Part shown: piece by piece, positions 1 through 64,000 of the stretch
Layout: each line of letters opens with the position of its first letter
Numbering within the stretch: position 1 is the first letter of the stretch
NCBI RefSeq assembly: GCF_013248995.1
Contig: NZ_JABRPK010000001.1
Location: forward strand, 124,001 to 188,000
Length of the DNA stretch: 64,000 bases
From: Frigoribacterium sp. VKM Ac-2836
Lineage (GTDB): Bacteria; Actinomycetota; Actinomycetes; Actinomycetales; Microbacteriaceae
Direction of reading: 5' to 3'
Translations under genes and position numbers: made by a program
Notes under the pieces: model-generated
Told to the model about the DNA's origin: nothing
The model's input: only the letters and a program-made list of their open reading frames with translations
Database searches by the model: none

Positions 1-1
1 G

Positions 2-130
2 CAGGTCGAGGGGGGCGCTGCTCGCGCGGCGGCGGTGGTCGCCGAGGTGGCCGGTCGCGGCACGCAGGCCGTCGGCCCCCAAGGCGCCACCGCCGTCGTC
101 CGCGACGACCCGGCCGGGGTGCTCTCGTGA
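2..130 (+). CDS. C-terminal end of an unidentified gene (5' truncated)
   Basis: Frame 2 is open from the window edge to a TGA at 128-130, encoding 42 alanine/valine-rich residues that end in DDPAGVLS. The stop overlaps the GTG start of the next gene (GTGA), the usual sign of translational coupling, so both probably belong to one operon with the glycosyltransferase. Too little remains to assign a family. The frame is inferred only from the open stretch and the overlap. Confidence 0.5.
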   Translation, partial: QVEGGAARAAAVVAEVAGRGTQAVGPQGATAVVRDDPAGVLS

Positions 131-963
131 CCGTCGTCGTCGTGACCCTCGCGTCCGCCGTCCGCATGAAGCACGTCGCGAACCAGCTGCGATTCGTCCG
201 GCAGGTCGCACCCGACGCCGGGCACGTGGTCGTCTGGCTCGACGAGACGCCGGCTCCCGACGTGCCCGCCCTGGCCGGTGTGACGACCCTGCACGTGCCG
301 CCCGGGCCCGACGGTCTGCGCCTCGCCGCCGGACGTAACCGCGGAGCCGACGCGGCCCTCGGCCACGGTGCCACGCTGCTCGTGTTCCTCGACGCGGACT
401 GCGTCCCGGGCACCGACCTGTTCCGGTTCTACGAGCAGGCGGCCCTCGAGCACCCGGGAGCCCTGCTGGGCGGGCCCGTCACCTACCTGCCCGAGGGGTT
501 CGTCCTCGGCACGGGCGAGGGCCTCGACGACGCGACCGCCCCGCACGCGGCGCGACCCGCGCCTCCTGCGGGGTCGACGGTCGTGGCCGGCGCCGAGGAC
601 TACCCGCTGTTCTGGTCGCTCTCGTTCGCCGTGACGCCCGCGACCTGGGCCCGGCTCGGCGGTTTCGACGAACGGTTCGAGGGCTACGGCGGCGAGGACA
701 CCGACTTCGCCTTCACCGCCCGCTCGCTCGACGTGCCGCTGGTCTGGGTCGGCGGAGCCCACGCGTACCACCAGTACCACGCCACCTCGGCGCCCCCGTG
801 GCGGCACCTGGGCGACGTCGTCCGCAACGGCGGGTTGTTCGCCGAGCGGTGGGGCGAGTGGCCGATGGGTGGTTGGCTCGACGCCTTCGAGCGGGCGGGC
901 GCGGTGCGGCGCACCGCCGGCGGCGGCTGGGCGCTCGTCGAGGGCGCGGCCGTCCCGAGCTGA
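127..963 (+). CDS. Family 2 glycosyltransferase
   Basis: A 278-residue GT-A fold glycosyltransferase, expected to move a sugar from a nucleotide donor onto a cell-surface or secondary acceptor in the cytoplasm. Seen: a beta-alpha N-terminus, the metal/nucleotide DxD motif as D89-A-D91 in LVFLDADC, and a galactosyltransferase-like C-terminal segment with GGFDERF and GYGGEDTDF near residues 178-194, where the acidic residues normally bind the acceptor. The N-terminal part is shorter than in typical GT2 enzymes. The GTG start overlaps the stop of the preceding frame by GTGA. Donor and acceptor cannot be told from the sequence. Confidence 0.85.
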   Translation: MTVVVVTLASAVRMKHVANQLRFVRQVAPDAGHVVVWLDETPAPDVPALAGVTTLHVPPGPDGLRLAAGRNRGADAALGHGATLLVFLDADCVPGTDLFRFYEQAALEHPGALLGGPVTYLPEGFVLGTGEGLDDATAPHAARPAPPAGSTVVAGAEDYPLFWSLSFAVTPATWARLGGFDERFEGYGGEDTDFAFTARSLDVPLVWVGGAHAYHQYHATSAPPWRHLGDVVRNGGLFAERWGEWPMGGWLDAFERAGAVRRTAGGGWALVEGAAVPS

Positions 964-986
964 CCTGCTCGCGTCGACGAGCCGTA

Positions 987-1058
987 ATCGCACCGCCGAC
1001 TGAGGGTCGAACCGTCGATGTGGGCGGTGCGATGTTCAGTCGGTGGTGCGACACCGAC
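987..1058. terminator. Two tandem hairpins between convergent genes
   Basis: ATCGCACCGCC at 987-997 pairs perfectly with 1023-1033, and its loop holds a second TCGA..TCGA pairing. GTCGGTG at 1039-1045 pairs with 1052-1058 across a 6-nt loop. The hairpins lie between the glycosyltransferase end (963) and the opposed gene end (1085), so they can serve both. There is no U-tract, as is common for actinobacterial terminators. Confidence 0.6.
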
Positions 1059-1084
1059 CCGAGGAAGCGGTCGGAGCCGACGGC

Positions 1085-1369
1085 TCAGTCGAGCGTGCCC
1101 TGGTCAGACGACTTCTTGTGGGCGATGGCGTCGCGTTCGGCGGCGAGCGACGCGACGGTGGCCGGGTCGAGGGCGTCGTAGTCGACGAACGGGTCGGGCT
1201 GGCCGGTCTTGCCGGCCACGACCGCCGAGTACGCCGAGACGGCGAGCCGCAGCTTGGCGGTGGCCCGCCCGGCGCGCTTGCTCGACAGCGGTTTCTCTTG
1301 CATGACCTTGCTGTGGTGGTCGAGCGCCTCGACGAGGTCGCGGTGGGCCGTCTTGAGCTTTTTCGCCAT
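1085..1369 (-). CDS. Small conserved-looking hypothetical protein
   Basis: A 94-residue soluble protein, MAKKLKTAHRDL..., with two predicted amphipathic helices, charged ends and a balanced Lys/Glu/Ala composition unlike the Arg/Pro-rich shadow frames around it, which is why it is called real. No known domain is recognised. Upstream on its strand the sequence CATGAT sits 6 nt before the ATG, resembling the leaderless -10 spacing seen elsewhere in the window; no Shine-Dalgarno is visible. It converges with the glycosyltransferase across the hairpins at 987-1058. Confidence 0.6.
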   Translation of the reverse strand: MAKKLKTAHRDLVEALDHHSKVMQEKPLSSKRAGRATAKLRLAVSAYSAVVAGKTGQPDPFVDYDALDPATVASLAAERDAIAHKKSSDQGTLD

Positions 1370-1523
1370 GTGATGATCATGCCCACCCGGGGCCGATCTG
1401 CCAACACGGCCGCGGCAACGGGGACCGGCCGGGGGACAGGCCGAAGCGGCGGGGGAGACGAGGCCCGGGTGCTTTCACAGCGGGCGGCCACACTGCCGTA
1501 ACCTCCGGGGCGGACCATCAGGC

Positions 1524-1853
1524 ATGATCTCGCTGACCGGAGTCATCCGCCCCACCGACGAGGTGGCCGTGCTGCACGTCGTCGAGCAGAAGCTGCGGCG
1601 GCAGTTCCCGTCGCTCAGCGCCGCGTCCGAGGTGCTGGTGCTGCAGGCCTGGGGCCTGCCCGTCCGTGTGACCGAGCAGTTGGCACGGCTGCGGCTGGAC
1701 GTCGTCGTCGGCGACCGGGACGAGGCGGCGAGCTTCCGCGACACGGTCGGCGCCGAGCTGCGCGGCTGGTCGGGGTCCGGCTCGCTGCGGGTCGACTGGA
1801 CCGAGGACGTCCTGCCCGTCGTCGCACCCGCCACGCTCGGCGAGGTCGGCTGA
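1524..1853 (+). CDS. Hypothetical protein, 109 aa
   Basis: Reads MISLTGVIRPTDEVAVLHVV and continues as a regular alternation of helices and strands (LVLQAWGLPVRVTEQLARL, LDVVVGDRDEAASF), typical of a small soluble alpha/beta protein. No motif I can place. It lies just upstream of the LCP gene, 111 bp away, with a separate promoter-like region between them, so co-function is not implied. The coding call rests on amino-acid composition and the ATG start; no strong ribosome binding site is seen. Confidence 0.55.
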   Translation: MISLTGVIRPTDEVAVLHVVEQKLRRQFPSLSAASEVLVLQAWGLPVRVTEQLARLRLDVVVGDRDEAASFRDTVGAELRGWSGSGSLRVDWTEDVLPVVAPATLGEVG

Positions 1854-1964
1854 GCCGGGCGACCGGGGTCGCGGGCGACGCGACCACCGGGGTTTCCCGG
1901 CCCGCGCCTCCTATGCTTCCCCTCGACAGGGGCCGCCCGAGCCCCGCTCGCCGAGGGGGCGCTC

Positions 1965-3356
1965 ATGACCGACGACGGACGCGCGGAGCGAGCACCCGAC
2001 GGCCCGGACGGCCCGGACGGCACGCCGGGACGAGGAGGCGCGGTGCGCGAGGGCGGGATCGCCCGCCACGGCCGCCTCCGCCGGGGGCACCCCGTGGCGT
2101 TCGCCGCGAAGGTGACGGCGGCCGCGCTGGCCGTCCTGCTCGTCAGCACGACGTCGGTCGCGGCGATCGCCACCTGGCAGGTGCTGCAGGGCGCCGCGCC
2201 CACCGTCACGCTCTCGGGCCCGGGGGGATCGTCGGCGTCACCTGTGCCGCAGCTGACGGCGCAGGGCGGTGAGGTGAACCTGCTGTTGATCGGCACGGAC
2301 ACGCGCGAGGGGTTGGGGGCCGGGTACGACGACGTGGCCAACCAGCAGGCCAGCTCGGGGGCGGGCAAGAACGACTCGACCGTTCTCGTGCACATCTCCG
2401 AGGACCACACGAACATGGCGGTCGTCAGCTTCCCGCGCGACCTGATCGTGCCCATGCCCGCCTGCCCGAACGACGACGGGACGACGAGCCCGGCGACCTC
2501 GGGCGCGATGTTGAACACCGCGCTGGCTCGTGGCGGGCCTCAGAACGGGTTGTCGTGCGTGGCGCAGACCATCGGGCAGCTGACCGGGCTGCAGATCGAC
2601 TACGCCGGGTCGATCACCTTCGAGGGGGTCGTGTCGATGGCCGACGCGATCGGCGGTGTCGAGGTGTGCCTGGCGACGCCGATCCGCGACACCGAGGTGC
2701 AGCCCGCTCTCGACCTGCCCGCCGGCACCCGGACGTTGTCGGGGGCCGAGGCCGGGGCGTTCCTCCGGTCGCGCTACGGGGTGGGCGACTCGAGCGACCT
2801 CGGTCGCATCAGCAACCAGCAGACGTTCCTCTCGGCGCTCGCCCGGCAGACGGTGTCGGCGGGCACGCTGACCGACCCGACCAAGGTGCTCGCGATCGCG
2901 CGGGTGGCCTTCGCGAACATGACCCTGAGCGAGAGCCTCGCCGACGCGTCGACTCTCGCGAAGCTCGGCCTGGCCGTGAACACCGTCGGACTGTCGAACA
3001 TGGTGTTCGTGCAGTACCCGGCGGTGGACGATCCGGCCGATCGCAACCGGGTGCTGGTCGACGAGTCGTCGGCGGCGGTGCTGAACGACGCCTTGCAACG
3101 CAACGTGCCGCTGACCCTCTCGGCGGACAGCCTCGGGCGGTCGGCCGTGCTCGACCCGGACGCCTCGGCGGCTGCACCCACCGGGTCGGCGGCTCCGCCG
3201 GCCGAGGGGGGCGGCGACGCGACCGGCGGGCCCGGCGACGTGGCCCCGAGTGACCCAACGGCCGGCGTGCCGAGGCCCGCGCCCACCGCGGCCGCCCTTC
3301 CCGACGGCGTCTCGGGCCAGTCCGCCGATCAGGTCACCTGCGCCAAGCGCGACTGA
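1965..3356 (+). CDS. LytR-CpsA-Psr (LCP) family cell-wall ligase
   Basis: 463 residues. LCP enzymes transfer undecaprenyl-linked glycopolymers (teichoic acid, arabinogalactan or capsule) onto peptidoglycan outside the membrane. Seen: a charged cytoplasmic N-terminus, one membrane anchor near residues 46-68 (VTAAALAVLLVSTTSVAAIA), then LCP signatures LLLIGTDTRE, VVSFPRDLIV with the conserved Arg-Asp pair, and the GDSSDLGRISNQQ block near residues 271-286. The C-terminus is a low-complexity Ala/Pro/Gly tail. A TATGCT -10-like box lies at 1911-1916. The N-terminal stretch contains a copy of the dispersed 10-mer (2033-2042). Family assignment is firm; the polymer is unknown. Confidence 0.9.
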   Translation: MTDDGRAERAPDGPDGPDGTPGRGGAVREGGIARHGRLRRGHPVAFAAKVTAAALAVLLVSTTSVAAIATWQVLQGAAPTVTLSGPGGSSASPVPQLTAQGGEVNLLLIGTDTREGLGAGYDDVANQQASSGAGKNDSTVLVHISEDHTNMAVVSFPRDLIVPMPACPNDDGTTSPATSGAMLNTALARGGPQNGLSCVAQTIGQLTGLQIDYAGSITFEGVVSMADAIGGVEVCLATPIRDTEVQPALDLPAGTRTLSGAEAGAFLRSRYGVGDSSDLGRISNQQTFLSALARQTVSAGTLTDPTKVLAIARVAFANMTLSESLADASTLAKLGLAVNTVGLSNMVFVQYPAVDDPADRNRVLVDESSAAVLNDALQRNVPLTLSADSLGRSAVLDPDASAAAPTGSAAPPAEGGGDATGGPGDVAPSDPTAGVPRPAPTAAALPDGVSGQSADQVTCAKRD

Positions 3357-3419
3357 CCGTCGGGCACGGCTGCCGTCGCCCCGGTGGGGCCGAGCTCTCC
3401 GGTCGTCGCCGTCGGCGTC

Positions 3420-3425
3420 TACGCT
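3420..3425 (+). promoter_or_regulatory. Leaderless-type -10 box for the DUF2254 gene
   Basis: TACGCT ends 7 nt before the ATG at 3433 with no Shine-Dalgarno between them, the arrangement typical of leaderless actinobacterial transcripts. It helps choose 3433 over in-frame starts further upstream, which overlap the LCP gene. Confidence 0.5.
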
Positions 3426-3432
3426 CGGCGGC

Positions 3433-4665
3433 ATGCTGTCGTTGACCCGCGTGCGGGAGTCGTTCTGGTTCCTGCCCGCCGTCTTCGGGCTCGCCGCGCT
3501 CGTGGTCGCCGAGGTGCTCGTGACGATCGACCGGGCACTGCCGACGACGGTGACCGAGGGGCTGCCCCTGCTGGGTGCCCTCAGCGCCTCCGGGGGGCGG
3601 TCGCTGCTGTCGGGCATCGGGACGTCCATGCTCACGGTGGCCGGGACGTCGTTCTCGATCACGATCTCGGTTCTCGCCACGACGTCGTCGACTTACGGCC
3701 CGCGTCTCGTGCGCAACTTCATGGCCGACCGAGCCAACCAGTTCGTGCTGGCGACCTTCACCTCGACGTTCCTGTACTGCATCGTCGTGATGCGCACCGT
3801 CCACACCGAGGTCGACGACACCAGCGCGTTCGTCCCGGTGATCGCGGTGCACGTGGCGGTCCTGCTGAGCGTGTTCGACGTGGGGGTGCTGGTCTTCTTC
3901 ATCCACCACATCGCCGGTTCGGTGCAGATCACCTCGTTGCAGGCGAGGGTGCTCGACGACCTGCGGGCCGCGACCGACGACGTCTACCCGACGAGTCCGG
4001 CCGACGACGTCAGCCAGGAGGCGCGGGTGCGGTCGTCGACGGACGGCCGCCTTCCGACGGAGGCGGCCGTCGTCCGCGCCGACGCCGACGGTTACGTGCA
4101 GACCATCGCCTGGGAGGGGCTGCGTCGCGTCGCGGTGCACGAGGGCCTCGTGGTGGAGGTCGTCGCGATGCCGGGCCGGTACGTGATCGTGGGGGACCCG
4201 CTCGTCGTGACCAGTGCCTCCCCGGGGTCCGACACGGCTCGGGCGCTCCGCCGGACGGTCACCCTCGGGCCCGCCCGGACCCCCCATCAGGACGTCGGGT
4301 TCGCCTTGCAGCAGCTCGTCGAGATCGCCGTGCGCGGTCTGGCCTCGGGAAGCAACGACCCCTACACCGCGGTGAGCGCCCTCGACATGTCGGCCGGGGT
4401 GCTCGTCCCGCTCTGGCGACGGGGTGAGCGCGTCACGGCTCTGCTGGACGACCGGGGTGCCGAGGTCGTCCTCGTCTCGTGGCCGACCGTGGACGAGCTC
4501 GTCGACTCGCTCTTCGACACGGTCCGCACCTACGCCCAGGACCATCCGGCCGTGCTGGCGGCGGCCCTGCGCCTCGTCGCGCGGCTCGACGAGGTGGCGT
4601 CGCCGGCGCGGGTCGGCCGACTGGTCGACCACGAGACCGCCGTCCGAGGCGCCCTCGGCGGCTGA
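3433..4665 (+). CDS. DUF2254 family integral membrane protein
   Basis: 410 residues from the ATG at 3433. Four hydrophobic spans are visible in the first half (FWFLPAVFGLAALVVAEVLV; LTVAGTSFSITISVLATTSS; a span around FTSTFLYCIVVM; VIAVHVAVLLSVFDVGVLVF), followed by a soluble C-terminal half. The segment TLGPARTPHQDVGFALQQLV followed by RGLASGSNDPYTAVSALD is characteristic of DUF2254. The molecular function of this family is not established; channel-like or stress roles have been suggested only loosely. The reading frame extends 61 codons upstream, but that part overlaps the LCP gene and looks non-coding. The gene is followed by a long non-coding gap. Confidence 0.85.
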   Translation: MLSLTRVRESFWFLPAVFGLAALVVAEVLVTIDRALPTTVTEGLPLLGALSASGGRSLLSGIGTSMLTVAGTSFSITISVLATTSSTYGPRLVRNFMADRANQFVLATFTSTFLYCIVVMRTVHTEVDDTSAFVPVIAVHVAVLLSVFDVGVLVFFIHHIAGSVQITSLQARVLDDLRAATDDVYPTSPADDVSQEARVRSSTDGRLPTEAAVVRADADGYVQTIAWEGLRRVAVHEGLVVEVVAMPGRYVIVGDPLVVTSASPGSDTARALRRTVTLGPARTPHQDVGFALQQLVEIAVRGLASGSNDPYTAVSALDMSAGVLVPLWRRGERVTALLDDRGAEVVLVSWPTVDELVDSLFDTVRTYAQDHPAVLAAALRLVARLDEVASPARVGRLVDHETAVRGALGG

Positions 4666-5479
4666 ACCTCCCACTGCCGAGGCCCCCACGCGTCTGCAGG
4701 TAGTCGGGTGGATCGAGGTTCGGTGCTCGGCATGGCCGAGGTGCACGTCGCGTCGGGAACGTGCCGTGGCTGACTCCGACTCCGACTCCGACTCCGGCTC
4801 CTGCCCCGGCCCCGAGCTCATGGGCGCCGTGCGCTCGTGTCGGTAACTCCGGGCTGGTGTCGTAGCGCCAAATACCGGGCCCGGAAACCCGGGGCCCGCG
4901 CCGGTCGGTGGACCAGGAAACAGGAGTCACCCGCGCCGCGCCGCGCCGCGACGCGAAGCGCGGGGCGGGGTGGGGCGCGGCGGCCGAAGGTGCGGATGGG
5001 ATCGGCTCTGGCCGGGACGCGCTTCGCCACGGTCCCCGTCTTCAACTCCGGACCGGTGCCGCAGCACCGATCCACGGCCCCGGGAGCTCAGGGCCGCCGT
5101 GGAACGACGCAGCACGGGGCAGGACTTGCCGACCAGGCGTCGGGGTGGGCGGTCAAGCATCGGGGTGGCCCGAGTTGCCGGGACGGGAGTCGTGCCGGAA
5201 GCGCGGGACGCGCGGGGGTGGGGGTGGCGGTCGGGCGACCGTCAGGGCATGGGGGCGAGGCGCGACCGGCGCTCGGAGATCTGCACCTGCGAGACGGGCC
5301 CGTCGCCGCCGCGATCGATTCGGGGCGGGTGGACGTCGACCCGCCAGGCGCGGGCGATTGACGACACGCCCCGCCAGGTGCTGCCCCGGCTCGGACCACG
5401 ATGCCGGTCGCGCGGCACGCGAACGAATGGCGGAGCGCAGTGTCGGTGGCCTGACGTAGCGTCCTCGGTGGGAGGCGTG
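4666..5479. other. Long gap without a convincing gene
   Basis: About 0.8 kb with no convincing gene. It holds four perfect GACTCC hexamers at 4772-4795, a GC hairpin around 4876-4899, a run of CCGCG units near 4931-4960, and two copies in opposite orientation of a sequence close to TCGGNAACTCCGGGC (about 4840-4854, and reverse about 5166-5180). Open frames here are Arg/Pro/Gly-rich and lack start signals. No tRNA-like T-arm was found. Confidence 0.5.
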
Positions 5480-5563
5480 ATGAGAGACCACCGACAGCCG
5501 TCCGCGCGGACCGGCGCGCGCCTCCTCGGCGACCCCCGGGCCGGGCGCGAGGGCGCACGGTGA
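5480..5563 (+). CDS. Possible 27-aa leader ORF coupled to umuD
   Basis: ATG at 5480 follows GGGAGG at 5470-5475 with 4-nt spacing, the best ribosome binding site in this stretch. The frame encodes 27 mostly Arg/Ala/Gly residues (begins MRDHRQPSARTGARLL) and stops at 5561-5563, overlapping the GTG of umuD by GTGA. The peptide resembles no known family. It could be a translated leader that feeds ribosomes to umuD, which itself lacks a clear Shine-Dalgarno, or simply an upstream extension artefact. The coupling is seen; the function is inferred. Confidence 0.4.
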   Translation: MRDHRQPSARTGARLLGDPRAGREGAR

Positions 5564-5991
5564 CCGCCGTCATCGGTCCCGTCGGTGGCGACGAACGGCC
5601 CGACCACCTGCTGCCGCAGCAGGCCGCCGAGGCGGTCCACGCCGGGTTCCCCTCGCCGGCGCAGGGGTACTACAACGGCCCGGTCGACCTCAACCGGCAC
5701 CTGATGCGCGACCCGACGGCGACGTTCCTGGTGCGGGTGAGCGGCGACAGCATGACCGGTGCCGGCATCTTCGACGGCGACGAGCTCGTGGTCGACCGGG
5801 GGCTCGACGCGCACGACGGGAACGTGGTCGTCGCGGTCGTCAACGCCGAACTCACGGTCAAGCGCCTCTCGTACCGGCAGGGTCGGATGGTGCTCAGCCC
5901 CGAGAACCCGGCCTACCCCGAGATCGTCCTGTCCGAACTGGACGAGGCGACGATCTGGGGCGTCGTGACGAGGTGCCTGCACCGTGTCTAG
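5560..5991 (+). CDS. umuD: UmuD-like S24 autopeptidase, DNA polymerase V subunit
   Basis: 143 residues. UmuD cleaves itself on the RecA filament and the product UmuD' activates the UmuC polymerase. Seen: a LexA/UmuD-like cleavage dipeptide Ala28-Gly29 in HAGFPSPA, where E. coli UmuD has Cys-Gly; the catalytic serine Ser64 in SGDSM; and the general-base lysine Lys101 in LTVKRL. Spacing and the IFDGDELVVDR block match UmuD throughout. It starts with GTG overlapping the preceding leader frame and its end overlaps umuC by 8 nt, so the two are translated together. No LexA box of the TCGAAC-N4-GTTCGA type was found upstream. Confidence 0.9.
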   Translation: MTAVIGPVGGDERPDHLLPQQAAEAVHAGFPSPAQGYYNGPVDLNRHLMRDPTATFLVRVSGDSMTGAGIFDGDELVVDRGLDAHDGNVVVAVVNAELTVKRLSYRQGRMVLSPENPAYPEIVLSELDEATIWGVVTRCLHRV

Positions 5992-7285
5992 GTCCGGGGC
6001 GTCCGAGCGCAGCGTCGCCATCGTCGACGCCAACAACTTCTACGTCTCGTGCGAACGCGTGTTCAACCCGGCGCTCGAGGGCCGGCCGGTCGTCGTGCTG
6101 TCGAACAACGACGGCTGCGTCATCGCCCGCTCGCAAGAGGCCAAGGCGCTCAACGTCGACATGGCCGCGCCGTGGCACAGCATCGCGCCGATCGCGGCCA
6201 TGCAGGGCGTGGTGGCGGTGTCGAGCAACTACGAGCTCTACGGCGACATGTCGGCTCGGTCGGCCGAGATCCTCAGCCGCTACACGAGCGACCAAGAGGT
6301 GTACTCGATCGACGAGTCGTTCATCGAACTGACCGGCACGCTCGAGGACACCATCGCCCAGGCCCGCGAGATCCGCCGCGCCCTGCGCAAACTGATCGGG
6401 CTGCCCGTCAGCATCGGCATCGCGCCGACCAAGACCCTGGCCAAGCTCGCCAACCGCGGCTCCAAGCAGAACGCCGCGCTGGCCGGCGTCTGCCATCTGG
6501 GCAGTTACGCCCCCGAGCAGCAGACCGCCATCCTGGCGAGCGTCGACGTCGGCGACGTCTGGGGCATCGGCCGACGCACGGCGAAGAAGCTCGCGTCGCT
6601 CGGCATCCACACGGCGGCCGACCTGCGCGATGCCGACGCCGCCCGCATCCGCACGCGGTTCGGCGTCGTGCAGGCCCGCGTGGTGCACGAGCTGCGCGGG
6701 GTCGACTGCCTGCCGATCGAGCAGGTGCAGCCCGAGCGCGAGCAGATCTACCACTCGCGGTCGTTCGCGGTGCCCATCACGACCGTGACCGAGCTCGAAG
6801 AGGTGCTGTCGGTCTACACGCAGCGAGCTGCGGCCCGCTTGCGCAAGCAGGGCTCGCTGACGCGCCTGATGCGGTGCTTCACCGCGACCTCGCCGTTCTC
6901 CGACAGCGCCGCCCACACGAACCACTCGGTCTCGGTCGCGTTCCCCGAGCCCACCGACGACGCCGCCCTGCTCTACCGCTCGGCCATCGCCGCCCTCGGC
7001 CCGCAGCTCGAACCCGGCAAGCGCTACGTGCGGGCCGGCGTCACCCTGATGGAGCTCACCCCGCGCGACGAACACGCGAGCCTCGACGTCTTCGCCGAGG
7101 CCGACGCGGCACCGCCCGCCTACGGAGCCGTCATCGACCGCATCGCCGGCAAGTTCGGCGAAGACACCCTGGGGCTCGGCGTGGCAGGCCTGCGCCACCG
7201 CCGCGGCTGGTCGATGAAACGCGACATGGTCTCGCCCCGCGCGACCACCCACTGGGACGAGCTCGCGACGGTCACGGCCCGGTGA
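5984..7285 (+). CDS. umuC: Y-family translesion DNA polymerase, UmuC type
   Basis: 433 residues. Catalytic subunit of an error-prone lesion-bypass polymerase. Seen: the first metal-binding block VAIVDANNFYVSCE with Asp15, the second acidic pair Asp110-Glu111 in YSIDESFIEL, the helix-hairpin-helix region VGDVWGIGRRTAKKLASLGI, and a UmuC-type C-terminal domain with ERREQ-like PEREQIYHSRSF rather than a DinB-type one. The GTG start lies inside the umuD end (8-nt overlap). Length matches E. coli UmuC (422 aa). As a umuDC pair it differs from the imuB/dnaE2 mutasome usual in many actinobacteria. Confidence 0.93.
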   Translation: MSRSGASERSVAIVDANNFYVSCERVFNPALEGRPVVVLSNNDGCVIARSQEAKALNVDMAAPWHSIAPIAAMQGVVAVSSNYELYGDMSARSAEILSRYTSDQEVYSIDESFIELTGTLEDTIAQAREIRRALRKLIGLPVSIGIAPTKTLAKLANRGSKQNAALAGVCHLGSYAPEQQTAILASVDVGDVWGIGRRTAKKLASLGIHTAADLRDADAARIRTRFGVVQARVVHELRGVDCLPIEQVQPEREQIYHSRSFAVPITTVTELEEVLSVYTQRAAARLRKQGSLTRLMRCFTATSPFSDSAAHTNHSVSVAFPEPTDDAALLYRSAIAALGPQLEPGKRYVRAGVTLMELTPRDEHASLDVFAEADAAPPAYGAVIDRIAGKFGEDTLGLGVAGLRHRRGWSMKRDMVSPRATTHWDELATVTAR

Positions 7286-7319
7286 CGCAGTCGGGTCGCC
7301 GGGTCGCGGAGTCACGGAG

Positions 7320-7664
7320 TCACGGGCCGAAGATCAGGGTGCCGAGCACGAAGTACGCCATGACGCCGATGAAACCCGCCACCGCCGAACCGACCGCCCA
7401 CGCAGCTCGGTCCCGCTGGTCGAGCCGGCGATCGAGGAGCGCCGCCATAGCACCGACGAGCCCGAGAAGCGGCGGGACGACCACGAGCACCCCCGCCAAC
7501 CGCAGGTACCCGGCGACGTACGGGTTGGGGATCGGCACGAAGACCAGGCCGAGCACGATCAGCAGGGCCGCGGACAAGCACACGACGGTCACGACAGGCA
7601 CGCGGTGGAGGCACGGCGTGGGCTTCTCGGTGACGGCGGGTGCCTGTGGTGGTCGGGGTCGCAT
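7320..7664 (-). CDS. Small integral membrane protein, 114 aa
   Basis: From the ATG at 7664 the protein has a short Pro-rich cytoplasmic start and three strong hydrophobic spans (VVTVVCLSAALLIVLGLVF, LAGVLVVVPPLLGLVGAMAA, AVAGFIGVMAYFVLGTLIF). An upstream extension to 7814 is possible but overlaps the opposing small gene and is Arg-rich. No family is recognised. It ends 35 bp from the umuC stop in convergent orientation. Confidence 0.55.
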   Translation of the reverse strand: MRPRPPQAPAVTEKPTPCLHRVPVVTVVCLSAALLIVLGLVFVPIPNPYVAGYLRLAGVLVVVPPLLGLVGAMAALLDRRLDQRDRAAWAVGSAVAGFIGVMAYFVLGTLIFGP

Positions 7665-7701
7665 GGTTCGATCTTGTGGGGGTGACAAAAAGGTGCACAT
7701 C

Positions 7702-7827
7702 ATGGACATGTTCTGGTGGAACGTCGTCGGGATAGGAGCCCCGGTGGTCGTCATCGGTGCCATCACCGCGACCATTCTCGGTCTCCGCTCACGCAACAGG
7801 CGACACACGAACAAATCCGACGCGTAG
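7702..7827 (+). CDS. Small single-span membrane protein, 41 aa
   Basis: ATG at 7702 (or GTG at 7693) preceded by AAAAAGG about 8 nt upstream. The 41-residue product reads MDMFWWNVVGIGAPVV..., with one transmembrane helix rich in Val/Ile/Ala, followed by a basic RSRNRRHTNK tail, which gives an N-out/C-in topology by the positive-inside rule. It is divergent from the membrane protein at 7664 and ends just before a hairpin terminator. Function unknown; it could be a small regulator of a membrane partner. Confidence 0.5.
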   Translation: MDMFWWNVVGIGAPVVVIGAITATILGLRSRNRRHTNKSDA

Positions 7828-7846
7828 CTCGAAGAGCCTCATCGTT

Positions 7847-7886
7847 CTTCCCCTCGATGGCCGGCGGTTCGGCGATCGAGGGGAAG
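7847..7886. terminator. Bidirectional hairpin terminator
   Basis: CTTCCCCTCGAT at 7847-7858 pairs perfectly with ATCGAGGGGAAG at 7875-7886 across a 16-nt loop that can form a small inner stem. It sits between the small membrane ORF and the opposed MFS gene, so it can end both transcripts. Confidence 0.7.
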
Positions 7887-7931
7887 GCAGGGGGCGGCTC
7901 CGACTCCAGGTCCGAGCTCTTCGCGCTGGAC

Positions 7932-9224
7932 CTAGAACGCCCGCCGCGCCTCCTCGGTGGTCAACCCGCGGACGCCCCGCGTCGACACGGCCGCGAGCGT
8001 CGCCACGACGATGATCGCGGCGCAGGCGAGCAGCGTGGGTCGCGTGCCGAACTGCTGGGCCGCCGGGCCCGCGAAGATCTCGCCGAGAGGTACGGCGACG
8101 AACGAGCCGACCATGTCGTACGAGTAGACGCGAGCCAAGGAGGCGCGGGGCACGTTGCCCTGCAGCGACTGGTCCCACGAGATGGCGAAGATCTCGAGGG
8201 CGACGCCGCCCAGCAGGAACGCCACCACGAGGGCGGGCACAGCGGGTGCCAGTCCGAGCGTCGCCACCGGCACCGCCGTCACGGCCATCAGCCCCACGCC
8301 CACGGCGAGACCGTGTCGGGGGCGCCACCGCATCGCGACCACCGCGCCGAGGCCGAGGCCCACGGTCTGGGCCGCGACGACCAGCCCCCAGGCCGCCCGA
8401 CCGAACGTGTCGTCGGCCACGACGGGGCCCAGCACCGTGGTCGCCCCCACGAAGGCGGCGTTCAGCACGGCGAACTGGGCGACGACGATCCACACCCACG
8501 AGCGTCGGGTGAACTCGCTCCACCCCTCGCGCAGGTCGGCGATCACGGACGAGCCGGAACCGACGCCCGCGACGCCAGCCGAGGCCTCGGCATCCTGCCG
8601 AGCCGGCAGCCGTAGTCGCGAGTACAGGACGCCCGCCAGCGCGAATCCGGCCGCGTCGACGGCGAGGCCCCATCCCGGCCCGACCACGGCCACGATCGCC
8701 GCCCCGGCGGACGCCCCGACGACGCTGCCCCCGTTCAGGCCCAGGCGCAGCAGGGCGTTCGCCGGTCGCAGCAGAGCGGCCGGGACCGTCTCGGGCACGA
8801 GGGCCGCCGCGGTCGGCAGGCTCACCGCGGCCACGGCGCCGTTCAGCACGCTCAGGACGACCAGCAGCGGGATCGTCGCCGACCCCGTGATCACGAGCGC
8901 GGCGACCACGCCCTGCGTCCCGGCCGCGGCGAGCGACGTCCCCACCAGCACGACGTCCCGTCTCAGTCGGTCGGCGATCACACCCCCGGCGAGCAGCACC
9001 GCCACGTTGGCGATCGACCGGGCCGCGACGACCAGGCCGAGGTCCGCCGCCGACCCGGTCAGGTCGAGCACGGCGAACGCGAGCGCGATCGGTGCGACGG
9101 CGTTGCCGAGGACGCCCGTCGTCCGAGCCGCGAGCAGCCAGCGGAACGTGGCGTGGCCGAGGGGGCCGCGGCGGTCGTCCGTCTCGTCGGGAACCGAGGA
9201 GGCGCCTCCCTGGCCCTCGGTCAC
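7932..9224 (-). CDS. MFS transporter, probable drug or metabolite exporter
   Basis: 430 residues with about 12 hydrophobic spans. The N-terminal domain begins HATFRWLLAARTTGVLGNAV and contains the loop 2-3 motif GGVIADRLRRD; the second half opens with WVWIVVAQFAVLNAAFVGA. This layout matches the MFS_3/enterobactin-exporter-like group. It is translated with the upstream regulator (ATGA overlap at 9221-9224), which suggests that the regulator controls its own exporter. The gene carries two copies of the dispersed 10-mer (7945-7954 and 8138-8147). Substrate unknown. Confidence 0.88.
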   Translation of the reverse strand: MTEGQGGASSVPDETDDRRGPLGHATFRWLLAARTTGVLGNAVAPIALAFAVLDLTGSAADLGLVVAARSIANVAVLLAGGVIADRLRRDVVLVGTSLAAAGTQGVVAALVITGSATIPLLVVLSVLNGAVAAVSLPTAAALVPETVPAALLRPANALLRLGLNGGSVVGASAGAAIVAVVGPGWGLAVDAAGFALAGVLYSRLRLPARQDAEASAGVAGVGSGSSVIADLREGWSEFTRRSWVWIVVAQFAVLNAAFVGATTVLGPVVADDTFGRAAWGLVVAAQTVGLGLGAVVAMRWRPRHGLAVGVGLMAVTAVPVATLGLAPAVPALVVAFLLGGVALEIFAISWDQSLQGNVPRASLARVYSYDMVGSFVAVPLGEIFAGPAAQQFGTRPTLLACAAIIVVATLAAVSTRGVRGLTTEEARRAF

Positions 9225-9745
9225 GGTCGCCTCAGCGGGAACAACGCGGCCGTCATCGACACGGGGCTCGTGCCCGGTGTCCGGGGTCGCCGGGCGGCGG
9301 CGTGCAAGAGAGCGGAGGCGTGCCCCACGTGGCGGACGACGCGCTGCCAGGTCTCGGCGTCGACCCAGAGCTCGGCATCGGTCGAGACCTGGGGGCCCGC
9401 CACCCGCCGGGGGGAGCGCCGGCGCAGTTCGTCGACCAGGGCCTCGACGTACCGGGCGCGTTCCTCGTCGCCGTCGTCGTCGAGGGGAGCGGGCGCGAGC
9501 GGGAAGGGACGGGCCGACGACAGGTGGCGGTAGCGCTTGGCCTCACCGCCCCGGATCGTGACCAGCTCGACGACCTCGACGAGCCCGGCCCGCTCGAGCA
9601 CCCGCAGGTGGTAGCTCGCCGTCGCCTGGGACAGTCCGAGCTCGCGACCCGCCTCGGCGGCGCTCATCGCGACGCCGGTCAGGAGCGACAGCAGTCGGAG
9701 GCGGATCGGGTGGGCCGTGGCGCGGAGTTCGTCGAGTGCGGGCAT
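9221..9745 (-). CDS. ArsR-type winged-helix regulator of the MFS gene
   Basis: 174 residues from the ATG at 9745; this start puts the DNA-binding domain immediately at the N-terminus. Seen: ATAHPIRLRLLSLL followed by the helix-turn-helix AAEAGRELGLSQATASYHLRVLE and a wing with RGGEAKRYRHLSS, matching ArsR/HTH_20 regulators. The C-terminal half carries no metal-binding cysteines, so it probably senses an organic ligand or binds constitutively. It overlaps the exporter gene by 4 nt. Its promoter lies in the 140-bp region shared with the divergent GH4 operon. Confidence 0.85.
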   Translation of the reverse strand: MPALDELRATAHPIRLRLLSLLTGVAMSAAEAGRELGLSQATASYHLRVLERAGLVEVVELVTIRGGEAKRYRHLSSARPFPLAPAPLDDDGDEERARYVEALVDELRRRSPRRVAGPQVSTDAELWVDAETWQRVVRHVGHASALLHAAARRPRTPGTSPVSMTAALFPLRRP

Positions 9746-9817
9746 GACGTCATCGTGCGGCCCCTCGACCCTGACCGTCAAACGGGTCTTTGGGGGTCGG
9801 TCCTTGGCGCCACACGG

Positions 9818-9878
9818 ATGATCGTATTTTGTCGTTAATGATTGCTTGGTTGCACTTTCGCGCATGTTCAGTCAAGAT
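9818..9878 (+). promoter_or_regulatory. Promoter and putative DeoR sites of the GH4 operon
   Basis: TTGCAC at 9850-9855 and CAAGAT at 9873-9878 are separated by 17 nt, and the -10 ends 7 nt before the ATG, so the transcript may be leaderless. Upstream, ATGATCG at 9818-9824 and the near-copy ATGATTG at 9838-9844 are spaced by 20 bp (two helical turns). The same 7-mer occurs at the other two sugar promoters (21968-21984 reverse; 23036-23042), pointing to the DeoR-family protein at 22045. Confidence 0.5.
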
Positions 9879-9885
9879 CTTGCGC

Positions 9886-11202
9886 ATGACACGAATCGCG
9901 TTCATGGGTGCCGGCAGCGTCGTCTTCACCCGCCAGCTGATCGCCGACCTGCTCGGCTTCGACGACCTCGGCCCGATCGAGGTGGCCCTGCACGACATCG
10001 ACCGTCAGCGCCTCGACGTGGCGGAGGGCACGGCGCACCAGCTCGCCGAGCGCTTCGGGCGACCGGTCACGGTGTCGGCCCACCTCGAGCGCCGCGAGGC
10101 CCTGGCCGGGGCGGACTTCGTCATCGACATGGTGCAGATCGGCGGGGTCGAGGCGACGCGTCGCGATCTCGAGATCCCGGCCCGGCACGGCCTGCTGCAG
10201 ACCATCGGCGACACCACGGGCGTGGGCGGGGTGTTCCGCGCGCTGCGCACGTTCCCGTTCCTCTCGGCCCTCACGGCCGACATGCGCGAGCTCTGCCCCG
10301 ACGCCGTCCTGCTGAACTACACGAACCCGATGGCCATGAACATCTGGTGGGCCTCCGTCGTCGCTCCCGACATCACCGCCCTCGGCCTGTGCCACAGCGT
10401 CTACTGGACGGCTCACGACCTCGCCGAGCTGGTCGGCGTCCCGGTCGAGCAGACCGTCCACCGCGCCGCCGGCGTCAACCACCAGAGCTGGTTGCTCGAA
10501 TGGACCCACGAAGGGCGCGATCTCTACCCCCTGCTCGAGCAGAAGATCGCCGCCGACCCCGAGCTGCGGCGCCGCGTGCGCGTCGAGATGTTCCGTCGCG
10601 TCGGCTTCTACCCGACCGAGACCAGCGAGCACTCCTCCGAGTACCTCTCGTGGTTCCTCCGGTCGCCCGAGCAGGTCGAGCGGTTCCGCCTGCAGCCGCT
10701 CGAGTACCTCGGCATCAGCGACGACAACGTCTCCGAGTACCACCGCGCCCAGGAGGCGTTGCGCACCGGCAGCCCCTTGCCGCTCGAGGAGGGCGCCACC
10801 GAGTACGCCCCGCAGGTGATCCACTCGCTCGTGACGGGCACGCCGCGCGAGATCCATGCGAACGTCCCGAACCTCGGCCTGATCGACAACCTGCCGCAGG
10901 GCGCCGTGGTCGAGGTGCCGACGCTGGTGGGCGGGCACGGCATCCGGCCGGTGGCGATGGGTGCGCTGCCGGTCGCGTGCGCCGCGGTGAACCGTCCTTA
11001 CGTGTCGGTGGCCGAGTTGACCGTCGAGGCGATGCGCACGGGTGACCCGCGCCTCCTGCGCCAGGCGGTGCTGGTCGATCCGAACGCCGGCTCGACCCTG
11101 ACCCCCGAGCAGATCTGGCGACTCTGCGACGAGCTCGTCGAGGCGCACGGCGACCTGCTGCCCGAACCCTTGCGCGAACTCCTGCCCGCGAGCGCGCTGT
11201 GA
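9886..11202 (+). CDS. GH4 family NAD-dependent alpha-galactosidase-type glycosidase
   Basis: 438 residues. GH4 enzymes hydrolyse glycosides by a redox mechanism using NAD+ and Mn2+. Seen: N-terminal Rossmann motif FMGAGSVVFT, the substrate-binding NYTNPMA near residues 145-151, metal ligands Cys169 in GLCHS and His199 in GVNHQ. MelA-like features and the galactose-type neighbours favour an alpha-galactosidase or alpha-N-acetylgalactosaminidase over a 6-phospho-glucosidase; there is no PTS gene nearby. ATG 9886 is chosen because it starts the Rossmann strand; upstream in-frame codons fall inside the promoter. First gene of an operon running to 19762; overlaps the aldolase by GTGA. Confidence 0.85.
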   Translation: MTRIAFMGAGSVVFTRQLIADLLGFDDLGPIEVALHDIDRQRLDVAEGTAHQLAERFGRPVTVSAHLERREALAGADFVIDMVQIGGVEATRRDLEIPARHGLLQTIGDTTGVGGVFRALRTFPFLSALTADMRELCPDAVLLNYTNPMAMNIWWASVVAPDITALGLCHSVYWTAHDLAELVGVPVEQTVHRAAGVNHQSWLLEWTHEGRDLYPLLEQKIAADPELRRRVRVEMFRRVGFYPTETSEHSSEYLSWFLRSPEQVERFRLQPLEYLGISDDNVSEYHRAQEALRTGSPLPLEEGATEYAPQVIHSLVTGTPREIHANVPNLGLIDNLPQGAVVEVPTLVGGHGIRPVAMGALPVACAAVNRPYVSVAELTVEAMRTGDPRLLRQAVLVDPNAGSTLTPEQIWRLCDELVEAHGDLLPEPLRELLPASAL

Positions 11203-12077
11203 CGGCCGTCGCGACGGCCGAGCTGATCGCGACGGCCGTCGAGCGCGGGACGGCGGTACCGAGCTTCAACGTCATCGGGCTCGAGCACGCCGAAGGCATC
11301 GTCCTGGGCGCCGAGCGCGCCGGTGGCGACGTCCTGCTGCAGCTCAGCGAGAACGCCGTGCGCTATCACGGCGGGCTCCGGCCCCTGGTCGCGGCCTGCC
11401 GTGAGCTCGCGGCGGCGGCCTCGGTCGGCGTGTCCATCCATCTCGACCACGTCGAGGACTCCGACCTGATCGACGAGACCATCGCGCTCGGCCCGGTCGC
11501 CGGCATCGGCTCGGTCATGGTCGACGCGTCGACCCTGCCCTACGACGAGAACGTCGCCGTGACCGCGGACGCGGCTCGGCGGGCCCGGGCGGCCGGGCTC
11601 TGGGTCGAGGCCGAACTCGGTGCGATCGGCGGCAAGGACGGCGCGCACGCCCCGGGGGTGCGCACCGACCCGGCCGAGGCGTCGTCGTTCGTCTCGGCCA
11701 CCGGCGTCGACGGCCTGGCGGTCGCGGTCGGATCGTCGCACGCGATGGCCGACCGGTCGGCCTCGATCGACCTCGACCTCGTGCGTCGACTGGCGGACGC
11801 CGTGCCGGTGCCGCTCGTGCTGCACGGGTCGTCGGGCGTGCCCGACGACATGATCCGCGCGGCGGTCGACGCCGGCATCCGCAAGATCAACGTCGGCACC
11901 GCCCTCAACATCGCGTGGACGGCGGCCGTGCGGGCCGCCCTCGCCGACGACGCCGCCCTCACCGATCCCCGCCGCTACGGCCGGCCCGGGCGCGAGGCGC
12001 TGGCCGCCTCGGTCGCCTCCTTCTGCTCCGTCATCTCACCGACCACCGCCTCCGTCACCGCCCCCGCCGGCCGGTAG
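11199..12077 (+). CDS. Class II ketose-bisphosphate aldolase (GatY/KbaY type)
   Basis: 292 residues. Cleaves tagatose-1,6-bisphosphate or fructose-1,6-bisphosphate to DHAP and glyceraldehyde-3-phosphate with a zinc ion. Seen: zinc and catalytic motif SIHLDHVED around residue 88, EAELGAIGGKDG, the second zinc histidine in GSSHAM, and phosphate-binding LHGSSGVPDD and INVGTALN. The length matches the GatY/KbaY/Fba-A class. GTG start overlaps the GH4 stop. Together with the AgaS-type and tagatose-kinase-type neighbours, the tagatose reading is preferred; sequence alone cannot exclude fructose-bisphosphate. Confidence 0.85.
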   Translation: MTAVATAELIATAVERGTAVPSFNVIGLEHAEGIVLGAERAGGDVLLQLSENAVRYHGGLRPLVAACRELAAAASVGVSIHLDHVEDSDLIDETIALGPVAGIGSVMVDASTLPYDENVAVTADAARRARAAGLWVEAELGAIGGKDGAHAPGVRTDPAEASSFVSATGVDGLAVAVGSSHAMADRSASIDLDLVRRLADAVPVPLVLHGSSGVPDDMIRAAVDAGIRKINVGTALNIAWTAAVRAALADDAALTDPRRYGRPGREALAASVASFCSVISPTTASVTAPAGR

Positions 12078-12097
12078 GGCACCTCGAAAGGAACACC

Positions 12098-12976
12098 ATG
12101 AGCCTCACCACCACCGAGATCCTGAGCCAGCCCGACACCTGGGCCCGGGCCATCGCCGAGGCACCCGCGGCCAGCACCTTCTTCGGGTTGCCCGGCGAGC
12201 GCGTGCTCTTCCTCGGCTGCGGCACCTCGGCGTTCGTCGCCGAGTCGTTGGCCCACCTCCGCGAACGCGCGGGGCTCGGCGAGACCGACGCCGCCTACGC
12301 CAGTGAATGGCGTCCCGGCCGCCGGTACGACCGCATCGTCGCGATCACCCGGTCGGGCACGACCACCGAGATCCTCGACGCCCTCGCCGCCGCCGACCCC
12401 GAGACCGTCAAGGTCGCGATCGTGGCGGTCTCCGGCAAGCCCGTCGACGCCCTGGTCTCGGACACCCTGGTGCTCGACTACGCGGACGAGCAGAGCGTCG
12501 TGCAGACCCGGTTCCCGACGACGCTGCTGGCCGCGGCCCGCGCCGTCTACGGCTACGACGTGAGCGGTCTGGTCGAACAGGGTCGCGCCTCCCTGTCCGT
12601 GCCCTTCGGTCTCGACGTGACGCGCTTCGACCACTTCGTCTATCTCGGCAGCGGCTGGACCCACGGCCTCGCACAAGAGGCGGCCCTCAAGGTGCGAGAG
12701 GCCGCGCAGGCCTGGTCGGAGTCGTACCCCCTGCTCGACTACCGTCACGGCCCCATCGCGGTCGCGGGCGAGAGGTCGCTCGTCTGGATCATGGGCCCGG
12801 TCGAGCCGCAGCTGGTCGCCGACATCGAGGCGGTGGGCGCGACGGTCGTCGTCGGCGACGACGACCCCCTCGTCCAGCTCGCCGAGGCACAGCGGCTCGC
12901 CGTCGCACTCGCCGAGAGCCGGGGGTTGAACCCCGACACGCCCCGACACCTGACCCGCTCGGTCATCCTCGGCTGA
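12098..12976 (+). CDS. SIS-domain sugar-phosphate isomerase/deaminase (AgaS type)
   Basis: 292 residues with two SIS domains. AgaS proteins convert galactosamine-6-phosphate to tagatose-6-phosphate and ammonia. Seen: phosphate loop LFLGCGTSAFVAESL, the serine-rich loop ITRSGTTTEILDAL near residue 88, and LKVREAAQAWSESYP followed by YRHGP and the C-terminal HLTRSVIL block characteristic of the GlmS/AgaS isomerase half. No glutaminase domain, so it is not GlmS. GAAAGGAAC provides the ribosome binding site 6-8 nt before the ATG. Fructosamine or glucosamine phosphate isomerisation remains possible. Confidence 0.82.
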   Translation: MSLTTTEILSQPDTWARAIAEAPAASTFFGLPGERVLFLGCGTSAFVAESLAHLRERAGLGETDAAYASEWRPGRRYDRIVAITRSGTTTEILDALAAADPETVKVAIVAVSGKPVDALVSDTLVLDYADEQSVVQTRFPTTLLAAARAVYGYDVSGLVEQGRASLSVPFGLDVTRFDHFVYLGSGWTHGLAQEAALKVREAAQAWSESYPLLDYRHGPIAVAGERSLVWIMGPVEPQLVADIEAVGATVVVGDDDPLVQLAEAQRLAVALAESRGLNPDTPRHLTRSVILG

Positions 12977-13018
12977 CGACGAGCCCTCTCCCCACCCCCA
13001 CCCGAACGGAGCACGACG

Positions 13019-14398
13019 ATGTCCTTCTTCTCGCACACCACGACCGGCCGCAGCACGGCCGACGGCCGCAGGCACCCCGCCCGCGGCGCGACCGCCGGAC
13101 GACTCCGGCGGGGGCTGGCGCTCGGCGCAGCCGTGGCCACGGCGGCGGGCCTCCTCGCCGGCTGCGCACCCTCGGGGTCCTCGACCCTCGACGAGTCGGC
13201 CGACGTCGAGATCACCATGTGGACGGGACAGGACGACGCGGCCGGCCAACTGCTCGACGACCTGGCGCAGGAGTTCATGGACGAGCACCCGAACGTCACG
13301 CTCAAGCTGTCGCCCGGGGCCTCGTCGACCGAGGAGCTGCTACAGAAGCTGTCGGCCTCGTTCGCCGGGGGCACCTACCCCGACATCTCGTACGCCTTCG
13401 GCTCGTGGGCGAGCCAGCTCGAGAAGTCGAAGCGCACCCTCGACATCACCGACCAGGTCGCCGAGCCCGACGTGAAGTGGGAGGAGTTCCCCCAGGCCGC
13501 CCGCAGCACGGTGCAACCGACCGGCGACCGCACCATCGGGTTCCCCGCCGTCGTCGACAACATCAGCCTCCTCTTCAACAAGACGGTGTTCGACGAGGCG
13601 GGCGTCGCGTACCCGACCGCCGACTGGACCTGGGACGACTTCCGTGCGGCGGCGAAGCAGCTGACCGACCCCGCCTCGAACACCTACGGCTACGGCTACT
13701 CGGTGTCGGGCAGCGAGGAGACCACGTGGCAGCTGTGGCCGCACCTCTGGCAGAACGGGGGCGAGATCCTCAGCGAGGACGGCACCGAGGCCGCCTTCGA
13801 CGGCGATGCCGGGGTGGAGGCGTTGACCTTGCTGCGCGACATGGCCGTCGAGGACGAGAGCGTGTACCTCGACCAGACCGACACGAAGTTCGGACCGCTG
13901 TTCGCCAGCGACCGCATCGGCATGATCACCTCGGGCCCGTGGCAGCTGAACGACCTGAAGATCGCCGGCACCGAGTACGGGGTCGTCGAGCTCCCGGGCA
14001 CCGACGGCGACCACCAGACGGTCTCCGGGCCCGACGTCTGGGCGCTGTTCGACCACCAGGACGCGAACCGGGCGTACTGGTCGTACGAGTTCACCGAGTG
14101 GCTGACCTCGGCCGAGCAGGACCTGCGCTTCAACGTCGAGTACGGCAACCTGCCCTTGCGCTCGAGCGAGTCCGACAGCCCCGAGTTCCAGGCGAAGGCG
14201 GCCGAACTGCCCGGGCTCGACGTGATGCAGGCCAACGCCGAGAACGCGAAGCACGCCCGACCCACCGTGCCCGGGTACGTCGACGTGTCGGCCGCCGTCG
14301 GGCAGGCGGTGTCGTCGGTGCTGCAGGGCCAGGGCGAACCCGCCGAGGCCCTGCGCAAGGCCGCGGACGAGGCCGACGAGTCGCTGGGCGACCAGTGA
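13019..14398 (+). CDS. Sugar-binding lipoprotein of a CUT1 ABC importer
   Basis: 459 residues. Signal peptide with twin basic N-region and lipobox LLAGC (Cys49 lipidated), then a family 1 extracellular solute-binding fold: VEITMWTGQDD, YPDISYAFGSW, LLFNKTVFDEAGV, and the hinge motif TADWTWDDFRAAAKQL. It captures the imported sugar outside the membrane and hands it to the two permeases that follow. Ribosome binding site ACGGAGC. Position between galactoside-degrading enzymes suggests alpha-galactosides or amino-sugar disaccharides such as melibiose or raffinose; the ligand is inferred. Confidence 0.9.
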   Translation: MSFFSHTTTGRSTADGRRHPARGATAGRLRRGLALGAAVATAAGLLAGCAPSGSSTLDESADVEITMWTGQDDAAGQLLDDLAQEFMDEHPNVTLKLSPGASSTEELLQKLSASFAGGTYPDISYAFGSWASQLEKSKRTLDITDQVAEPDVKWEEFPQAARSTVQPTGDRTIGFPAVVDNISLLFNKTVFDEAGVAYPTADWTWDDFRAAAKQLTDPASNTYGYGYSVSGSEETTWQLWPHLWQNGGEILSEDGTEAAFDGDAGVEALTLLRDMAVEDESVYLDQTDTKFGPLFASDRIGMITSGPWQLNDLKIAGTEYGVVELPGTDGDHQTVSGPDVWALFDHQDANRAYWSYEFTEWLTSAEQDLRFNVEYGNLPLRSSESDSPEFQAKAAELPGLDVMQANAENAKHARPTVPGYVDVSAAVGQAVSSVLQGQGEPAEALRKAADEADESLGDQ

Positions 14399-15363
14399 CC
14401 GCGACCTCGGCGCCGACGCGACCGGGGCAGGCCGAGCCCCCGGGAGGCGCGGGGCGGCCCCCGGCGCCGGCTCGGCCCCGCGGGCGGCTCGGCTCCCGCC
14501 TCGGCGGATGGGGGTTCGTCGCGCCGGCCCTGGTGATCGTGCTGGGCCTGTCGATCTTCCCGGCGGTCTGGGCGCTGCTGTTGTCCCTGCAGGAGTGGGA
14601 CGGGTTCAGTGCGCCCGAGTTCGTCGGGGTCGACAACTACGCCGAGCTGGTCGGCGACGCCGACCTCGGGGCGGCCGTGCTGCACACGGTGCTCTACACC
14701 GCGCTGTTCGTGCCCGCGGTCGTGCTGCTCGGCCTCTTCCTGGCCGTGTCCCTCAACCGGCGCATCCGATTCATCGGGCTCTACCGGACGGCCATCTTCG
14801 TCCCGTTCGTCGCCTCGGCCGCCGCGACGGGCATCCTGACGACGTACCTCTTCAACCCGCAGTTCGGTCTGATGAACAACGTGCTCCGGGTGCTCCACCT
14901 GCCCCAGCAGGGATGGCTCGAGGACCCGACCCAGTCGATGGTCGTCATCGCGATCATGTCGCTGTGGGGGCAGGCGGCCTTCACGACGGTGATCTACCTC
15001 GCGGCCCTGCAGGACGTGCCCGGCGACGTCGTCGAGGCGGCGCGCATCGACGGTGCCGGGCCGACGCAGATCTTCTGGAACGTCGTGTGGCCGCAGCTGC
15101 GGCCCGTCACGACCTTCGTCGCCATCTACATGACCCTCCAGGCCGTGCAGCTCTTCGACCTCGTCTACACGACCACCCGCGGTGGTCCGCTCAACGCGAC
15201 CGAGACGATCGTCTACTACCTCTGGCAGACCGCCTTCCGCGAACTCGACTTCGGCTACGGCTCGGCCATCGCCTACGGCCTGTTCTTCGTCACCCTGATC
15301 GCCACCGTCATCGTCACCGTGCAGCAGCGCCGCGCTGCCGCCCGAGAACAGGAGACCCGATGA
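14395..15363 (+). CDS. CUT1 ABC sugar permease 1 (MalF/LacF type)
   Basis: 322 residues; GTG start overlapping the binding-protein stop (GTGA). Six hydrophobic spans, starting FVAPALVIVLGLSIFPAVWA after a Pro/Gly/Arg-rich cytoplasmic tail. The EAA loop that contacts the ATPase is visible as EAARIDGAGPTQIFWNVVWP. Forms the transmembrane channel with the next gene. No ATPase gene is present anywhere in this operon, so a shared MsiK-like ATPase from elsewhere must energise it. Confidence 0.92.
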   Translation: MTATSAPTRPGQAEPPGGAGRPPAPARPRGRLGSRLGGWGFVAPALVIVLGLSIFPAVWALLLSLQEWDGFSAPEFVGVDNYAELVGDADLGAAVLHTVLYTALFVPAVVLLGLFLAVSLNRRIRFIGLYRTAIFVPFVASAAATGILTTYLFNPQFGLMNNVLRVLHLPQQGWLEDPTQSMVVIAIMSLWGQAAFTTVIYLAALQDVPGDVVEAARIDGAGPTQIFWNVVWPQLRPVTTFVAIYMTLQAVQLFDLVYTTTRGGPLNATETIVYYLWQTAFRELDFGYGSAIAYGLFFVTLIATVIVTVQQRRAAAREQETR

Positions 15364-16265
15364 GCGTCGACGCCCCGGTGCTGCCGCGCCGTCCCCTCGA
15401 CACGGCCGAGGCCGTCGTCTCGCCGCCGCGACCCGCGCGTGGTCGTCGTCGGCGCCTCCCCTTCAGCGCATGGCACCTGCTGCTGTTGCCCGTCGCGGTG
15501 GTCTTCCTGGTGCCGTTCGTCGAGATGTTCCTGACGTCGTTCACGCCGGCGGGCGAGATCAACAAGTTCCCGCCGGCGTTCTTCCCGTCGTCGCTCACGA
15601 CGGCCGGGTACGAGAAGCTCTTCGCCGAGTCCGACATCCTGCTCTGGCTCGCGAACACGGTGATCGTCTCGATCGTCGCGATCGTGTCGCACCTCGTGCT
15701 CTGCTCGTTGGCCGGCTACGGGTTCGCGCGCCTGCGGTTCCCCGGGCGCGACATCGGCTTCCTCGCGGTGCTCGCGACGATCATGATCCCCACCCAGCTG
15801 CTGATGATCCCGACCTACGTGCTGTTCGCCCGGGTCGGGCTGATCGACACCCTGGGTGCGGCGATCGTGCCGTGGCTGGCCTCGGCCTTCGGCATCTTCC
15901 TGATGAGACAGTTCTTCCTCTCGCTGCCGGTCGAGCTCGAGGAGGCGGGCATGATCGACGGCTGCACGCGGGTTCAGGTCTTCTTCCGTATCGTCCTGCC
16001 GCTCGCGCGGCCCGCGCTGGCGACCCTGGCGATCTTCACGCTCCTCGGCTCGTGGAACGACCTGGTCTGGCCCCTCATCGCGATCAACGACGCCCAGGCG
16101 TTCACCCTGCAGCTCGGGCTGACGAACTTCCAGGGCAACCGACGAACCGACTGGAGCCTGTTGATGGCCGGCAACGTCGTGGCGACCCTCCCGCTCATCG
16201 TGTTCTTCCTGGTCGCGCAGAAGCAGTTCGTGGCCACCATGACGTTCTCGGGGTTGAAGGGATGA
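15360..16265 (+). CDS. CUT1 ABC sugar permease 2 (MalG/LacG type)
   Basis: 301 residues, ATGA overlap with the preceding permease. Six membrane spans, first around LLLLPVAVVFLVPFVEMF; the EAA loop reads ELEEAGMIDGCTRVQVFFRI. The C-terminus QKQFVATMTFSGLKG is the common ending of MalG-type permeases. Pairs with the upstream permease to form the channel of the importer. Its stop overlaps the PfkB kinase start (ATGA). Confidence 0.92.
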   Translation: MSVDAPVLPRRPLDTAEAVVSPPRPARGRRRRLPFSAWHLLLLPVAVVFLVPFVEMFLTSFTPAGEINKFPPAFFPSSLTTAGYEKLFAESDILLWLANTVIVSIVAIVSHLVLCSLAGYGFARLRFPGRDIGFLAVLATIMIPTQLLMIPTYVLFARVGLIDTLGAAIVPWLASAFGIFLMRQFFLSLPVELEEAGMIDGCTRVQVFFRIVLPLARPALATLAIFTLLGSWNDLVWPLIAINDAQAFTLQLGLTNFQGNRRTDWSLLMAGNVVATLPLIVFFLVAQKQFVATMTFSGLKG

Positions 16266-17272
16266 GCGCCGGGTCCACCCGGGTGCTCGTGGTCGGCGAC
16301 GCGAACCTCGACCTGGTCCTCACGGGCGACGTCGTGCCGCGGTTCGGGCAAGAGGAGCAGCTGCTCGAGTCGAGCCGCCTGGTGCTCGGCAGCTCGGCAG
16401 GCATCGTGGCCCACGGCCTCGCGCGACTGGGGGTCGAGACGACCCTGGTCGCCTGCGTCGGCGACGACGACTTCGGCCGGGTCACGACGCAGCGGCTGCG
16501 AGAAGGCCACGTCGACACCTCGGGCGTGCGGATCGTCGACGGTGCGGCGACCGGACTGTCGGTCATCCTGTCCGCGCCGCACGACCGCTCGATCCTGACC
16601 GACACCGGAGCCATGACCTCCGTCCGCGGCGCCGACGTGAGGGCGGCCCTGGACGCCGCCCGGGCCGCCGGGCGGCCGTTCGGTCACCTGCACGTCGCGT
16701 CGTGGTTCCTGCTGCCCGGCCTCGCGGCCGAGTTGCCCGCCCTGTTCGCCGAGGCGCGCGCCGACGGGGTGACGATCAGCCTCGACACGAACTGGGACCC
16801 CGCGGGTCGCTGGCAGGGGCTCCGCGAGGCGCTGCCGCACGTCGACCTGTTCCTGCCGAACCGTGAGGAGCTGCGCGCCGTCGGCGCCGTGCTCGGCGCC
16901 CCGACCGGCGACGAGCGGGACGGTGGCGAGGGCCCCGCCGTCCAGGACGACCACGACCACGACCTCGCCGCGGCGGCCACGATCGCCGCCCTCGGCCCCG
17001 CCGTCGTCGTCAAGGCGGGCCGGGACGGGGGCTGGTCCCTCCGAGACGGCGGGCGACCCGTCCCGCACCCGGGCCTCGTGCTCGACGTGGTCGACACCAC
17101 GGGCGCCGGCGACAGCTTCGACGCCGGCTACCTCGCGGCCTGGACGACCGGCGTCGACGACGAGGCGGAACGCCTGCGCTGGGCCACGACCGCGGGCTCG
17201 CTCTCGACCCGTGCCGCGGGCGGCACCGGTGCGCAGGCCGTCCGAGGCGACCTCGAGCGGGTACCCGCGTGA
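16262..17272 (+). CDS. PfkB/ribokinase-family carbohydrate kinase
   Basis: 336 residues. Phosphorylates a sugar or sugar phosphate with ATP in the cytoplasm. Seen: N-terminal VVGDANLDLVL, the substrate loop LVLGSSAGIVAHGLARLG, and the ATP/anion-hole signature VDTTGAGDSFDAGYLAAW near residue 280 with catalytic Asp in GAGDSF. An acidic His/Asp-rich insertion (QDDHDHDLAA) near residues 222-240 is unusual. The operon has a second kinase directly downstream, so one may act on the free sugar and the other on its phosphate. Substrate not assigned. GTGA overlap links it to the next gene. Confidence 0.87.
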   Translation: MSAGSTRVLVVGDANLDLVLTGDVVPRFGQEEQLLESSRLVLGSSAGIVAHGLARLGVETTLVACVGDDDFGRVTTQRLREGHVDTSGVRIVDGAATGLSVILSAPHDRSILTDTGAMTSVRGADVRAALDAARAAGRPFGHLHVASWFLLPGLAAELPALFAEARADGVTISLDTNWDPAGRWQGLREALPHVDLFLPNREELRAVGAVLGAPTGDERDGGEGPAVQDDHDHDLAAAATIAALGPAVVVKAGRDGGWSLRDGGRPVPHPGLVLDVVDTTGAGDSFDAGYLAAWTTGVDDEAERLRWATTAGSLSTRAAGGTGAQAVRGDLERVPA

Positions 17273-18198
17273 TCGTCGTGGCCGCCTTCAGCCCCTCGCT
17301 CGACACCGCCTACGTCGTCGACGATCTCGTGCTCGGACACCCGCACCGACCGTCGTTCGTGCGCCGCGTCGCGGGCGGCAAGGCGCTCAACATGGCCCGG
17401 GCCGCGTCCGCCCTGGGGGCGGAGGTCACGGCCGTGCCCGTACTCGGCGGACACATCGGCGAGCTGGTGGCCGAACTGCTCCGGGCCGACGGCGTCGCCG
17501 CCGTCCCGGTGCCCGACGACGTGACGACCCGTGTCTGCGTGTCGATCGGCTCGGACGCCACCGGCGACCTGACCGAGGTCTACGAACACGCGGTCCCGGT
17601 CTCGGTCGTCGTCGTCGACGCCGTCCTCGCCGCCCTCCGGGCCGCGCTCGTGCCCGGTGCCTGGCTCTCCGTGTCGGGCAGCATGCCGCCCGGCGTGGGC
17701 GACGACCTCGTGCCCCGCCTCGCCGAGCTGGCCCGCGCCTCCTCGTCGCGATTCGCGCTCGACACGCACGGCGAACCGCTCCGACGCCTGCTCGCGGCGG
17801 GCACCGCCGTCGACCTGCTCAAGATCAACCGCGAGGAGGCGCGGGCCGCCCTCGGCGCACCGGCCGACGCCGCGCTCGGGTCGCTGGTCGACGGGCTGAG
17901 GGTGCGGACGCGCGGTGCCGTCGTGGTCACCGACGGAGCCGCGGGCTCGCTCGCCGCCGACGACACGGGCCGGTGGAGCGTCGCCCTGCCGACCACCGCG
18001 GGCGACCACCCCGTGGGCAGCGGCGACTCGTTCCTCGGGGCGCTCGTCGCGGGACTCGACGCCGGCCGACCGCTCGCTCAGGCGCTCGCCGCGGCCACGG
18101 GAGCGGGGGCCGCGAACGCCGAGGTGCCGGGGGCGGCCGTCTTCGACGCCGACCGGGCCCGCGAGATCGCCGACCTCGTGCGGGTCGAACCCGCCTGA
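17269..18198 (+). CDS. 1-phosphofructokinase/tagatose-6-phosphate kinase-type PfkB kinase
   Basis: 309 residues. Closer to FruK/LacC than the preceding gene: it begins VVAAFSPSLDTAYVVDDL, the FruK/LacC-type opening, continues VAGGKALNMARAASALGAEV, and ends with VGSGDSFLGALVAGL, the catalytic GxGD motif with Asp250-like position. In the proposed pathway it would make tagatose-1,6-bisphosphate for the aldolase at 11199. Two copies of the dispersed 10-mer (17734-17743 reverse and 17834-17843) fall in its middle, 100 bp apart. The choice between fructose-1-phosphate and tagatose-6-phosphate cannot be made from sequence. Confidence 0.83.
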   Translation: MIVVAAFSPSLDTAYVVDDLVLGHPHRPSFVRRVAGGKALNMARAASALGAEVTAVPVLGGHIGELVAELLRADGVAAVPVPDDVTTRVCVSIGSDATGDLTEVYEHAVPVSVVVVDAVLAALRAALVPGAWLSVSGSMPPGVGDDLVPRLAELARASSSRFALDTHGEPLRRLLAAGTAVDLLKINREEARAALGAPADAALGSLVDGLRVRTRGAVVVTDGAAGSLAADDTGRWSVALPTTAGDHPVGSGDSFLGALVAGLDAGRPLAQALAAATGAGAANAEVPGAAVFDADRAREIADLVRVEPA

Positions 18199-18259
18199 CG
18201 GCCGATCGCGCCACGCCCGCTCCACCCCAGGACCTTCCCCTCGACAGAGAGAGACATCG

Positions 18260-19762
18260 ATGCAGTTCACCTTCGACTTCGACGACGCGACCTTCGCGGC
18301 CAACGTGACCGCGCCTCCCCGACGCACGGGCACCGGTTTCGTCGTCCCCGCCGGCCCCGTGGCCGTCCTGCACCCGTTCGGCGAGACGGAGTTCTACCGG
18401 CACGGCTGGAACTCGTGGAGCCCCAGCGGGTGGGCCCGCACGGACGGCGAGACGATCGGCATCAAGGACAGCCCCGAGCGACTGCTGACCGCGGACGACG
18501 CCGCCGTCGAGACGCCGCACGCGCACTCGGGCAGCGCCGTGGGTGCCGTCGCCGGCCCCGACGGGCGGGTGCTGCTGATCGGCAGCCTGGGCCTCGGTAC
18601 ACCCCGCGTCGGCGCGGACCGCGACGTGCTCTGGGCCCGGAACGAGGCGGACCTCGCCGAGTGGTTCGTCGCCTACGGGCCCGAACTCGAGGTGTTCGCC
18701 GACTACGCCCGCCTGGTCTCGGAGCGGCTCGGGCACCGCACCCGCACGGCCGGGACGGTGTGGAGCAGCTGGTACTCGTTCTTCGAGTCGATCGACGAGG
18801 GCCTGATCGCCAGCACGGTCGCCGACCTCGAGGGTCAGCCCGTCGACGTGTTCCAGATCGACGACGGCTGGGAGACGATCGTGGGCGACTGGGAGGCCGG
18901 CCGCGACTTCCCGTCGGGCATGCAGGCCACCGCCGAGGGCATCGCGGCCCGCGGGTTCCGGCCCGGCCTGTGGCTGGCACCCCTGATCGCCCTGCCCGGT
19001 TCGACGATCGCCCGCACCCGTCCCGACCTCATGGTGCAGGGCGAGGACGGTCGTCCGCTCGTCGCCGGTCACAACTGGGAGTCGCACTACTACGCCCTCG
19101 ACACGACGCAGGACGAGGTGCGGGACCACCTCCGCGAGGTGTTCGAACGCGTCACGGGCTGGGGGTTCAGCTACCTCAAACTCGACTTCATGTACGCCGG
19201 GGCCGTCACGGGCGTCCGCAGCACCGACGTCCACCGGGAGGTCGCCTACCGCGACGCCCTGCAGCACATCCGCGACGTGGTGGGCGACGACACGTACCTG
19301 CTCGGCTGCGGCGTGCCGATGATCCCGTCGGTGGGCATCCTCGACGGAGCCCGGGTGGGGCCCGACACGGCCGCCGTGTGGGACAACGCGGAGCGGCCCC
19401 GCGACCCCTCGGGCGCGGGGGCGCTCAACTCGATCGTCTCGTCGGTGAACCGTGCCTGGATGAAGGGCCTCTACGAGGTCGACCCCGACTCGGTCTACTT
19501 CCGCAGCACGAGGAGCCTGCTTGGCGAACCCGAACGGCAGCTGCTGCGCGACACGGCGGCCGTGCTCGAGTTCCGGTCGACCTCGGACCCGATGGCGTGG
19601 CTCGACGAGACCGAACGCGGCCGGCTCGCCGACTGGCTGTCCGAGCGGCCGACGGTGGAGCACGTCGGCCGGCACCGGTTCGTGGTCGACGGACGCGAGG
19701 TCGACCTGACCGCCGTCGTCACGGGCCGGCACGAGCCCGATCCGACGGCCGTCGCCGGCTGA
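18260..19762 (+). CDS. GH36-type alpha-galactosidase
   Basis: 500 residues. Retaining glycosidase releasing alpha-linked galactose (or GalNAc) in the cytoplasm; no signal peptide. Seen: SSWYSFFE and DVFQIDDGWE of the TIM barrel, nucleophile Asp309 in LKLDFMYAG, acid/base Asp369 in ARVGPD; the 60-residue spacing equals that in Thermotoga GalA. N-terminal beta domain includes HGWNSWSPSGW. The ATG at 18260 follows AGAGAGAC; the frame is open further up but runs through the kinase gene. Last gene of the operon, convergent with nagA 31 bp away. A second alpha-galactosidase of an unrelated mechanism (GH4) starts the same operon. Confidence 0.9.
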   Translation: MQFTFDFDDATFAANVTAPPRRTGTGFVVPAGPVAVLHPFGETEFYRHGWNSWSPSGWARTDGETIGIKDSPERLLTADDAAVETPHAHSGSAVGAVAGPDGRVLLIGSLGLGTPRVGADRDVLWARNEADLAEWFVAYGPELEVFADYARLVSERLGHRTRTAGTVWSSWYSFFESIDEGLIASTVADLEGQPVDVFQIDDGWETIVGDWEAGRDFPSGMQATAEGIAARGFRPGLWLAPLIALPGSTIARTRPDLMVQGEDGRPLVAGHNWESHYYALDTTQDEVRDHLREVFERVTGWGFSYLKLDFMYAGAVTGVRSTDVHREVAYRDALQHIRDVVGDDTYLLGCGVPMIPSVGILDGARVGPDTAAVWDNAERPRDPSGAGALNSIVSSVNRAWMKGLYEVDPDSVYFRSTRSLLGEPERQLLRDTAAVLEFRSTSDPMAWLDETERGRLADWLSERPTVEHVGRHRFVVDGREVDLTAVVTGRHEPDPTAVAG

Positions 19763-19793
19763 CCCCTCGACTCGGCACCGACCCCGTCCGGCC

Positions 19794-20966
19794 TCAGAGC
19801 CAGCGCCCGTCCCGCAGGACCCGGTCGACCCTGTCGTGCTCGTCGAGCACGACGAGGTCGGCCCGGTCGCCGGGGTCGAGCCCCGCGCCGGTCAGCCCCA
19901 GGGCGGTCGCGGCGGTGGTGGAGGAGGCCCGCACCGCCTCGGGCAGGGCGACGCCGTGCTCGCGCACGAGCCGCGAGACGCCTTCTCCGACGGTGCCCGT
20001 GCTGCCGGCCAGCGAGGAGCCGTCCGCGAGCATCGCCACGCCGTGCTCGACGACGACCTCCGAGCCCGCGATCGTGTACCGGCCGTCCGACCAGCCGGTC
20101 GCGGCCATGGCGTCCGAGACGAGGACGAGACGACCCGAGGAGGCGCGGCGCGCGATCTCCACGGCGTCCCGCGAGACGTGCCGACCGTCCAGGATGAGCT
20201 CCACGGCGAGGCGGTCGTCGGTCAGCGCGGCGCCGGCCAGCCCCGGTTCTCGGTGGTGCAGCGGTCTCATGCCGTTGTAGACGTGGGTGACCACGGTCGC
20301 CCCGGCGTCGGCGGCCGCGTGGGCCTCGGCCGCCGTGCAGTCCGAGTGCCCGAGCGCGACCACCACGCCGCGGTCGACCAGCAGGCGGATCGCGTCGACC
20401 GCACCGGGCAGCTCGGGGGCGATGGTCACCAGGCGGACGGTGCCCCGGGCGGCGTCGAGCAGGGCCTCGACCTCGGCGGGCTCGGGCGATCGCAGCAGAG
20501 CGGGGTCGTGGGCACCCCGTCGTGTCGACGAGAGCCAGGGCCCCTCGAGGTGGACGCCGTCGAGCACCCCCTCGTCGACGAGCGGAGCGAGGACGCCGAG
20601 GGCTCGGAGGGTCGCCTGCGACGAGGCCGTGGCGACGGAGGCCACGAGTCGCGTCGAGCCCGCCCGGTGGTGGTGGGCCGCGGCACGGCGGGCCCCGGCT
20701 TCGTCGGCACCGCCGAAGTCGACGCCCAGCGCGCCGTGCACGTGCTGATCGACGAATCCGGGCACGACGACTCCCCGGAGCCGTTCGAGAGGCAGGTGCA
20801 TCAGGTCGCCGGTCGGTGTCGGCCCGTCGCCGGCGTCGATCACGCGGCCCCCGCCCAGGGCGATCCAGCCGGGGCCGTCGGCACCCGTCGCCGTCACGAT
20901 CCGATCGGCGACGACGACTCGGTCGGCCGTACCGTGTCGGTCGGTCGCGGCACCTCGACGACTCAC
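19794..20966 (-). CDS. nagA: N-acetylhexosamine-6-phosphate deacetylase (NagA/AgaA)
   Basis: 390 residues from a GTG at 20966. Removes acetate from GlcNAc-6-P or GalNAc-6-P using divalent metal. Seen: amidohydrolase motif FVDQHVHGALG with the HxH pair, metal ligand Glu in VHLEGPWLS, the histidines of VVALGHSDCTAAEAH and THVYNGMRPLHHREPG, and catalytic Asp in LVSDAMAATG. The GTG overlaps the ROK kinase stop, so kinase and deacetylase are translated together. With AgaS, tagatose kinase and aldolase on the opposite strand it completes a GalNAc route. GlcNAc specificity is equally compatible with the motifs. Confidence 0.88.
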   Translation of the reverse strand: MSRRGAATDRHGTADRVVVADRIVTATGADGPGWIALGGGRVIDAGDGPTPTGDLMHLPLERLRGVVVPGFVDQHVHGALGVDFGGADEAGARRAAAHHHRAGSTRLVASVATASSQATLRALGVLAPLVDEGVLDGVHLEGPWLSSTRRGAHDPALLRSPEPAEVEALLDAARGTVRLVTIAPELPGAVDAIRLLVDRGVVVALGHSDCTAAEAHAAADAGATVVTHVYNGMRPLHHREPGLAGAALTDDRLAVELILDGRHVSRDAVEIARRASSGRLVLVSDAMAATGWSDGRYTIAGSEVVVEHGVAMLADGSSLAGSTGTVGEGVSRLVREHGVALPEAVRASSTTAATALGLTGAGLDPGDRADLVVLDEHDRVDRVLRDGRWL

Positions 20967-21904
20967 GCCGCGCCTCCGGCCGATGGGGTCTCGAGCGCGC
21001 CCCGGTCGCGGAGGGCCTGCTCGGCCAGGAGGGCGGCACCGACCATCGCGGCCCCGTCGCCGTGTGCGGCGGGTACCAGGGCGGGTCGCCGTGAGTGCGC
21101 GAGGCGCTCGTCGAGCGCCGAACCGAGGGGGTCGAAGAGCACCGGACCGGCCCCCGCCAGTCCGCCGCCCAGGACGAGCATGGTGGGGGCCGCGACGGCC
21201 GCGATCCACCCGAGGCAGTCGGCGAGCACCTCGACCAGGTCGCGCCAGGCGGCGATCGCCTCGGGCTCACCGGCCCGGACGCGCGCCACCACGGCCAGGG
21301 CGTTCGCGGCGCCCGTGCGACGTGCGAGACCGCCGGCCGACGCCACCTCCTCGACGCGCAGTCCGGCGAGGTGCCCCGCGGTCAGCACGACCTGGCCGAT
21401 CTCGCCGGCCCACCCGCCCGAGACCAGGGCCACGCCCCGGTCGACGACGGCGGCCGCGAGGCCGGTGCCGACGGGGACGAAGGCGAGACCGCCCGACGCG
21501 CCGGCCCCGGCGCCCGTGGTCGCCTCGGCGAGCGCCCCGGCGCGGACGTCCTGCCCGAAACCGACGGGCAGCGAGGAGGCGCGTTCGACGAGGGCGCGCA
21601 GGGGCACGTCGCGGAAGCCCACGTTGGTCGAGGCGACGGCCGTCCCGGCGTCGTCGTCCACGATCCCCGGAACGACGAGACCGACGGCGTCGACCCGGCC
21701 GAGACCGCGGGCGTCGTCGACGAGACGGGCGACGGCCGCCACGGTCCCGAGCCCGCGGACGTCGTCTCGAGGTGTCGGGACACGGCGTTCCCAGAGGGGG
21801 CGGTCGGACCGGCCGACCTCGACGAGCCGGGCCTTGACGGTCGTGCCACCGACGTCGACGCCGAGCACTCGGGGCCGGGCGTCGCCGGGGGGAGGGGTGG
21901 TCAT
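20963..21904 (-). CDS. ROK-family sugar kinase lacking the zinc motif
   Basis: 313 residues from ATG 21904 (AGAGGAC site 6-8 nt upstream; a GTG at 21919 is the alternative). Presumed N-acetylhexosamine or hexose kinase. Seen: phosphate-1 motif GVDVGGTTVKARLVE, catalytic region FVPVGTGLAAAVV and LVLGGGLAGAGP. The usual ROK zinc site, GH followed by CxCGxxGCxE, is absent: the equivalent segment reads TAGHLAGLRVEEVASAGGLA without cysteines. It precedes nagA with GTGA overlap, and is divergent from the DeoR gene. Loss of zinc is an observation; kinase activity is inferred from the remaining motifs. Confidence 0.82.
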   Translation of the reverse strand: MTTPPPGDARPRVLGVDVGGTTVKARLVEVGRSDRPLWERRVPTPRDDVRGLGTVAAVARLVDDARGLGRVDAVGLVVPGIVDDDAGTAVASTNVGFRDVPLRALVERASSLPVGFGQDVRAGALAEATTGAGAGASGGLAFVPVGTGLAAAVVDRGVALVSGGWAGEIGQVVLTAGHLAGLRVEEVASAGGLARRTGAANALAVVARVRAGEPEAIAAWRDLVEVLADCLGWIAAVAAPTMLVLGGGLAGAGPVLFDPLGSALDERLAHSRRPALVPAAHGDGAAMVGAALLAEQALRDRGALETPSAGGAA

Positions 21905-21937
21905 GGGCTGTCCTCTCACGGGTCCTGATCATCGCAA

Positions 21938-22006
21938 GAGCGATCGCCTGAGCGATCACCTCCGATTCGATCATCTTCGATCATTCTGGTGGACGATCGC
22001 TAAGAT
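21938..22006. promoter_or_regulatory. Divergent promoter with two tandem repeats, probable DeoR operator
   Basis: Two adjacent 12-mers, GAGCGATCGCCT and GAGCGATCACCT (21938-21961), are followed by two adjacent 10-mers, TTCGATCATC and TTCGATCATT (21966-21985), and by a -10-like TAAGAT at 22001-22006 for the DeoR gene. The reverse complement of the 10-mers contains ATGATCG, also present at the 9818 and 23036 promoters. Tandem arrays of this kind are typical for DeoR-family autoregulation. Confidence 0.6.
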
Positions 22007-22044
22007 CGGAGCGTCGTCACCCGGCACCGTTCGAGGAGAGCCCC

Positions 22045-22842
22045 ATGACCCAGCAGCAGCGCCTGAACGCCCTCCTCGAGCTCATCAGCGAGCGGGGCAA
22101 CGTCTCCATCGCCGAGATCGGCGAGGCCCTCGACATCTCGGCGGCCACGGCCCGCCGCGATCTCTCGACGCTGGCCGGCCAACGACTCGTCACGCGGACG
22201 CACGGTGGGGCGGCGGCGCTCGGCAGCGGCTACGAGCTGCCGCTGCAGTACAAGATCGCCCGCCAGGCCGAGGCGAAGGTCGCGATCGCGAAGGCGACGG
22301 CCGCCCTGATCCAGGTCAGCGACACGGTCGGGGTCAACGGGGGCACGACGACGAGCGAGGTCGCCCGTGAGCTCGGCCGCAGCGAACGGTTCGTCCGGGG
22401 CGACGGCGACGACGGCGTCACCATCGTGACGAACGCCCTCAACATCGCCTACGAGCTCTCGGTGCGCCCCCACGTCAAGATCGTGGTCACGGGCGGCGTC
22501 TCGCGTCGGCAGTCGTACGAGCTCGTCGGGCCGATGGTGACGGCGTCGTTGGCCGAGATGGCCCTCGACGTGGCGGTGCTCGGCGTCGACGGACTCACCG
22601 GTCGTTTCGGAGCGACCACGGTCCACGAGGGCGAGGCGGACGTCAGTCGCCAGTTCGCCTCCGTGGCCAAGAAGGTCGTGGTCGTCGCCGACAGCACCAA
22701 GCTCGGCCGCTCCACCTTCGCCCGCATCGCACCCCTGTCGGTGGTCGACGTCCTCGTGACCGACGTCGCCGTCGAGCCCGAGCTGCGCCGCGAGCTCGAG
22801 GCCGCCGGGGTCGAGGTGGTCGTCGCGTCCGCGACCGCCTGA
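22045..22842 (+). CDS. DeoR-family transcriptional regulator (AgaR/GlpR type)
   Basis: 265 residues. N-terminal winged helix: QRLNALLELISERGNVSIAE, then the recognition helix region ISAATARRDLSTLAGQ and the signature TRTHGGA. The C-terminal DeoRC sensor domain (DTVGVNGGTTTSEVA, GVDGLTGRFGATTVHEGEAD, VVVADSTKLG) binds sugar phosphates. GAGGAGAG precedes the ATG. Located between the nagA/ROK pair and the Gfo/Idh/MocA operon, it is the natural regulator of both and of the GH4 operon, consistent with shared ATGATCG sites. It probably represses until a pathway phosphate accumulates. Confidence 0.9.
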   Translation: MTQQQRLNALLELISERGNVSIAEIGEALDISAATARRDLSTLAGQRLVTRTHGGAAALGSGYELPLQYKIARQAEAKVAIAKATAALIQVSDTVGVNGGTTTSEVARELGRSERFVRGDGDDGVTIVTNALNIAYELSVRPHVKIVVTGGVSRRQSYELVGPMVTASLAEMALDVAVLGVDGLTGRFGATTVHEGEADVSRQFASVAKKVVVVADSTKLGRSTFARIAPLSVVDVLVTDVAVEPELRRELEAAGVEVVVASATA

Positions 22843-23025
22843 CCGCCGACGCGTGTGACGCCACGGCCCCCCACATCCTGGCGTTGTGGCGCGGCCTGAG
22901 CTGGATTTTGCCGGGTCTCGCCCCGTGACGCTGTCGCATGGGTCGCGCCTCCCTCGACCGCGTGACGTGTTTCGGGGGAGTTAAACCTGCGGCGGTGGCC
23001 TTTCGTCTCGTGCTCCGGCGTCTTA

Positions 23026-23064
23026 TTGTCGTTTCATGATCGTTTCGGCTACGTTTGAATCATC
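23026..23064 (+). promoter_or_regulatory. Promoter with internal ATGATCG site
   Basis: TTGTCG at 23026-23031 and TACGTT at 23050-23055 (18-nt spacer) make a plausible promoter; ATGATCG lies between them at 23036-23042, and a reversed near-copy GATGATTC at 23057-23064. The 8-mer TTGTCGTT at 23026 also occurs at 9829 in front of the GH4 operon, in both cases 1-2 nt before ATGAT. A protein bound here would block the polymerase. Confidence 0.5.
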
Positions 23065-23088
23065 TTCACGCAAAGGAGCGGTGACACG

Positions 23089-24345
23089 ATGACCAACAAT
23101 CCCTCGCATCAGCCGACGGACGCGACAGCCGTGCTGCGCGTCGGCGTGGTCGGAGTCGGGCAGCGCGCTTACATCGCGCACCACGTGGCCACCGCCGGAG
23201 AAGCCGCCGAGCTCGTCGCGGCCGCCGACACGACGTCCGAGGGCCGGGGCCGGGCGGCCGAGCAGTTCCCCGGCGTCGCCGTCGTGGCCTCGCACCACGA
23301 TCTCGTCGGCCTCGTCGACGCGGCGATCGTGACGACCCCGGACGCGACCCACGCCGCCATCGCGATCGATCTGCTCCGGGCCGGGATCGCCGTGTACCTC
23401 GAGAAGCCGCTCGCGACGACCCTCGCCGACGCGGACGCGATCCTCACCGTCGCCGCCGAGACGGGGACTCCGCTCTACGTCGGGCACAACTTCCGGCACG
23501 CCGCCGTGGTGCGACTGATGCACGACGTCATCGCCCGCGGTGAGATCGGCGAGGTGAAGACCGTGTGGGTGCGGCACTTCGTCGGCAACGGCGGCGACTA
23601 CTACTTCAAGGACTGGCACGCCGACCGCTCGCAGACGGGCACGCTGCTGTTGCAGAAGGCGAGCCACGACATCGACGTGGTGCACCTGCTCGCCGGTGCC
23701 TACACGCAGCGCGTGGTGGGCATGGGCGACCTCATGGTCTACGGCGAGGTCAAGGACCGCCACGAGCGGCCCGGCCAGACCGTGGAGGACTGGTTCTCGT
23801 TCGAGAACTGGCCACCGGCCTCGGCGACCGGTCTGAACCCGGTCGTCGACGTCGAGGACGTCTCGATGATGATGATGACGCTCGACAACGGCGTGACGGC
23901 GAGCTACCAGCAGTGCCACTTCACGCCCGACTACTGGCGCAACTACACCGTCATCGGCACCGAGGGGCGGCTGGAGAACGTCGGTGACACCGGGGGCGGC
24001 GTCGTCAAGGTCTGGAACCGCCGGCACGACTGGCAGGTGGCCGGCGACCTCGAGTACCCCATCGACGGCGTCGAGGCCGGGCACGCCGACGCGGACCTCG
24101 CCGCCGTGACCGAGTTCCTCGCCTTCGTCGCCCGGGGAGTGCCTCCGACGCTCTCCCCGGTCGCCGCCCGCGCCGCCGTCGCGGCCGGCGCCCTCGCCGC
24201 CGAGTCACTGCGCGACGGCTCGACGCCCCGGGACGTGCCCCGCCTTCCCGACGCCGTGCTCGACCACTTCGCCCGGCTCACCGCCGGCGGCTCTGCCCCC
24301 ACCTCCTCGACCACTCCGTCGTCACCCGCCCCCGCGGCCTCCTGA
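23089..24345 (+). CDS. Gfo/Idh/MocA-family oxidoreductase
   Basis: 418 residues. Rossmann NAD(P)-binding start LRVGVVGVGQRAYIAHHV, then the conserved lysine motif YLEKPLATTLADAD (EKP) near residue 105, and the C-terminal beta-sheet domain with KASHDIDVVHLLAGAY holding the catalytic His. Members oxidise or reduce sugars and inositols; the related GH109 glycosidases use NAD in hydrolysing alpha-GalNAc. It has no signal peptide. AAAGGAG gives a strong ribosome binding site. It heads an operon with a complete CUT1 importer, so it likely handles the imported sugar. The C-terminal 20 residues are a Ser/Thr/Pro tail. Confidence 0.87.
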   Translation: MTNNPSHQPTDATAVLRVGVVGVGQRAYIAHHVATAGEAAELVAAADTTSEGRGRAAEQFPGVAVVASHHDLVGLVDAAIVTTPDATHAAIAIDLLRAGIAVYLEKPLATTLADADAILTVAAETGTPLYVGHNFRHAAVVRLMHDVIARGEIGEVKTVWVRHFVGNGGDYYFKDWHADRSQTGTLLLQKASHDIDVVHLLAGAYTQRVVGMGDLMVYGEVKDRHERPGQTVEDWFSFENWPPASATGLNPVVDVEDVSMMMMTLDNGVTASYQQCHFTPDYWRNYTVIGTEGRLENVGDTGGGVVKVWNRRHDWQVAGDLEYPIDGVEAGHADADLAAVTEFLAFVARGVPPTLSPVAARAAVAAGALAAESLRDGSTPRDVPRLPDAVLDHFARLTAGGSAPTSSTTPSSPAPAAS

Positions 24346-24365
24346 CGAACCGAAAGGACAGCACC

Positions 24366-25682
24366 ATGTCTCGTTCCTCCATCCCTCGCCGCGGTGTCCG
24401 TCGCCGTCTCTCGATCGCGTCCGCCGCCCTCGGCATCTCGCTCGTCGCCGCCGGGTGCAGCTCGGCCGGTGGCCCGGCGGCCGCCGACGACTACGAGGCC
24501 GCGCCCGACGACCTCTCGGCCTCGATCACCTACGGCGTCTGGGACCAGGCTCAGGTCGCGGCCATCGACGCGAACCTCGAAGGCTTCAACGAGCTGTACC
24601 CGAACATCGACGTCAGCGTGAACGTCACCCCGTACGCCGACTACTTCACGAAGCTGCAGACGCAGGCCTCGAGCGACAGCCTTCCCGACCTGTTCTGGTT
24701 GAACGGCCCGAACTTCCAGCTCTACGCGAGCAACGGCAAGGTCGAGCCGATCACCGGCGCCGTCGAGGCCGGCGATCTCGACACGGAGGACTACCCCGAG
24801 GCGCTCGTCGACCTGTACTCGCTCGACGGTGTGCAGTACGGCGTCCCCAAGGACATGGACACGATCGGTGTCTGGGTGAACGAGGCCCTGTTCGAGCAGG
24901 CCGGCGTTCCCCTGCCCGAGGCGGACTGGACCTGGGACGACTTCCAACGGACCGCCGCGACTCTCTCGGAGGCCCTCTCGGCCCAGGGTGCCTATGGCGG
25001 CGCCGGGGGCATGGACGGTCAGACGACGTATTACGACACGATCGCCCAAGCCGGGGGAGAGGTCGTCGCCGACGACGGCGCGGCGTCGGGCTACGACACG
25101 GACGAGGCCAAGGCCGGCCTCCAGTTCTGGGCCGACCTCATCTCGTCGGGTGGCTCGCCGAGCATCCAGCAGCTGACCGACACCCCGGCCGACCAGTGGT
25201 TCACCTCGGGCAAGCTCGCCATGTACTGGGGAGGCAGCTGGCTCAACGCGGCGGTCTCCGACTCTCCCGTGTCGGCGACCACCGAGGTCCTGCCCCTCCC
25301 CGCCGGGGAGGAGAAGGCGACGGTCATCCACGGCGTCTCGAACGTGGTGGCCGCGGGCAGCGAGAACAAGCAGGCCGCCCAGGCGCTGCAGGTCTACCTG
25401 GCCGGTCAGGAGGCGCAGCAGCAGCAGGGCGACCTGGGAGCCGTCATCCCGGCCTTCACCGGCACGCAGCAGGGCTTCGTCGACAGTGCGCCCGATCGCG
25501 ACCTGCAGGTGTTCCTCGACGCCGTCGACTACGCCGTGCCGCTGCCCGTGTCGAAGAACTCGGCGGCCTGGAACGCTCTCGAGGACGCCGAGCTGCCCGG
25601 TGCGTTCAGTGGCGACGAGTCCGTCGACGACGTCGCGACGAACCTCGGCGAGCAGATGACCGCTCTGCTGGCGAAGGAATAG
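24366..25682 (+). CDS. Sugar-binding lipoprotein of the second CUT1 importer
   Basis: 438 residues. Signal peptide MSRSSIPRRGVRRR... with lipobox LVAAGC (Cys31). Family 1 binding-protein features: SITYGVWDQAQ, YTKLQ-like TPYADYFTKLQTQ, LPDLFWLNGP, WVNEALFEQAGV and ADWTWDDFQRTAATL. The ribosome binding site is GAAAGGAC. It is paralogous in layout to the protein at 13019 but clearly diverged, so probably has a different ligand. Exported and anchored to the outer face of the membrane. Confidence 0.9.
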   Translation: MSRSSIPRRGVRRRLSIASAALGISLVAAGCSSAGGPAAADDYEAAPDDLSASITYGVWDQAQVAAIDANLEGFNELYPNIDVSVNVTPYADYFTKLQTQASSDSLPDLFWLNGPNFQLYASNGKVEPITGAVEAGDLDTEDYPEALVDLYSLDGVQYGVPKDMDTIGVWVNEALFEQAGVPLPEADWTWDDFQRTAATLSEALSAQGAYGGAGGMDGQTTYYDTIAQAGGEVVADDGAASGYDTDEAKAGLQFWADLISSGGSPSIQQLTDTPADQWFTSGKLAMYWGGSWLNAAVSDSPVSATTEVLPLPAGEEKATVIHGVSNVVAAGSENKQAAQALQVYLAGQEAQQQQGDLGAVIPAFTGTQQGFVDSAPDRDLQVFLDAVDYAVPLPVSKNSAAWNALEDAELPGAFSGDESVDDVATNLGEQMTALLAKE

Positions 25683-25691
25683 GACCCGACC

Positions 25692-26642
25692 ATGAGCGAC
25701 GACACGATCACCCGGGCTAGGCCGTCCGCGACCCCCGGGACGACGCCACCATCCGTGCCCCGACGCCGGGCGCTGCACCGTGACGGTGCGTGGCCCTGGC
25801 TGTTCGTGACGCCGCTCGCGGCCGGCATCGGGGTCTTCTTCGTGTGGCCCGTGCTGCAGACCGCCTACTACTCGATGACGACATGGGGCGTGTTCGGCGG
25901 CTCGACCTTCACGGGCCTGGCGAACTACACGCGGCTGATCGTCGACCCGCAGCTCTGGACGGCCCTCGGCAACACGCTGCTCTACACCGGGATCGTCCTG
26001 CTCGGCGTGCCGCTCGCCGTCTGGCTCGCGAGCCTGCTGAACACGCCCGGCCTCCGTTTCGCGTCGTTCTACCGCGTGCTGTTCTTCTTGCCGTACGTGG
26101 CCATGCCGACCGCCATCGCGATGGTGTGGCGCATCATCTTCAACGGCGACTTCGGTCTGCTGAACTACCTGCTCTCGCTGGTCGGAATCGAGGGCCCGTA
26201 CTGGATCTCGACGCCCGGCGCCGCGACGGTGGCGGTCGCCATCGTCGGCCTCTGGTCGTCGGTCGGGTTCGCCATGATCATCCTCGGTGCCGGTCTCAAG
26301 GCCATCCCGCCCGAGCTCTACGAGGCGGCCGAGCTCGACGGCGCGACGCCATGGCGTCAGTTCCGCTCGGTCACGGTGCCCCTGCTCACCCCGAGCATCT
26401 TCTTCGTGCTGATCATCACGATCATCTCGAGCTTCCAGCTGTTCGACCTGCAGTTCGCGATCCTCGGCAGCACCAACCCCGTCCTGCCGAGGAGCCTGTC
26501 GCTCGTCTACTTCTTCTACCAGCAGGGCTTCATCGCCAACGACAAGGGCTACGCGGCGGCGATCGCGATGTTCATCTTCGTGTTGATCGGCCTCGTCACG
26601 CTCGTCCAGTTCCGTCTCCAGAAGAAGTGGGTGCAGTCATGA
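25692..26642 (+). CDS. CUT1 ABC sugar permease 1 of the second importer
   Basis: 316 residues, six membrane spans, the first LFVTPLAAGIGVFFVWPVLQ. The EAA loop reads YEAAELDGATPWRQFRSVTV. Starts 9 bp after the binding-protein stop. With the following gene it forms the transmembrane pore; again no ATPase is encoded locally. Membership of the MalF group follows from the size and the EAA loop. Confidence 0.92.
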   Translation: MSDDTITRARPSATPGTTPPSVPRRRALHRDGAWPWLFVTPLAAGIGVFFVWPVLQTAYYSMTTWGVFGGSTFTGLANYTRLIVDPQLWTALGNTLLYTGIVLLGVPLAVWLASLLNTPGLRFASFYRVLFFLPYVAMPTAIAMVWRIIFNGDFGLLNYLLSLVGIEGPYWISTPGAATVAVAIVGLWSSVGFAMIILGAGLKAIPPELYEAAELDGATPWRQFRSVTVPLLTPSIFFVLIITIISSFQLFDLQFAILGSTNPVLPRSLSLVYFFYQQGFIANDKGYAAAIAMFIFVLIGLVTLVQFRLQKKWVQS

Positions 26643-27631
26643 CCGACCGAGCCGAACCGGTCCGCTCGGCGGCCGTGCTCAGTGATCCTCAGACCCTGTC
26701 GGCGACGCCGGCGGCGCTCGTCGCGGCCCCGTCCGAGCGGCAGGAGGCGCGCGAGGGGACGCCCACCGGTGGCCGTCCCGAGCGCGCCCGCCGCGCCTCC
26801 TCGGGTCGCCCCGGGCGTCGTGGCCGCTCGCACGCGGGCATCCACGTCGTGCTCGGGTTCGGCGGGTTCCTCATGGCGTTCCCGTTCCTGTGGCAGATCA
26901 TCATGTCGCTGTCGACGAACGCCGAGGTGCAGAGCGTCACGCCGAACCTCTGGCCGGCCGAGCTGCAGTGGCAGAACTTCGCGGCGGTCTTCGATCGGCT
27001 GCCGTTCCTCGACCAGCTGCGGACGAGCGTCGTCGTGACCGTCGCCAGGACGGTCGCCCAGATCGTGCTCTGCACGATGGCCGGCTACGCGTTCGCCCGG
27101 ATGCGGTTCCGCGGCAGCGGCGTGATGCTGGCGGTGATCCTGTCGATCCTCATGGTGCCGTCGCAGGTGTACCTGATCTCGCAGTACCAGATCGTCCAGA
27201 GCCTCGGCTGGCTCGACACCATCGCCGGCATCGTCGCCCCGGGGCTGTTCAGCGCCTTCGGCACGTTCCTGATGCGCACCGCCTTCTTGGCGATGCCCAC
27301 CGAACTCGAGGAGGCGGCGCGCCTCGACGGAGCGAACCCGTTCCAGGTGTTCGCCCGGGTCATGCTGCCGCTGGCGGTCCCGTCGATCAGCGTGCTCGCC
27401 ATCACGACGGTGCTCTGGTCGTGGAACGAGCTGCTCTGGCCCCTGGTCGTCTCGACCTACTCGGACCGCATGCCGCTGTCGGCGGGCCTCGCGACCCTGA
27501 TCGGCGACAAGACGACCGACTACCCCGTCGTCATGGCCGCGAGCCTGCTGGCCATGGCACCGGTGCTGATCGCCTTCATCGTGCTGCAGCGTCGGGTCAT
27601 CGACGGACTCGCGCACTCGGGCCTGAAGTAG
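26639..27631 (+). CDS. CUT1 ABC sugar permease 2 of the second importer
   Basis: 330 residues with ATGA overlap to the first permease. A long cytoplasmic N-terminal tail (about 60 residues, Arg/Ala/Ser-rich) precedes the first span GFLMAFPFLWQIIM. The tail's DNA contains two copies of the dispersed 10-mer in opposite orientation (26742-26751 and 26792-26801), suggesting the motif can build variable linker sequence. The EAA loop reads ELEEAARLDGANPFQVFARV and the end VIDGLAHSGLK is typical of MalG-type permeases. Confidence 0.92.
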   Translation: MTDRAEPVRSAAVLSDPQTLSATPAALVAAPSERQEAREGTPTGGRPERARRASSGRPGRRGRSHAGIHVVLGFGGFLMAFPFLWQIIMSLSTNAEVQSVTPNLWPAELQWQNFAAVFDRLPFLDQLRTSVVVTVARTVAQIVLCTMAGYAFARMRFRGSGVMLAVILSILMVPSQVYLISQYQIVQSLGWLDTIAGIVAPGLFSAFGTFLMRTAFLAMPTELEEAARLDGANPFQVFARVMLPLAVPSISVLAITTVLWSWNELLWPLVVSTYSDRMPLSAGLATLIGDKTTDYPVVMAASLLAMAPVLIAFIVLQRRVIDGLAHSGLK

Positions 27632-27635
27632 GCGG

Positions 27636-27731
27636 CTACTTCGAGGTGGCGAGCCCCACGAAGGCGGCCGTGATCAGGCCGGCGCCGACCACGGTGATGG
27701 CGATGATGAGGACGTGGAAGAACAGGACCAT
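27636..27731 (-). CDS. Possible 31-aa membrane micropeptide
   Basis: A 31-codon frame on the minus strand ending 4 bp from the permease stop. It reads MVLFFHVLIIAITVVGAGLI and continues to end in GLATSK: one clean transmembrane helix with almost no charge. This composition is hard to obtain by chance in a 70% GC shadow frame. AGAGAGACC about 10 nt upstream is a weak ribosome binding site. It is divergent from the acetamidase gene. Function unknown. Confidence 0.4.
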   Translation of the reverse strand: MVLFFHVLIIAITVVGAGLITAAFVGLATSK

Positions 27732-27842
27732 GGGGGCGTCGGTCTCTCTGTGAGCGGGTGCGTCGGGGTCGGGGCGGAACAGGCGTCCATCGTACCGAGC
27801 GTCGCTGGGCGAGCACGTCCGGCCGGTGTCGCGGGTGCGGCC

Positions 27843-27848
27843 TACGCT
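27843..27848 (+). promoter_or_regulatory. Leaderless-type -10 box of the acetamidase gene
   Basis: TACGCT followed by 6 nt and the ATG at 27855, with no Shine-Dalgarno in between. Identical to the box at 3420. Confidence 0.5.
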
Positions 27849-27854
27849 CGGACG

Positions 27855-28784
27855 ATGACGACCCACCGCCTCGACCCCGGCACCGACACCGCCCATGAGG
27901 TCTTCTCGCGCGACCACGCACCCGTGCTGACGATCGACCCCGGCGACACCGTCGTCGTCCGCTCGCTCGACGCCTCGGGCCACCTCGAACGCCAGACCGT
28001 GCCCGGCGAGGTCACCCCGTACCTCTTCCCGACCCGGCGCGGCCACGCACTGACCGGGCCGATCGCCGTCCGCGGGGCCCGCCCGGGCGACATGCTGCAG
28101 CTCGACCTGCTCTCGCTCACCCCGGACGACTGGGGTTTCACGATCGCCGCGGCCGCCGACACCCCGATCACCCGCCACCTCGGCCTGGTCGACGCCGAGG
28201 CCGCCTGGCTGCTCTGGAGCATCGACCGCGAAGCCGGCACGGCCACCGAGAGCCGGGGCCTCCGTCGGCCCGTCGCGCCCTTCCTCGGCGTCATGGGACT
28301 CGCCCCCGCCGAGCACGGGGAGCACTCGACCATTCCTCCCCGCGCCTCCGTGGGCGGCAACATCGACTGCCGCGACCTCGTCGCGGGCACGACCCTCTGG
28401 CTGCCCGTGGCGGTGGACGACGCCCTGCTCTACCTCGGTGACGGGCACGCGGCCCAGGGCGACGGCGAGGTGGGCGGCACCGCGATCGAGACCGGCATGA
28501 CGACGGAGGCGCGGGTCGGCCTCGCGACGGACCGCCCGCTCGCGACGATCCACGCCGAGACCCCCGAGGCCCGCATCACCTTCGGCTTCGACGCCGACCT
28601 CAACGTCGCGAGCGGCGACGCGCTCGCCGCGATGGTCGAGTGGATGCGCCGGCTGTACTCGCTCGACGCCGCCACCGCGCTGGCCTTCGCGAGCACGGTC
28701 GTCGACCTGCGGGTCACGCAGGTCGCCAACCGCACCTGGGGCGTCCACGCCGTGCTGCCCCGCGACCTGCTCGTCCCCGCCTGA
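27855..28784 (+). CDS. Acetamidase/formamidase family protein
   Basis: 309 residues. FmdA_AmdA-family amidases hydrolyse formamide, acetamide or similar small amides to the acid and ammonia. Seen: HEVFSRDHAPVLTIDPGDTV near the N-terminus, the conserved TGPIAVRGARPGDMLQLDLL, GVMGLAPAE, PPRASVGGNIDCRDL near residues 160-180 and the C-terminal MVEWMRRLYSLDAATALAF. The length equals the family norm. ATG 27855 is favoured by the leaderless -10 box and by the N-terminal family start; the frame is open further upstream without conserved sequence. The substrate is not resolved. Confidence 0.88.
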   Translation: MTTHRLDPGTDTAHEVFSRDHAPVLTIDPGDTVVVRSLDASGHLERQTVPGEVTPYLFPTRRGHALTGPIAVRGARPGDMLQLDLLSLTPDDWGFTIAAAADTPITRHLGLVDAEAAWLLWSIDREAGTATESRGLRRPVAPFLGVMGLAPAEHGEHSTIPPRASVGGNIDCRDLVAGTTLWLPVAVDDALLYLGDGHAAQGDGEVGGTAIETGMTTEARVGLATDRPLATIHAETPEARITFGFDADLNVASGDALAAMVEWMRRLYSLDAATALAFASTVVDLRVTQVANRTWGVHAVLPRDLLVPA

Positions 28785-28865
28785 GCCGCACCGCGCCTCC
28801 TGCTTGCCGTGCTCGGGTGGGTCGTTCGGGTCGCGGCGCCCCGCACGACGGTCCGCCGACACCCC

Positions 28866-28884
28866 TATTTCGGCATCCCGAATA
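28866..28884. promoter_or_regulatory. Inverted repeat upstream of mntP
   Basis: TATTTCGG (28866-28873) and CCGAATA (28878-28884) form an inverted repeat with one extra T in the left arm, the only AT-rich island in a 210-bp leader. It may bind a regulator such as an MntR-type protein. I saw no yybP-ykoY riboswitch signature between it and the gene. Confidence 0.3.
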
Positions 28885-28993
28885 CCTCTGACCAGCACTT
28901 TTCTGGTCGAGGAGGCGCGGGGGGGCATGGCAGGATCGTCAGGTTCCGAGACGCCGGCGTCTCCACCCGACCGTCTCGAAAGGCGCTGCCCCC

Positions 28994-29563
28994 ATGTCGT
29001 TCTGGGCCCTCTTCCTCATCGCCCTCGGCGTCTCCGCCGACGCCTTCGCCGTCGCCCTCGGCAAGGGCCTGCACATGACGCGCTTCAACCTCCGGCACGC
29101 GCTCGTCATCGCCGTCACGTTCGGTGCGTTCCAGGCGCTGATGCCGCTGCTCGGCTGGCTGCTCGGCTCGACCTTCGCGCAGTACATCGCGCCGTTCGAC
29201 CACTGGGTGGCCTTCGGGCTGCTCGCCCTGATCGGCGGCAAGATGCTCTACGAGGCGTTCTCGGCGGGTGAGGACGTCGAGAAGGACACCGACCGGCTGA
29301 ACCTCCGCGAGCTCGCCGTGCTCGCGATCGCCACGAGCATCGACGCCCTCGCGGTCGGCGTGACCCTGGCGTTCCTGCCCGTGTCGATCGGCTGGGCGAT
29401 CCTCGTGATCGGCGTGACGACGGCCGTGCTGACCTTCGTCGGGGTGCTGGTCGGACGCCGGGTGGGTGCGGCGTTCGGCAAGCCGGCCGAGATCGCCGGT
29501 GGCGTGATCCTCATCCTGATCGGCCTGAACATCGTGCTCGAGCACACGGGCGTGCTCGGCTGA
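28994..29563 (+). CDS. mntP: Manganese efflux pump MntP
   Basis: 189 residues, six membrane helices. MntP exports Mn2+. Seen: the two signature acidic repeats, ALGVSADAFAVALGKG at the N-terminus and AIATSIDALAVGVTLAF in the middle, the inverted-repeat architecture of the family, and FGAFQALMPLLGWLLG. The length matches E. coli MntP (188 aa). CGAAAGG lies about 11 nt upstream of the ATG. Two copies of the dispersed 10-mer flank its leader (28792 and 28910). Confidence 0.93.
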   Translation: MSFWALFLIALGVSADAFAVALGKGLHMTRFNLRHALVIAVTFGAFQALMPLLGWLLGSTFAQYIAPFDHWVAFGLLALIGGKMLYEAFSAGEDVEKDTDRLNLRELAVLAIATSIDALAVGVTLAFLPVSIGWAILVIGVTTAVLTFVGVLVGRRVGAAFGKPAEIAGGVILILIGLNIVLEHTGVLG

Positions 29564-29565
29564 GT

Positions 29566-29602
29566 CCGCGCCGCATCGCGCCTGGCCGCGCCGCATCGCG
29601 CC
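29566..29602. repeat. 17-bp direct repeat after mntP
   Basis: CCGCGCCGCATCGCGCC occurs at 29566-29582 and again at 29586-29602, with a partial third unit following (GTATCGCGCCGCG). The 20-bp period fills the space between mntP and the convergent serine hydrolase gene. Confidence 0.7.
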
Positions 29603-29615
29603 GTATCGCGCCGCG

Positions 29616-31124
29616 TCAGTGGCGCGGCATGCGCAGGTGCGCCACCGCGGGCGCGTGCAACGGGTGGGTCTCCCACAGGGCGGTGAAGGTCGCGTCCGAC
29701 TCGTCGAGGGTGAGGTGCAGGCGGTGCGGCGTCTCGACGAACACGAGGTCGACGTGCAGCAGGTCGGCCGAGCGGGTGGCGCTCGCGGCGATCGGAACGA
29801 CGGAACCACGGGCATCTGCGCCGTCGCCGTCGTCGGAGCCGTCGGTGACCACCCAGTCCTCGGCCTCGATCCGGACCGCGAGGCGGGCGTCGCCCTCGAC
29901 CAGGGTGAGCGTGGTCGTGGCGTCGGCCGAGGCGCGCAGTTCGACCACGGTCAGGCCGGGCTGGTCGTTGCCCTCGGCCGCGGTGAACGACACGAGCCGG
30001 TCGGTACCGGGGGAGTGCTGGTCGCCGGTCCGCGCCTCCTCGGCCGCCGGGCGGACGGGTGCGGCGTCGTGCTCGGTCGGACCGGCCACCCCGGGCAGCG
30101 TCAGATCGGCGAGGCGGGTCGCCAGGGCGGCGTCGGCCGAGGCGTCGCCGACCGGCGCCGCGTCCGTGCCGACGGCGGGCAGGAGGTGCGCCCACGCCGC
30201 GTCGAGCACCGCCTGCATGTCGAGCGACTGACCGGTCAGCGCGAGCACGACGTCGTGCTCGGGCAGCACGACGGAGAACTGCCCGTAGGCGCCGTCGCCG
30301 CGGTAGCCGTGACGAGCCATCCAGAACTGGAAGCCGTAGCCCTGGCTCCAGTCGGGGTTGGACTCACCCGCGTTGGACACGTGCGAGCGCGTGGCCTCGG
30401 CCACCCACTCGCGCGGCAGCAGCTGCGTGCCGTCCCATTCGCCCTGCTGCAGGTACAGCTGACCGAGGGCGGCGATCGCGTGGGTCGTGGCGTGCAGTCC
30501 GCTGAAGCCGAGCTCGCGACCGGACTCGTCCCGCTGCCAGCCGACGTCGCCGATGCCGAGCGGGTCGAGCAGACGGGGACGCAGGTACTCGGTCAGGGAC
30601 TGCCCGGTGACCCGCTGCACGATCGCGCCGGCGGTGAAGGTGCAGGGCTGGTTGTAGGCGAACACGCTGCCGGGCTCGTCGTCCGGCGGGGTGAGCAGGA
30701 AGCCCCGGACCACGTCGACCGGGTCGATCGCGAGCGCCCGGTCGAGGGTCTCGGCTCGGTGGCCGCTGGCCATCGCGAGCACGTGTCGGACGCGCATCGA
30801 CCGGCTGCGCGGATCGGTGATCTCGGCGTCGAGTTCGGGGAAGTGGCCGAGCACGGTGTCGTCGAGGCCCAGGAGCCCCTCGGCGACCGCGAAACCGACG
30901 GCCGACGAGGTGAAGCTCTTGCTCAGCGAGTAGAGCAGGTGCGCGCGGTCGGCGGAGTACGGAGCCCACCAGCCTTCGGCGACCACCTGCCCGTGGCGCA
31001 GCAGCATGATGCTGTGCGGCTCGACGCCGGCGGTGGTCTCGAGGGCGTCGACGAAGGCGGAGATCCCCGCGGCGTCAACGTTCTGGGCGGAGGGCGTGCT
31101 GCGCGGCAGCGTCGTCGGAGTCAC
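29616..31124 (-). CDS. Serine hydrolase, class C beta-lactamase-like family
   Basis: 502 residues. Beta-lactamase/esterase fold with the nucleophile motif SxxK as Ser66-Leu-Ser-Lys69 in LYSLSKSF and a YxN-type motif in VFAYNQP around residue 156. No signal peptide, so probably a cytoplasmic esterase or peptidase rather than a resistance enzyme. A C-terminal extension (about residues 330-500) adds a beta-rich domain ending HLRMPRH. GTG start, with TAGGGT (31131-31136) exactly 6 nt upstream in leaderless spacing. It carries a dispersed 10-mer copy (30031-30040) in the linker between the domains. Confidence 0.85.
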   Translation of the reverse strand: MTPTTLPRSTPSAQNVDAAGISAFVDALETTAGVEPHSIMLLRHGQVVAEGWWAPYSADRAHLLYSLSKSFTSSAVGFAVAEGLLGLDDTVLGHFPELDAEITDPRSRSMRVRHVLAMASGHRAETLDRALAIDPVDVVRGFLLTPPDDEPGSVFAYNQPCTFTAGAIVQRVTGQSLTEYLRPRLLDPLGIGDVGWQRDESGRELGFSGLHATTHAIAALGQLYLQQGEWDGTQLLPREWVAEATRSHVSNAGESNPDWSQGYGFQFWMARHGYRGDGAYGQFSVVLPEHDVVLALTGQSLDMQAVLDAAWAHLLPAVGTDAAPVGDASADAALATRLADLTLPGVAGPTEHDAAPVRPAAEEARTGDQHSPGTDRLVSFTAAEGNDQPGLTVVELRASADATTTLTLVEGDARLAVRIEAEDWVVTDGSDDGDGADARGSVVPIAASATRSADLLHVDLVFVETPHRLHLTLDESDATFTALWETHPLHAPAVAHLRMPRH

Positions 31125-31130
31125 CCCCCG

Positions 31131-31136
31131 ACCCTA
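31131..31136 (-). promoter_or_regulatory. Leaderless-type -10 box of the serine hydrolase gene
   Basis: On the minus strand TAGGGT is followed by CGGGGG and the GTG start at 31124, the same 6-nt spacing as at the other leaderless genes here. Confidence 0.45.
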
Positions 31137-31366
31137 TGCCCGGCCCCGGCTCCGCCCCCCGTGTGCACATCGCGACACCCGAGCGCGCAGGCCCACCGAT
31201 CCGAGGAGGCGAGCGGCGTGTCGCGCGCGTTCTGTCGGGTTCGGTACGCCGGCAGCGGTCTGGAAGGTCGGGTTCGGCCCGCCGACCCGGGCTCGGCAGG
31301 TCGAGCCCGACGCGCGGCCGGGCTGGGGTGCCCCGGCGTGGGGGAGGTGAGCCGAGGAGGCGCGGG

Positions 31367-32050
31367 TCAGGTCGCGAGGGACGTCAACCGCCGGTCGACC
31401 AGCGGCACGAGATCCCGCGGCAGCACCACGAGGACGATCGTGTCGTCGATCTCGGCGCCCCAGCCGACCAGGTCGGGATCGGTGTCGATCAGCACGGCTT
31501 CGCGTTCGACCCCGTCGACGACGAGCACCGCGCCCGACTGCGCGTGCCGGGCGGTCACGGGGGCGTCCAGCACGGGCACGGCGCCGTCGGGTCGGGTGCT
31601 CCGCCCCTCGGCGGTGTTGATCAGCACGTGGTTGAGGTGCCGGGCGACATGCTCGGCCACGGCGAAGGGTTCGGCAGGCGGCGCCGGGTCGTCGGGCGCG
31701 ACCATGGTGACCACCGCCTCCCACAGCATCGGGTACCGGAACGCCCGCAGCCCGGCCACGAACCAGTCGGGCTGCCCCGCAGCGAGGGCGTCGGCCAGGT
31801 GGCCGTCGATCTCGGCGACGTTCTCGACCAGGTTCGACGGGGCATCCGGGTCGGACGGGTCGGCGACGAACACGTAGTTCAGGGCGACGGTGTCGAGCAC
31901 GTCGTCGTGGCCGACCGTGCTGGGTTGCGTCAGGTCGAGTCGGGGCTGCTCGACGAAGGTGCGGACCGGGCGACCGAAGGTCGCGGCGACCTCGCGGGCG
32001 GTCCGTGGCCGGGGCAGGGCGTGCAGGTCGGGGTTCTCGACGAAGTCCAT
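31367..32050 (-). CDS. Hypothetical protein, 227 aa
   Basis: Begins MDFVENPDLHALPRPRTARE and runs as a soluble mixed alpha/beta protein with several acidic stretches (VLIDTDPDLVGWGAEIDDTI). No catalytic motif or membrane span recognised. Its ATG overlaps the stop of the EamA transporter gene by one base (TGATG), so it is the second gene of that operon. The frame continues open far upstream, but that part overlaps the transporter and is Arg/Pro-rich. Confidence 0.6.
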   Translation of the reverse strand: MDFVENPDLHALPRPRTAREVAATFGRPVRTFVEQPRLDLTQPSTVGHDDVLDTVALNYVFVADPSDPDAPSNLVENVAEIDGHLADALAAGQPDWFVAGLRAFRYPMLWEAVVTMVAPDDPAPPAEPFAVAEHVARHLNHVLINTAEGRSTRPDGAVPVLDAPVTARHAQSGAVLVVDGVEREAVLIDTDPDLVGWGAEIDDTIVLVVLPRDLVPLVDRRLTSLAT

Positions 32051-33111
32051 CACCCCATGGTCGCACTCCGGTCGTCGGCGACAACGGGGACCACGGCGAC
32101 GGGGGTGTCGACGACCGCATCGTGGACCACCGCGTCGGCCACGACCTCGGCCTCGCGGGTGCGCTCCGCCCGGACGAAGCCGATGCCGACCACGATCAGC
32201 AGCCCGCCGCCGAGCTGCAGCGGGGTGAGTGCCTCGCCGAGCAGCAGCCAGGCGTAGAACGCGGCGGCCGCGACCTCGAGCAGGCCGACGAACGACGCCA
32301 GGCGTGAGCCGAGCATGCTGCTGGCCGTGATGCTCGTGGCGTACGACACGGCCGTGGCGACGACGCCTACCACGAGCATGGGCACCCACCACGGCACGAC
32401 CGCATCGAACAAGGGGACGTCGGCCGACGACGTCGTGAAAGGCACGAGGCCGGTCAGGCCCAGCAGGCCGAGCAGGGCGGCTCCGGCGAGCAGGCCCGAC
32501 GCCGCGAGCGCGACCGGGGGCAGGTCGCCGCTCGGGCGGGCGGCGATCACGAAGTAGGCGGCGCAGCAGACCATCGCGGCCCCGGCGAGGGCGAGCCCGA
32601 CGGGGTCGAGGGCCACGCCGCCACTCGGAGCGACGACCAGCAGGAGGCCCGCGAAGGCGATCACGGAGCCCACGAGCACGACGGCCTGCGGCACACGCCG
32701 CGACGTGACCCAGGCCGCACCGACGAGCAGCAGCGGGGCGAGGTACTCGACGAGGATCGCCGTGCCGACCGGGATGTGCACGACGGCGGCGAAGTAGAAG
32801 ACCTGGGTGCCGGCGACGCCGACCACGGCCATGGCGAGCACGCGCCATCGGGCCCGCCAGACGGGGCCGAGCCGGCCGCGGATGGCGACGAGGGCGACGG
32901 GTGCGAGCACGATCCCGCCGATCGACGCCCGGACGGTGACGGCGGCCACCGGGCTCCAGCCCGACTCGAGGAGGGGCTTGACGAAGGGGCCCGAGAAGCC
33001 GAACGATGCGGCGGCGATCAGGGCGACGAGCAGGCCGGCGGTGGTCGAGGCCGGTCGTCCGGCGGCCGAGGCGGTCGTCGTGGACGGGGTCGTGGTCGCG
33101 CCGGTGCTCAC
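32050..33111 (-). CDS. EamA/DMT-family metabolite exporter
   Basis: 353 residues with ten predicted helices in two EamA repeats (first LLVALIAAASFGFSGPFVKP, second AAYFVIAARPSGDLPPVA onward). Probably exports an amino acid or other small metabolite. GTG at 33111 is chosen because AGAAGGAG lies just upstream; ATG codons at 33138 or 33144 have none. A 35-residue Val/Asp-rich tail follows the last helix. Divergent from the CGNR regulator gene, a pairing frequently seen in actinobacteria, so probably its target. Confidence 0.87.
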   Translation of the reverse strand: MSTGATTTPSTTTASAAGRPASTTAGLLVALIAAASFGFSGPFVKPLLESGWSPVAAVTVRASIGGIVLAPVALVAIRGRLGPVWRARWRVLAMAVVGVAGTQVFYFAAVVHIPVGTAILVEYLAPLLLVGAAWVTSRRVPQAVVLVGSVIAFAGLLLVVAPSGGVALDPVGLALAGAAMVCCAAYFVIAARPSGDLPPVALAASGLLAGAALLGLLGLTGLVPFTTSSADVPLFDAVVPWWVPMLVVGVVATAVSYATSITASSMLGSRLASFVGLLEVAAAAFYAWLLLGEALTPLQLGGGLLIVVGIGFVRAERTREAEVVADAVVHDAVVDTPVAVVPVVADDRSATMG

Positions 33112-33186
33112 GAGTACTCCTTCTGTCAGGGCCGTCATGCACAATGGGTGGTGACGCGCCGTTCCTGTCGCGAGCGTAAGACTGCG

Positions 33187-33196
33187 CCTTATAAGG
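33187..33196. promoter_or_regulatory. Palindrome CCTTATAAGG over the ribosome binding site
   Basis: A perfect 10-bp palindrome overlaps the AAGGAG that serves the TTG start at 33204. It is also flanked by TAAG..CTTA (33177-33191). It is placed where the CGNR protein could repress itself and, across the 90-bp divergent region, EamA. Confidence 0.4.
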
Positions 33197-33203
33197 AGTC
33201 AAC

Positions 33204-33776
33204 TTGCATTTCGCCCCTGACACCGAAGACGTTCTCGAGTTCAATGTCGCCCTGGTCAACACCGGGGCGGGCGCGAGTCGTTCCGGCGACGACGAGCTCT
33301 CGTCCCGGGCCGAGCTGCAGGCCCTGCTCGACTCGTTCGCCTTCTCCGGTCGCTTCGACCGCGACGACGCCGAGCTGGCTTCGGTTCAGGGGGTCCGGGC
33401 CGAGCTGCGGCGCATCTGGACCCTCGAGCGCGACCCTCTGGCCGCCGAGGTCAACCGCATGCTGGCCGACAGTGTCTCGTCACCCCGGCTCGTGCGTCAC
33501 GACTCCCTCGACTGGCACCTGCACGCGACGAGCGACGACGCGCCCCTGGCGGATCGCATCCGCGTGGAGTCGGCCCTGGCCCTGGTCGACGTGATCCGCA
33601 CCGACGAGACCGGCCGACTGCGGGCCTGTGCCGCGGACGACTGCGCGGGGGTCTTCGTCGACCTGTCCCGCAACGGGTCGAAGCGGTTCTGCAGCGTCCG
33701 GTGCGGCAACCGCGTCAACATGATCGCCTTCCGCGAGCGCCGGTCCGACGCCGACGCCGACGCCGACGCCGACTGA
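33204..33776 (+). CDS. CGNR zinc-finger (ABATE-domain) transcriptional regulator
   Basis: 190 residues. N-terminal ABATE-type helical region, then the C-terminal zinc finger CAADDC...FCSVRCGNR, with the four cysteines and the CGNR signature, and a NMIAFRERR DNA-contact helix. The TTG start is decided by AAGGAGT 6 nt upstream; no ATG or GTG fits. The protein ends in a short (DA)n tail from GACGCC repeats. Divergent from the EamA exporter, which it probably controls. Confidence 0.85.
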   Translation: MHFAPDTEDVLEFNVALVNTGAGASRSGDDELSSRAELQALLDSFAFSGRFDRDDAELASVQGVRAELRRIWTLERDPLAAEVNRMLADSVSSPRLVRHDSLDWHLHATSDDAPLADRIRVESALALVDVIRTDETGRLRACAADDCAGVFVDLSRNGSKRFCSVRCGNRVNMIAFRERRSDADADADAD

Positions 33777-33822
33777 CGCGTCTGCCACTCGTTCCGACCA
33801 CCTCGCCTCGTCCCCCGAGAAA

Positions 33823-33860
33823 AGTTGTGCACAACTAAATCGTGCACGACGTGCTACGGT
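33823..33860 (+). promoter_or_regulatory. OhrR operator pair and leaderless -10 box
   Basis: AGTTGTGCACAACT (33823-33836) is a perfect palindrome, followed by CGTGCACG (33841-33848), another palindrome with the same GTGCAC core. TACGGT at 33855-33860 lies 7 nt before the ATG. A dimer on each palindrome would cover the -35 region and the spacer. Confidence 0.6.
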
Positions 33861-33867
33861 CGCAGAC

Positions 33868-34386
33868 ATGACCGCCGCAGCCGACACGACGACCCCGGGC
33901 CCGACGCCCGTGCTCGACGAGCAGATCTGCTTCGCGCTCTACAACGCGTCCCGGGCCGTCACGGCCCGCTACCGCGACCTGCTCACGCCGCTCGGGCTCA
34001 CCTATCCGCAGTACCTCGTGCTCCTCGTCCTGTGGCAGGGCGGCCCGACCACGGTCTCCGAGCTCGGCCAGCAGCTCCAGCTCGAGTCGGGCACGTTGTC
34101 GCCCCTGCTCAAGCGGCTCGAGGCCCACGGGCTGCTGACGCGCACGCGGTCCGTCGCCGATGAGCGAACGGTCGACGTCGCCCTGACCGACGCCGGGGCA
34201 GCCCTCCGCGAGCAGGCCGCGGGCTTCGCCGACCAGATCTGCGGAGCCACCGGCCTCGAACTCACCGACCTCCAGGCCCTCCGGGCCGACATCGCCGCGC
34301 TCGCCGCCTCCGTCCGGGCGGACACCGCCGCGGCCGTCGTCGCCGCGACCGTCACCACCCCGGCCCTCGCAGACCAGCCACGCTGA
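33868..34386 (+). CDS. ohrR: OhrR-type MarR regulator of organic peroxide response
   Basis: 172 residues. Seen: the OhrR sensing cysteine Cys21 in DEQICFALYNAS, MarR winged helix with LTYPQYLVLLVLW, recognition helix VSELGQQLQLESGTLSPLLKRLE and wing RTRSVADERTVDVALT. Oxidation of the cysteine by organic hydroperoxides releases the repressor. The gene is followed 65 bp on by an OsmC/Ohr-type peroxidase, the usual target. A 25-residue disordered C-terminal extension follows the MarR fold. ATG 33868 fits the leaderless -10 box. Confidence 0.9.
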   Translation: MTAAADTTTPGPTPVLDEQICFALYNASRAVTARYRDLLTPLGLTYPQYLVLLVLWQGGPTTVSELGQQLQLESGTLSPLLKRLEAHGLLTRTRSVADERTVDVALTDAGAALREQAAGFADQICGATGLELTDLQALRADIAALAASVRADTAAAVVAATVTTPALADQPR

Positions 34387-34451
34387 CCCACCCGATTCCC
34401 CTACCCCGTCCGGCGTCATCGCGACGCCGCCCACACGAAAGAGAGCACCAC

Positions 34452-34892
34452 ATGCCCACTCGCACCTCACGTACCGCCTGGAACGGCAGCCTGGAGACCG
34501 GCGAAGGCCAGGTCGAACTGTCGAGCTCGAAGCTCGGCACCTACGACGTGTCGTTCCCCAAGCGCGCCGCCGACGACGCCAACGGCGCCACCAGCCCCGA
34601 AGAGCTGCTCGCCGCGGCCCACTCGGCCTGCTACGCCATGCAGTTCTCGGCCGTCCTCGGCGAAGCCGGCGGCACCGTCGAGGCCCTCGACGTCAAGGCC
34701 GACGTCTCGCTCGGCCCGGACTCGGCCGGCGGCTTCAAGCTCACCGGCATCGCCCTCACCGTCCGTGGCGAGGTCTCCGGCATCGACGAGGCCGGCTTCC
34801 TCGAGGCCGCCCGGAACGCCAAGGAGACCTGCCCGGTCTCGAAGGCCCTGACCGGCGTCGAGATCACCCTCGACGCCGCTCTCGAGGCGTAG
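34452..34892 (+). CDS. osmC: OsmC-family peroxidase
   Basis: 146 residues. Reduces organic hydroperoxides with two cysteines. Seen: peroxidatic Cys60 in LLAAAHSACYAMQFS and resolving Cys127 in NAKETCPVSKAL, the spacing expected for OsmC; the N-terminal strand reads TSRTAWNGSLETGEG as in OsmC rather than Ohr. GAAAGAGAGC precedes the ATG. It forms a unit with the OhrR-type gene upstream, and a strong hairpin follows it. Confidence 0.92.
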   Translation: MPTRTSRTAWNGSLETGEGQVELSSSKLGTYDVSFPKRAADDANGATSPEELLAAAHSACYAMQFSAVLGEAGGTVEALDVKADVSLGPDSAGGFKLTGIALTVRGEVSGIDEAGFLEAARNAKETCPVSKALTGVEITLDAALEA

Positions 34893-34918
34893 GCCCGAGC
34901 CGCAGCACCGCACCGCCC

Positions 34919-34966
34919 GAGGACGCAGGAGGCGCGGGTCACCCGACCCGCGCCTCCTGCGTCCTC
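34919..34966. terminator. Perfect 22-bp hairpin between osmC and corA
   Basis: Positions 34919-34940 pair without mismatch to 34945-34966 over an ACCC loop. Each arm contains a full copy of the dispersed 10-mer (34927-34936 forward, 34949-34958 reverse). It lies between two convergent genes and should terminate both. No U-tract follows. Confidence 0.85.
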
Positions 34967-34994
34967 TGCGTCCGGGCCCTGTCGGACCGTGACG

Positions 34995-36053
34995 TCAGAG
35001 CCACTTCTTCCACTTGAAGACACCCCAGATGCTGGCGCCCACGGCGACCATCGCGGCGACCGCCATCGGGTAGCCGAACTGCCAATGCAGTTCGGGCATG
35101 TTGTCGAAGTTCATGCCGTAGACGCCGCCGACGAGGGTCGGTGCGAAGAGGATGGCCGCCCAGCCCGAGATCTTCTTGACCTCGTCGTTCTGCTGCAGGC
35201 CGACCTCGGACAGACGTCGGGTCTCCTCGTTCTGGGCGAGCCCGGCCTCGGACAACCGTCGCATCTCGTCGTTCTGCGCCTGGGTGACGAGCGTCGAGTG
35301 CACCGTCAGGGCGTTCTCGAGCAGGGCCCGGAACGTGTCGGCGCGCTCGCCGATCCGCAGGACGTGGTCGAGCACGTCGCGCAGCGAACGTTGCAGCTCG
35401 ACGTCGACGCCGTACTTGTCCGAGCCGCGCAGCAGGTTCTCGAGCATGCCGCGCAGCGGGCTCGTCGCGCGCTGGAAGCTGATCACCTCGCGGAGCAGCT
35501 CGTAGATGCGTCGCGACACCTCGGGGTCGCCGCCGAAGAGCTCGTCCTCGATCTCGTCGATGTCCTTCTCGATGCCGGCGACGACCGGGCCGTAGCCGTC
35601 CACCACCTGGTCGAGCACGGCGTAGAGCACCGCCTCGGGGCCGAGGGCGAGCAGCTCGGGGTTCGACTCGAGACGGCGGCGCACGCGGCCGAGGTCGGGG
35701 TTCTCGGCGTGCCGGATCGTGATGACGAAGCCCGGTCCGACGAACACGTGCACCTCGCCGAACTCGACCGTCTCCTCGGCGTCGAGGTAGCGGGCCGAGC
35801 GGAGCACGACGAAGAGCGTCTCGCCGAAGCGCTCGAGCTTGGCCCGCTGGTGACCCTTCAGCGCGTCCTCGACGGCGAGCGGGTGCAGGTCGAACTCCTG
35901 CGCGATGGAGCGCACCTCGTCGGGGTCGGCGCGGTAGAGGCCGATCCAGGCCATGCCCTGGTGCTCGTGCAGCAGCTCGAACGTCTCGTCGAGGTTCGCC
36001 GGGCTGTCGGTGCGGTGCCCTGCGACGTAGATGCCGTTGTCGATGAGTGCCAT
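34995..36053 (-). CDS. corA: CorA-type Mg2+/Co2+ channel with a triplicated stalk repeat
   Basis: 352 residues. Pentameric divalent-cation channel: soluble N-terminal domain, long stalk helix, two membrane helices. Seen: GMN filter at 313-315 in VYGMNFDNMPELHW, basic end KWKKWL. Just before the first membrane helix the stalk holds a tandem repeat: AQNDEMRRLSEAGL (259-272), AQNEETRRLSEVGL (273-286) and QQNDEVKKIS (287-296). Ordinary CorA proteins have this QND..KKIS segment once, so this one is lengthened by 28 residues, which is exactly eight helical turns. AGGAG precedes ATG 36053. Upstream starts overlap non-coding DNA. Confidence 0.92.
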   Translation of the reverse strand: MALIDNGIYVAGHRTDSPANLDETFELLHEHQGMAWIGLYRADPDEVRSIAQEFDLHPLAVEDALKGHQRAKLERFGETLFVVLRSARYLDAEETVEFGEVHVFVGPGFVITIRHAENPDLGRVRRRLESNPELLALGPEAVLYAVLDQVVDGYGPVVAGIEKDIDEIEDELFGGDPEVSRRIYELLREVISFQRATSPLRGMLENLLRGSDKYGVDVELQRSLRDVLDHVLRIGERADTFRALLENALTVHSTLVTQAQNDEMRRLSEAGLAQNEETRRLSEVGLQQNDEVKKISGWAAILFAPTLVGGVYGMNFDNMPELHWQFGYPMAVAAMVAVGASIWGVFKWKKWL

Positions 36054-36600
36054 GGTCTGCGCTCCTGTCGTTCGTGGTGCGACGGCCGTCCGTCGAAGGA
36101 CGGTGTCGTGGCGGTGGTGGTCACGACAGCCGTGCGGGCGACGGGTGCGCGGTGGGGGCCGGGGGCGACGCACACGGGCGACGACACGACACCGGGGGTG
36201 CTGAGTCGTCGACGACGCGCGTCGACGGGAGACGTCGGTGCCCGTGGGCATCGCTCGTGGTCGGTCGGGGACGCCGCTCAGACGAGCGATGTGGACGGCG
36301 CGACCACGGAGGGATGCCGCGGGGCGCCAGTACTGTCACCAGCCATCGCCGCTCACCTGCCTTCCGTCGTGCTGCCGCCGGGCCCGGACGGGCCGTGGGC
36401 CCTCGTGGGCCGTGGGACAGCGTACCCCCGTGGGCAGCGGTGGTCGACCGGGTGGGCGAGACCTCGGGGAAGGAGGCGCGTGTCGCCGTTGACCCGTGCC
36501 TCCCCGTGTCCACGATCGGGTTTCGCGACCGGCAGACGGCGCCACTCTGCCACCGGGGAGGGCAAGACACGAGCCTGAGTCGTGTTCGTGACCGGATCGA
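36054..36600. other. Gap upstream of corA without a gene
   Basis: About 550 bp between the divergent corA and the dehydrogenase gene. I see no gene, no tRNA and no M-box-like leader. It contains one copy of the dispersed 10-mer (36471-36480) and several short GC inverted repeats. All frames are Arg/Pro-rich. Confidence 0.5.
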
Positions 36601-36606
36601 TACGGT
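36601..36606 (+). promoter_or_regulatory. Leaderless-type -10 box of the dehydrogenase gene
   Basis: TACGGT, then 6 nt, then ATG 36613; no Shine-Dalgarno. Confidence 0.5.
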
Positions 36607-36612
36607 GGACGG

Positions 36613-37587
36613 ATGAGCACCGTCGCCGTCTCCGTCCTGCCCGTCGCCTCCGCCACCGCCGACTCCGAGGGGGCCTCGGGCGACACCTGGGGTGTCGCGC
36701 CCGCGAAGCGGGCGGTGGACGCGACCGACGCCCGCCTGGTCGAGCTCGGTGACGAGACCGAGGTGATCGTCGTCGGCGGCCGCGTCGACCAGGACGAGCT
36801 GCGCACGGCGATCGAGCGGAACCCGGGCGTGCGCCTCGTCCAGCTGCCGAGCGCCGGCGTCGACGCGTACGTCGAGACCATGGAGGCCACCGCCCGCGAG
36901 GGGCTCGTCTTCACCAGTGCGAAGGGTGCCTACAGCGCACCCGTGGCCGAGCACGCCCTGGCCCTGACGCTGGCCACGCTGCGCTCCCTGCAGATCAGGG
37001 CCCGCGCCTCCTCGTGGGAGCGTGAGCAGCGCGGCATCTCGTTGAACGGGGCGACCGTCACCATCGTCGGGGCCGGCGGCATCGGCACCGAGCTGCTGCG
37101 CCTGCTGCGGCCGTTCGACGTCGAGGTCACGATGGTGCGCCGGACCGACGAGGCCGTGCCCGGAGCCCACCGCACGGTCACCGTCGACCGTCTCGCCGAG
37201 GTGCTGCCGACGAGCGACGTGGTCGTCGTCGCGGCGGCCCTGACCGGTGGCACCCGCAGCCTGCTGGGCGCCGACGAGTTCGCCGCCATGAAGCGCACCG
37301 CCGTGCTGGTCAACATCGCCCGGGGCCCGCTCGTCGACACCGACGCGCTCGTCACGGCGCTCGCCGAGGGGCGGATCGGTGCCGCCGGCCTCGACGTGGT
37401 CGACCCCGAGCCGTTGCCCGACGGCCACCCGCTCTGGGCCGAGCCGCGTGCCCTGATCACCCCGCACCAGGCCAACACCAACGCGATGACCGAGCCGTTG
37501 TTCCAGGCCCGGGTCGAAGCGAACATCGTGGCGCTCGCCGAGGGTGGCGACCCCGAGGGCGTCGTCGACGTCGAGCAGGGCTACTGA
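36613..37587 (+). CDS. D-isomer-specific 2-hydroxyacid dehydrogenase
   Basis: 324 residues. NAD(P)-dependent reduction of 2-keto acids. Seen: Rossmann glycine motif IVGAGGIGTELLRLL at about residues 155-169, catalytic Arg in VNIARGPLVD, Glu in DPEPLPDGHP, and His in ITPHQANT. GlyR/HprA-like in size. The segment IRARASSWEREQ carries a dispersed 10-mer copy (37003-37012), which encodes the ARASS there. Substrate unknown (glyoxylate, hydroxypyruvate and lactate are typical). Confidence 0.9.
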   Translation: MSTVAVSVLPVASATADSEGASGDTWGVAPAKRAVDATDARLVELGDETEVIVVGGRVDQDELRTAIERNPGVRLVQLPSAGVDAYVETMEATAREGLVFTSAKGAYSAPVAEHALALTLATLRSLQIRARASSWEREQRGISLNGATVTIVGAGGIGTELLRLLRPFDVEVTMVRRTDEAVPGAHRTVTVDRLAEVLPTSDVVVVAAALTGGTRSLLGADEFAAMKRTAVLVNIARGPLVDTDALVTALAEGRIGAAGLDVVDPEPLPDGHPLWAEPRALITPHQANTNAMTEPLFQARVEANIVALAEGGDPEGVVDVEQGY

Positions 37588-37690
37588 CCCGGCCCGGGGT
37601 GCCGACCTGGGAACGAAGTCGCACCCGACGCGTTAGACCTGGGTAGTCGCCGCGCCGACCCGACGCGACGTTCGCGAAAGGAACCCCCGC

Positions 37691-38638
37691 ATGCCCCTCA
37701 TCGGAACATCCGACCTCGACGTCTTTCCCCTCGCCCTCGGCGGCAACACCTTCGGCTGGACCAGCGACGAGGCCGAGTCGCACTCGGTGCTCGACGCCTT
37801 CGTCGCCGGCGGCGGCAACTTCGTCGACACGGCCGACGTGTACTCGGCCTGGGCCGAGGGCAACTCCGGCGGCGAGTCCGAGACCGTGATCGGCACCTGG
37901 CTCGCCCAGGGAGGCGCCTCCCGTCGTGACGAGGTCGTGATCGGCACCAAGGTCAGTCAGCACCCCGAGTTCCCCGGGCTCGGCGCCGCCAACGTCGCCG
38001 CCGCGGCCGACGCCTCGCTGACCCGCCTGCAGACCGACCACATCGACCTCTACTGGGCGCACTTCGACACCGGGGACGACCTCGCCGAGACCCTCGGCGC
38101 CTTCGACGCCCTGCAGAAGGCCGGCAAGGTGCGGCACGTCGGCATCTCGAACTTCTCGCCCGAGCGCATCACCGAGTGGATCGAGATCGCCCGCCGCGAG
38201 GGGTTCGCCGCCCCGGTCGCGCTGCAGCCGCACTACAACCTCGTCACCCGCGAGGTATACGAGCGTGACCTGGCACCGCTCGCCGCCCTGAACCAGCTCG
38301 GGGTCACCCCGTACTTATCGCTCGCCGCGGGCTTCCTGACGGGCAAGTACCAGACCCGCGACGACATCGCCGGAGCCCGCAGCGGCAACGTCGAGGGCTA
38401 CTTCAGCGACGAGGGGCTCGAGGTCGTGGCCGCCCTGCGCGACATCGCGAGCTCGCACCAGGTCGAGATCGCCACGATCGCCCTCGCCTGGCTGCAGGCC
38501 CAGCCCCGCGTCGTCGCCCCGATCGCCAGCGCCCGCACCCTCGAGCAGCTGCCCGCCTTGCTCGCGAGTGCGAGCGTGGCCCTCAGCGCCGCCGAACTCG
38601 CCGCCCTCGAGACCGTCTCGGCCCGCGTCCCGGCCTAG
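37691..38638 (+). CDS. Aldo/keto reductase
   Basis: 315 residues, NADPH-dependent (alpha/beta)8 barrel. Seen: N-terminal LALGGNTFGWTSDE, catalytic Asp and Tyr in NFVDTADVYSAW, Lys in VVIGTKVSQH, His position in LYWAHFDTGDD, and the cofactor-binding VAPIASARTLEQLPALL near the C-terminus. This arrangement is typical of the YajO/potassium-channel-beta-like AKR branch. GAAAGGAAC precedes the ATG by 7-8 nt. No clear operon partner; substrate unknown. Confidence 0.92.
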   Translation: MPLIGTSDLDVFPLALGGNTFGWTSDEAESHSVLDAFVAGGGNFVDTADVYSAWAEGNSGGESETVIGTWLAQGGASRRDEVVIGTKVSQHPEFPGLGAANVAAAADASLTRLQTDHIDLYWAHFDTGDDLAETLGAFDALQKAGKVRHVGISNFSPERITEWIEIARREGFAAPVALQPHYNLVTREVYERDLAPLAALNQLGVTPYLSLAAGFLTGKYQTRDDIAGARSGNVEGYFSDEGLEVVAALRDIASSHQVEIATIALAWLQAQPRVVAPIASARTLEQLPALLASASVALSAAELAALETVSARVPA

Positions 38639-38663
38639 GGCCTCCCGCGCAGCACCGTCGGCG

Positions 38664-38669
38664 TACGGT
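38664..38669 (+). promoter_or_regulatory. Leaderless-type -10 box of the 211-aa gene
   Basis: TACGGT, then CGAGCG, then ATG 38676. Confidence 0.45.
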
Positions 38670-38675
38670 CGAGCG

Positions 38676-39311
38676 ATGAGCAGCGCGACCCCCGACCAGC
38701 GGTTTCACGGACGCATCGCCGGCTTCGGCACGACCTCCGGGACGCGTGTCGTCGTGGGGCTGTGGAACCATTCGCCGCTCGGCCGCTTCGTCGACGTGAT
38801 GGTCGAGGACGCCGACGGTCATCGCACGTTGTTGGCCCCGTCGCAGGCCGTCGCCGACTACGTGTCCTCGACCTACTCGTTCGACGAGGTGCGGGTGCAG
38901 CCCGTGTCGTGGTGGGGCGTCGACCGGACGTTGCGGGTCTCGGCCGGCCCCGACGCGGCCGGTGGCGACGTGCTCGACCTGTCGCTCGAGATCGGGCCCG
39001 TGTCGCCGCTCGGGTGGCTGCTGCGACTCGTGCCCCGGGCGTTCGCGACCCGACCCGGCTGGCTCACGGTGATCGACCCGGTCGCCCGGCTGCTCGTCCC
39101 CGGGGCCCGCACCGCGGGCACGGCGGGTGGCGGCCGTCGTGAGTACTACGGCGTGACGCTCGCCCGCCGCGTCGTCGCGGTCGACGCGCGTCTCGACGGC
39201 CGACCCCTCGGGTCGCTGGCCCCGCTCGACCCGCCCGTCCGCTTCGGCTTCGGCTCGGCGCCCGCCGACCCCAGCCTCGTCGACGTCACGACGACGATCC
39301 GCGAGCGCTGA
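38676..39311 (+). CDS. Conserved-looking hypothetical protein, 211 aa
   Basis: Begins MSSATPDQRFHGRIAGFGTT; a soluble beta-rich protein (RVVVGLWNHSPLGRFVDVMV, VRVQPVSWWGVDRTLRVSAG) with a hydrophobic middle LGWLLRLVPRAFATRPGWL. Composition and the leaderless -10 box support coding. I recognise no family. It ends 50 bp before the flavin monooxygenase gene, and the intervening DNA holds one copy of the dispersed 10-mer. Confidence 0.65.
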   Translation: MSSATPDQRFHGRIAGFGTTSGTRVVVGLWNHSPLGRFVDVMVEDADGHRTLLAPSQAVADYVSSTYSFDEVRVQPVSWWGVDRTLRVSAGPDAAGGDVLDLSLEIGPVSPLGWLLRLVPRAFATRPGWLTVIDPVARLLVPGARTAGTAGGGRREYYGVTLARRVVAVDARLDGRPLGSLAPLDPPVRFGFGSAPADPSLVDVTTTIRER

Positions 39312-39361
39312 CCCCGCCGCCGTGCAACACGGCGTCACCGCCCGGGTGACGAGGAGGCGCG

Positions 39362-40798
39362 GTGCGGCACAGTAGGACGGTGAGCACCGCAGACACCCCC
39401 GCGCCCGTGACGTCCGCCGCCGTTCCCACCACGAAGAAGAGGCTGATCCTCAACCTCTTCGAGATGAACTGCGTCGGGCACATCACGCACGGACTCTGGC
39501 GGTTGCCGCACAACCACCGCAGCGAGTACAAGGACCTCGCCTACTGGCTCGAACTGGCCCGCCTGGCCGAACGGGGTGGTTTCGACGCGATCTTCATCGC
39601 CGACGTGCTCGGTGCCTACGACGTGTTCGGCGACAGCCCGGCGCCTGCCCTGCTCGAGGGCATCCAGGCGCCGAACAACGACCCGATGATGGTCGTGCCC
39701 GCCATGGCCGCGGTGACCGAGCACCTCGGCTTCGGCATCACGTTCTCGACGAGCTACGAGCCGCCCTTCGCCTTCGCGCGGCGCATGTCGACGCTCGACC
39801 ACCTCACGAAGGGGCGCGTCGGCTGGAACGTCGTCACGTCGTACCTCCCCAACGCCGCGCGGAACTTCGGCCTCGACGCCGAGATCCCCAAGGCCGAGCG
39901 CTACGCCCGCGCCGCCGAGTACCTCGACGTGCTCTACAAGCTGTGGGAGGGCTCGTGGGAGGACGACGCCGTCGTCGCCGACCCCACGGCCGACGGCCTC
40001 GAGCCCGGTTCGGGCGTCTACACCGACCCGGCCAAGGTCCACGCGATCGTCCACGTCGGCGAGCACTTCCGGGTCGCCGGGCCGCACCTCAGCGAGCCGT
40101 CGCCGCAGCGCACGCCCGTGCTCTTCCTGGCCACCGCGTCGCCGAAGGGCGTCGAGCAGGCGGCTCGCAACGCCGAGGTCGTCTTCACCGGCGGGCCCGC
40201 CGTCCGGGCGGTCGGCGCCGCCACGCGCGAGGCGGCCGTCGCGGCCGGACGCTCTGCGGACGACGTGTCGTTCATCGTCCAGGCCGGCATCATCACGGGA
40301 GAGACCGACGAGGTCGTCACCGAGAAGCTCGCGCTCTACCGTTCCTTCGCCAGCGAGCAGGGCAAGCTGGTCCACCGCAGCATCCCGTTCGACGCCCCGT
40401 CGCACCCCCGCGACCGGACGGTTCGCGAGGCGCTCGAGGCCGAGGGTCGGCTCGACCACCCGGGAGCCGCGGCGCTCCCGCTCGACATCACGGTGGGGCA
40501 GCTGATCGACTCGGTCGACGAGGCCTGGGGCGGGACGTTCTTCGTCGCGGGTACGCCCACGGTCGTGGCCGACGCCATCGAGCGCTGGCTCGACGACGAG
40601 GGAATCGACGGCATCAACCTGCGTCAGTACCACTCGTTCGACACGCTGGCCGACTTCGTCGAGCTGATCGTGCCCGAACTGCGTCGTCGCGGTCGGCTGC
40701 GCGAGGCGTACGTGCCCGGCGAGACGTTGCGGGAGCGGTTGACCGGCGGTGGGCCCCGGTTGCCCGGGACGCATCCGGCGGCCGCCTACCGACGCTGA
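39362..40798 (+). CDS. LLM-class flavin-dependent monooxygenase (NtaA/SnaA/DszA type)
   Basis: 478 residues. FMNH2-dependent monooxygenases of this group attack sulfur, nitrilotriacetate or similar compounds with a partner flavin reductase. Seen: NLFEMNCVGHITHGLWRLP, FDAIFIADVLGAYDVF, NNDPMMVVPAMA, GRVGWNVVTSYLPNAARNFG, all hallmark blocks. GTG 39362 is preceded by AGGAGG at 4-nt spacing, supplied by a copy of the dispersed 10-mer; GTG 39380 is the alternative start. No flavin reductase is adjacent. Substrate unknown. Confidence 0.9.
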   Translation: MRHSRTVSTADTPAPVTSAAVPTTKKRLILNLFEMNCVGHITHGLWRLPHNHRSEYKDLAYWLELARLAERGGFDAIFIADVLGAYDVFGDSPAPALLEGIQAPNNDPMMVVPAMAAVTEHLGFGITFSTSYEPPFAFARRMSTLDHLTKGRVGWNVVTSYLPNAARNFGLDAEIPKAERYARAAEYLDVLYKLWEGSWEDDAVVADPTADGLEPGSGVYTDPAKVHAIVHVGEHFRVAGPHLSEPSPQRTPVLFLATASPKGVEQAARNAEVVFTGGPAVRAVGAATREAAVAAGRSADDVSFIVQAGIITGETDEVVTEKLALYRSFASEQGKLVHRSIPFDAPSHPRDRTVREALEAEGRLDHPGAAALPLDITVGQLIDSVDEAWGGTFFVAGTPTVVADAIERWLDDEGIDGINLRQYHSFDTLADFVELIVPELRRRGRLREAYVPGETLRERLTGGGPRLPGTHPAAAYRR

Positions 40799-40853
40799 GC
40801 CCAGGAGGCGCGGCGCGGCCGGGCTCTCGGCTCCCGTCGAGCCGCGGGGCGTC

Positions 40854-41333
40854 TCAGTGCGCGGCGGGGCTGCGGTACCGCGCGGGGACCGGCGGGATGC
40901 GCAGCCACGTGGTCCGGCTGACGCCGTGGGCGTCGGACCACTCCACGAAGACGGTGCCGAGGGCGGTCAGCGCGTCGAGCTCGACCGGTGTCGCGATGCC
41001 CAGCGGGGCCCCGGGGCGCAGCTTGTCGCGGCCCCGGACCGGCCCGCCGGGCAGGTCGACGAGCACGTCACGCACCGGTCGTCCGACCGCGCGGAGCACC
41101 AGGCAGGTGCCGAGGGGCAGGGTCGGGTCGCTGCCGTCGTTGGGCAGCTCGAGCCACGACAGCACGAAGGCGGCGGGCCGACTCAGCCGGGTGGTGCGCT
41201 CGCGGCGCACGCGGCGCACGCGGGTCGCCGTCGCCGGGGCGGGCAGGGCGGTCGCGGTGGGGTCGAGCGTGGTCGCGGCATCCGAGGGGTCGGTCGTGCC
41301 GGGGCGTCCGGTGTCGGGCTCTGCGGTGTCCAT
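40854..41333 (-). CDS. Hypothetical protein, 159 aa
   Basis: From ATG 41333 with AGGGGAAC upstream. An Asp/Thr/Ala-rich disordered N-terminus of about 50 residues (MDTAEPDTGRPGTTDPSDAA) is followed by a compact beta-rich region (FVLSWLELPNDGS, TCLVLRAVGRPVRDVLVDLPG, TVFVEWSDAHGVSRTTWLRI). No family recognised. It is divergent from the alditol oxidase gene, with an unusually structured 380-bp region between them. Confidence 0.55.
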   Translation of the reverse strand: MDTAEPDTGRPGTTDPSDAATTLDPTATALPAPATATRVRRVRRERTTRLSRPAAFVLSWLELPNDGSDPTLPLGTCLVLRAVGRPVRDVLVDLPGGPVRGRDKLRPGAPLGIATPVELDALTALGTVFVEWSDAHGVSRTTWLRIPPVPARYRSPAAH

Positions 41334-41508
41334 CGTGTGCTGTTCCCCTGAAGTCAGTCGTGGTGTCGTTCGCGATCGTGTCGTCGTCGACGTGGTCCTC
41401 GAACGGCTCCGTCCAGCGAACCGCACCCGGGCGTGGGGGACAACCGGGCTCGGTCACCCAGTACGGGGGGTGGAGCGGTCCCCAGTCCGGGGGACGCGGC
41501 TCGGGGGA

Positions 41509-41628
41509 CGAGGCCGAGGATCGACCTCGGCCTCGCCGGGCTCGCGCACGTGGTGACGACGCCACCTGAGCCGAGATGTCACGACCTGCCGCTCACCTAC
41601 TTTCCTGAGCGGCACGTCGTGACATCTC
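41509..41628. repeat. Two long hairpins in a divergent promoter region
   Basis: CGAGGCCGAGG (41509-41519) pairs perfectly with 41525-41535 over a 5-nt loop. Further on, 41573-41595 pairs with 41606-41628, a 23-bp stem with a single C-C mismatch and a 10-nt loop; its arm begins GAGATGTCACGAC. Both lie upstream of two genes that point away from each other, so ordinary termination is not an obvious role. Confidence 0.75.
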
Positions 41629-41644
41629 GCTCGGGCTGCGCGCC

Positions 41645-41684
41645 GAGTGAGCGCTCACTCCTGGCCGCGAGGCTCGCCTAGACT
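41645..41684 (+). promoter_or_regulatory. LacI-type operator and promoter of the alditol oxidase operon
   Basis: GAGTGAGCGCTCACTC (41645-41660) is a perfect 16-bp palindrome with the TGAGCGCTCA core, followed by a -10-like TAGACT at 41679-41684. The palindrome covers the expected -35 position. The same core stands at 44543 and 50143, pointing to the repressor at 49100. Confidence 0.7.
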
Positions 41685-41715
41685 CGACGGAGCACCCCGA
41701 GCCGAAGGAGTCTCC

Positions 41716-42972
41716 ATGCAGAACTGGGCCGCCAACGTCGAGTACTCGACCACCGACCTGCGTCGCCCCACGAGCCTCGACGAACTGCGTGACGTCGTCA
41801 CCGGCAGTCGTCGCGTCAAGGCCCTGGGCTCGCGTCACTCGTTCAACCGGGTGGCCGACACGGACGGCACCCTCGTCTCGCTCGACGCGCTCGGCACCCC
41901 CGTCGAGATCGACTCGGCCGCTGGCACGGTCCGTGTCGGCGCCGGCACGACTCACGCGGCCCTCGCCGGCGAGCTGCAGCATCGCGGTCTCGCGCTCCAC
42001 AACCTCGCCTCGCTACCGCACATCTCGGTGGCCGGTGCGGTCCAGACCGGCACGCACGGCTCCGGCGTCGGCAACCCCGCCCTGTCGGCCGGCGTCCGCG
42101 CCGTCGAGCTGGTCCGTGCCGACGGCAGCCTCGAGACCGTCCGTCGCGGTGACGACGCGTTCGGCGCCTCCGTCGTCTCGCTCGGCGCCGTGGGCGTCGT
42201 CACGACCCTCGAACTCGACACGGTGCCCACCTTCGACGTCGAGCAGACCATCCACGAGCACCTGCCGTGGGCAGCCGCCCTCGAGCACCTCGACGCCGTG
42301 CTCGCCAGCGCCTACAGCCTGAGCTTCTTCACGCGCTACGACGGCGACGGGGTGGACCAGGTCTGGTCGAAGCACCGGGTCGGCGACGAGGCCGGCCTCG
42401 ACCTGCGCGAGCTCGGCGCGGTCCGGGCCGACGCGACCACGCACATGATCCCCGGTGCCGAGACCGCGGCCGTGACCCGGCAGGGTGGCGTGGCCGGCCC
42501 GTGGCTGGAGCGTCTGCCGCACTTCCGGTTCGACTTCACGCCGAGTGCCGGAGAAGAGATCCAGAGCGAGTTCCTGATCCCCGCCGAGCACGCCGCGGCC
42601 GCGATCGAGGGGCTGCGGGGCATCGCGCACACCTTCGCCGATGTGCTGATGGTCAGCGAGATCCGCACGATCGCCCCCGACGACGCCTGGATCAGCCCGA
42701 GCGGCGGACGGCAGAGCGTGGCCTTCCACTTCACCTGGCACCGCCGACCGGACGAGGTGCTCGCCGTCCTGCCCGAGATCGAGCGGGTGCTCGGCGCCTT
42801 CGACGCCCGCCCGCACTGGGGCAAGGTCTCGACCGCCACGCACGCCGAACTGCGCCGGGTGTACCCGCGTCTCGGCGACTTCGCCGCCCACGTCGAGGCG
42901 GTCGACCCCGAGGGGCGCTTCCGCAACCCCTTCCTGTCCGCTTCCGTCCTCGGAGAGCCTGCCCATGTCTGA
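41716..42972 (+). CDS. Alditol/sugar oxidase with covalent FAD (AldO/XyoA type)
   Basis: 418 residues, the same length as Streptomyces AldO. Oxidises sugar alcohols or sugars at C1 with O2, giving H2O2. Seen: FAD-binding PCMH domain with ALGSRHSFNRV, where His41 is the expected covalent flavin attachment; LPHISVAGAVQTGTHGSG; and C-terminal ARPHWGKVST. AAGGAG precedes ATG 41716. It overlaps the epimerase gene by 8 nt. Operator context places it in the arabinose regulon; L-gulono/arabinono-lactone oxidase is the family alternative. Confidence 0.85.
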   Translation: MQNWAANVEYSTTDLRRPTSLDELRDVVTGSRRVKALGSRHSFNRVADTDGTLVSLDALGTPVEIDSAAGTVRVGAGTTHAALAGELQHRGLALHNLASLPHISVAGAVQTGTHGSGVGNPALSAGVRAVELVRADGSLETVRRGDDAFGASVVSLGAVGVVTTLELDTVPTFDVEQTIHEHLPWAAALEHLDAVLASAYSLSFFTRYDGDGVDQVWSKHRVGDEAGLDLRELGAVRADATTHMIPGAETAAVTRQGGVAGPWLERLPHFRFDFTPSAGEEIQSEFLIPAEHAAAAIEGLRGIAHTFADVLMVSEIRTIAPDDAWISPSGGRQSVAFHFTWHRRPDEVLAVLPEIERVLGAFDARPHWGKVSTATHAELRRVYPRLGDFAAHVEAVDPEGRFRNPFLSASVLGEPAHV

Positions 42973-44020
42973 GCCCACCCCCGTCGCGTCGGTGCCGACG
43001 CCCGGCAGCACGCCCCCCGTCGTTACGCCCGCACCGGGCGCGCCGCCGACCGTCCGGCTCGTGACCTCGCCGCTGCCCGTGTCGGGTGCGCAGGTCGTGC
43101 TCGAGCGGGGCGGCTACCGCGCCGAGATCGCCGGTGTGGGTGCCACGCTGCGCACACTCACCTTCGAGGGCCGCGACCTGGTCGTGCCGTTCGCCGCCGA
43201 TGAGGTGCGCCCCGGCTTCCGTGGTGCCCTGCTCGCCCCGTGGCCCAACCGCGTGACCGACGGGCGCTACGAGCGCGACGGCGCCGAGCACCAGTTGCCG
43301 CTTAACGAGGTCGAACGCGGCCACGCCCTGCACGGACTGGCGCACTGGGCCGACTGGACGATCGATCAGGCCCAGGCCGCACGGGCCTCGGCCTCGTTCG
43401 TGCTCGCGCCGAGCGACGGCTACCCGTGGCGGCTGGCGCTGTCGGTGGTCTACGAGCTGACCGACGACGGGCTCACCACGACCGTCACGGCCTGCAACGC
43501 CGGGACGGGCATCGCCCCCTACGGCACCGCTCCGCACCCGTACCTCGTCGCGGGCGAGGGCCGGGTCGACGACTGGACGTTCAGGCTGCCGGCCGCGCGC
43601 TACCTCGAGGTGACCGACGACCGGCTGGTGCCCGTGGGCACCCGGCCGGTCGGCGACCGCGACGGCTTCGACTTCCGTGAGGGGCACGCCATCGGCGACC
43701 TCTTCGTCGACCATGCCTTCACCGAGCTCGCGTTCGCCGAGGTCGACGGCGCCTTTGCCTCGCACGACCCCGATCAGGAGGCGCGGGTCACCGCCACGGT
43801 CACCGCGCGGGACGGGCACGGTGTCGCGATGTCCTGGGGTGTCGAGCTGCCCTGGGTGCAGGTGCACACCGCCGACCGCCCCGAGCCCCGGAACGACCGC
43901 ATCGGCCTGGCCGTCGAGCCGATGACCTGCCCGCCCGACGCCTTCAACTCGGGCGACGACCTCGTGCTGCTCGAGCCCGGCGAGGCCCACACGGCCAGCT
44001 GGACAATCACCGCCTTCTAG
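42965..44020 (+). CDS. Aldose 1-epimerase (mutarotase) family protein
   Basis: 351 residues. Interconverts alpha and beta anomers of aldoses. Seen: LLAPWPNRVTDGRY, GHALHGLAHWADW, catalytic base histidine in TAPHPYLVAGEG and catalytic Glu in LAVEPMTCPPDAFNSGDD. The first 38 residues are a Pro/Thr/Val-rich linker without homology; a later start would remove them but has no better signal. Co-translated with the oxidase, it may supply the anomer that enzyme or the importer/isomerase needs. One dispersed 10-mer copy at 43776-43785. Confidence 0.88.
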   Translation: MSEPTPVASVPTPGSTPPVVTPAPGAPPTVRLVTSPLPVSGAQVVLERGGYRAEIAGVGATLRTLTFEGRDLVVPFAADEVRPGFRGALLAPWPNRVTDGRYERDGAEHQLPLNEVERGHALHGLAHWADWTIDQAQAARASASFVLAPSDGYPWRLALSVVYELTDDGLTTTVTACNAGTGIAPYGTAPHPYLVAGEGRVDDWTFRLPAARYLEVTDDRLVPVGTRPVGDRDGFDFREGHAIGDLFVDHAFTELAFAEVDGAFASHDPDQEARVTATVTARDGHGVAMSWGVELPWVQVHTADRPEPRNDRIGLAVEPMTCPPDAFNSGDDLVLLEPGEAHTASWTITAF

Positions 44021-44023
44021 TGC

Positions 44024-44095
44024 GGCGCGACACCCCCGCACCGGCGCGACACCCCACGATCCCGGGGTGTCGTGCTGGTTCAGGGGTGTCGCGCT
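44024..44095. terminator. Nested double hairpin between convergent genes
   Basis: Inner stem: 44041-44055 pairs with 44064-44078 (15 bp, two G-U). Outer stem: 44024-44036 pairs with 44083-44095 (13 bp). Both are built from repeats of GCGACACCCC. It lies between the epimerase stop and the convergent 100-aa gene. Confidence 0.65.
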
Positions 44096-44103
44096 GGCCG
44101 CCC

Positions 44104-44406
44104 TTACGCGGTGACGGATTCGGTCTGCCAGGTCATGGCCGAGACCGTGCCGGGCGAGCAGCGCTCGAGGGCGGCCTCGAGCGCCCGGCGGGTGCGGCGT
44201 GCGGCCAGCTCGTCCCGGACGACGACGTCGAACCGCAGCGTGTCGCTCAGCTCGGTGAGCAGCACGGTTCCGGCGTCGGCGAGCTGCACGAGGTACTGGC
44301 CCACCTCGACCCGCGCCGTCCGGTGCTCGGCCAGCAGGCGTCGCGACAACCAGAACAGGCCGGCGGCGTCGTACGCCGTGTGGACGGTCGCGGTCGCGGT
44401 GATCAT
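44104..44406 (-). CDS. Hypothetical protein, 100 aa
   Basis: From ATG 44406, MITATATVHTAYDAAGLFWL followed by a helical, charged body ending WQTESVTA. The pattern of strand-helix-strand (VEVGQYLVQLADAGTVLLTE, LRFDVVVRDELAARRTRRAL) resembles a small START/SRPBCC-like or hypothetical fold, but I cannot assign it. Divergent from the arabinose importer promoter, 92 bp from the -35 box. Confidence 0.55.
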   Translation of the reverse strand: MITATATVHTAYDAAGLFWLSRRLLAEHRTARVEVGQYLVQLADAGTVLLTELSDTLRFDVVVRDELAARRTRRALEAALERCSPGTVSAMTWQTESVTA

Positions 44407-44497
44407 GGCCACACTGTGTCGTGACGATCGTGCAGGCGTGTGAACGGTGTGTGGCGAACGTGTAAAACCTCTCGCGACACGCCAGGCGTGATCCGAC

Positions 44498-44558
44498 TTG
44501 ACAAGCACCTGCATCTCGTTCACTATTGCCCAGCACCACTCGATGTGAGCGCTCACAT
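44498..44558 (+). promoter_or_regulatory. Promoter and LacI-type operator of the arabinose importer
   Basis: TTGACA (44498-44503) matches the -35 consensus perfectly; a -10 CACTAT lies 17 nt on (44521-44526). The operator ATGTGAGCGCTCACAT (44543-44558), a perfect palindrome nearly identical to the symmetric E. coli lac operator, sits just past the expected start of transcription. A degenerate second core TCAGCGCTCG follows at 44566. Confidence 0.8.
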
Positions 44559-44651
44559 TCTCAAGTCAGCGCTCGCCCGTCCTCGGGACGCACCATCGCG
44601 CTCCACCCTGCGACACCCCCAGCCACACGTTTCCTGACGAAGAGGTCAACC

Positions 44652-44741
44652 GTGAACAGCTCCTCCCCCCGCCGCCCGGTCACTCGACCGGTCGTCCGCA
44701 CGTCACCGGCCCCGCGCCTCCTCGCCGCCGCTCCGGCCTGA
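44652..44741 (+). CDS. Possible 29-aa leader ORF in the importer 5' region
   Basis: GTG at 44652 follows AAGAGG with 7-nt spacing. The frame encodes 29 residues rich in Arg, Pro, Ser and Ala (begins VNSSSPRRPVTRPVVRTS) and is followed by a hairpin with CCGACGGG at 44755-44762 and CCCGTCGG at 44776-44783. The leader from promoter to the first gene is about 370 nt long. A leader peptide or attenuator role is only inferred; no regulatory codon run for a specific amino acid stands out beyond proline and arginine. Confidence 0.3.
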   Translation: MNSSSPRRPVTRPVVRTSPAPRLLAAAPA

Positions 44742-44903
44742 CGTCCCCTCAGCCCCGACGGGCGGCCCTCGCGCACCCGTCGGCCCGGCGCGTCCCCGGC
44801 CACCCGAGCCGTCGAGTGCCAGCACCACCGAGATCCCTCCACAGCACCATCACCCGTCATCGACGACGCCGTCGAGATGACACCTGACACGAATGGAACA
44901 ACC

Positions 44904-46031
44904 GTGAAGAAAAAGCTCCTCGTCGGCATCGTCGCCGTCGGCATGGCATTCTCCCTGGCCGCCTGCTCCGGCGGCGGCGGCGGACGCGGCGGTGACGCCG
45001 GCGGCAGCAGCAGCGGCGACAACGCCGGTGCGCTGGTCGGCGTCGCGATGCCCACCAAGGTGTCCGAGCGCTGGATCAAGGACGGCGACGCCGTCAAGAG
45101 CGCCCTGGAAGACAAGGGCTACAAGGTCGACCTCGAGTACGCCGACAACAAGATCCCCCAGCAGGTCCAGCAGATCAGCAACATGATCACCAAGGGCGCG
45201 AAGGTCCTCATCGTCGCCTCGATCGACGGTGGCTCGCTCAGCGACCAGCTCGACTCGGCCGCCAAGGCCGGCATCAAGGTCATCTCGTACGACCGTCTGC
45301 TGACGGGCAACGAGAACGTCGACTACTACGTCTCGTTCGACAACTACAAGGTCGGCGTCGACCAGGGCACCAGCCTGCTGACCGGTCTCGGCCTCGCCGA
45401 CGCCGACGGCAAGAAGGTCGACGGCGCCTCGCCCAAGACCATCGAGGTCTTCGCCGGCAGCCCCGACGACAACAACGCCACCTTCTTCTTCAACGGCGCG
45501 ATGGACACCCTCAAGCCCTACATCGAAGACGGCTCGCTGACGATCGGCTCCGGTCAGACCGAGTTCACGCAGGCCGCGACGCAGCAGTGGGACCCCGCCA
45601 CCGCCAAGGCGCGCATGCAGAACCTGATCGCGTCGACCTACTCGAGCGGCACCAAGCTCGACGGCGTGCTCTCGCCCTACGACGGCATCTCGATCGGCAT
45701 CATCTCGGCGCTCGAGGGCGCCGGCTACGCCAGTGACGCCCTGCCCGTCATCACCGGTCAGGACGCCGAGGCCGCCTCGGTCAAGTCGATCGTCGAGGGT
45801 CAGCAGTACTCGACCATCTACAAGGACACCCGTCAGCTCGCCGACCAGTCCGTGATCATGGCCGACGACCTCCTCACCGGCAAGACGCCCGAGACGAACG
45901 ACGACAAGACGTACGACAACGGCGAGAAGGTCGTCCCGACCTTCCTCTTCCAGCCGACCATCGTCACCAAGGACAACTACAAAGAGGTCCTGATCGACAG
46001 CGGCTACTACACCGAGGCCGACCTCAAGTAG
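44904..46031 (+). CDS. Sugar-binding lipoprotein, ChvE-like, of the arabinose importer
   Basis: 375 residues from GTG 44904 (a start at 44877 is possible but lacks a ribosome binding site and would spoil the signal peptide). Signal peptide [20 protein letters not shown] and lipobox SLAAC (Cys21). Periplasmic-binding-protein type I fold: [65 protein letters not shown], as in ChvE. Codon choice is markedly C-ending and regular, consistent with high expression. First gene of the CUT2 importer operon. Confidence 0.9.
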
Positions 46032-46044
46032 GTCCCTCCCCTGC

Positions 46045-46091
46045 GAGAACCGAGGAGGCGCCGGTCGCCGACCAGCGCCTCCTCGTTTCTC
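46045..46091 (+). terminator. Hairpin between binding-protein and ATPase genes
   Basis: Stem of about 20 bp in three blocks (46045-46049 with 46087-46091; 46051-46061 with 46075-46085; 46063-46066 with 46070-46073) and a GCC loop, followed by a short T-rich end. A partial terminator or mRNA-stabilising structure here would keep the binding protein in excess of the membrane complex. Confidence 0.65.
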
Positions 46092-46134
46092 TGCTCCCCA
46101 GCGGCACCCACCCGACACACGGAAGAAGGAACAC

Positions 46135-47685
46135 GTGGCGAACACGATCCTCGAGATGCGGGAGATCACCAAGACGTTCCCCGGCGTCAAGGCCCTGCAG
46201 GACGTCACGCTCGAGGTCGAGCGCGGCCAGGTCCACGCGATCTGCGGCGAGAACGGCGCCGGCAAGTCGACACTGATGAAGGTGCTCTCGGGCGTCTACC
46301 CGAGCGGCTCGTTCGACGGGCAGATCCTGCTCGACGGTCAGCCCGTCGACTTCAAGAACATCAACGACTCCGAGGCCGCCGGCGTCGTCATCATCCACCA
46401 AGAGCTCGCTCTCAGCCCCTTCCTGTCGATCGCCGAGAACATCTTCCTCGGCAACGAACAGTCCAAGGGCGGCTTCATCGACTGGAACAAGACCAACCTC
46501 GACGCCGCCGGCCTGCTGGCCCGCGTCGGCCTGCGCGACAACCCGATCACCAAGGTGGTCGACATCGGAGTCGGCAAGCAGCAGCTGGTCGAGATCGCGA
46601 AGGCGCTCTCGAAGCGCGTGAAGATCCTCATCCTCGACGAGCCGACCGCCGCCCTCAACGACGACGACTCGGCCCACCTGCTCGACCTGATCAAGAGCCT
46701 GCAGGGTCAGGGCATCACGTCGATCATCATCAGCCACAAGCTGAACGAGATCAAGGCGATCGCCGACAAGGTCACGATCATCCGTGACGGCAAGACGATC
46801 GAGACCCTCGACATGCATGCCGGCGAGGTGTCCGAGGACCGCATCATCAAGGGCATGGTCGGCCGCGACCTCGAGAGCCGGTACCCGGCCCACGAGTCCA
46901 CGATCGGCGAGGAGTTGCTGCGCGTCGAGGACTGGACCGTCCACCACCCCCTGGACGCGACCCGCGAGATCATCCACCAGGCCAACCTCAGCGTGAAGGC
47001 CGGCGAGATCGTCGGTATCGCAGGCCTGATGGGCGCCGGTCGGACCGAACTCGCGATGAGCGTCTTCGGCAAGAGCTACGGCACCGGCATCTCGGGCACG
47101 GTCTACAAGCGCGGCGAGAAGGTCGACACCTCCACGGTCAGCAAGGCCATCGCCGCCGGCATCGCCTACGCCACCGAGGACCGCAAGAAGTACGGCCTCA
47201 ACCTGATCGACGACATCACCCGCAACGTCTCGGGCTCGGCCCTCGGCAAGCTCGCGAACTGGGGCTTCGTCAACCAGTCCGAAGAGAGCACCGTCGCCGA
47301 ACGGTTCCGCAAGAGCATGAACATCAAGGCGCCCACCGTGGCCGCCGTGACCGGAAAGCTCTCGGGCGGCAACCAGCAGAAGGTCGTGCTGTCGAAGTGG
47401 ATGTACGCCGACCCCGACGTGCTCATCCTCGACGAGCCCACCCGCGGCATCGACGTCGGTGCCAAGTACGAGATCTACACGATCATCAACCAGCTCGCCG
47501 ACGCGGGCAAGGGCGTCATCGTCATCTCGTCCGAGCTGCCCGAGCTGCTCGGCATCTGCGACCGCATCTACACCCTCTCGGAGGGGAGCGTCACGGCCGA
47601 CGTGCCGATCGCCGAGGCGACCCCCGAATTCCTCCTGAAGTACATGACCCTCGAACGAGAGAGCCCCGTCAATGAGCGCGCCTAG
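46135..47685 (+). CDS. CUT2 sugar ABC importer ATPase (MmsA/GguA type)
   Basis: 516 residues with two tandem nucleotide-binding domains. Domain 1: Walker [10 protein letters not shown], Walker [11 protein letters not shown]. Domain 2: degenerate Walker [10 protein letters not shown], signature LSGGNQQKV and Walker [12 protein letters not shown]. Energises pentose import together with the next gene. GTG start preceded by AAGAAGGA. The end overlaps the permease start by 14 nt. Size and domain order match XylG/AraG/MmsA. Confidence 0.93.
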
Positions 47686-48940
47686 CCCCACCCAGGCCAC
47701 CGACCCGAAGCCCACGGGCGGGTCGCCCACCTCCCGTCAGCCGCAGTCCGGTTCGGGCGGCAACCCCATCACGGGTGCGGTCTCGTACCTCGGCGGGCAG
47801 TTGCGCCAGATCGGCCTGTTCATCGCGCTGATCGTGATCGTGCTGTTCTTCCAGATCACCACGAACGGCATCACGTTGGCGCCGATCAACGTGTCGAACC
47901 TGGTCGTCCAGAACAGCTACATCCTGATCCTCGCCATCGGCATGGTGATGGTCATCATCGCCGGCCACATCGACCTCTCGGTCGGGTCGATCGTCGCCTT
48001 CACCGGGGCGATGGCCGGCGTCATGATCACGCAGTGGGGCCTGCCCTGGCCGCTGGCCGTGGTGCTCTGCCTCGTGCTCGGCGCCCTGGTCGGAGCCTGG
48101 CAGGGCTTCTGGATCGCCTACTTCGGCATCCCGGCGTTCATCGTCACCCTGGCCGGCATGCTCGCCTTCCGTGGTGCCGCCCAGATCGCGCTGCAGAGCA
48201 CGCAGATCTCGTCGTTCCCCCAGGGGTTCCGCAACATCGGCTCGGGCTTCCTGCCGGCGTTCGGCACGACCGGCTACGAGCCGCTCACGCTGATCCTCGG
48301 TGCCGTCGCCTCGATCGCCCTCATCGGCACCGGTCTGCGCGGACGCGCGACGCGTCGCAAGTACCAGCTCGAGGACGAGCCCTTCCTGTGGTTCGTGACG
48401 AAGCTCGTCTTCACCGTCGCACTCGTCATGTACGTCGGATTCCTGCTCGCGAGCTACTCGGGCACCCCGATCGTGCTGGTCATCCTCGCCGTGCTCGTCG
48501 TCGTCTACTCGACGGTGATGAAGAACTCGGTCTTCGGTCGCCACGTCTACGCGATCGGTGGCAACGTCCACGCCGCCGAGCTGTCGGGCGTCAAGACCAA
48601 GCGCGTCACGTTCCTGTTGTTCGTCAACATGGGCGTCATCGCGGCCCTGGCCGGCGTGGTCTTCACGAGCCAGCTGAACCTGGCCGCCTCCAGCGCCGGG
48701 ACCGGCTTCGAGCTCGACGCCATCGCGGCCGTCTTCATCGGTGGCGCGGCCGTCACGGGTGGTATCGGCACGGTCACCGGCGCGATCATCGGTGGTCTGA
48801 TCATCGGAATCCTGAACAACGGCCTGTCGATCCTCGGCGTCGGCACCGAGTACCAGTCCCTGATCAAGGGCCTCGTGCTGTTGGCCGCGGTCGCGTTCGA
48901 CGTCTTCAACAAGCGTCGCGCCGCCTCGTCCGGCAAGTAG
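47672..48940 (+). CDS. CUT2 sugar ABC importer permease (MmsB/GguB type)
   Basis: 422 residues, about ten membrane helices including [20 protein letters not shown] and [21 protein letters not shown], the latter carrying the conserved HIDLSVGS motif of the XylH/RbsC family. Also seen: [19 protein letters not shown] and [16 protein letters not shown] Ser/Gly/Pro-rich cytoplasmic start precedes the first helix. Completes the arabinose importer; followed by a hairpin terminator. Confidence 0.93.
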
Positions 48941-48961
48941 CGAGCCGCACCATACGGCGAC

Positions 48962-48995
48962 GAGGCGCGGTTCCCGGTCACGGGAGCCGCGCCTC
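48962..48995. terminator. Hairpin terminator after the importer operon
   Basis: GAGGCGCGG (48962-48970) continues through TTCCCG and pairs with 48981-48995: a continuous 15-bp stem with one G-U and a GTCA loop. The 3' arm contains one copy of the dispersed 10-mer (48988-48997). Confidence 0.8.
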
Positions 48996-49087
48996 CTCGT
49001 CTCCCCGCCCCCGGCGGGCACCGACCAGACCGCAGGAGGCGCGGGCCGGCCGCGCAGGACACCGCCGTCCCGAAAACCGAACCGAAC

Positions 49088-49093
49088 TAGGAT
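49088..49093 (+). promoter_or_regulatory. Leaderless-type -10 box of the LacI-family gene
   Basis: TAGGAT, 6 nt, then GTG 49100. The repressor would thus be made at a constant low level from its own promoter, separate from the importer operon. Confidence 0.55.
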
Positions 49094-49099
49094 CTCCTC

Positions 49100-50089
49100 G
49101 TGGCAACCCTCTTCGACGTCGCGGCCGCGGCCGGCGTCTCGCATCAGACCGTGTCACGAGTCGTCAACGGCGACCCCACCGTCCGTCCCGCCACCAAGGC
49201 CAAGGTCGACCTCGCCATCGACGAGCTCCACTACCGGCCGAGCCTCACCGCCCGGGCGCTGGCCAGTCGCAAGACGAAGTCGCTGGGCGTGATCAGCACA
49301 GGCTTCCCGTTCTACGGGCCGTCGAGCACCATGCACGGCTTCAACGGTGCCGCGCGACGTGCGGGCTACCAGGTGTCGATGGCCACGCTCGACGTGGACG
49401 ACCGGCAGGGCATGCGGCAGGCGCTCGACTCCCTGGTCGGCCAGAACGTGGCGGCCATCGTGCTCATCGCCCCTGACGCCGAGGCCCTCGAGGTGCTGCG
49501 GCGCTCCGGGGTGTCGGTGCCGCTCGTCACCGCCGACAGCGAGGCCGAGGACGGGCACCACACCGTGTCGTTCGACCAGGCGGCCGGGGCCGAGGCCGCC
49601 GTCGAGCACCTGGTGTCCCTGGGTCACCACCGCATCGCGCACGTCGCCGGGCCGGACGGGTGGATGGACGGTCGCGATCGCGAACGGGGCTGGCGCGAGG
49701 CGTGCGAACGGCTCGGCGTCGACTCGACGGTGTTGCTGCGGGGCGACTGGACGCCGGGCTCCGGTCATCGGATCGGTCGTGAGCTCGTGGCCCGCGACGA
49801 CGTGACGGCCGTGTTCTGCGGCAACGACCAGATGGCGCTCGGCGTCGTGCACGCGTACGTCGACGCGGGGTGCGTCGTGCCCCGCGACGTCAGCATCGTC
49901 GGCTTCGACGACATCCCCGAGGCCGAGCACTTCGTGCCGCCGTTGACGACCGTGCGGCAGGACTTCGAAGCACTGGGGCGGCGTCTCATGACCACCGTCG
50001 AGGCCGTGCTCGCGGGCGACGACGCGCCGGTCGCGGCGCTCGACCCCGAGCTCGTCGTCCGGCGCTCCACGGCGCGGCCCCCGCGCTGA
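49100..50089 (+). CDS. LacI-family repressor of the arabinose regulon
   Basis: 329 residues. Helix-turn-helix MATLFDVAAAAGVSHQTVSRVVN is almost that of E. coli LacI: His15-Gln16 align with the operator-reading Tyr17-Gln18. The hinge YRPSLTARALASRKTKSLGV and the periplasmic-binding-like sensor (VSFDQAAGAEAAVEHLVSLGH, DVTAVFCGNDQMALGVVHAY, VSIVGFDDIPEAEHF) follow. It stands between importer and araBDA, each preceded by TGAGCGCTCA palindromes. L-arabinose or a derivative is the likely inducer; this is inferred from context. Confidence 0.9.
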   Translation: MATLFDVAAAAGVSHQTVSRVVNGDPTVRPATKAKVDLAIDELHYRPSLTARALASRKTKSLGVISTGFPFYGPSSTMHGFNGAARRAGYQVSMATLDVDDRQGMRQALDSLVGQNVAAIVLIAPDAEALEVLRRSGVSVPLVTADSEAEDGHHTVSFDQAAGAEAAVEHLVSLGHHRIAHVAGPDGWMDGRDRERGWREACERLGVDSTVLLRGDWTPGSGHRIGRELVARDDVTAVFCGNDQMALGVVHAYVDAGCVVPRDVSIVGFDDIPEAEHFVPPLTTVRQDFEALGRRLMTTVEAVLAGDDAPVAALDPELVVRRSTARPPR

Positions 50090-50114
50090 CCGGCCTCGAT
50101 CCGGCCGTGCGAGA

Positions 50115-50158
50115 TTGCACGGTCCTACTCGCTCATGTGAGAATGTGAGCGCTCACTT
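50115..50158 (+). promoter_or_regulatory. Promoter and LacI-type operator of araBDA
   Basis: TTGCAC (50115-50120) and GAGAAT (50139-50144), spacer 18, form a plausible promoter. ATGTGAGCGCTCACTT (50143-50158) overlaps the -10 end; its core equals that at 44543 and 41645. An extra half-site ATGTGAG lies at 50135. Confidence 0.75.
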
Positions 50159-50181
50159 TCGCATCAGGACAAGGACGTTCC

Positions 50182-51999
50182 ATGGCTGAGACCGCCATCC
50201 CCTCCGACTCGTCGCCCGCGGCCCCCGGCCCCGCCGACCCCTCGGCCGACACGTACGTCGTCGGCGTCGACTACGGCACGCTCAGCGGCCGGGCCGTCGT
50301 CGTCCGCGTGCGCGACGGTGCCGAACTGGCCAGCGCGACGTTCGAGTACCCGCACGCCGTCGTCGACCGCACGCTGCCCGGCACGGGTGAACGCCTGCCC
50401 GCCGACTGGGCGCTGCAGGTGCCGTCCGACTACGTCGACGTGCTGAAGAACGCGGTGCCCGAGGCCTTGCGGGCGTCGGGCGTCGAGGCGTCCGCCGTGA
50501 TCGGCATCGGTACCGACTTCACGGCCTGCACCATGGTGCCCACCACCGCCGACGGCACCCCGCTGAACGAGCTCGACCGCTTCGCCGACCGCCCGCACGC
50601 GTTCGTCAAGCTCTGGCGCCACCACGCCGCGCAGGGCCAGGCCGACCGCATCAACGAGCTGGCCGCCGACCGCGGCGAGAGCTGGTTGCCGCGCTACGGC
50701 GGACTCATCTCGAGCGAGTGGGAGTTCGCCAAGGGCCTCCAGCTGCTCGAGGAGGACCCCGAGGTCTACGCCGCCACCGAGCACTGGGTCGAGGCCGCCG
50801 ACTGGATCGTCTGGCAGCTCAGCGGTCGCTACGTGCGCAACGCCTGCACCGCCGGGTACAAGGGCATCTACCAGGACGGTCAGTACCCCAGCCGTGAGTT
50901 CCTCGCCGCGCTGAACCCCGACTTCGCCGACTTCGCCGAGACCAAGGTCGTCCACGAGATCGGTGCCCTGGGCGATGTCGCGGGCACGCTGACCGCCGAG
51001 GCCGCCGGCTGGACGGGCCTGCCCGAGGGCATCGCCGTGGCCGTCGGCAACGTCGACGCGCACGTGACGGCGCCGGCCGCCAAGGCCACGCAGCCCGGCC
51101 AGATGGTCGCCATCATGGGCACGAGCACCTGCCACGTCATGAACGCCTCCACGCTCGCCGAGGTGCCGGGCATGTGCGGCGTCGTCGACGGCGGCATCGT
51201 CGACGGGCTCTACGGCTACGAGGCCGGCCAGTCCGGCGTCGGCGACATCTTCGCCTGGTACGTGAAGAACCAGGTGCCGCAGTCCTCGGTCGACGCCGCC
51301 GCGGCGGCCGGCAAGAGCGTGCACCAGCACCTCACCGACCTCGCCTACGAGCAGCCCGTCGGGGCCCACGGCCTCGTGGCCCTCGACTGGCACAGCGGCA
51401 ACCGCTCGGTGCTCGTCGACCACGAGCTGAGTGGCGTCATCGTCGGCCAGACGCTCAGCACCACGCCCGAAGAGGGCTACCGTGCCCTGCTCGAGGCCAC
51501 GGCCTTCGGCACCCGTCGCATCGTGCAGGCCTTCGAAGAGTCCGGGGTGCCGGTCACCGAGTTCATCGCCGCCGGCGGTCTGCTCAAGAACGCGCACCTG
51601 ATGCAGACCTACAGCGACGTGCTGCGCCTGCCGATCTCGACCATCACGAGCGAGCAGGGGCCGGCCCTCGGCTCGGCCATCCACGCCGCCGTCGCCGCGG
51701 GGGCCTACCCCGACATCCGGTCGGCGGCCGAGGCCATGGGCAGCGTCGAGCGGGCGACCTACGTGCCCGACGAGGCGAACGCCGACGCCTACGACGCCCT
51801 CTACGCCGAGTACCTCTTGTTGCACGACTGGTTCGGCCGTGGCGGTAACGACGTGATGCACCGCCTGCGCGCGATGCGTCGCGACGCGACCCGCGCCTCC
51901 TCGGGTTCCTCGGCGCCCGCCGAGAGCGCCCGCGGCACGGACGCCGTGGAGCAGGACGCCACCGCCTCCGCCGCGACCGACGCGCAGGTGACCGCATGA
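50182..51999 (+). CDS. araB: L-ribulokinase
   Basis: 605 residues, FGGY kinase fold. Phosphorylates L-ribulose at O5. Seen: N-terminal ATP site [29 protein letters not shown] near residue 110, [10 protein letters not shown], the conserved [23 protein letters not shown] and C-terminal [20 protein letters not shown]. The extra 25-residue Ser/Ala/Pro N-terminus is probably unstructured, and a Thr/Ala/Ser tail of about 35 residues ends the protein, where a dispersed 10-mer (51892-51901) lies. AAGGACG is the ribosome binding site. ATGA overlap with araD. Confidence 0.95.
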
Positions 52000-52709
52000 C
52001 CGGCTGGATCGACCGCTCGACGCAGGCGGCCATCGACGCCACCCGAGAAGACGTCGCCACCCTGCACGCCGAGCTCGTCCGCTACGGGCTCGTCGTCTGG
52101 ACGGGTGGCAACGTCTCGGGTCGTGTGCCCGGCACCGACCTCTTCGTCATCAAGCCGAGCGGCGTGCTCTACGACGACCTGACGGCCGAGAACCAGATCC
52201 TCTGCCGCCTCGACGGCACGGTGGTCGAGGGCACGCCGGGCAGCGACCGCAGCCCGTCGAGCGACACCGCGGCGCACGCCTACGTGTACCGCACCATGCC
52301 GCACGTCGGGGGAGTGGTGCACACCCACTCGACCTACGCGACGGCCTGGGCCGCCCGGGGCGAGGCCATCCCCTGCGTGATCACGGCGATGGCCGACGAG
52401 TTCGGCGGCGAGATCCCCGTCGGGCCGTTCGCCATCATCGGCGACGACTCGATCGGCCGCGGCATCGTCGCGACACTCACGGGTCACCGCAGCCGGGCCG
52501 TGCTGATGCAGAACCACGGCGTCTTCACCATCGGCAAGGACGCCCGCGACGCGGTCAAGGCCGCCGTCATGACCGAGGACGTCGCCCGGACCGTGCACGT
52601 CACGCGCCAGCTCGGCGAACCCATCCCCATCCCGGCAGAGAGCATCGACGCCCTCTTCGACCGGTACCAGAACGTCTACGGACAAGCACCCGCAGGAGAA
52701 CTGAAGTGA
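51996..52709 (+). CDS. araD: L-ribulose-5-phosphate 4-epimerase
   Basis: 237 residues. Class II aldolase-like zinc enzyme making D-xylulose-5-phosphate. Seen: [28 protein letters not shown], acidic Asp in [12 protein letters not shown], zinc histidines in [16 protein letters not shown], and [11 protein letters not shown]. Size matches E. coli AraD (231). Coupled to both neighbours by 4-nt overlaps. Confidence 0.95.
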
Positions 52710-54235
52710 CGAACGACACCCTCGACCCGACCGCCTTCCTCGCCTCACGAGAGGTGTGGTTCCTCACCGGCAGCCAGGGCCTCTACGGCGAGGAGACGCT
52801 GAAGCAGGTCGCCGACCAGTCGCGTGCCATCGCCGACGAGCTGGCCGCGGCCTCTGACGTGCCCGTGCGTCTCGTCTGGAAGCCCGTGCTGACCGACGCC
52901 GACGCGATCCGCCGCACGATGCTCGAGGCCAACCTCGACGACTCGGTCATCGGCGTCACGGCCTGGATGCACACCTTCAGCCCGGCCAAGATGTGGATCG
53001 GTGGCCTCGACGCCCTTCGCAAGCCGCTGCTGCACCTGCACACACAGGCGAACGTGGCCCTGCCCTGGGCCGACATCGACTTCGACTTCATGAACCTCAA
53101 CCAGGCCGCCCACGGCGACCGCGAGTTCGGCTACATGCAGACCCGCCTCGGCGTGCCGCGCAAGACGGTCGTCGGCCACGTCAGCGACCCGCGTGTGCAG
53201 CAGCAGGTGGGCACCTGGATGCGTGCCGCGGCGGGCGCCTCGGCGATGCGCTCGCTCAAGCTGGCGCGCTTCGGCGACAACATGCGCTTCGTCGGCGTGA
53301 CCGAGGGCGACAAGACCGAGGCCGAACTGGCCTTCGGCGTGCAGGTCAACACCTGGGGCGTCAACGAGCTGGCCGAGGCGGTCGCTTCGGCGTCCGAGTC
53401 GGCGATCGACGAGCTCGTCGCCGTGTACGAGGCCGAGTACGACGTCGTACCCGCTCTGCGGGCGGGTGGCGAGCGTCACCAGTCGCTGCGCGACGGCGCC
53501 GCGATCGAGATCGGGCTGCGGTCGTTCCTCGAGGAGGGTGGCTTCAGCGCGTTCACGACGAACTTCGAGGACCTCGGCGCGCTGAAGCAGCTGCCCGGCC
53601 TCGCGGTGCAGCGGCTGATGGCCGAGGGCTACGGCTTCGGCGCCGAGGGCGACTGGAAGACCTCGGTGCTGGTGCGCGCGGCCAACGTGATGGGTGCCGG
53701 GCTGCCCGGTGGCGCCTCCTTGATGGAGGACTACACCTACCACCTCGTGCCCGGCGAGGAGAAGATCCTCGGTGCCCACATGCTCGAGGTCAGCCCGGCG
53801 CTGACGTCGGGACGCGCCTCGCTCGAGGTGCACGCGCTCGGCATCGGCGGCAAGGACGACCCGGTGCGACTGGTCTTCTCGGCCGACCCCGGCCCGGCCG
53901 TCGTCGTCGCCATGAGCGACGTGCGCGACCGGTTCCGCCTGACGGTCAACGTGGTCGACGTGGTCGACCCCGACGAAGACCTGCCGAACCTGCCCGTGGG
54001 GCGTGCGGTGTGGAAGCCCCGGCCGTCGTTCGCCGTGTCGGCCGAGGCCTGGCTGACCGCGGGCGCCGCGCACCACACCGTGATGTCGACCGCGGTCGGA
54101 CTCGAGGCCTTCGAGGACCTCGCGCGCATCGTCGAGACCGAGCTGCTCGTGATCGACGAGGACACCCGCATCCGTGACTTCCGCCACGAGGTCGCCTGGA
54201 ACGCCGCGTACCACCGCCTCGCCCGCGGCCTCTAG
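52706..54235 (+). CDS. araA: L-arabinose isomerase
   Basis: 509 residues. Converts L-arabinose to L-ribulose with Mn2+. Seen: [15 protein letters not shown] at the start, [19 protein letters not shown], the metal-binding acidic residues in [13 protein letters not shown] and [10 protein letters not shown], His in [10 protein letters not shown], and HHTVMSTAV. Length as in E. coli AraA (500). Its ATG overlaps the araD stop. Followed by a perfect 20-bp hairpin. Confidence 0.96.
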
Positions 54236-54266
54236 GCCTCGAGCGCCGCACGCGCGGCTCGCTCAT

Positions 54267-54317
54267 CGAGTGGTCCCGGACCGTCCTCCGCCTCGGGGGA
54301 CGGTCCGGGACCACTCG
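54267..54317. terminator. Perfect 20-bp hairpin after araA
   Basis: CGAGTGGTCCCGGACCGTCC (54267-54286) pairs without mismatch to 54298-54317 over an 11-nt loop. It closes the araBDA operon. No U-tract, i.e. an I-shaped actinobacterial terminator. Confidence 0.85.
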
Positions 54318-54364
54318 TCTGCGTCCCCGGGCATACGGCGACGCCCGTCGTTGTTCACCCCCGC

Positions 54365-55378
54365 ATGAGCATTCCCCTCTCGATCCTCGACCTCGCCCCC
54401 GTCGCACCCGGACAGACCGTGCGCGAGAGCTTCGCGGCCTCCGTGGCCCTGGCACAGCAGGCCGAGGCGAGCGGGTACCGGCGGGTCTGGTACGCCGAGC
54501 ACCACAACATGGCCTCCATCGCGTCGAGCGCGACGTCGGTGCTGATCGCCCACATCGCCAGCCAGACCTCGACCATCCGCCTCGGCTCGGGCGGGGTGAT
54601 GCTGCCCAACCACTCACCGCTCGCCATCGCCGAGCAGTTCGGCACGCTCGAGACGCTGCACCCGGGCCGCATCGACCTCGGCCTCGGCCGCGCCCCGGGC
54701 AGCGACCAGGCCACGTTCCGCGCCATGCGCCGTGACCCGGCGTCGTCCGAGCGGTTCCCGCAGGACGTCGTCGAACTGCAGGCCTTCCTCGCGGGGGAGT
54801 CCCGTGTCGCCGGCGTCCAGGCCGTCCCCGGTGCCGGCACGAACGTGCCGCTGTACATCCTGGGGTCGTCGCTCTTCGGCGCGAAGCTAGCGGCCGCCCT
54901 CGGTCTGCCCTACGCCTTCGCCTCGCACTTCGCGCCCGGCGACCTGATCGACGCCGTGTCGGCCTACCGTCGCGAGTTCCAGCCCTCGGCCCAGCTCAGC
55001 GAGCCCTACGTGCTCGCCGCCGTCAACGCGATCGTCGCGGACGACGCCGACGACGCGGACACCCAGTTCGCCGCGGTCAAGCGTCAGCGCCTCATGATGC
55101 TGCTGCGCCAGAGCGGCCAGATCGACCCGACGCGCGAGTTCGGCGACGACGAGCTCGACCACCTGCTGCGCACGCCGGTCGGTCAGCACGTCCAGACCAT
55201 GACGACCTACACCGCCGTCGGCACGCCCGGTGACGCCCGCGAGTACATGGAGCAGTTCGCCCGCACCGCTCAGGCCGACGAGCTCATGGTCGCGCACTCG
55301 GCCTCGTCGACGGAGGCGCGCCTCCGTTCCGTCGCGCTGCTCGCGGACGCGATGCAGCTGGCTCCCGCCGCCGCATAG
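54365..55378 (+). CDS. LLM-class flavin-dependent oxidoreductase (luciferase-like)
   Basis: 337 residues. Seen: SILDLAPVAPGQTVRESF at the start, YRRVWYAEHHNMASIASSA, IRLGSGGVMLPNHSPLAIAEQFGTLE and GRIDLGLGRAPGSDQ, all blocks of the MsnO8/YhbW-like branch of bacterial luciferase-like proteins, which usually use F420 or FMN. Function of this branch is generally unknown. ATG 54365 directly follows a CCCCGC stretch without a Shine-Dalgarno. The gene converges on the mannosyltransferase gene across a hairpin. Confidence 0.9.
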   Translation: MSIPLSILDLAPVAPGQTVRESFAASVALAQQAEASGYRRVWYAEHHNMASIASSATSVLIAHIASQTSTIRLGSGGVMLPNHSPLAIAEQFGTLETLHPGRIDLGLGRAPGSDQATFRAMRRDPASSERFPQDVVELQAFLAGESRVAGVQAVPGAGTNVPLYILGSSLFGAKLAAALGLPYAFASHFAPGDLIDAVSAYRREFQPSAQLSEPYVLAAVNAIVADDADDADTQFAAVKRQRLMMLLRQSGQIDPTREFGDDELDHLLRTPVGQHVQTMTTYTAVGTPGDAREYMEQFARTAQADELMVAHSASSTEARLRSVALLADAMQLAPAAA

Positions 55379-55399
55379 CCCGCTGCGCCCCGCCTGCCG

Positions 55400-55461
55400 G
55401 ACACCGCCGAGTGGACGAGACATCGAGAAATGCGACGGTGTCCTGTCCGCTCGGCGGTGTC
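55400..55461. terminator. 17-bp stem with large loop between convergent genes
   Basis: GACACCGCCGAGTGGAC (55400-55416) pairs with 55445-55461 with one G-T position, leaving a 28-nt loop. It sits between the luciferase-like gene and the opposed mannosyltransferase gene. The loop size is unusual for a simple terminator. Confidence 0.65.
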
Positions 55462-55481
55462 TTCGTCAGAGCAGCCCGTGG

Positions 55482-56888
55482 CTACGGCGCGGTGAAGATG
55501 AAGACGAGCACGACGGCGACCGGCTGCAGGGCCGCGCCGCCGAGCAGCATCGCCCGGCGCAGCCACGGACGCGACGAGATGGCCGGCGACCCGAGCAGCG
55601 GGCTGAGCGGCATGAGCAGGCGGAACAGGCTCTGCTGCGGCAGGAACACCGCGACGAGGTAGGCGAAGAAGCCGGCGACGAACGCGACGACCTCGTGCCC
55701 GAGCCGGAGGGTCGACCGTCGGGTCATCCAGAACGTGAACGACGCGATGATGGCCAGCACGAGCACGATGCCACCGATGCCGAGCCAGCGTCCGGCCAGC
55801 AAGAACCACGGGGTCAGCGGCACGAAGACGGGACGGCCGACGTAGTCGACCCACCAGGCCATCTCGGTCTCGAGGTAGGCGTCCGACTGGCCGGTGACGA
55901 CGTGGGCGACGACCGGCCAGGCCAGTCCGGCCGCGGCCATCGCGAGTCCCGCCACGACGATCGTGGTCAGCTCACGCCTCGGCAGCCGTCCGCCGACGAC
56001 GAACTCGCGCAGCCCGGCCCGGGCCCGCCGGGCGGACGTGCGGGCGGCGAGGACCAGTGCCGGAGGCGCGGTGCCGATTCCGGTGATGCGTCGCGTCCCG
56101 TCGCCCTCGGTCGAGCGCGACCCCGCGACGGCCGACGCCGCGGCGGTCGGGCGTGCCTCGGGCCGCTCGCGCTCGGTGTGCCAGCGCACGATCAGGTGGA
56201 TGCCGAGCGCCAACGCCAGGGCGAGCGCCCCGGGACGGACGAACGACGCGACGATGCCCGCCGCCGCCACGAGCGGGTAGTTGCGGCGCTGCATGGCGAG
56301 CAGGCCGCCGAACATCAGCAGCAGGAAGAGGCTCTCGGCGTAGCCGACCGACATGACGAAGGCCATCGGCCCGAAGCAGAACAGCAGCACCGCCCAGACG
56401 GCTCCGGTGTGGCCGACCTTCGTCACGAGCAGGCGGTAGAGGACGATCGCCGCGGCCGCACCGAACACGGTGGCGAGCAGGGGAGCGGCGACGGTGAAGT
56501 CCATGCCCGTCGCCACCATCACCAGGTGACAGAGATACGGGAAGACCGGCAGGAACGCCCACTCGTTCGGCAGCACCTCGCCGGTCGCGTCGGTCGGAAG
56601 GGTCGACGGGTAGCCGTGCAGTGCGATCGTGCGGTACCGGTCGGCGTCCCACGACGAGGTGAAGTCGAGGAAGCTGCGGTCGCTGCCGGGCGTGATGAAG
56701 GTCGCACCGGCCAGTTTGGCGATCTCGTACACGGCGAAGAGGACGCTGGTCGAGAACAGCCGGGACGCGAGGTAGACGACCAGCACACTGCGCCAGCTGC
56801 CCGACAACCGACCGGCGAGGTCGATCGAGAAAGCGGGTCGGCGCAGCCTCGTCGCCGACGGCGACGCGATCGTCTCGCGGCTCACCAC
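55482..56888 (-). CDS. PIG-V-type membrane mannosyltransferase
   Basis: 468 residues, about ten membrane helices. GT-C fold glycosyltransferases of this kind use polyprenyl-phosphate mannose to modify lipids or proteins outside the membrane. Seen: the extracytoplasmic motif SSWDADRYRTIALHGYP with the catalytic Asp near residues 79-81, ATPLL-like VAAPLLATVFGAAAAIVLY, MSVGYAESLFLLLMFGGLLAM, and FVRPGALALALALG. A 50-residue Arg/Ala-rich cytoplasmic loop interrupts the middle. GTG start; 56885 is an equal GTG alternative. Acceptor unknown. Confidence 0.85.
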   Translation of the reverse strand: MVSRETIASPSATRLRRPAFSIDLAGRLSGSWRSVLVVYLASRLFSTSVLFAVYEIAKLAGATFITPGSDRSFLDFTSSWDADRYRTIALHGYPSTLPTDATGEVLPNEWAFLPVFPYLCHLVMVATGMDFTVAAPLLATVFGAAAAIVLYRLLVTKVGHTGAVWAVLLFCFGPMAFVMSVGYAESLFLLLMFGGLLAMQRRNYPLVAAAGIVASFVRPGALALALALGIHLIVRWHTERERPEARPTAAASAVAGSRSTEGDGTRRITGIGTAPPALVLAARTSARRARAGLREFVVGGRLPRRELTTIVVAGLAMAAAGLAWPVVAHVVTGQSDAYLETEMAWWVDYVGRPVFVPLTPWFLLAGRWLGIGGIVLVLAIIASFTFWMTRRSTLRLGHEVVAFVAGFFAYLVAVFLPQQSLFRLLMPLSPLLGSPAISSRPWLRRAMLLGGAALQPVAVVLVFIFTAP

Positions 56889-56955
56889 CCCGCCCCGTGT
56901 CCGGTCATCTGGACGACGCTACCAAGAGTCGGCTGGGACGGGGCAAGATCGACCC

Positions 56956-58077
56956 GTGCCCCTTCCGTCCTTCGCCGCCCTCGGGATCGACGACGTGGCG
57001 GTCGCGGTCTACCGTCACGTCGTCGCCGGGGCCGGCGCCGAGGCCGGTGCCGAGGACGGGGGCCGGGCGGCGGCCGGGCCGACCGCGGCGGCCGTGGCCC
57101 GGGCCGTGCACCTCGACGAGGCGACGGCCCTGGCCGCCCTGGAGCGCCTCCGTTCGCTCGGTCTCGTCCAACGGACGGCGGGCGGCGAGGGCTACGGCGC
57201 CGTGGATCCTCGCGTGGCCGTCCCAGCGGTGGTGGCCGCGCGTGCCGACGAGCTCGTCGAGGTGCGGGCGGCCGTGCCCGAGCTGGGCGAGTTGTTCGAC
57301 GAGGGGCGGCGCCCCCACGACGCCGATCAGCTGACCCGGGTCGTCGTCGGCCACGCGGCCGTGGGCGACTGGTACTCCCGGCTCGAGCATCGTGCGACCA
57401 CCGACTTCGTGGCCTTCGACCGCCCGCCCTACGTGGTCGCGTCGAACGAGTCCACCCAGCGGGTCGCCCTCGGGCGCGGGGTGCGCTGGCGGGCCGTCTA
57501 CACGGTCGCGAGCATCTCGGCCGACGGCAGCTGGCAGGGCGTGCACCGCCTCGGAGCCGACGGAGAGGAGGCTCGCATCACGCACGACCTGCCCGTCAAG
57601 TTGGCCGTAGCCGACCGCCGTGTCGCCCTCGTCTCGATCGGCCACGACCCCGAGCGGCCCGAGGCCCTCGTCACCGAGTCCGAACCGCTCGTCGCGGCGC
57701 TCTACGACCTCTTCGAGGCCCGGTGGCGCGGCGCCTCGCCCGTGCCCGGGACGCCCGGTGCAGGCCGCGCCGCGGTGGACTGGGCCTCGGTGGCCGCTCG
57801 GCTGGCGGCCGCGTCGCCGTCCGGCTCGGCACCGGTGCCCGGGGGCGCCGTGCCCTCCCGCGAGCAGGAGGCGCGACTCGCCACGCGCCCTCCCACCCCC
57901 GCCGAACGCGACCTGCTGGCCCTCGTGGCCGCCGGCGCGACCGACGACGTGATCGCGGGTCAACTCGGCATCTCGTCCCGCACCCTCCGGCGACGACTGC
58001 ATGCGCTCTTCGACGAGCTCGGCGCGAGCAACCGCTTCCACGCCGGCGTCGAGGCCGCCCGTCGCGGCTGGGTCTGA
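56956..58077 (+). CDS. TrmB-like/LuxR-type transcriptional regulator
   Basis: 373 residues. N-terminal winged helix of TrmB type (AAVARAVHLDEATALAALERLRSLGLVQR), a middle sensor-like domain (RPPYVVASNEST...), and a C-terminal LuxR helix-turn-helix PPTPAERDLLALVAAGATDDVIAGQLGISS ending RFHAGVEAARRGW, quoted here in two shorter parts as the AERDLLALVAAGATDD block and the IAGQLGISSRTLRRRL recognition helix. GTG start with CAAGAT 6 nt upstream, in leaderless spacing. A dispersed 10-mer copy (57866-57875) lies in the linker before the LuxR domain. Likely controls the following surface/secreted genes; ligand unknown. Confidence 0.82.
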   Translation: MPLPSFAALGIDDVAVAVYRHVVAGAGAEAGAEDGGRAAAGPTAAAVARAVHLDEATALAALERLRSLGLVQRTAGGEGYGAVDPRVAVPAVVAARADELVEVRAAVPELGELFDEGRRPHDADQLTRVVVGHAAVGDWYSRLEHRATTDFVAFDRPPYVVASNESTQRVALGRGVRWRAVYTVASISADGSWQGVHRLGADGEEARITHDLPVKLAVADRRVALVSIGHDPERPEALVTESEPLVAALYDLFEARWRGASPVPGTPGAGRAAVDWASVAARLAAASPSGSAPVPGGAVPSREQEARLATRPPTPAERDLLALVAAGATDDVIAGQLGISSRTLRRRLHALFDELGASNRFHAGVEAARRGWV

Positions 58078-58139
58078 CTCGGTCGACGTCCAGGCGGCTC
58101 ACGGCCCGCCCATCGAGTCACCGCGATAGCGTCCCCGAC

Positions 58140-58175
58140 GTGACCCGCCCGCTCCGTCTCGAGTCGTCGTGCTGA
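58140..58175 (+). CDS. Possible 11-codon leaderless upstream ORF
   Basis: TAGCGT at 58127-58132 is followed by 7 nt and a GTG at 58140; the frame VTRPLRLESSC stops at 58173-58175, four bases past the first base of the esterase GTG at 58169. The layout would hand ribosomes to the esterase gene, which has no Shine-Dalgarno of its own. It may instead show that transcription starts at 58140 and the esterase is read from a short leader. Confidence 0.3.
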   Translation: MTRPLRLESSC

Positions 58176-59485
58176 GGCTCTCCCTGGTGTCCGCCGGCAC
58201 CCTCGCCGCCGTGTACACGGTCGCCGGGGTGCTCGTGGTCCTGATGCTGCGTCGACCGCGTCGTGTTCGGACCTGGTGGCGCCGGGTCGTCGGGGCCGCC
58301 GCCCTGGGCGCCGGACTCGGCGCGCTCGTCACCTGGTGGCTCGGAGACGTCGAGGACGTGCTCGACGTCTCGCCCACCTGGGTCGACCGTCTCTGGGCCG
58401 GCGCTCTGCTCGTCGTCCTCGGTGCGGCCGTGGTCGCGCTGGTCCGCGGAGGCGCCCGACGACGCGTGCTCGCCACCTCGACCGTCGTCGTGATGGTTCT
58501 CGCCACGGGGCTCGCGATCGACCGCGACGGTGGGCTCTTCCCGACCGTGGGCTCGTTGATGGGCATCTCGGACGTCCCGGCGCTCGCCGTGCCGGCCGCA
58601 GAGACGGCCGCCGTCCGGGCCGGACGGACCGCGACCGCCGCCCTGCCCGACCTCGGTCGCACCTGGCGGGCGCCGGCCGCCCTGCCGTCGGCGGGGCGGC
58701 TCGGCAGCGTCGCCATCCCGGGCACGACATCAGGCTTCGACGCGCTGGTCTACCTGCCGCCCGCCGCCCTCGTGGCCGACCCGCCTCCCCTGCCCGTCGA
58801 CATCGTCCTGTCGGGGCAGGGCCCCGGCGCGGCACCCGAGAACCTGGTCGACGCCGGGCGGATGGTCCAGACGCTCGACGCCCTCGCCCGGGCGCACCAC
58901 GGCCTCGCCCCGGTCGTCGTCATGCCGGACCAGCTCGAGCGACCGACGAACAACCCGATGTGCGTCGACGGGCCGCTCGGCCACAGCGCGACCTACCTGA
59001 CGGTCGACGTGCCGCGCTGGATCACGAGCCATCTCTCGGTGCAGGCCCCCGGCCGGGCGTGGGCGATCTCGGGCTTCTCGCAGGGTGGTACCTGCTCCCT
59101 GCAACTGGCGGCGGGCCGTCCCGAGCTCTTCTCCTCGTTCGTCGACGTCTCGGGGCAGGTCGGTCCCCGGCTCGACGGTGGGGCCCGGACGACCGTGGAG
59201 CACGGTTTCGGCGGCGACCGGGCGGCCTACGAGGCCGCCCAGCCGCTCGCCGTGCTGGCCGGTAAGGCGCCCTACGTCGGCAGTGCGGGTTTCTTCGCGG
59301 TCGGCGGGACGGATTCGCGTTACGGGCCCGTGATGCCGATCGTGTCGGCGGCCGCCCGCGCCGCAGGCATGGAGGTGACCCGCGAGGTCGTACCCGGCAG
59401 CGGCCATGACTGGTCGACGGCGTCCCGGGGGCTCGCGGCGGGGACCGACTGGCTCGCGGCGCGACTCGGGCTGACGGGGCCGTAG
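58169..59485 (+). CDS. Membrane-anchored alpha/beta-hydrolase esterase
   Basis: 438 residues. Three to four N-terminal membrane helices (LVSAGTLAAVYTVAGVLVVL; VVGAAALGAGLGALVTWWL; AGALLVVLGAAVVALV; VVVMVLATGLAI) precede an extracellular PF00756-like esterase domain: nucleophile Ser304 in SGFSQGGTC, and His413 in GSGHDWST. This architecture resembles corynebacterial/mycobacterial mycolyltransferase-like and putative esterases of other actinobacteria. GTG start inferred from hydrophobic onset and the overlap with the upstream mini-frame. Substrate likely a cell-envelope ester; not known. Confidence 0.82.
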   Translation: MLRLSLVSAGTLAAVYTVAGVLVVLMLRRPRRVRTWWRRVVGAAALGAGLGALVTWWLGDVEDVLDVSPTWVDRLWAGALLVVLGAAVVALVRGGARRRVLATSTVVVMVLATGLAIDRDGGLFPTVGSLMGISDVPALAVPAAETAAVRAGRTATAALPDLGRTWRAPAALPSAGRLGSVAIPGTTSGFDALVYLPPAALVADPPPLPVDIVLSGQGPGAAPENLVDAGRMVQTLDALARAHHGLAPVVVMPDQLERPTNNPMCVDGPLGHSATYLTVDVPRWITSHLSVQAPGRAWAISGFSQGGTCSLQLAAGRPELFSSFVDVSGQVGPRLDGGARTTVEHGFGGDRAAYEAAQPLAVLAGKAPYVGSAGFFAVGGTDSRYGPVMPIVSAAARAAGMEVTREVVPGSGHDWSTASRGLAAGTDWLAARLGLTGP

Positions 59486-59573
59486 GGAGGCTTCGCGGGG
59501 GACCGTCCGCCGAAGGGGGGACGTCCTCGGTGCCCCACCCGCGCCTCCTCGTGTGAACTCTTTGGCCGATGCC

Positions 59574-59600
59574 GGTCACTGGCCGCTTTCGGCCATGACC
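59574..59600. terminator. Hairpin between esterase and subtilase genes
   Basis: GGTCA plus TGGCCG pair with CGGCCA plus TGACC with one bulged C (59574-59600) and a CTTT tetraloop. It lies 89 bp after the esterase stop and 115 bp before the subtilase start. It may terminate the former or act in the subtilase leader. A 10-mer copy lies at 59540-59549. Confidence 0.5.
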
Positions 59601-59714
59601 CCCACTAGAGGGTCACTCGCATTCACAGGTAGTTCTTATGGATCGACCGCGGCCTGGGGCTGCGGCGCACCCCCCGACAGCACGCTCCGCACGGCGTGCA
59701 TCGAAAGGCGATCC

Positions 59715-62700
59715 GTGATCACACCAACCGGCCGACGCAGGCCGACCGCCCCACCCCGCACCCGCCTCCGTGGCGGCTTCGCCACCCTGCTGGCCACCGG
59801 CGTCGTCGCCGCGGGCCTCGTCGTGGCACCGGCCACCGCCTCGTTCGCGGCGGACGGCCCGGCCGTCGTGGGTGACAGCCAGTTCGCTGACGGCAAGTAC
59901 ATCGTCACGCTGCGCGAGCCGGCGGCCGCGACCTACGAGGGCGGCCAGCCGGGCCTCGCCCGCACCGCCGTGCCCGAGGGCAGCGACCTGGACGCACGGA
60001 GCGCCCCCGTGCAGGACTACGCCGAGCACCTGCGGGGCGTGCAGCAGGACGTCGCCGCGGCGGCCGGCGCGACCGTCGAGGCGAGCTACGCCGTCACGAC
60101 CAACGCCTTCGCGGCGGACCTCACGGCGGCCCAGGCCGCGAAGCTCGCGAGCGACCCCTCGGTCGCCGCCGTCTCGAAGAACGAGCTGCTCAAGCTGCAG
60201 GCGACGCCCTCGACGGAGTTCCTCGGCCTCGGCGACGCCGCCGGAAACGGCGGCGTCTGGGATGCCGTCGGTGGGCGTGAGAAAGCCGGCGACGGAGTCG
60301 TCGTCGGCATCATCGACTCGGGCATCGCCGCCGGCAACGCCTCGTTCGCCGGCGACCCGCTGGGGTCGGCGAGCGACAGCGAGCCGCACCTCGACGGCGA
60401 CCGGACCGTCTTCGCCAAGGGCGACGGCGGCACCTTCACCGGCGTCTGCCAGACCGGCGTGCAGTTCGACGCGGGCGACTGCAACACCAAGCTGATCGGC
60501 GCACGCTACTTCGTCGACGGCTTCGGCGTCGGCAACATCGGCACCGAGGACCAGGGCGAGTACCTCTCGCCCCGTGACGGCAACGGACACGGCTCGCACA
60601 CGGCGTCGACCGCGGCGGGCAACGCCGACGTCGAGGCCACCATCGGCGACCGCTCGTTCGGCACCGTCTCGGGCGTCGCCCCCGCCGCCAAGATCGCGGC
60701 CTACAAGGTCTGCTGGGACGGCCCCGACCGGGTGAGCACCGACGACGACGGGTGCGCCACGCTCGACCTGATCGCCGCCATCGAGGCCGCGGTCACCGAC
60801 GGCGTCGACGTCATCAACTACTCCATCGGCGGGGGCGGGGCGACGAGCACCTTCTCGGCCACCGACCAGGCGTTCCTCGGCGCGGCCTCGGCCGGCGTCT
60901 TCGTGGCGGCCTCGGCCGGAAACGACGGCCCGACCGCGACGACCGCCGACAACGCGGCACCGTGGATCACCACGGTCGCGGCGTCGACCGTCCCCAGCTA
61001 CAGCGCCACGGTGCAGACCGCCGACGGCACGAACTACCTCGGCGGCTCCATCACCGTGCCGACGGGCGAGGACGGCCTCTCGGGCGACTTCGTCTCGTCG
61101 ACCGCGGTCGCGGCCGCCGGCGCCGACGCCACCGACGTGACGCTCTGCGCACCCGACACCCTCGACCCCGCCAAGGCCGCCGGCACGATCGTGCTCTGTG
61201 ACCGCGGCGTCTACGACCGCACGGCCAAATCGGCCGAGGTCGAGCGTGCCGGCGGCATCGGCATGGTCCTCGTCAACCCGTCGAGCAGCTCGGTCGACCT
61301 CGACGAGCACGCCGTGCCCACCGTCCACCTGAACGCCGACGACTACGCCGCGATCCACGCGTACGCCGACACCGAGGGTGCGACCGTCACGTTGCTCGAC
61401 GGCAACCCGGGTGCACTGCCCGAGCCCGCCACCCCCCAGATCGCGGGCTTCTCCTCGCGTGGCCCGGTGACGGCCGACGGCGGCAACCTGCTGAAGCCCG
61501 ACATCTCGGCTCCCGGTGTGGCGATCCTCGCCGACGGAGCCAACGCGAAGGGCGAGCCCGGCACGTACGAGTTCCTCTCGGGCACGTCGATGTCGTCCCC
61601 GCACATCGCCGGCCTGGCCGCGCTCTACCTCTCGTCGAGCGTCCACCCGGACTGGACCCCCGACGAGGTCAAGTCGGCCATGATGACCACGGCCTACGAC
61701 CTCGTCGGTGAGGACGGCGCTCCGAGCCAGGACGTCTTCGCCCAGGGCGCCGGCCACGTCGACCCGACCGCGTTCCTCGAACCCGGACTGCTCTACGAGA
61801 ACGGCCCGGCCGACTGGCAGGCCTACGTCGACTCGATCGACACGGTCGAAGGGACCGACTCGTCGCTCAACCTGCCGTCGATCAGCGTCGGCTCGCTGGC
61901 CGGCACCGCCCAGGTCACCCGGACCGTCACCTCGACCGGGGCGGGCACCTACACGGTGGCTCCGATCGAGATGGCCGGCGTCACGGCGTCGGTCGAACCC
62001 TCGACGCTGACCTTCGGCGCCGCGGGGGAGGAACAGGACTACACGGTCACCTTCACCCGGACGACGGCCGCACTGGACCAGTTCGCCACCGGCTACCTCA
62101 CCTGGACCGACGGGACCCACGACGTGCGCAGCCCGCTCGCCGTGCGGCCCGTACAGCTGCAGGCACCGGCCGAGGTGGCCGGTGAGGGCGCCACGGGCGA
62201 GGCGGCCTTCGACGTCACGGCCGGCGACGCTCTCGAGTTGCCGCTCGCCACCGAGGGCCTCGCCGCCGGACAGGTCACGACCGGTTCGGGCACGGCGGGC
62301 GCCGACGCCGCCGAGACACCGGTCACGATCGCCGAGGGCACCACCCACGCGCGCTTCGCCCTCGACAGTGCCGACGACACGGCCGACCTCGACCTGCTGC
62401 TCTACACGGCCGGGGCCGACGGCGCGCCGGACCAGCTCGCCGCCTCCTCGGCGACGGGTTCGGCGGACGAGCAGATCGACCTCGACGCCCCCGCTGCAGG
62501 TGAGTACGTGCTGCTGGTCGACTTCTACAGCGGTGCCGGGCAGCTCGACTACACGCTGACCTCGTACCTGCTCGACCCGGCGGCGGCCGTCGGCGGCCTC
62601 ACGGTCGACCCGGCCACCCTCACGGCCGGACTGGGCGAGACCACGACCCTGACGGCGTCCTGGACCGGCCTGCCCTACGAGCAGACCTTCCTCGGTCGGG

Positions 62701-62900
62701 TCGTCTACGGCGACACCGGGCAGGTCACCTACCTGACGGTCGCCTCGGGTGCGGAGCCCGAGACGCCCACCCCCACCGAGCCGGACCCCGGTCCGGGACA
62801 GCCCGGCCACCCCGGCGGCTGGAACCTCGGCGGCATCCTGCAGTGGATCTGGAACGCCCTCGGCGACTTGTTCCACAGCTGGTTCCCCTGGCGCGGGTAG
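59715..62900 (+). CDS. Large secreted subtilisin-like serine protease
   Basis: 1061 residues from GTG 59715 (GAAAGG 7 nt upstream). Signal peptide (RLRGGFATLLATGVVAAGLV, cut near ASFA-AD), I9 propeptide (about 58-160), S8 catalytic domain with Asp201 in GIIDSGIA, His292 in NGHGSHTAS and Ser625 in GTSMSSPHIAG; a PA domain is inserted between His and Ser (about 430-575). Fibronectin-like C-terminal domains follow, then a PTPTEPDPGPGQPG linker and a Trp-rich amphipathic tail (GGILQWIWNALGDLFHSWF). No LPXTG motif. Start upstream at 59553 would destroy the signal peptide. Extracellular protein degradation. Confidence 0.92.
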   Translation: MITPTGRRRPTAPPRTRLRGGFATLLATGVVAAGLVVAPATASFAADGPAVVGDSQFADGKYIVTLREPAAATYEGGQPGLARTAVPEGSDLDARSAPVQDYAEHLRGVQQDVAAAAGATVEASYAVTTNAFAADLTAAQAAKLASDPSVAAVSKNELLKLQATPSTEFLGLGDAAGNGGVWDAVGGREKAGDGVVVGIIDSGIAAGNASFAGDPLGSASDSEPHLDGDRTVFAKGDGGTFTGVCQTGVQFDAGDCNTKLIGARYFVDGFGVGNIGTEDQGEYLSPRDGNGHGSHTASTAAGNADVEATIGDRSFGTVSGVAPAAKIAAYKVCWDGPDRVSTDDDGCATLDLIAAIEAAVTDGVDVINYSIGGGGATSTFSATDQAFLGAASAGVFVAASAGNDGPTATTADNAAPWITTVAASTVPSYSATVQTADGTNYLGGSITVPTGEDGLSGDFVSSTAVAAAGADATDVTLCAPDTLDPAKAAGTIVLCDRGVYDRTAKSAEVERAGGIGMVLVNPSSSSVDLDEHAVPTVHLNADDYAAIHAYADTEGATVTLLDGNPGALPEPATPQIAGFSSRGPVTADGGNLLKPDISAPGVAILADGANAKGEPGTYEFLSGTSMSSPHIAGLAALYLSSSVHPDWTPDEVKSAMMTTAYDLVGEDGAPSQDVFAQGAGHVDPTAFLEPGLLYENGPADWQAYVDSIDTVEGTDSSLNLPSISVGSLAGTAQVTRTVTSTGAGTYTVAPIEMAGVTASVEPSTLTFGAAGEEQDYTVTFTRTTAALDQFATGYLTWTDGTHDVRSPLAVRPVQLQAPAEVAGEGATGEAAFDVTAGDALELPLATEGLAAGQVTTGSGTAGADAAETPVTIAEGTTHARFALDSADDTADLDLLLYTAGADGAPDQLAASSATGSADEQIDLDAPAAGEYVLLVDFYSGAGQLDYTLTSYLLDPAAAVGGLTVDPATLTAGLGETTTLTASWTGLPYEQTFLGRVVYGDTGQVTYLTVASGAEPETPTPTEPDPGPGQPGHPGGWNLGGILQWIWNALGDLFHSWFPWRG

Positions 62901-62947
62901 TGCGGGTAGCGCGGGGAGCGGGCACGGCCTGAGGGCCTGACCCACCT

Positions 62948-62983
62948 GGCGGCGGCCACCTTCCCCGGAAGGCGGCCGCCGCC
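62948..62983. terminator. Hairpin terminator after the subtilase gene
   Basis: GGCGGCGGCC (62948-62957) pairs with 62974-62983 and CCTTCC (62959-62964) with GGAAGG (62967-62972), one A-C mismatch, two-base gap. A very stable GC stem of 16 bp about 50 bp past the stop codon. Confidence 0.8.
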
Positions 62984-63001
62984 TCCTGCCGTCCCGCCCG
63001 T

Positions 63002-63094
63002 CCCGTCGGCAACTCCGGGTCGCTGCTGCGGGGCGCGCGCGGTGGTGGGGTGGCGCGGTCCGTGACGGGGCAGGGGCCAGGAGTTGCCGTCGGG
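63002..63094. repeat. Inverted repeat with CGGCAACTCC ends
   Basis: CCCGTCGGCAACTCC (63002-63016) and GGAGTTGCCGTCGGG (63080-63094) are inverted with one mismatch, enclosing 63 bp of GC-rich DNA. Similar ends bracket part of the 4840-5180 gap. The rest of 62984-63340 shows no gene; a promoter for the adhesin must lie near 63200-63320. Confidence 0.55.
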
Positions 63095-63340
63095 CCGGGT
63101 CGTCGCGTCGGCGCCGGTGTGCCCCGAAGCGGGTGGCCCGGGGGGACCGACGAGGTCGCCCGTTCCTCCTCCGGGTGATCTGTCCCCCGAATGGTGGACA
63201 CTGTCAGGACCCCGGCCCTATTTTGGGTGTCACCCGAGACGTGACGATCCCCGTTCACCCGATCCCGGCGCCGTACCCGAATACGGCGCCGGGCGAGCAG
63301 GTCGAGGCGCGCGTCCGACCTACCCGAAAAAGGCACCACC

Positions 63341-64000
63341 ATGCACTCGCACACCCTCGCGGGGTCTCCCCGTCGCGGGCGGAGGGCTCTGCGCCTGACC
63401 GCCGCGCTGCTCACCACTCTCGCGCTGGCCGGAACGGCCGTCCTGACGGGTGCCGCGGCCCCCGCCCGGGCCGCCGAGATCGACGGTGCCATCACGAACG
63501 TGACGGTCACCCCGACCACGCCGAAACAAGGCACCCAGCTCACCACGAGGATCGCGTGGCAGGTCCCGGACGAGACCACGGCCGGTGACACCTTCACGCT
63601 GTCCCTCAGCGAGCACCTGAAGAACCTGCCGACCGGCTTCGCACTGCGTGACCCCGCCACCGGCGCGGTCGTGGCCGACGCCACCGTCGTCGGGACCCGA
63701 CCCTCCGTGGTCACGTTCACGATGACCGACTACGCCGAGGACCACCTCAACGTCAGCGGAGAGGCCTTCGTCACGTCGGACTTCGAAGGGAGCACCACGC
63801 CCTCCGGCGTCCCCACGCCCTTCACGTCGACCACGAACGACGGCCGCGAATTCACGACCGTGGTCACCCCGACCGGGGTGCCGCGTGGCCAGGACCAGCC
63901 CACCAAGTACGGCACCTACGCCGCCGCCGACCAGGGACGCGCCACGGCGGCTCGCTTCCTCACCTGGCACGTGCTCACCCCGCTGGGCGCGTTCGAGTCG
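63341..64000 (+). CDS. Start of a secreted Ig-like surface adhesin (3' truncated)
   Basis: ATG 63341 preceded by AAAAAGG; 220 codons to the window edge. A long signal peptide (basic N-region PRRGRRALR, core LTAALLTTLALAGTAVLTG, cut near ARA-AE) is followed by ITNVTVTPTTPKQGTQL and a beta-sandwich region (GDTFTLSLSEHLKNLP, VTFTMTDYAEDHLNVSG) like the N-terminal ligand-binding domains of Sdr/collagen-binding adhesins. The anchor and remaining repeats lie outside the window. Likely cell-wall attached. Confidence 0.75.
   Translation, partial: MHSHTLAGSPRRGRRALRLTAALLTTLALAGTAVLTGAAAPARAAEIDGAITNVTVTPTTPKQGTQLTTRIAWQVPDETTAGDTFTLSLSEHLKNLPTGFALRDPATGAVVADATVVGTRPSVVTFTMTDYAEDHLNVSGEAFVTSDFEGSTTPSGVPTPFTSTTNDGREFTTVVTPTGVPRGQDQPTKYGTYAAADQGRATAARFLTWHVLTPLGAFES

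Follow-up and report, generated by a model that had tools for sequence, protein, structure and literature searches.

The octamer GGAGGCGC, usually found within the 11-mer AGGAGGCGCGG, probably works like a DNA uptake sequence in Frigoribacterium, an analogue that is the closest we could identify by comparison and that the first-pass annotation of this DNA had not named, although we do not file the word as a member of the known DUS/USS. We show here the abundance of this tag, its near-perfect core, the lineage-specific words, the absence of strand polarity, the conservation at the DNA level, the pairing after stop codons and the presence of uptake genes.

An abundant word with a nearly all-or-nothing core

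The 64-kb stretch of DNA analysed here (‘the window’) holds 31 exact copies of the 10-mer AGGAGGCGCG, 16 forward and 15 reverse, in agreement with the count and positions in the first-pass annotation. The excess over chance claimed there also holds, as 100 dinucleotide-preserving shuffles of the window gave a mean of 0.74 and a maximum of 4 copies. We confirm that this excess is real and extends far beyond the window: the whole 3.27-Mb genome contains 921 copies of AGGAGGCGCGG (458 forward, 463 reverse) versus seven of the reversed word (1 and 6). The same annotation had named two results that would undo its claim, a count close to a higher-order Markov expectation or one reproduced by codon usage, and neither holds: an order-4 model expects 1.1 copies of AGGAGGCGCGG where 143 are seen (425 kb, 13% of the genome), while synonymous-codon shuffling (100 shuffles, 398 predicted CDS) yields 4.9 (sd 2.2) copies of the 11-mer versus 86 real, and 12.4 of the 10-mer versus 118. 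Hundreds to thousands of copies far over expectation are characteristic of DUS/USS.

At 72% G+C, AGGAGG is a plausible word, and base composition, codon usage or mutational bias might have produced the tag as a side effect. The failure of both the Markov and the codon-shuffle nulls rules out composition and codon bias as the cause, and two genomes of similar G+C hold about as many copies of GGAGGCGC as expected (in 80 kb, 10 vs 13 in G031 and 21 vs 16 in G148); with a core also better preserved than its flanks (see below), we consider such a by-product vanishingly improbable.

The core is the 8-mer GGAGGCGC, with 364 copies versus 39 expected (order-4 model, 425 kb), and it is nearly all-or-nothing, as a single change at any of the eight core positions of the 11-mer gives 24 variants that occur 0–5 times each, versus 143 exact copies in the same 425 kb. 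A near-perfect inner core is again typical of DUS/USS. Outside the core, AGGAGGCGCGG shows preferences at its first A and its last two G, and within the genus some species may have G as the final base of the core. Of the 31 window copies, 28 have C or G at position −1 and 26 have G directly after the 10-mer, so the proposed extension to C or G followed by AGGAGGCGCGG is correct, but the GTC/GCC said to come next is a weak tendency; offset 13 is C in 24 copies.

Placement, polarity and facing pairs

The window copies (Table 1), placed with our own simple gene caller, lie between genes (15 of 31), in genes antisense (9) or in genes sense (7).

Table 1. Copies of the 10-mer and facing pairs in the window (exact matches; genes from our own gene caller)
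Feature	Position	Strand	Context
motif copy	558..567	-	antisense in predicted gene 127-963
motif copy	1903..1912	-	intergenic
motif copy	2033..2042	+	intergenic
motif copy	4016..4025	+	sense in gene 3433-4665
motif copy	5517..5526	-	intergenic
motif copy	7945..7954	-	sense in gene 7932-9224
motif copy	8138..8147	+	antisense in gene 7932-9224
motif copy	11048..11057	-	antisense in gene 9904-11202
motif copy	17734..17743	-	antisense in gene 17269-18198
motif copy	17834..17843	+	sense in gene 17269-18198
motif copy	20138..20147	+	antisense in gene 19794-20897
motif copy	21574..21583	+	antisense in gene 20963-21868
motif copy	26742..26751	+	sense in gene 26639-27631; faces copy at 26792
motif copy	26792..26801	-	antisense in gene 26639-27631
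motif copy	28792..28801	-	intergenic
motif copy	28910..28919	+	intergenic
motif copy	30031..30040	-	sense in gene 29616-31124
motif copy	31355..31364	+	intergenic
hairpin of two facing copies (34927-34936 +, 34949-34958 -), 22-bp stem	34919..34966	.	between convergent genes
motif copy	36471..36480	+	intergenic
motif copy	37003..37012	-	antisense in gene 36613-37587
motif copy	39352..39361	+	intergenic; core same in all 6 relatives aligning there
motif copy	40803..40812	+	intergenic; single core substitution in each of G005 and G006, core lost from most distant relatives
motif copy	43776..43785	+	sense in gene 43061-44020
motif copy	44713..44722	-	intergenic; core same in all 6 relatives aligning there
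facing pair of GGAGGCGC cores	46054..46082	.	first base 22 bp past stop codon
motif copy	48988..48997	-	intergenic; core intact in 10/12 aligning genomes, flanks diverged
motif copy	49034..49043	+	intergenic
motif copy	51892..51901	-	antisense in gene 50182-51999
motif copy	57866..57875	+	sense in gene 56956-58077
motif copy	59540..59549	-	intergenic

Over a larger sample of 558 kb there are 448 GGAGGCGC cores, or one per 1.2 kb, and the spacing of copies is more even than random (p 0.008). Of the 278 cores within genes, 77 fall in one of the two end deciles, where 20% would be expected (p 0.002), a bias towards gene ends. These cores favour the antisense orientation (110 sense, 168 antisense), which softens the oddity that the first-pass annotation saw in a Shine-Dalgarno word inside genes.

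KOPS are polar along the replichore. The tag has no such polarity, as its strands are balanced locally (217:231 over 26 blocks of 15–64 kb each, 17% of the genome; chi2 14.0 on 26 df, heterogeneity p 0.97), and it is therefore neither Chi-like nor KOPS-like, as the first-pass annotation had argued from the even strand balance; we reject both on polarity. A recombination signal of the Chi type, read by a helicase-nuclease and with lineage-specific variants, has in its favour that the tag is a strongly over-represented, conserved, G-rich octamer with lineage variants. Chi is described as polarised on the leading strand, polarity being a criterion for calling it (PMC8022716), and facing pairs after stop codons would not be expected of it, such that this explanation seems unlikely. 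Less probable again is a binding site for a nucleoid-organising or segregation protein of lineage-specific specificity: the somewhat even spacing and the DNA-level conservation would suit one, but copy numbers of ∼900–3,000 per genome, words that change and post-stop pairing would, to our knowledge, be unusual for such sites.

Facing core pairs number 21 versus 4.1 expected (448 cores, 558 kb), and 14 of the 15 that are intergenic lie 12–52 bp from the nearest stop codon. The hairpin in Table 1 has a predicted fold of −56.3 kcal/mol (z −10.3), with its cores 35 and 37 bp beyond the two stop codons. Facing pairs at transcription ends are another DUS/USS property found in Frigoribacterium; among the other genera sampled they are rare, except in G148. 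The pairs directly after stops, with their strong predicted hairpins, favour the ‘terminator-derived seed’ of the first-pass annotation, or a REP-type repeat spreading by insertion. REP and MITE repeats have a longer unit, are mostly extragenic and spread by insertion. The tag does not fit this description, and the terminator hint is borne out in part, as 304 of the 448 sampled cores lie within predicted genes, the conserved unit is just 8–11 bp with weak flanks, and at a coding site (42164) the core varies between relatives by substitutions without insertion. On these same observations we reject an insertion element, and we regard the terminator or REP explanation as highly improbable.

Conservation, words of related genera and uptake genes

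All 16 Frigoribacterium genomes searched carry the tag, in 383–1239 copies each, and it is near background in the other Microbacteriaceae genomes searched. Across six close relatives, core identity is 0.991 between genes (44 site-genome pairs) and 0.997 in genes (42), versus flank identities of 0.91–0.93 and 0.84–0.90, respectively; among 500 random samples, the core–flank difference was reached by 0.6% (between genes) and by none (in genes). The tag is conserved at the DNA level among close relatives, even inside genes. Among distant relatives, cores in genes are not significantly better kept than flanks (9.8% of samples reach the difference). Where in-gene sites lack the core, one mismatch is rarer (7%, against 29% of the cells for control 8-mers) and indels are commoner (11.5% vs 2.7%), similar to the gap-rich loss pattern reported for DUS (PMC2397512). 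Between genes, indels are fewer at core sites than at controls (13.6% vs 25.2%), which counts against the uptake-sequence reading.

Elsewhere in the Microbacteriaceae other words are dispersed, including CGGATGCCG with up to 3,084 copies, GCGGATGCG with 1,963 and CGCAGGATC with 1,156. The dominant word differs by genus, though both GGATGC-type words co-occur in many genomes, and such lineage dialects within a family are likewise known from DUS/USS; a moderate excess of GCGGATGCG outside the Microbacteriaceae counts against this reading. Stretches from other genera were long enough to scan in 18 of 20 chosen cases, and several of the 18 gave no clear word, although 20 kb may miss one. Two candidate dialects were rejected: CGTGGGCGTG, the top 10-mer of G031, because 18 of its 19 copies form one local tandem array in 140 bases, and GGGTTGAGG of G023, with 11 of 12 copies in one 20-kb stretch, partly as short arrays, and none in four stretches of a congener (G105). 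The coding split for G018 is void owing to a gene caller without training data there, and a phage control for Microbacteriaceae hosts found no usable record among 60 listed of 1,671.

These dialects also recall cyanobacterial HIP1, a dispersed high-copy word within and between genes that has alternatives in some lineages (PMC4390886), and the outer thirds of CGGATGCCG are palindromic. The first-pass annotation had proposed a HIP1-like element, and here the dispersion fits, but the cyanobacterial word is palindromic, 8 bp long and linked to orphan methyltransferases (association with methyltransferases in PMC4390886), whereas GGAGGCGC differs from its reverse complement; a site that a methyltransferase and repair bias create or maintain thus has a low probability in our estimation.

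Frigoribacterium carries comEA–comEC, a type IV pilus locus beside rpoC and a Tad-type locus, and thus has predicted DNA uptake genes of the kind that accompany DUS/USS in their hosts. ComEC occurs in 148 of 150 family genomes, including some with none of the counted words (for example G025, G106, G065 and G134), and its presence therefore proves little and is uninformative as a discriminator. PilB matches (E below 1e-100; hand count) were found in 79 of the 150, among them high-copy relatives (G116, G077, G142, G040, G044), but several of the relatives with the highest copy numbers lack a strong match (G155, G120, G086, G148, G071, G139, G074), and we rejected the type IV pilus as a general partner. 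No receptor was found in this 150-genome PilB survey or in a ComEA comparison of 21 genomes (protein end located in 17), where a residue lead holds for one clade only, with exceptions among tag-less genera. In M. luteus, an actinobacterium, transformation is reported to use Tad/Flp pili, ComEA and ComEC (PMC6370729, PMC8467076).

As a separate observation, comEC of G110 aligns only from about codon 288 of comEC in its congener G029 and adjoins a serine-recombinase-like frame (named by eye). Counts of CGGATGCCG versus the reversed word are 28 versus 66 in G110 and 175 versus 55 in G029; this apparent link is a single case, and comEA, which was absent from the stretch examined, may be located outside it.

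Resemblance to known uptake sequences

If the tag does work as an uptake sequence, a sequence-specific receptor, on a competence pilus or in the ComEA–ComEC machinery, would prefer tagged DNA. Tagged fragments would then be more often taken up and recombined, and copies would therefore be spread and kept by conspecific recombination, up to the observed density, while the different words of other Microbacteriaceae lineages would promote exchange between members of the same lineage. Facing pairs by stop codons may double as terminator hairpins. Among other bacteria, selection of DNA through a methylated motif is also attributed to Campylobacter.

Pasteurellaceae and Neisseriaceae are named as the families with strong uptake sequence preference (PMC7811141). 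We hold it evenly balanced whether the Microbacteriaceae are a third such family, and the first Gram-positive one, with family-wide, dialect-forming tags for self-DNA uptake, a receptor that in at least some members belongs not to a type IV pilus but to a Tad pilus or is ComEA, and a Frigoribacterium word changed from the GGATGC type to GGAGGCGC. In the open-licence literature searched, ‘DNA uptake sequence’ and ‘Microbacteriaceae’ occur together in no paper, no Frigoribacterium competence paper is about transformation (by titles and abstract starts), and there is no account of the tag, papers that print the 10-mer being on other subjects by title. If true, such an independent case in Gram-positive bacteria, with words specific to each genus, would offer tests of how tags and receptors evolve, would explain a channelling of exchange inside the genera of these common plant-associated bacteria, and might provide a practical tool, as an added tag might render such bacteria transformable. 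Should uptake not be the cause, a word that forms dialects and is constrained at the DNA level would still demand explanation.

In abundance, core, spacing, gene-end bias, terminator pairs and dialects, the tag resembles the DUS/USS of two Gram-negative families. Like the DUS of Neisseriaceae, it is a short tag within and between genes, those DUS occurring in thousands with facing pairs at terminators and dialects that share an inner core (PMC3630211); in contrast, the hosts here are Gram-positive actinobacteria, the words are unrelated and the likeness is drawn from sequence. The bias to gene ends and one favoured orientation in genes are shared with uptake sequences more generally (PMC2346458). 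As in the Pasteurellaceae, where H. influenzae USS lie ∼1 kb apart and uptake needs a perfect inner core, there is about one tag per kb, with a perfect inner core and weaker flanks, but USS flanks are AT-rich (PMC7811141) whereas those of the tag show weak GC-rich preferences.

Abundance and anatomy of the motif

The 10-mer AGGAGGCGCG, which the first-pass annotation had described as strongly over-represented, is indeed so in the window, where 31 exact copies (16 forward, 15 reverse) stand against a mean of 0.74 over 100 shuffles. Across the whole genome the 11-mer containing it, AGGAGGCGCGG, occurs 458 times forward and 463 times in reverse (the reversed word, 1 and 6 times), and 16 of 16 Frigoribacterium genomes carry 383–1239 copies each. 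Outside the genus, counts approximate the reversed control (150 family genomes, 147 of them non-Frigoribacterium), with a slight excess in one, G069 (41/37 versus 11/16). Facing pairs of AGGAGGCGCGG were counted by hand among the 80 loci listed: 62 are from Frigoribacterium, 10 from Curtobacterium and 8 from scattered others, and it is for these pairs only, among the loci listed, that confinement to Microbacteriaceae is supported. The Curtobacterium pairs of the Frigoribacterium word, among those loci, are L030, L041, L052, L056, L061, L064, L070, L088, L092 and L104.

In 425 kb of the window's genome (the window plus further stretches), the core of the motif is the 8-mer GGAGGCGC, seen 364 times where an order-4 Markov model predicts 39. 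Variants of AGGAGGCGCGG with a single mismatch at one of the eight core positions number 0–5 each versus 143 exact copies; the first A and last two G are more variable, and a weak base preference extends downstream to about +17. G may be an alternative last core base in some other Frigoribacterium species, where AGGAGGCGCGG is less frequent: GGAGGCGG, the core ending in G, was counted at 56 versus 13 in 80 kb of G003, G012, G013 and G015, whose stretches are syntenic and whose counts are therefore non-independent. Composition or codon usage as the origin of the motif is rejected (the first-pass annotation had named a count reproduced by codon usage as a refuting outcome), since synonymous-codon shuffles of 398 predicted CDS fall far below the observed counts (cores, 243 observed versus 78; 10-mer, 118 versus 12.4; 11-mer, 86 versus 4.9).

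The even strand balance, cited earlier against a Chi role, is upheld over 26 blocks totalling 558 kb, where cores split 217:231 without heterogeneity (chi2 14.0, 26 df); most of these blocks lie on contig C1, and dnaA is on C3. Polarity being a criterion for Chi in the excerpts of PMC8022716, Chi is rejected. The suggestion of a HIP1-like element fails on another point: the motif lacks the palindromy of HIP1 (PMC4390886).

Elsewhere in the window, a palindrome, GTGAGCGCTCAC, occurs at 41647, 44545 and 50145 and, by eye, looks like a candidate regulator operator; TGAGCGCTCA is likewise among the top words of the relatives' syntenic stretches.

Position relative to genes and conservation

Using a simple custom gene caller (85% of DNA coding), we find the motif both in genes and in gaps, as first read: of the cores 33%, and of the 11-mers 40%, fall in intergenic DNA, which makes up 14.5% of the total. 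Core density is 1.0 per kb between divergent genes versus 2.4 per kb in convergent or co-directional gaps. Facing pairs with gaps of 0–45 number 21 versus 4.1 expected, back-to-back pairs 14 versus 4.1 and same-direction pairs 10 versus 8.1; the nearest stop codon lies 12–52 bp before 14 of the 15 intergenic facing pairs, and 266 bp before the remaining one. Among 278 cores within complete CDS of at least 450 bp, the two outermost deciles hold 77 (p 0.002, with control words spread about evenly), and 168 are antisense versus 110 sense. Spacing is somewhat evener than random (CV 0.79 versus 0.90, p 0.008), a degree of evenness reached by 2.8% of 212 control words.

Coordinates of features associated with the motif, with pili and with a local repeat
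Feature	Location	Description
Hairpin	34919-34966 (window)	22-bp stem; predicted fold, -56.3 kcal/mol
Type IV pilus locus beside rpoC	L241:7384-19999 (G000:C3, window's genome)	pilB, pilT, pilC, N-methyl pilin, pilD, pilM by Pfam
Tandem array of CGTGGGCGTG words in G031	L181:2969-3104	mostly 6-base steps

The motif is conserved at the DNA level. Stretches from 15 relatives were aligned to window 34–60 kb; of the 360 core-genome cells given by the 24 cores there, 183 had no alignment. In six close relatives, core base identity is 0.991 in intergenic DNA (flanks 0.91–0.93; difference matched by 0.6% of 500 random samples) and 0.997 in genes (flanks 0.84–0.90; 0/500). In nine distant relatives, intergenic cores are kept better than their flanks (0/500), and the in-gene difference is not significant (matched by 9.8% of random samples). 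In-gene cells without a core have single mismatches more rarely than controls (7% versus 29%), and indels or at least three mismatches more commonly (indels, 11.5% versus 2.7%); for indels, intergenic core sites go the other way (13.6% versus 25.2% in controls). The in-gene pattern resembles that of DNA uptake sequences (DUS) in Treangen et al., who, in the excerpts of PMC2397512, read it as spread via recombination.

Different words in other genera

In 80-kb samples, AGCGGATGCG and GGCGGATGCG are top 10-mers in G148 and G063, and G069 has no comparable one; the top 10-mer of G031 was rejected as a dispersed word, being a local tandem array. Over the 150 family genomes, the GGATGC-type word GCGGATGCG peaks at 1,963 (G148) and 1,946 (G086) versus 189 and 198 reversed, and stands at 127 versus 124 in the window's genome. 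A second such word, CGGATGCCG, peaks at 3,084 (G155), 2,929 (G116) and 2,536 (G077) versus 162, 109 and 72. In Frigoribacterium (174 versus 117, 121 versus 133, 150 versus 121) and in genera g47 (87 versus 62) and g5 (191 versus 105, 198 versus 147) it stays close to control, and in g51 (G065, G134: 14 versus 57, 10 versus 55) it falls below. CGCAGGATC reaches 1,156 and 467 in g5, 407 in g47 and 5–174 in the remaining genomes, the between-genome comparison being the fair one as the word used for its reversed control is itself rare. The two GGATGC words occur together in many GGATGC-type genomes (G131, for example, 1,079 and 803), so that the words intergrade instead of dividing one to a genus. 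In many of the family genomes, particularly the small ones, no counted word is in excess. That different words mark different genera stands whatever the cause.

Among the 198 genomes of an order-wide survey (14 of them Microbacteriaceae), GCGGATGCG keeps close to control in most of those from other families, with excesses of about 2–4.5 fold in some members of families f7 (g91; G328, 320 versus 71), f4 (g105; G283, 225 versus 53) and f3 (G282, 57 versus 17). The 13 family genomes there, the window's excepted, reach only about 1.7–4 fold, and the ten-fold GCGGATGCG excess of g72 was not met outside Microbacteriaceae in this survey.

Two smaller observations concern other words: GCGGATCG is mildly enriched in G065 and G134 (13 versus 2.3, 15 versus 2.4; 40 kb each, possibly syntenic), and GGGTTGAGG occurs 11 times in 20 kb of G023 (L199), some of the copies forming short arrays stepped by 31 and 22 bases.

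Putative uptake machinery and likeness to uptake sequences

Frigoribacterium has comEA (SLBB and HhH domains) and comEC, followed by a holA-like sequence (named by eye). Its type IV pilus locus also includes minor-pilin-, pilN- and pilO-like genes (by eye), and a Tad-type locus has a CpaF-like ATPase and a Flp-like pilin, the latter named by eye. By hand count, 79 of 150 family genomes have a strong PilB match; several of the highest-copy genomes are without one. The ComEA end was obtained from all but four of 21 genomes. The residue before the first HhH glycine is Gly in Frigoribacterium (3/3) and g5 (1/1), Arg in ten GGATGC-type proteins and, in tag-less genera, Arg (g51) or Gly (g11); a correspondence between residue and word is, from these sequences, a possible lead.

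In G110, the match between its comEC and that of a congener starts only near codon 288 (L228, G110:C1:336001-351000, about 7700), and a serine-recombinase-like frame (by eye) adjoins it; an integrative element apparently lies within this gene.

By analogy, the motif probably, though by no means certainly, has an uptake-like function; we liken it to uptake sequences rather than class it among them, preferential uptake being their defining property. With the uptake sequences described in excerpts of the literature (PMC7811141, PMC3630211, PMC2397512; PMC2346458), it shares a density of roughly one per kb and a perfect inner core, facing pairs at terminators, a gene-end bias and favoured in-gene orientation, recombination-like gain, and dialects with a shared core.
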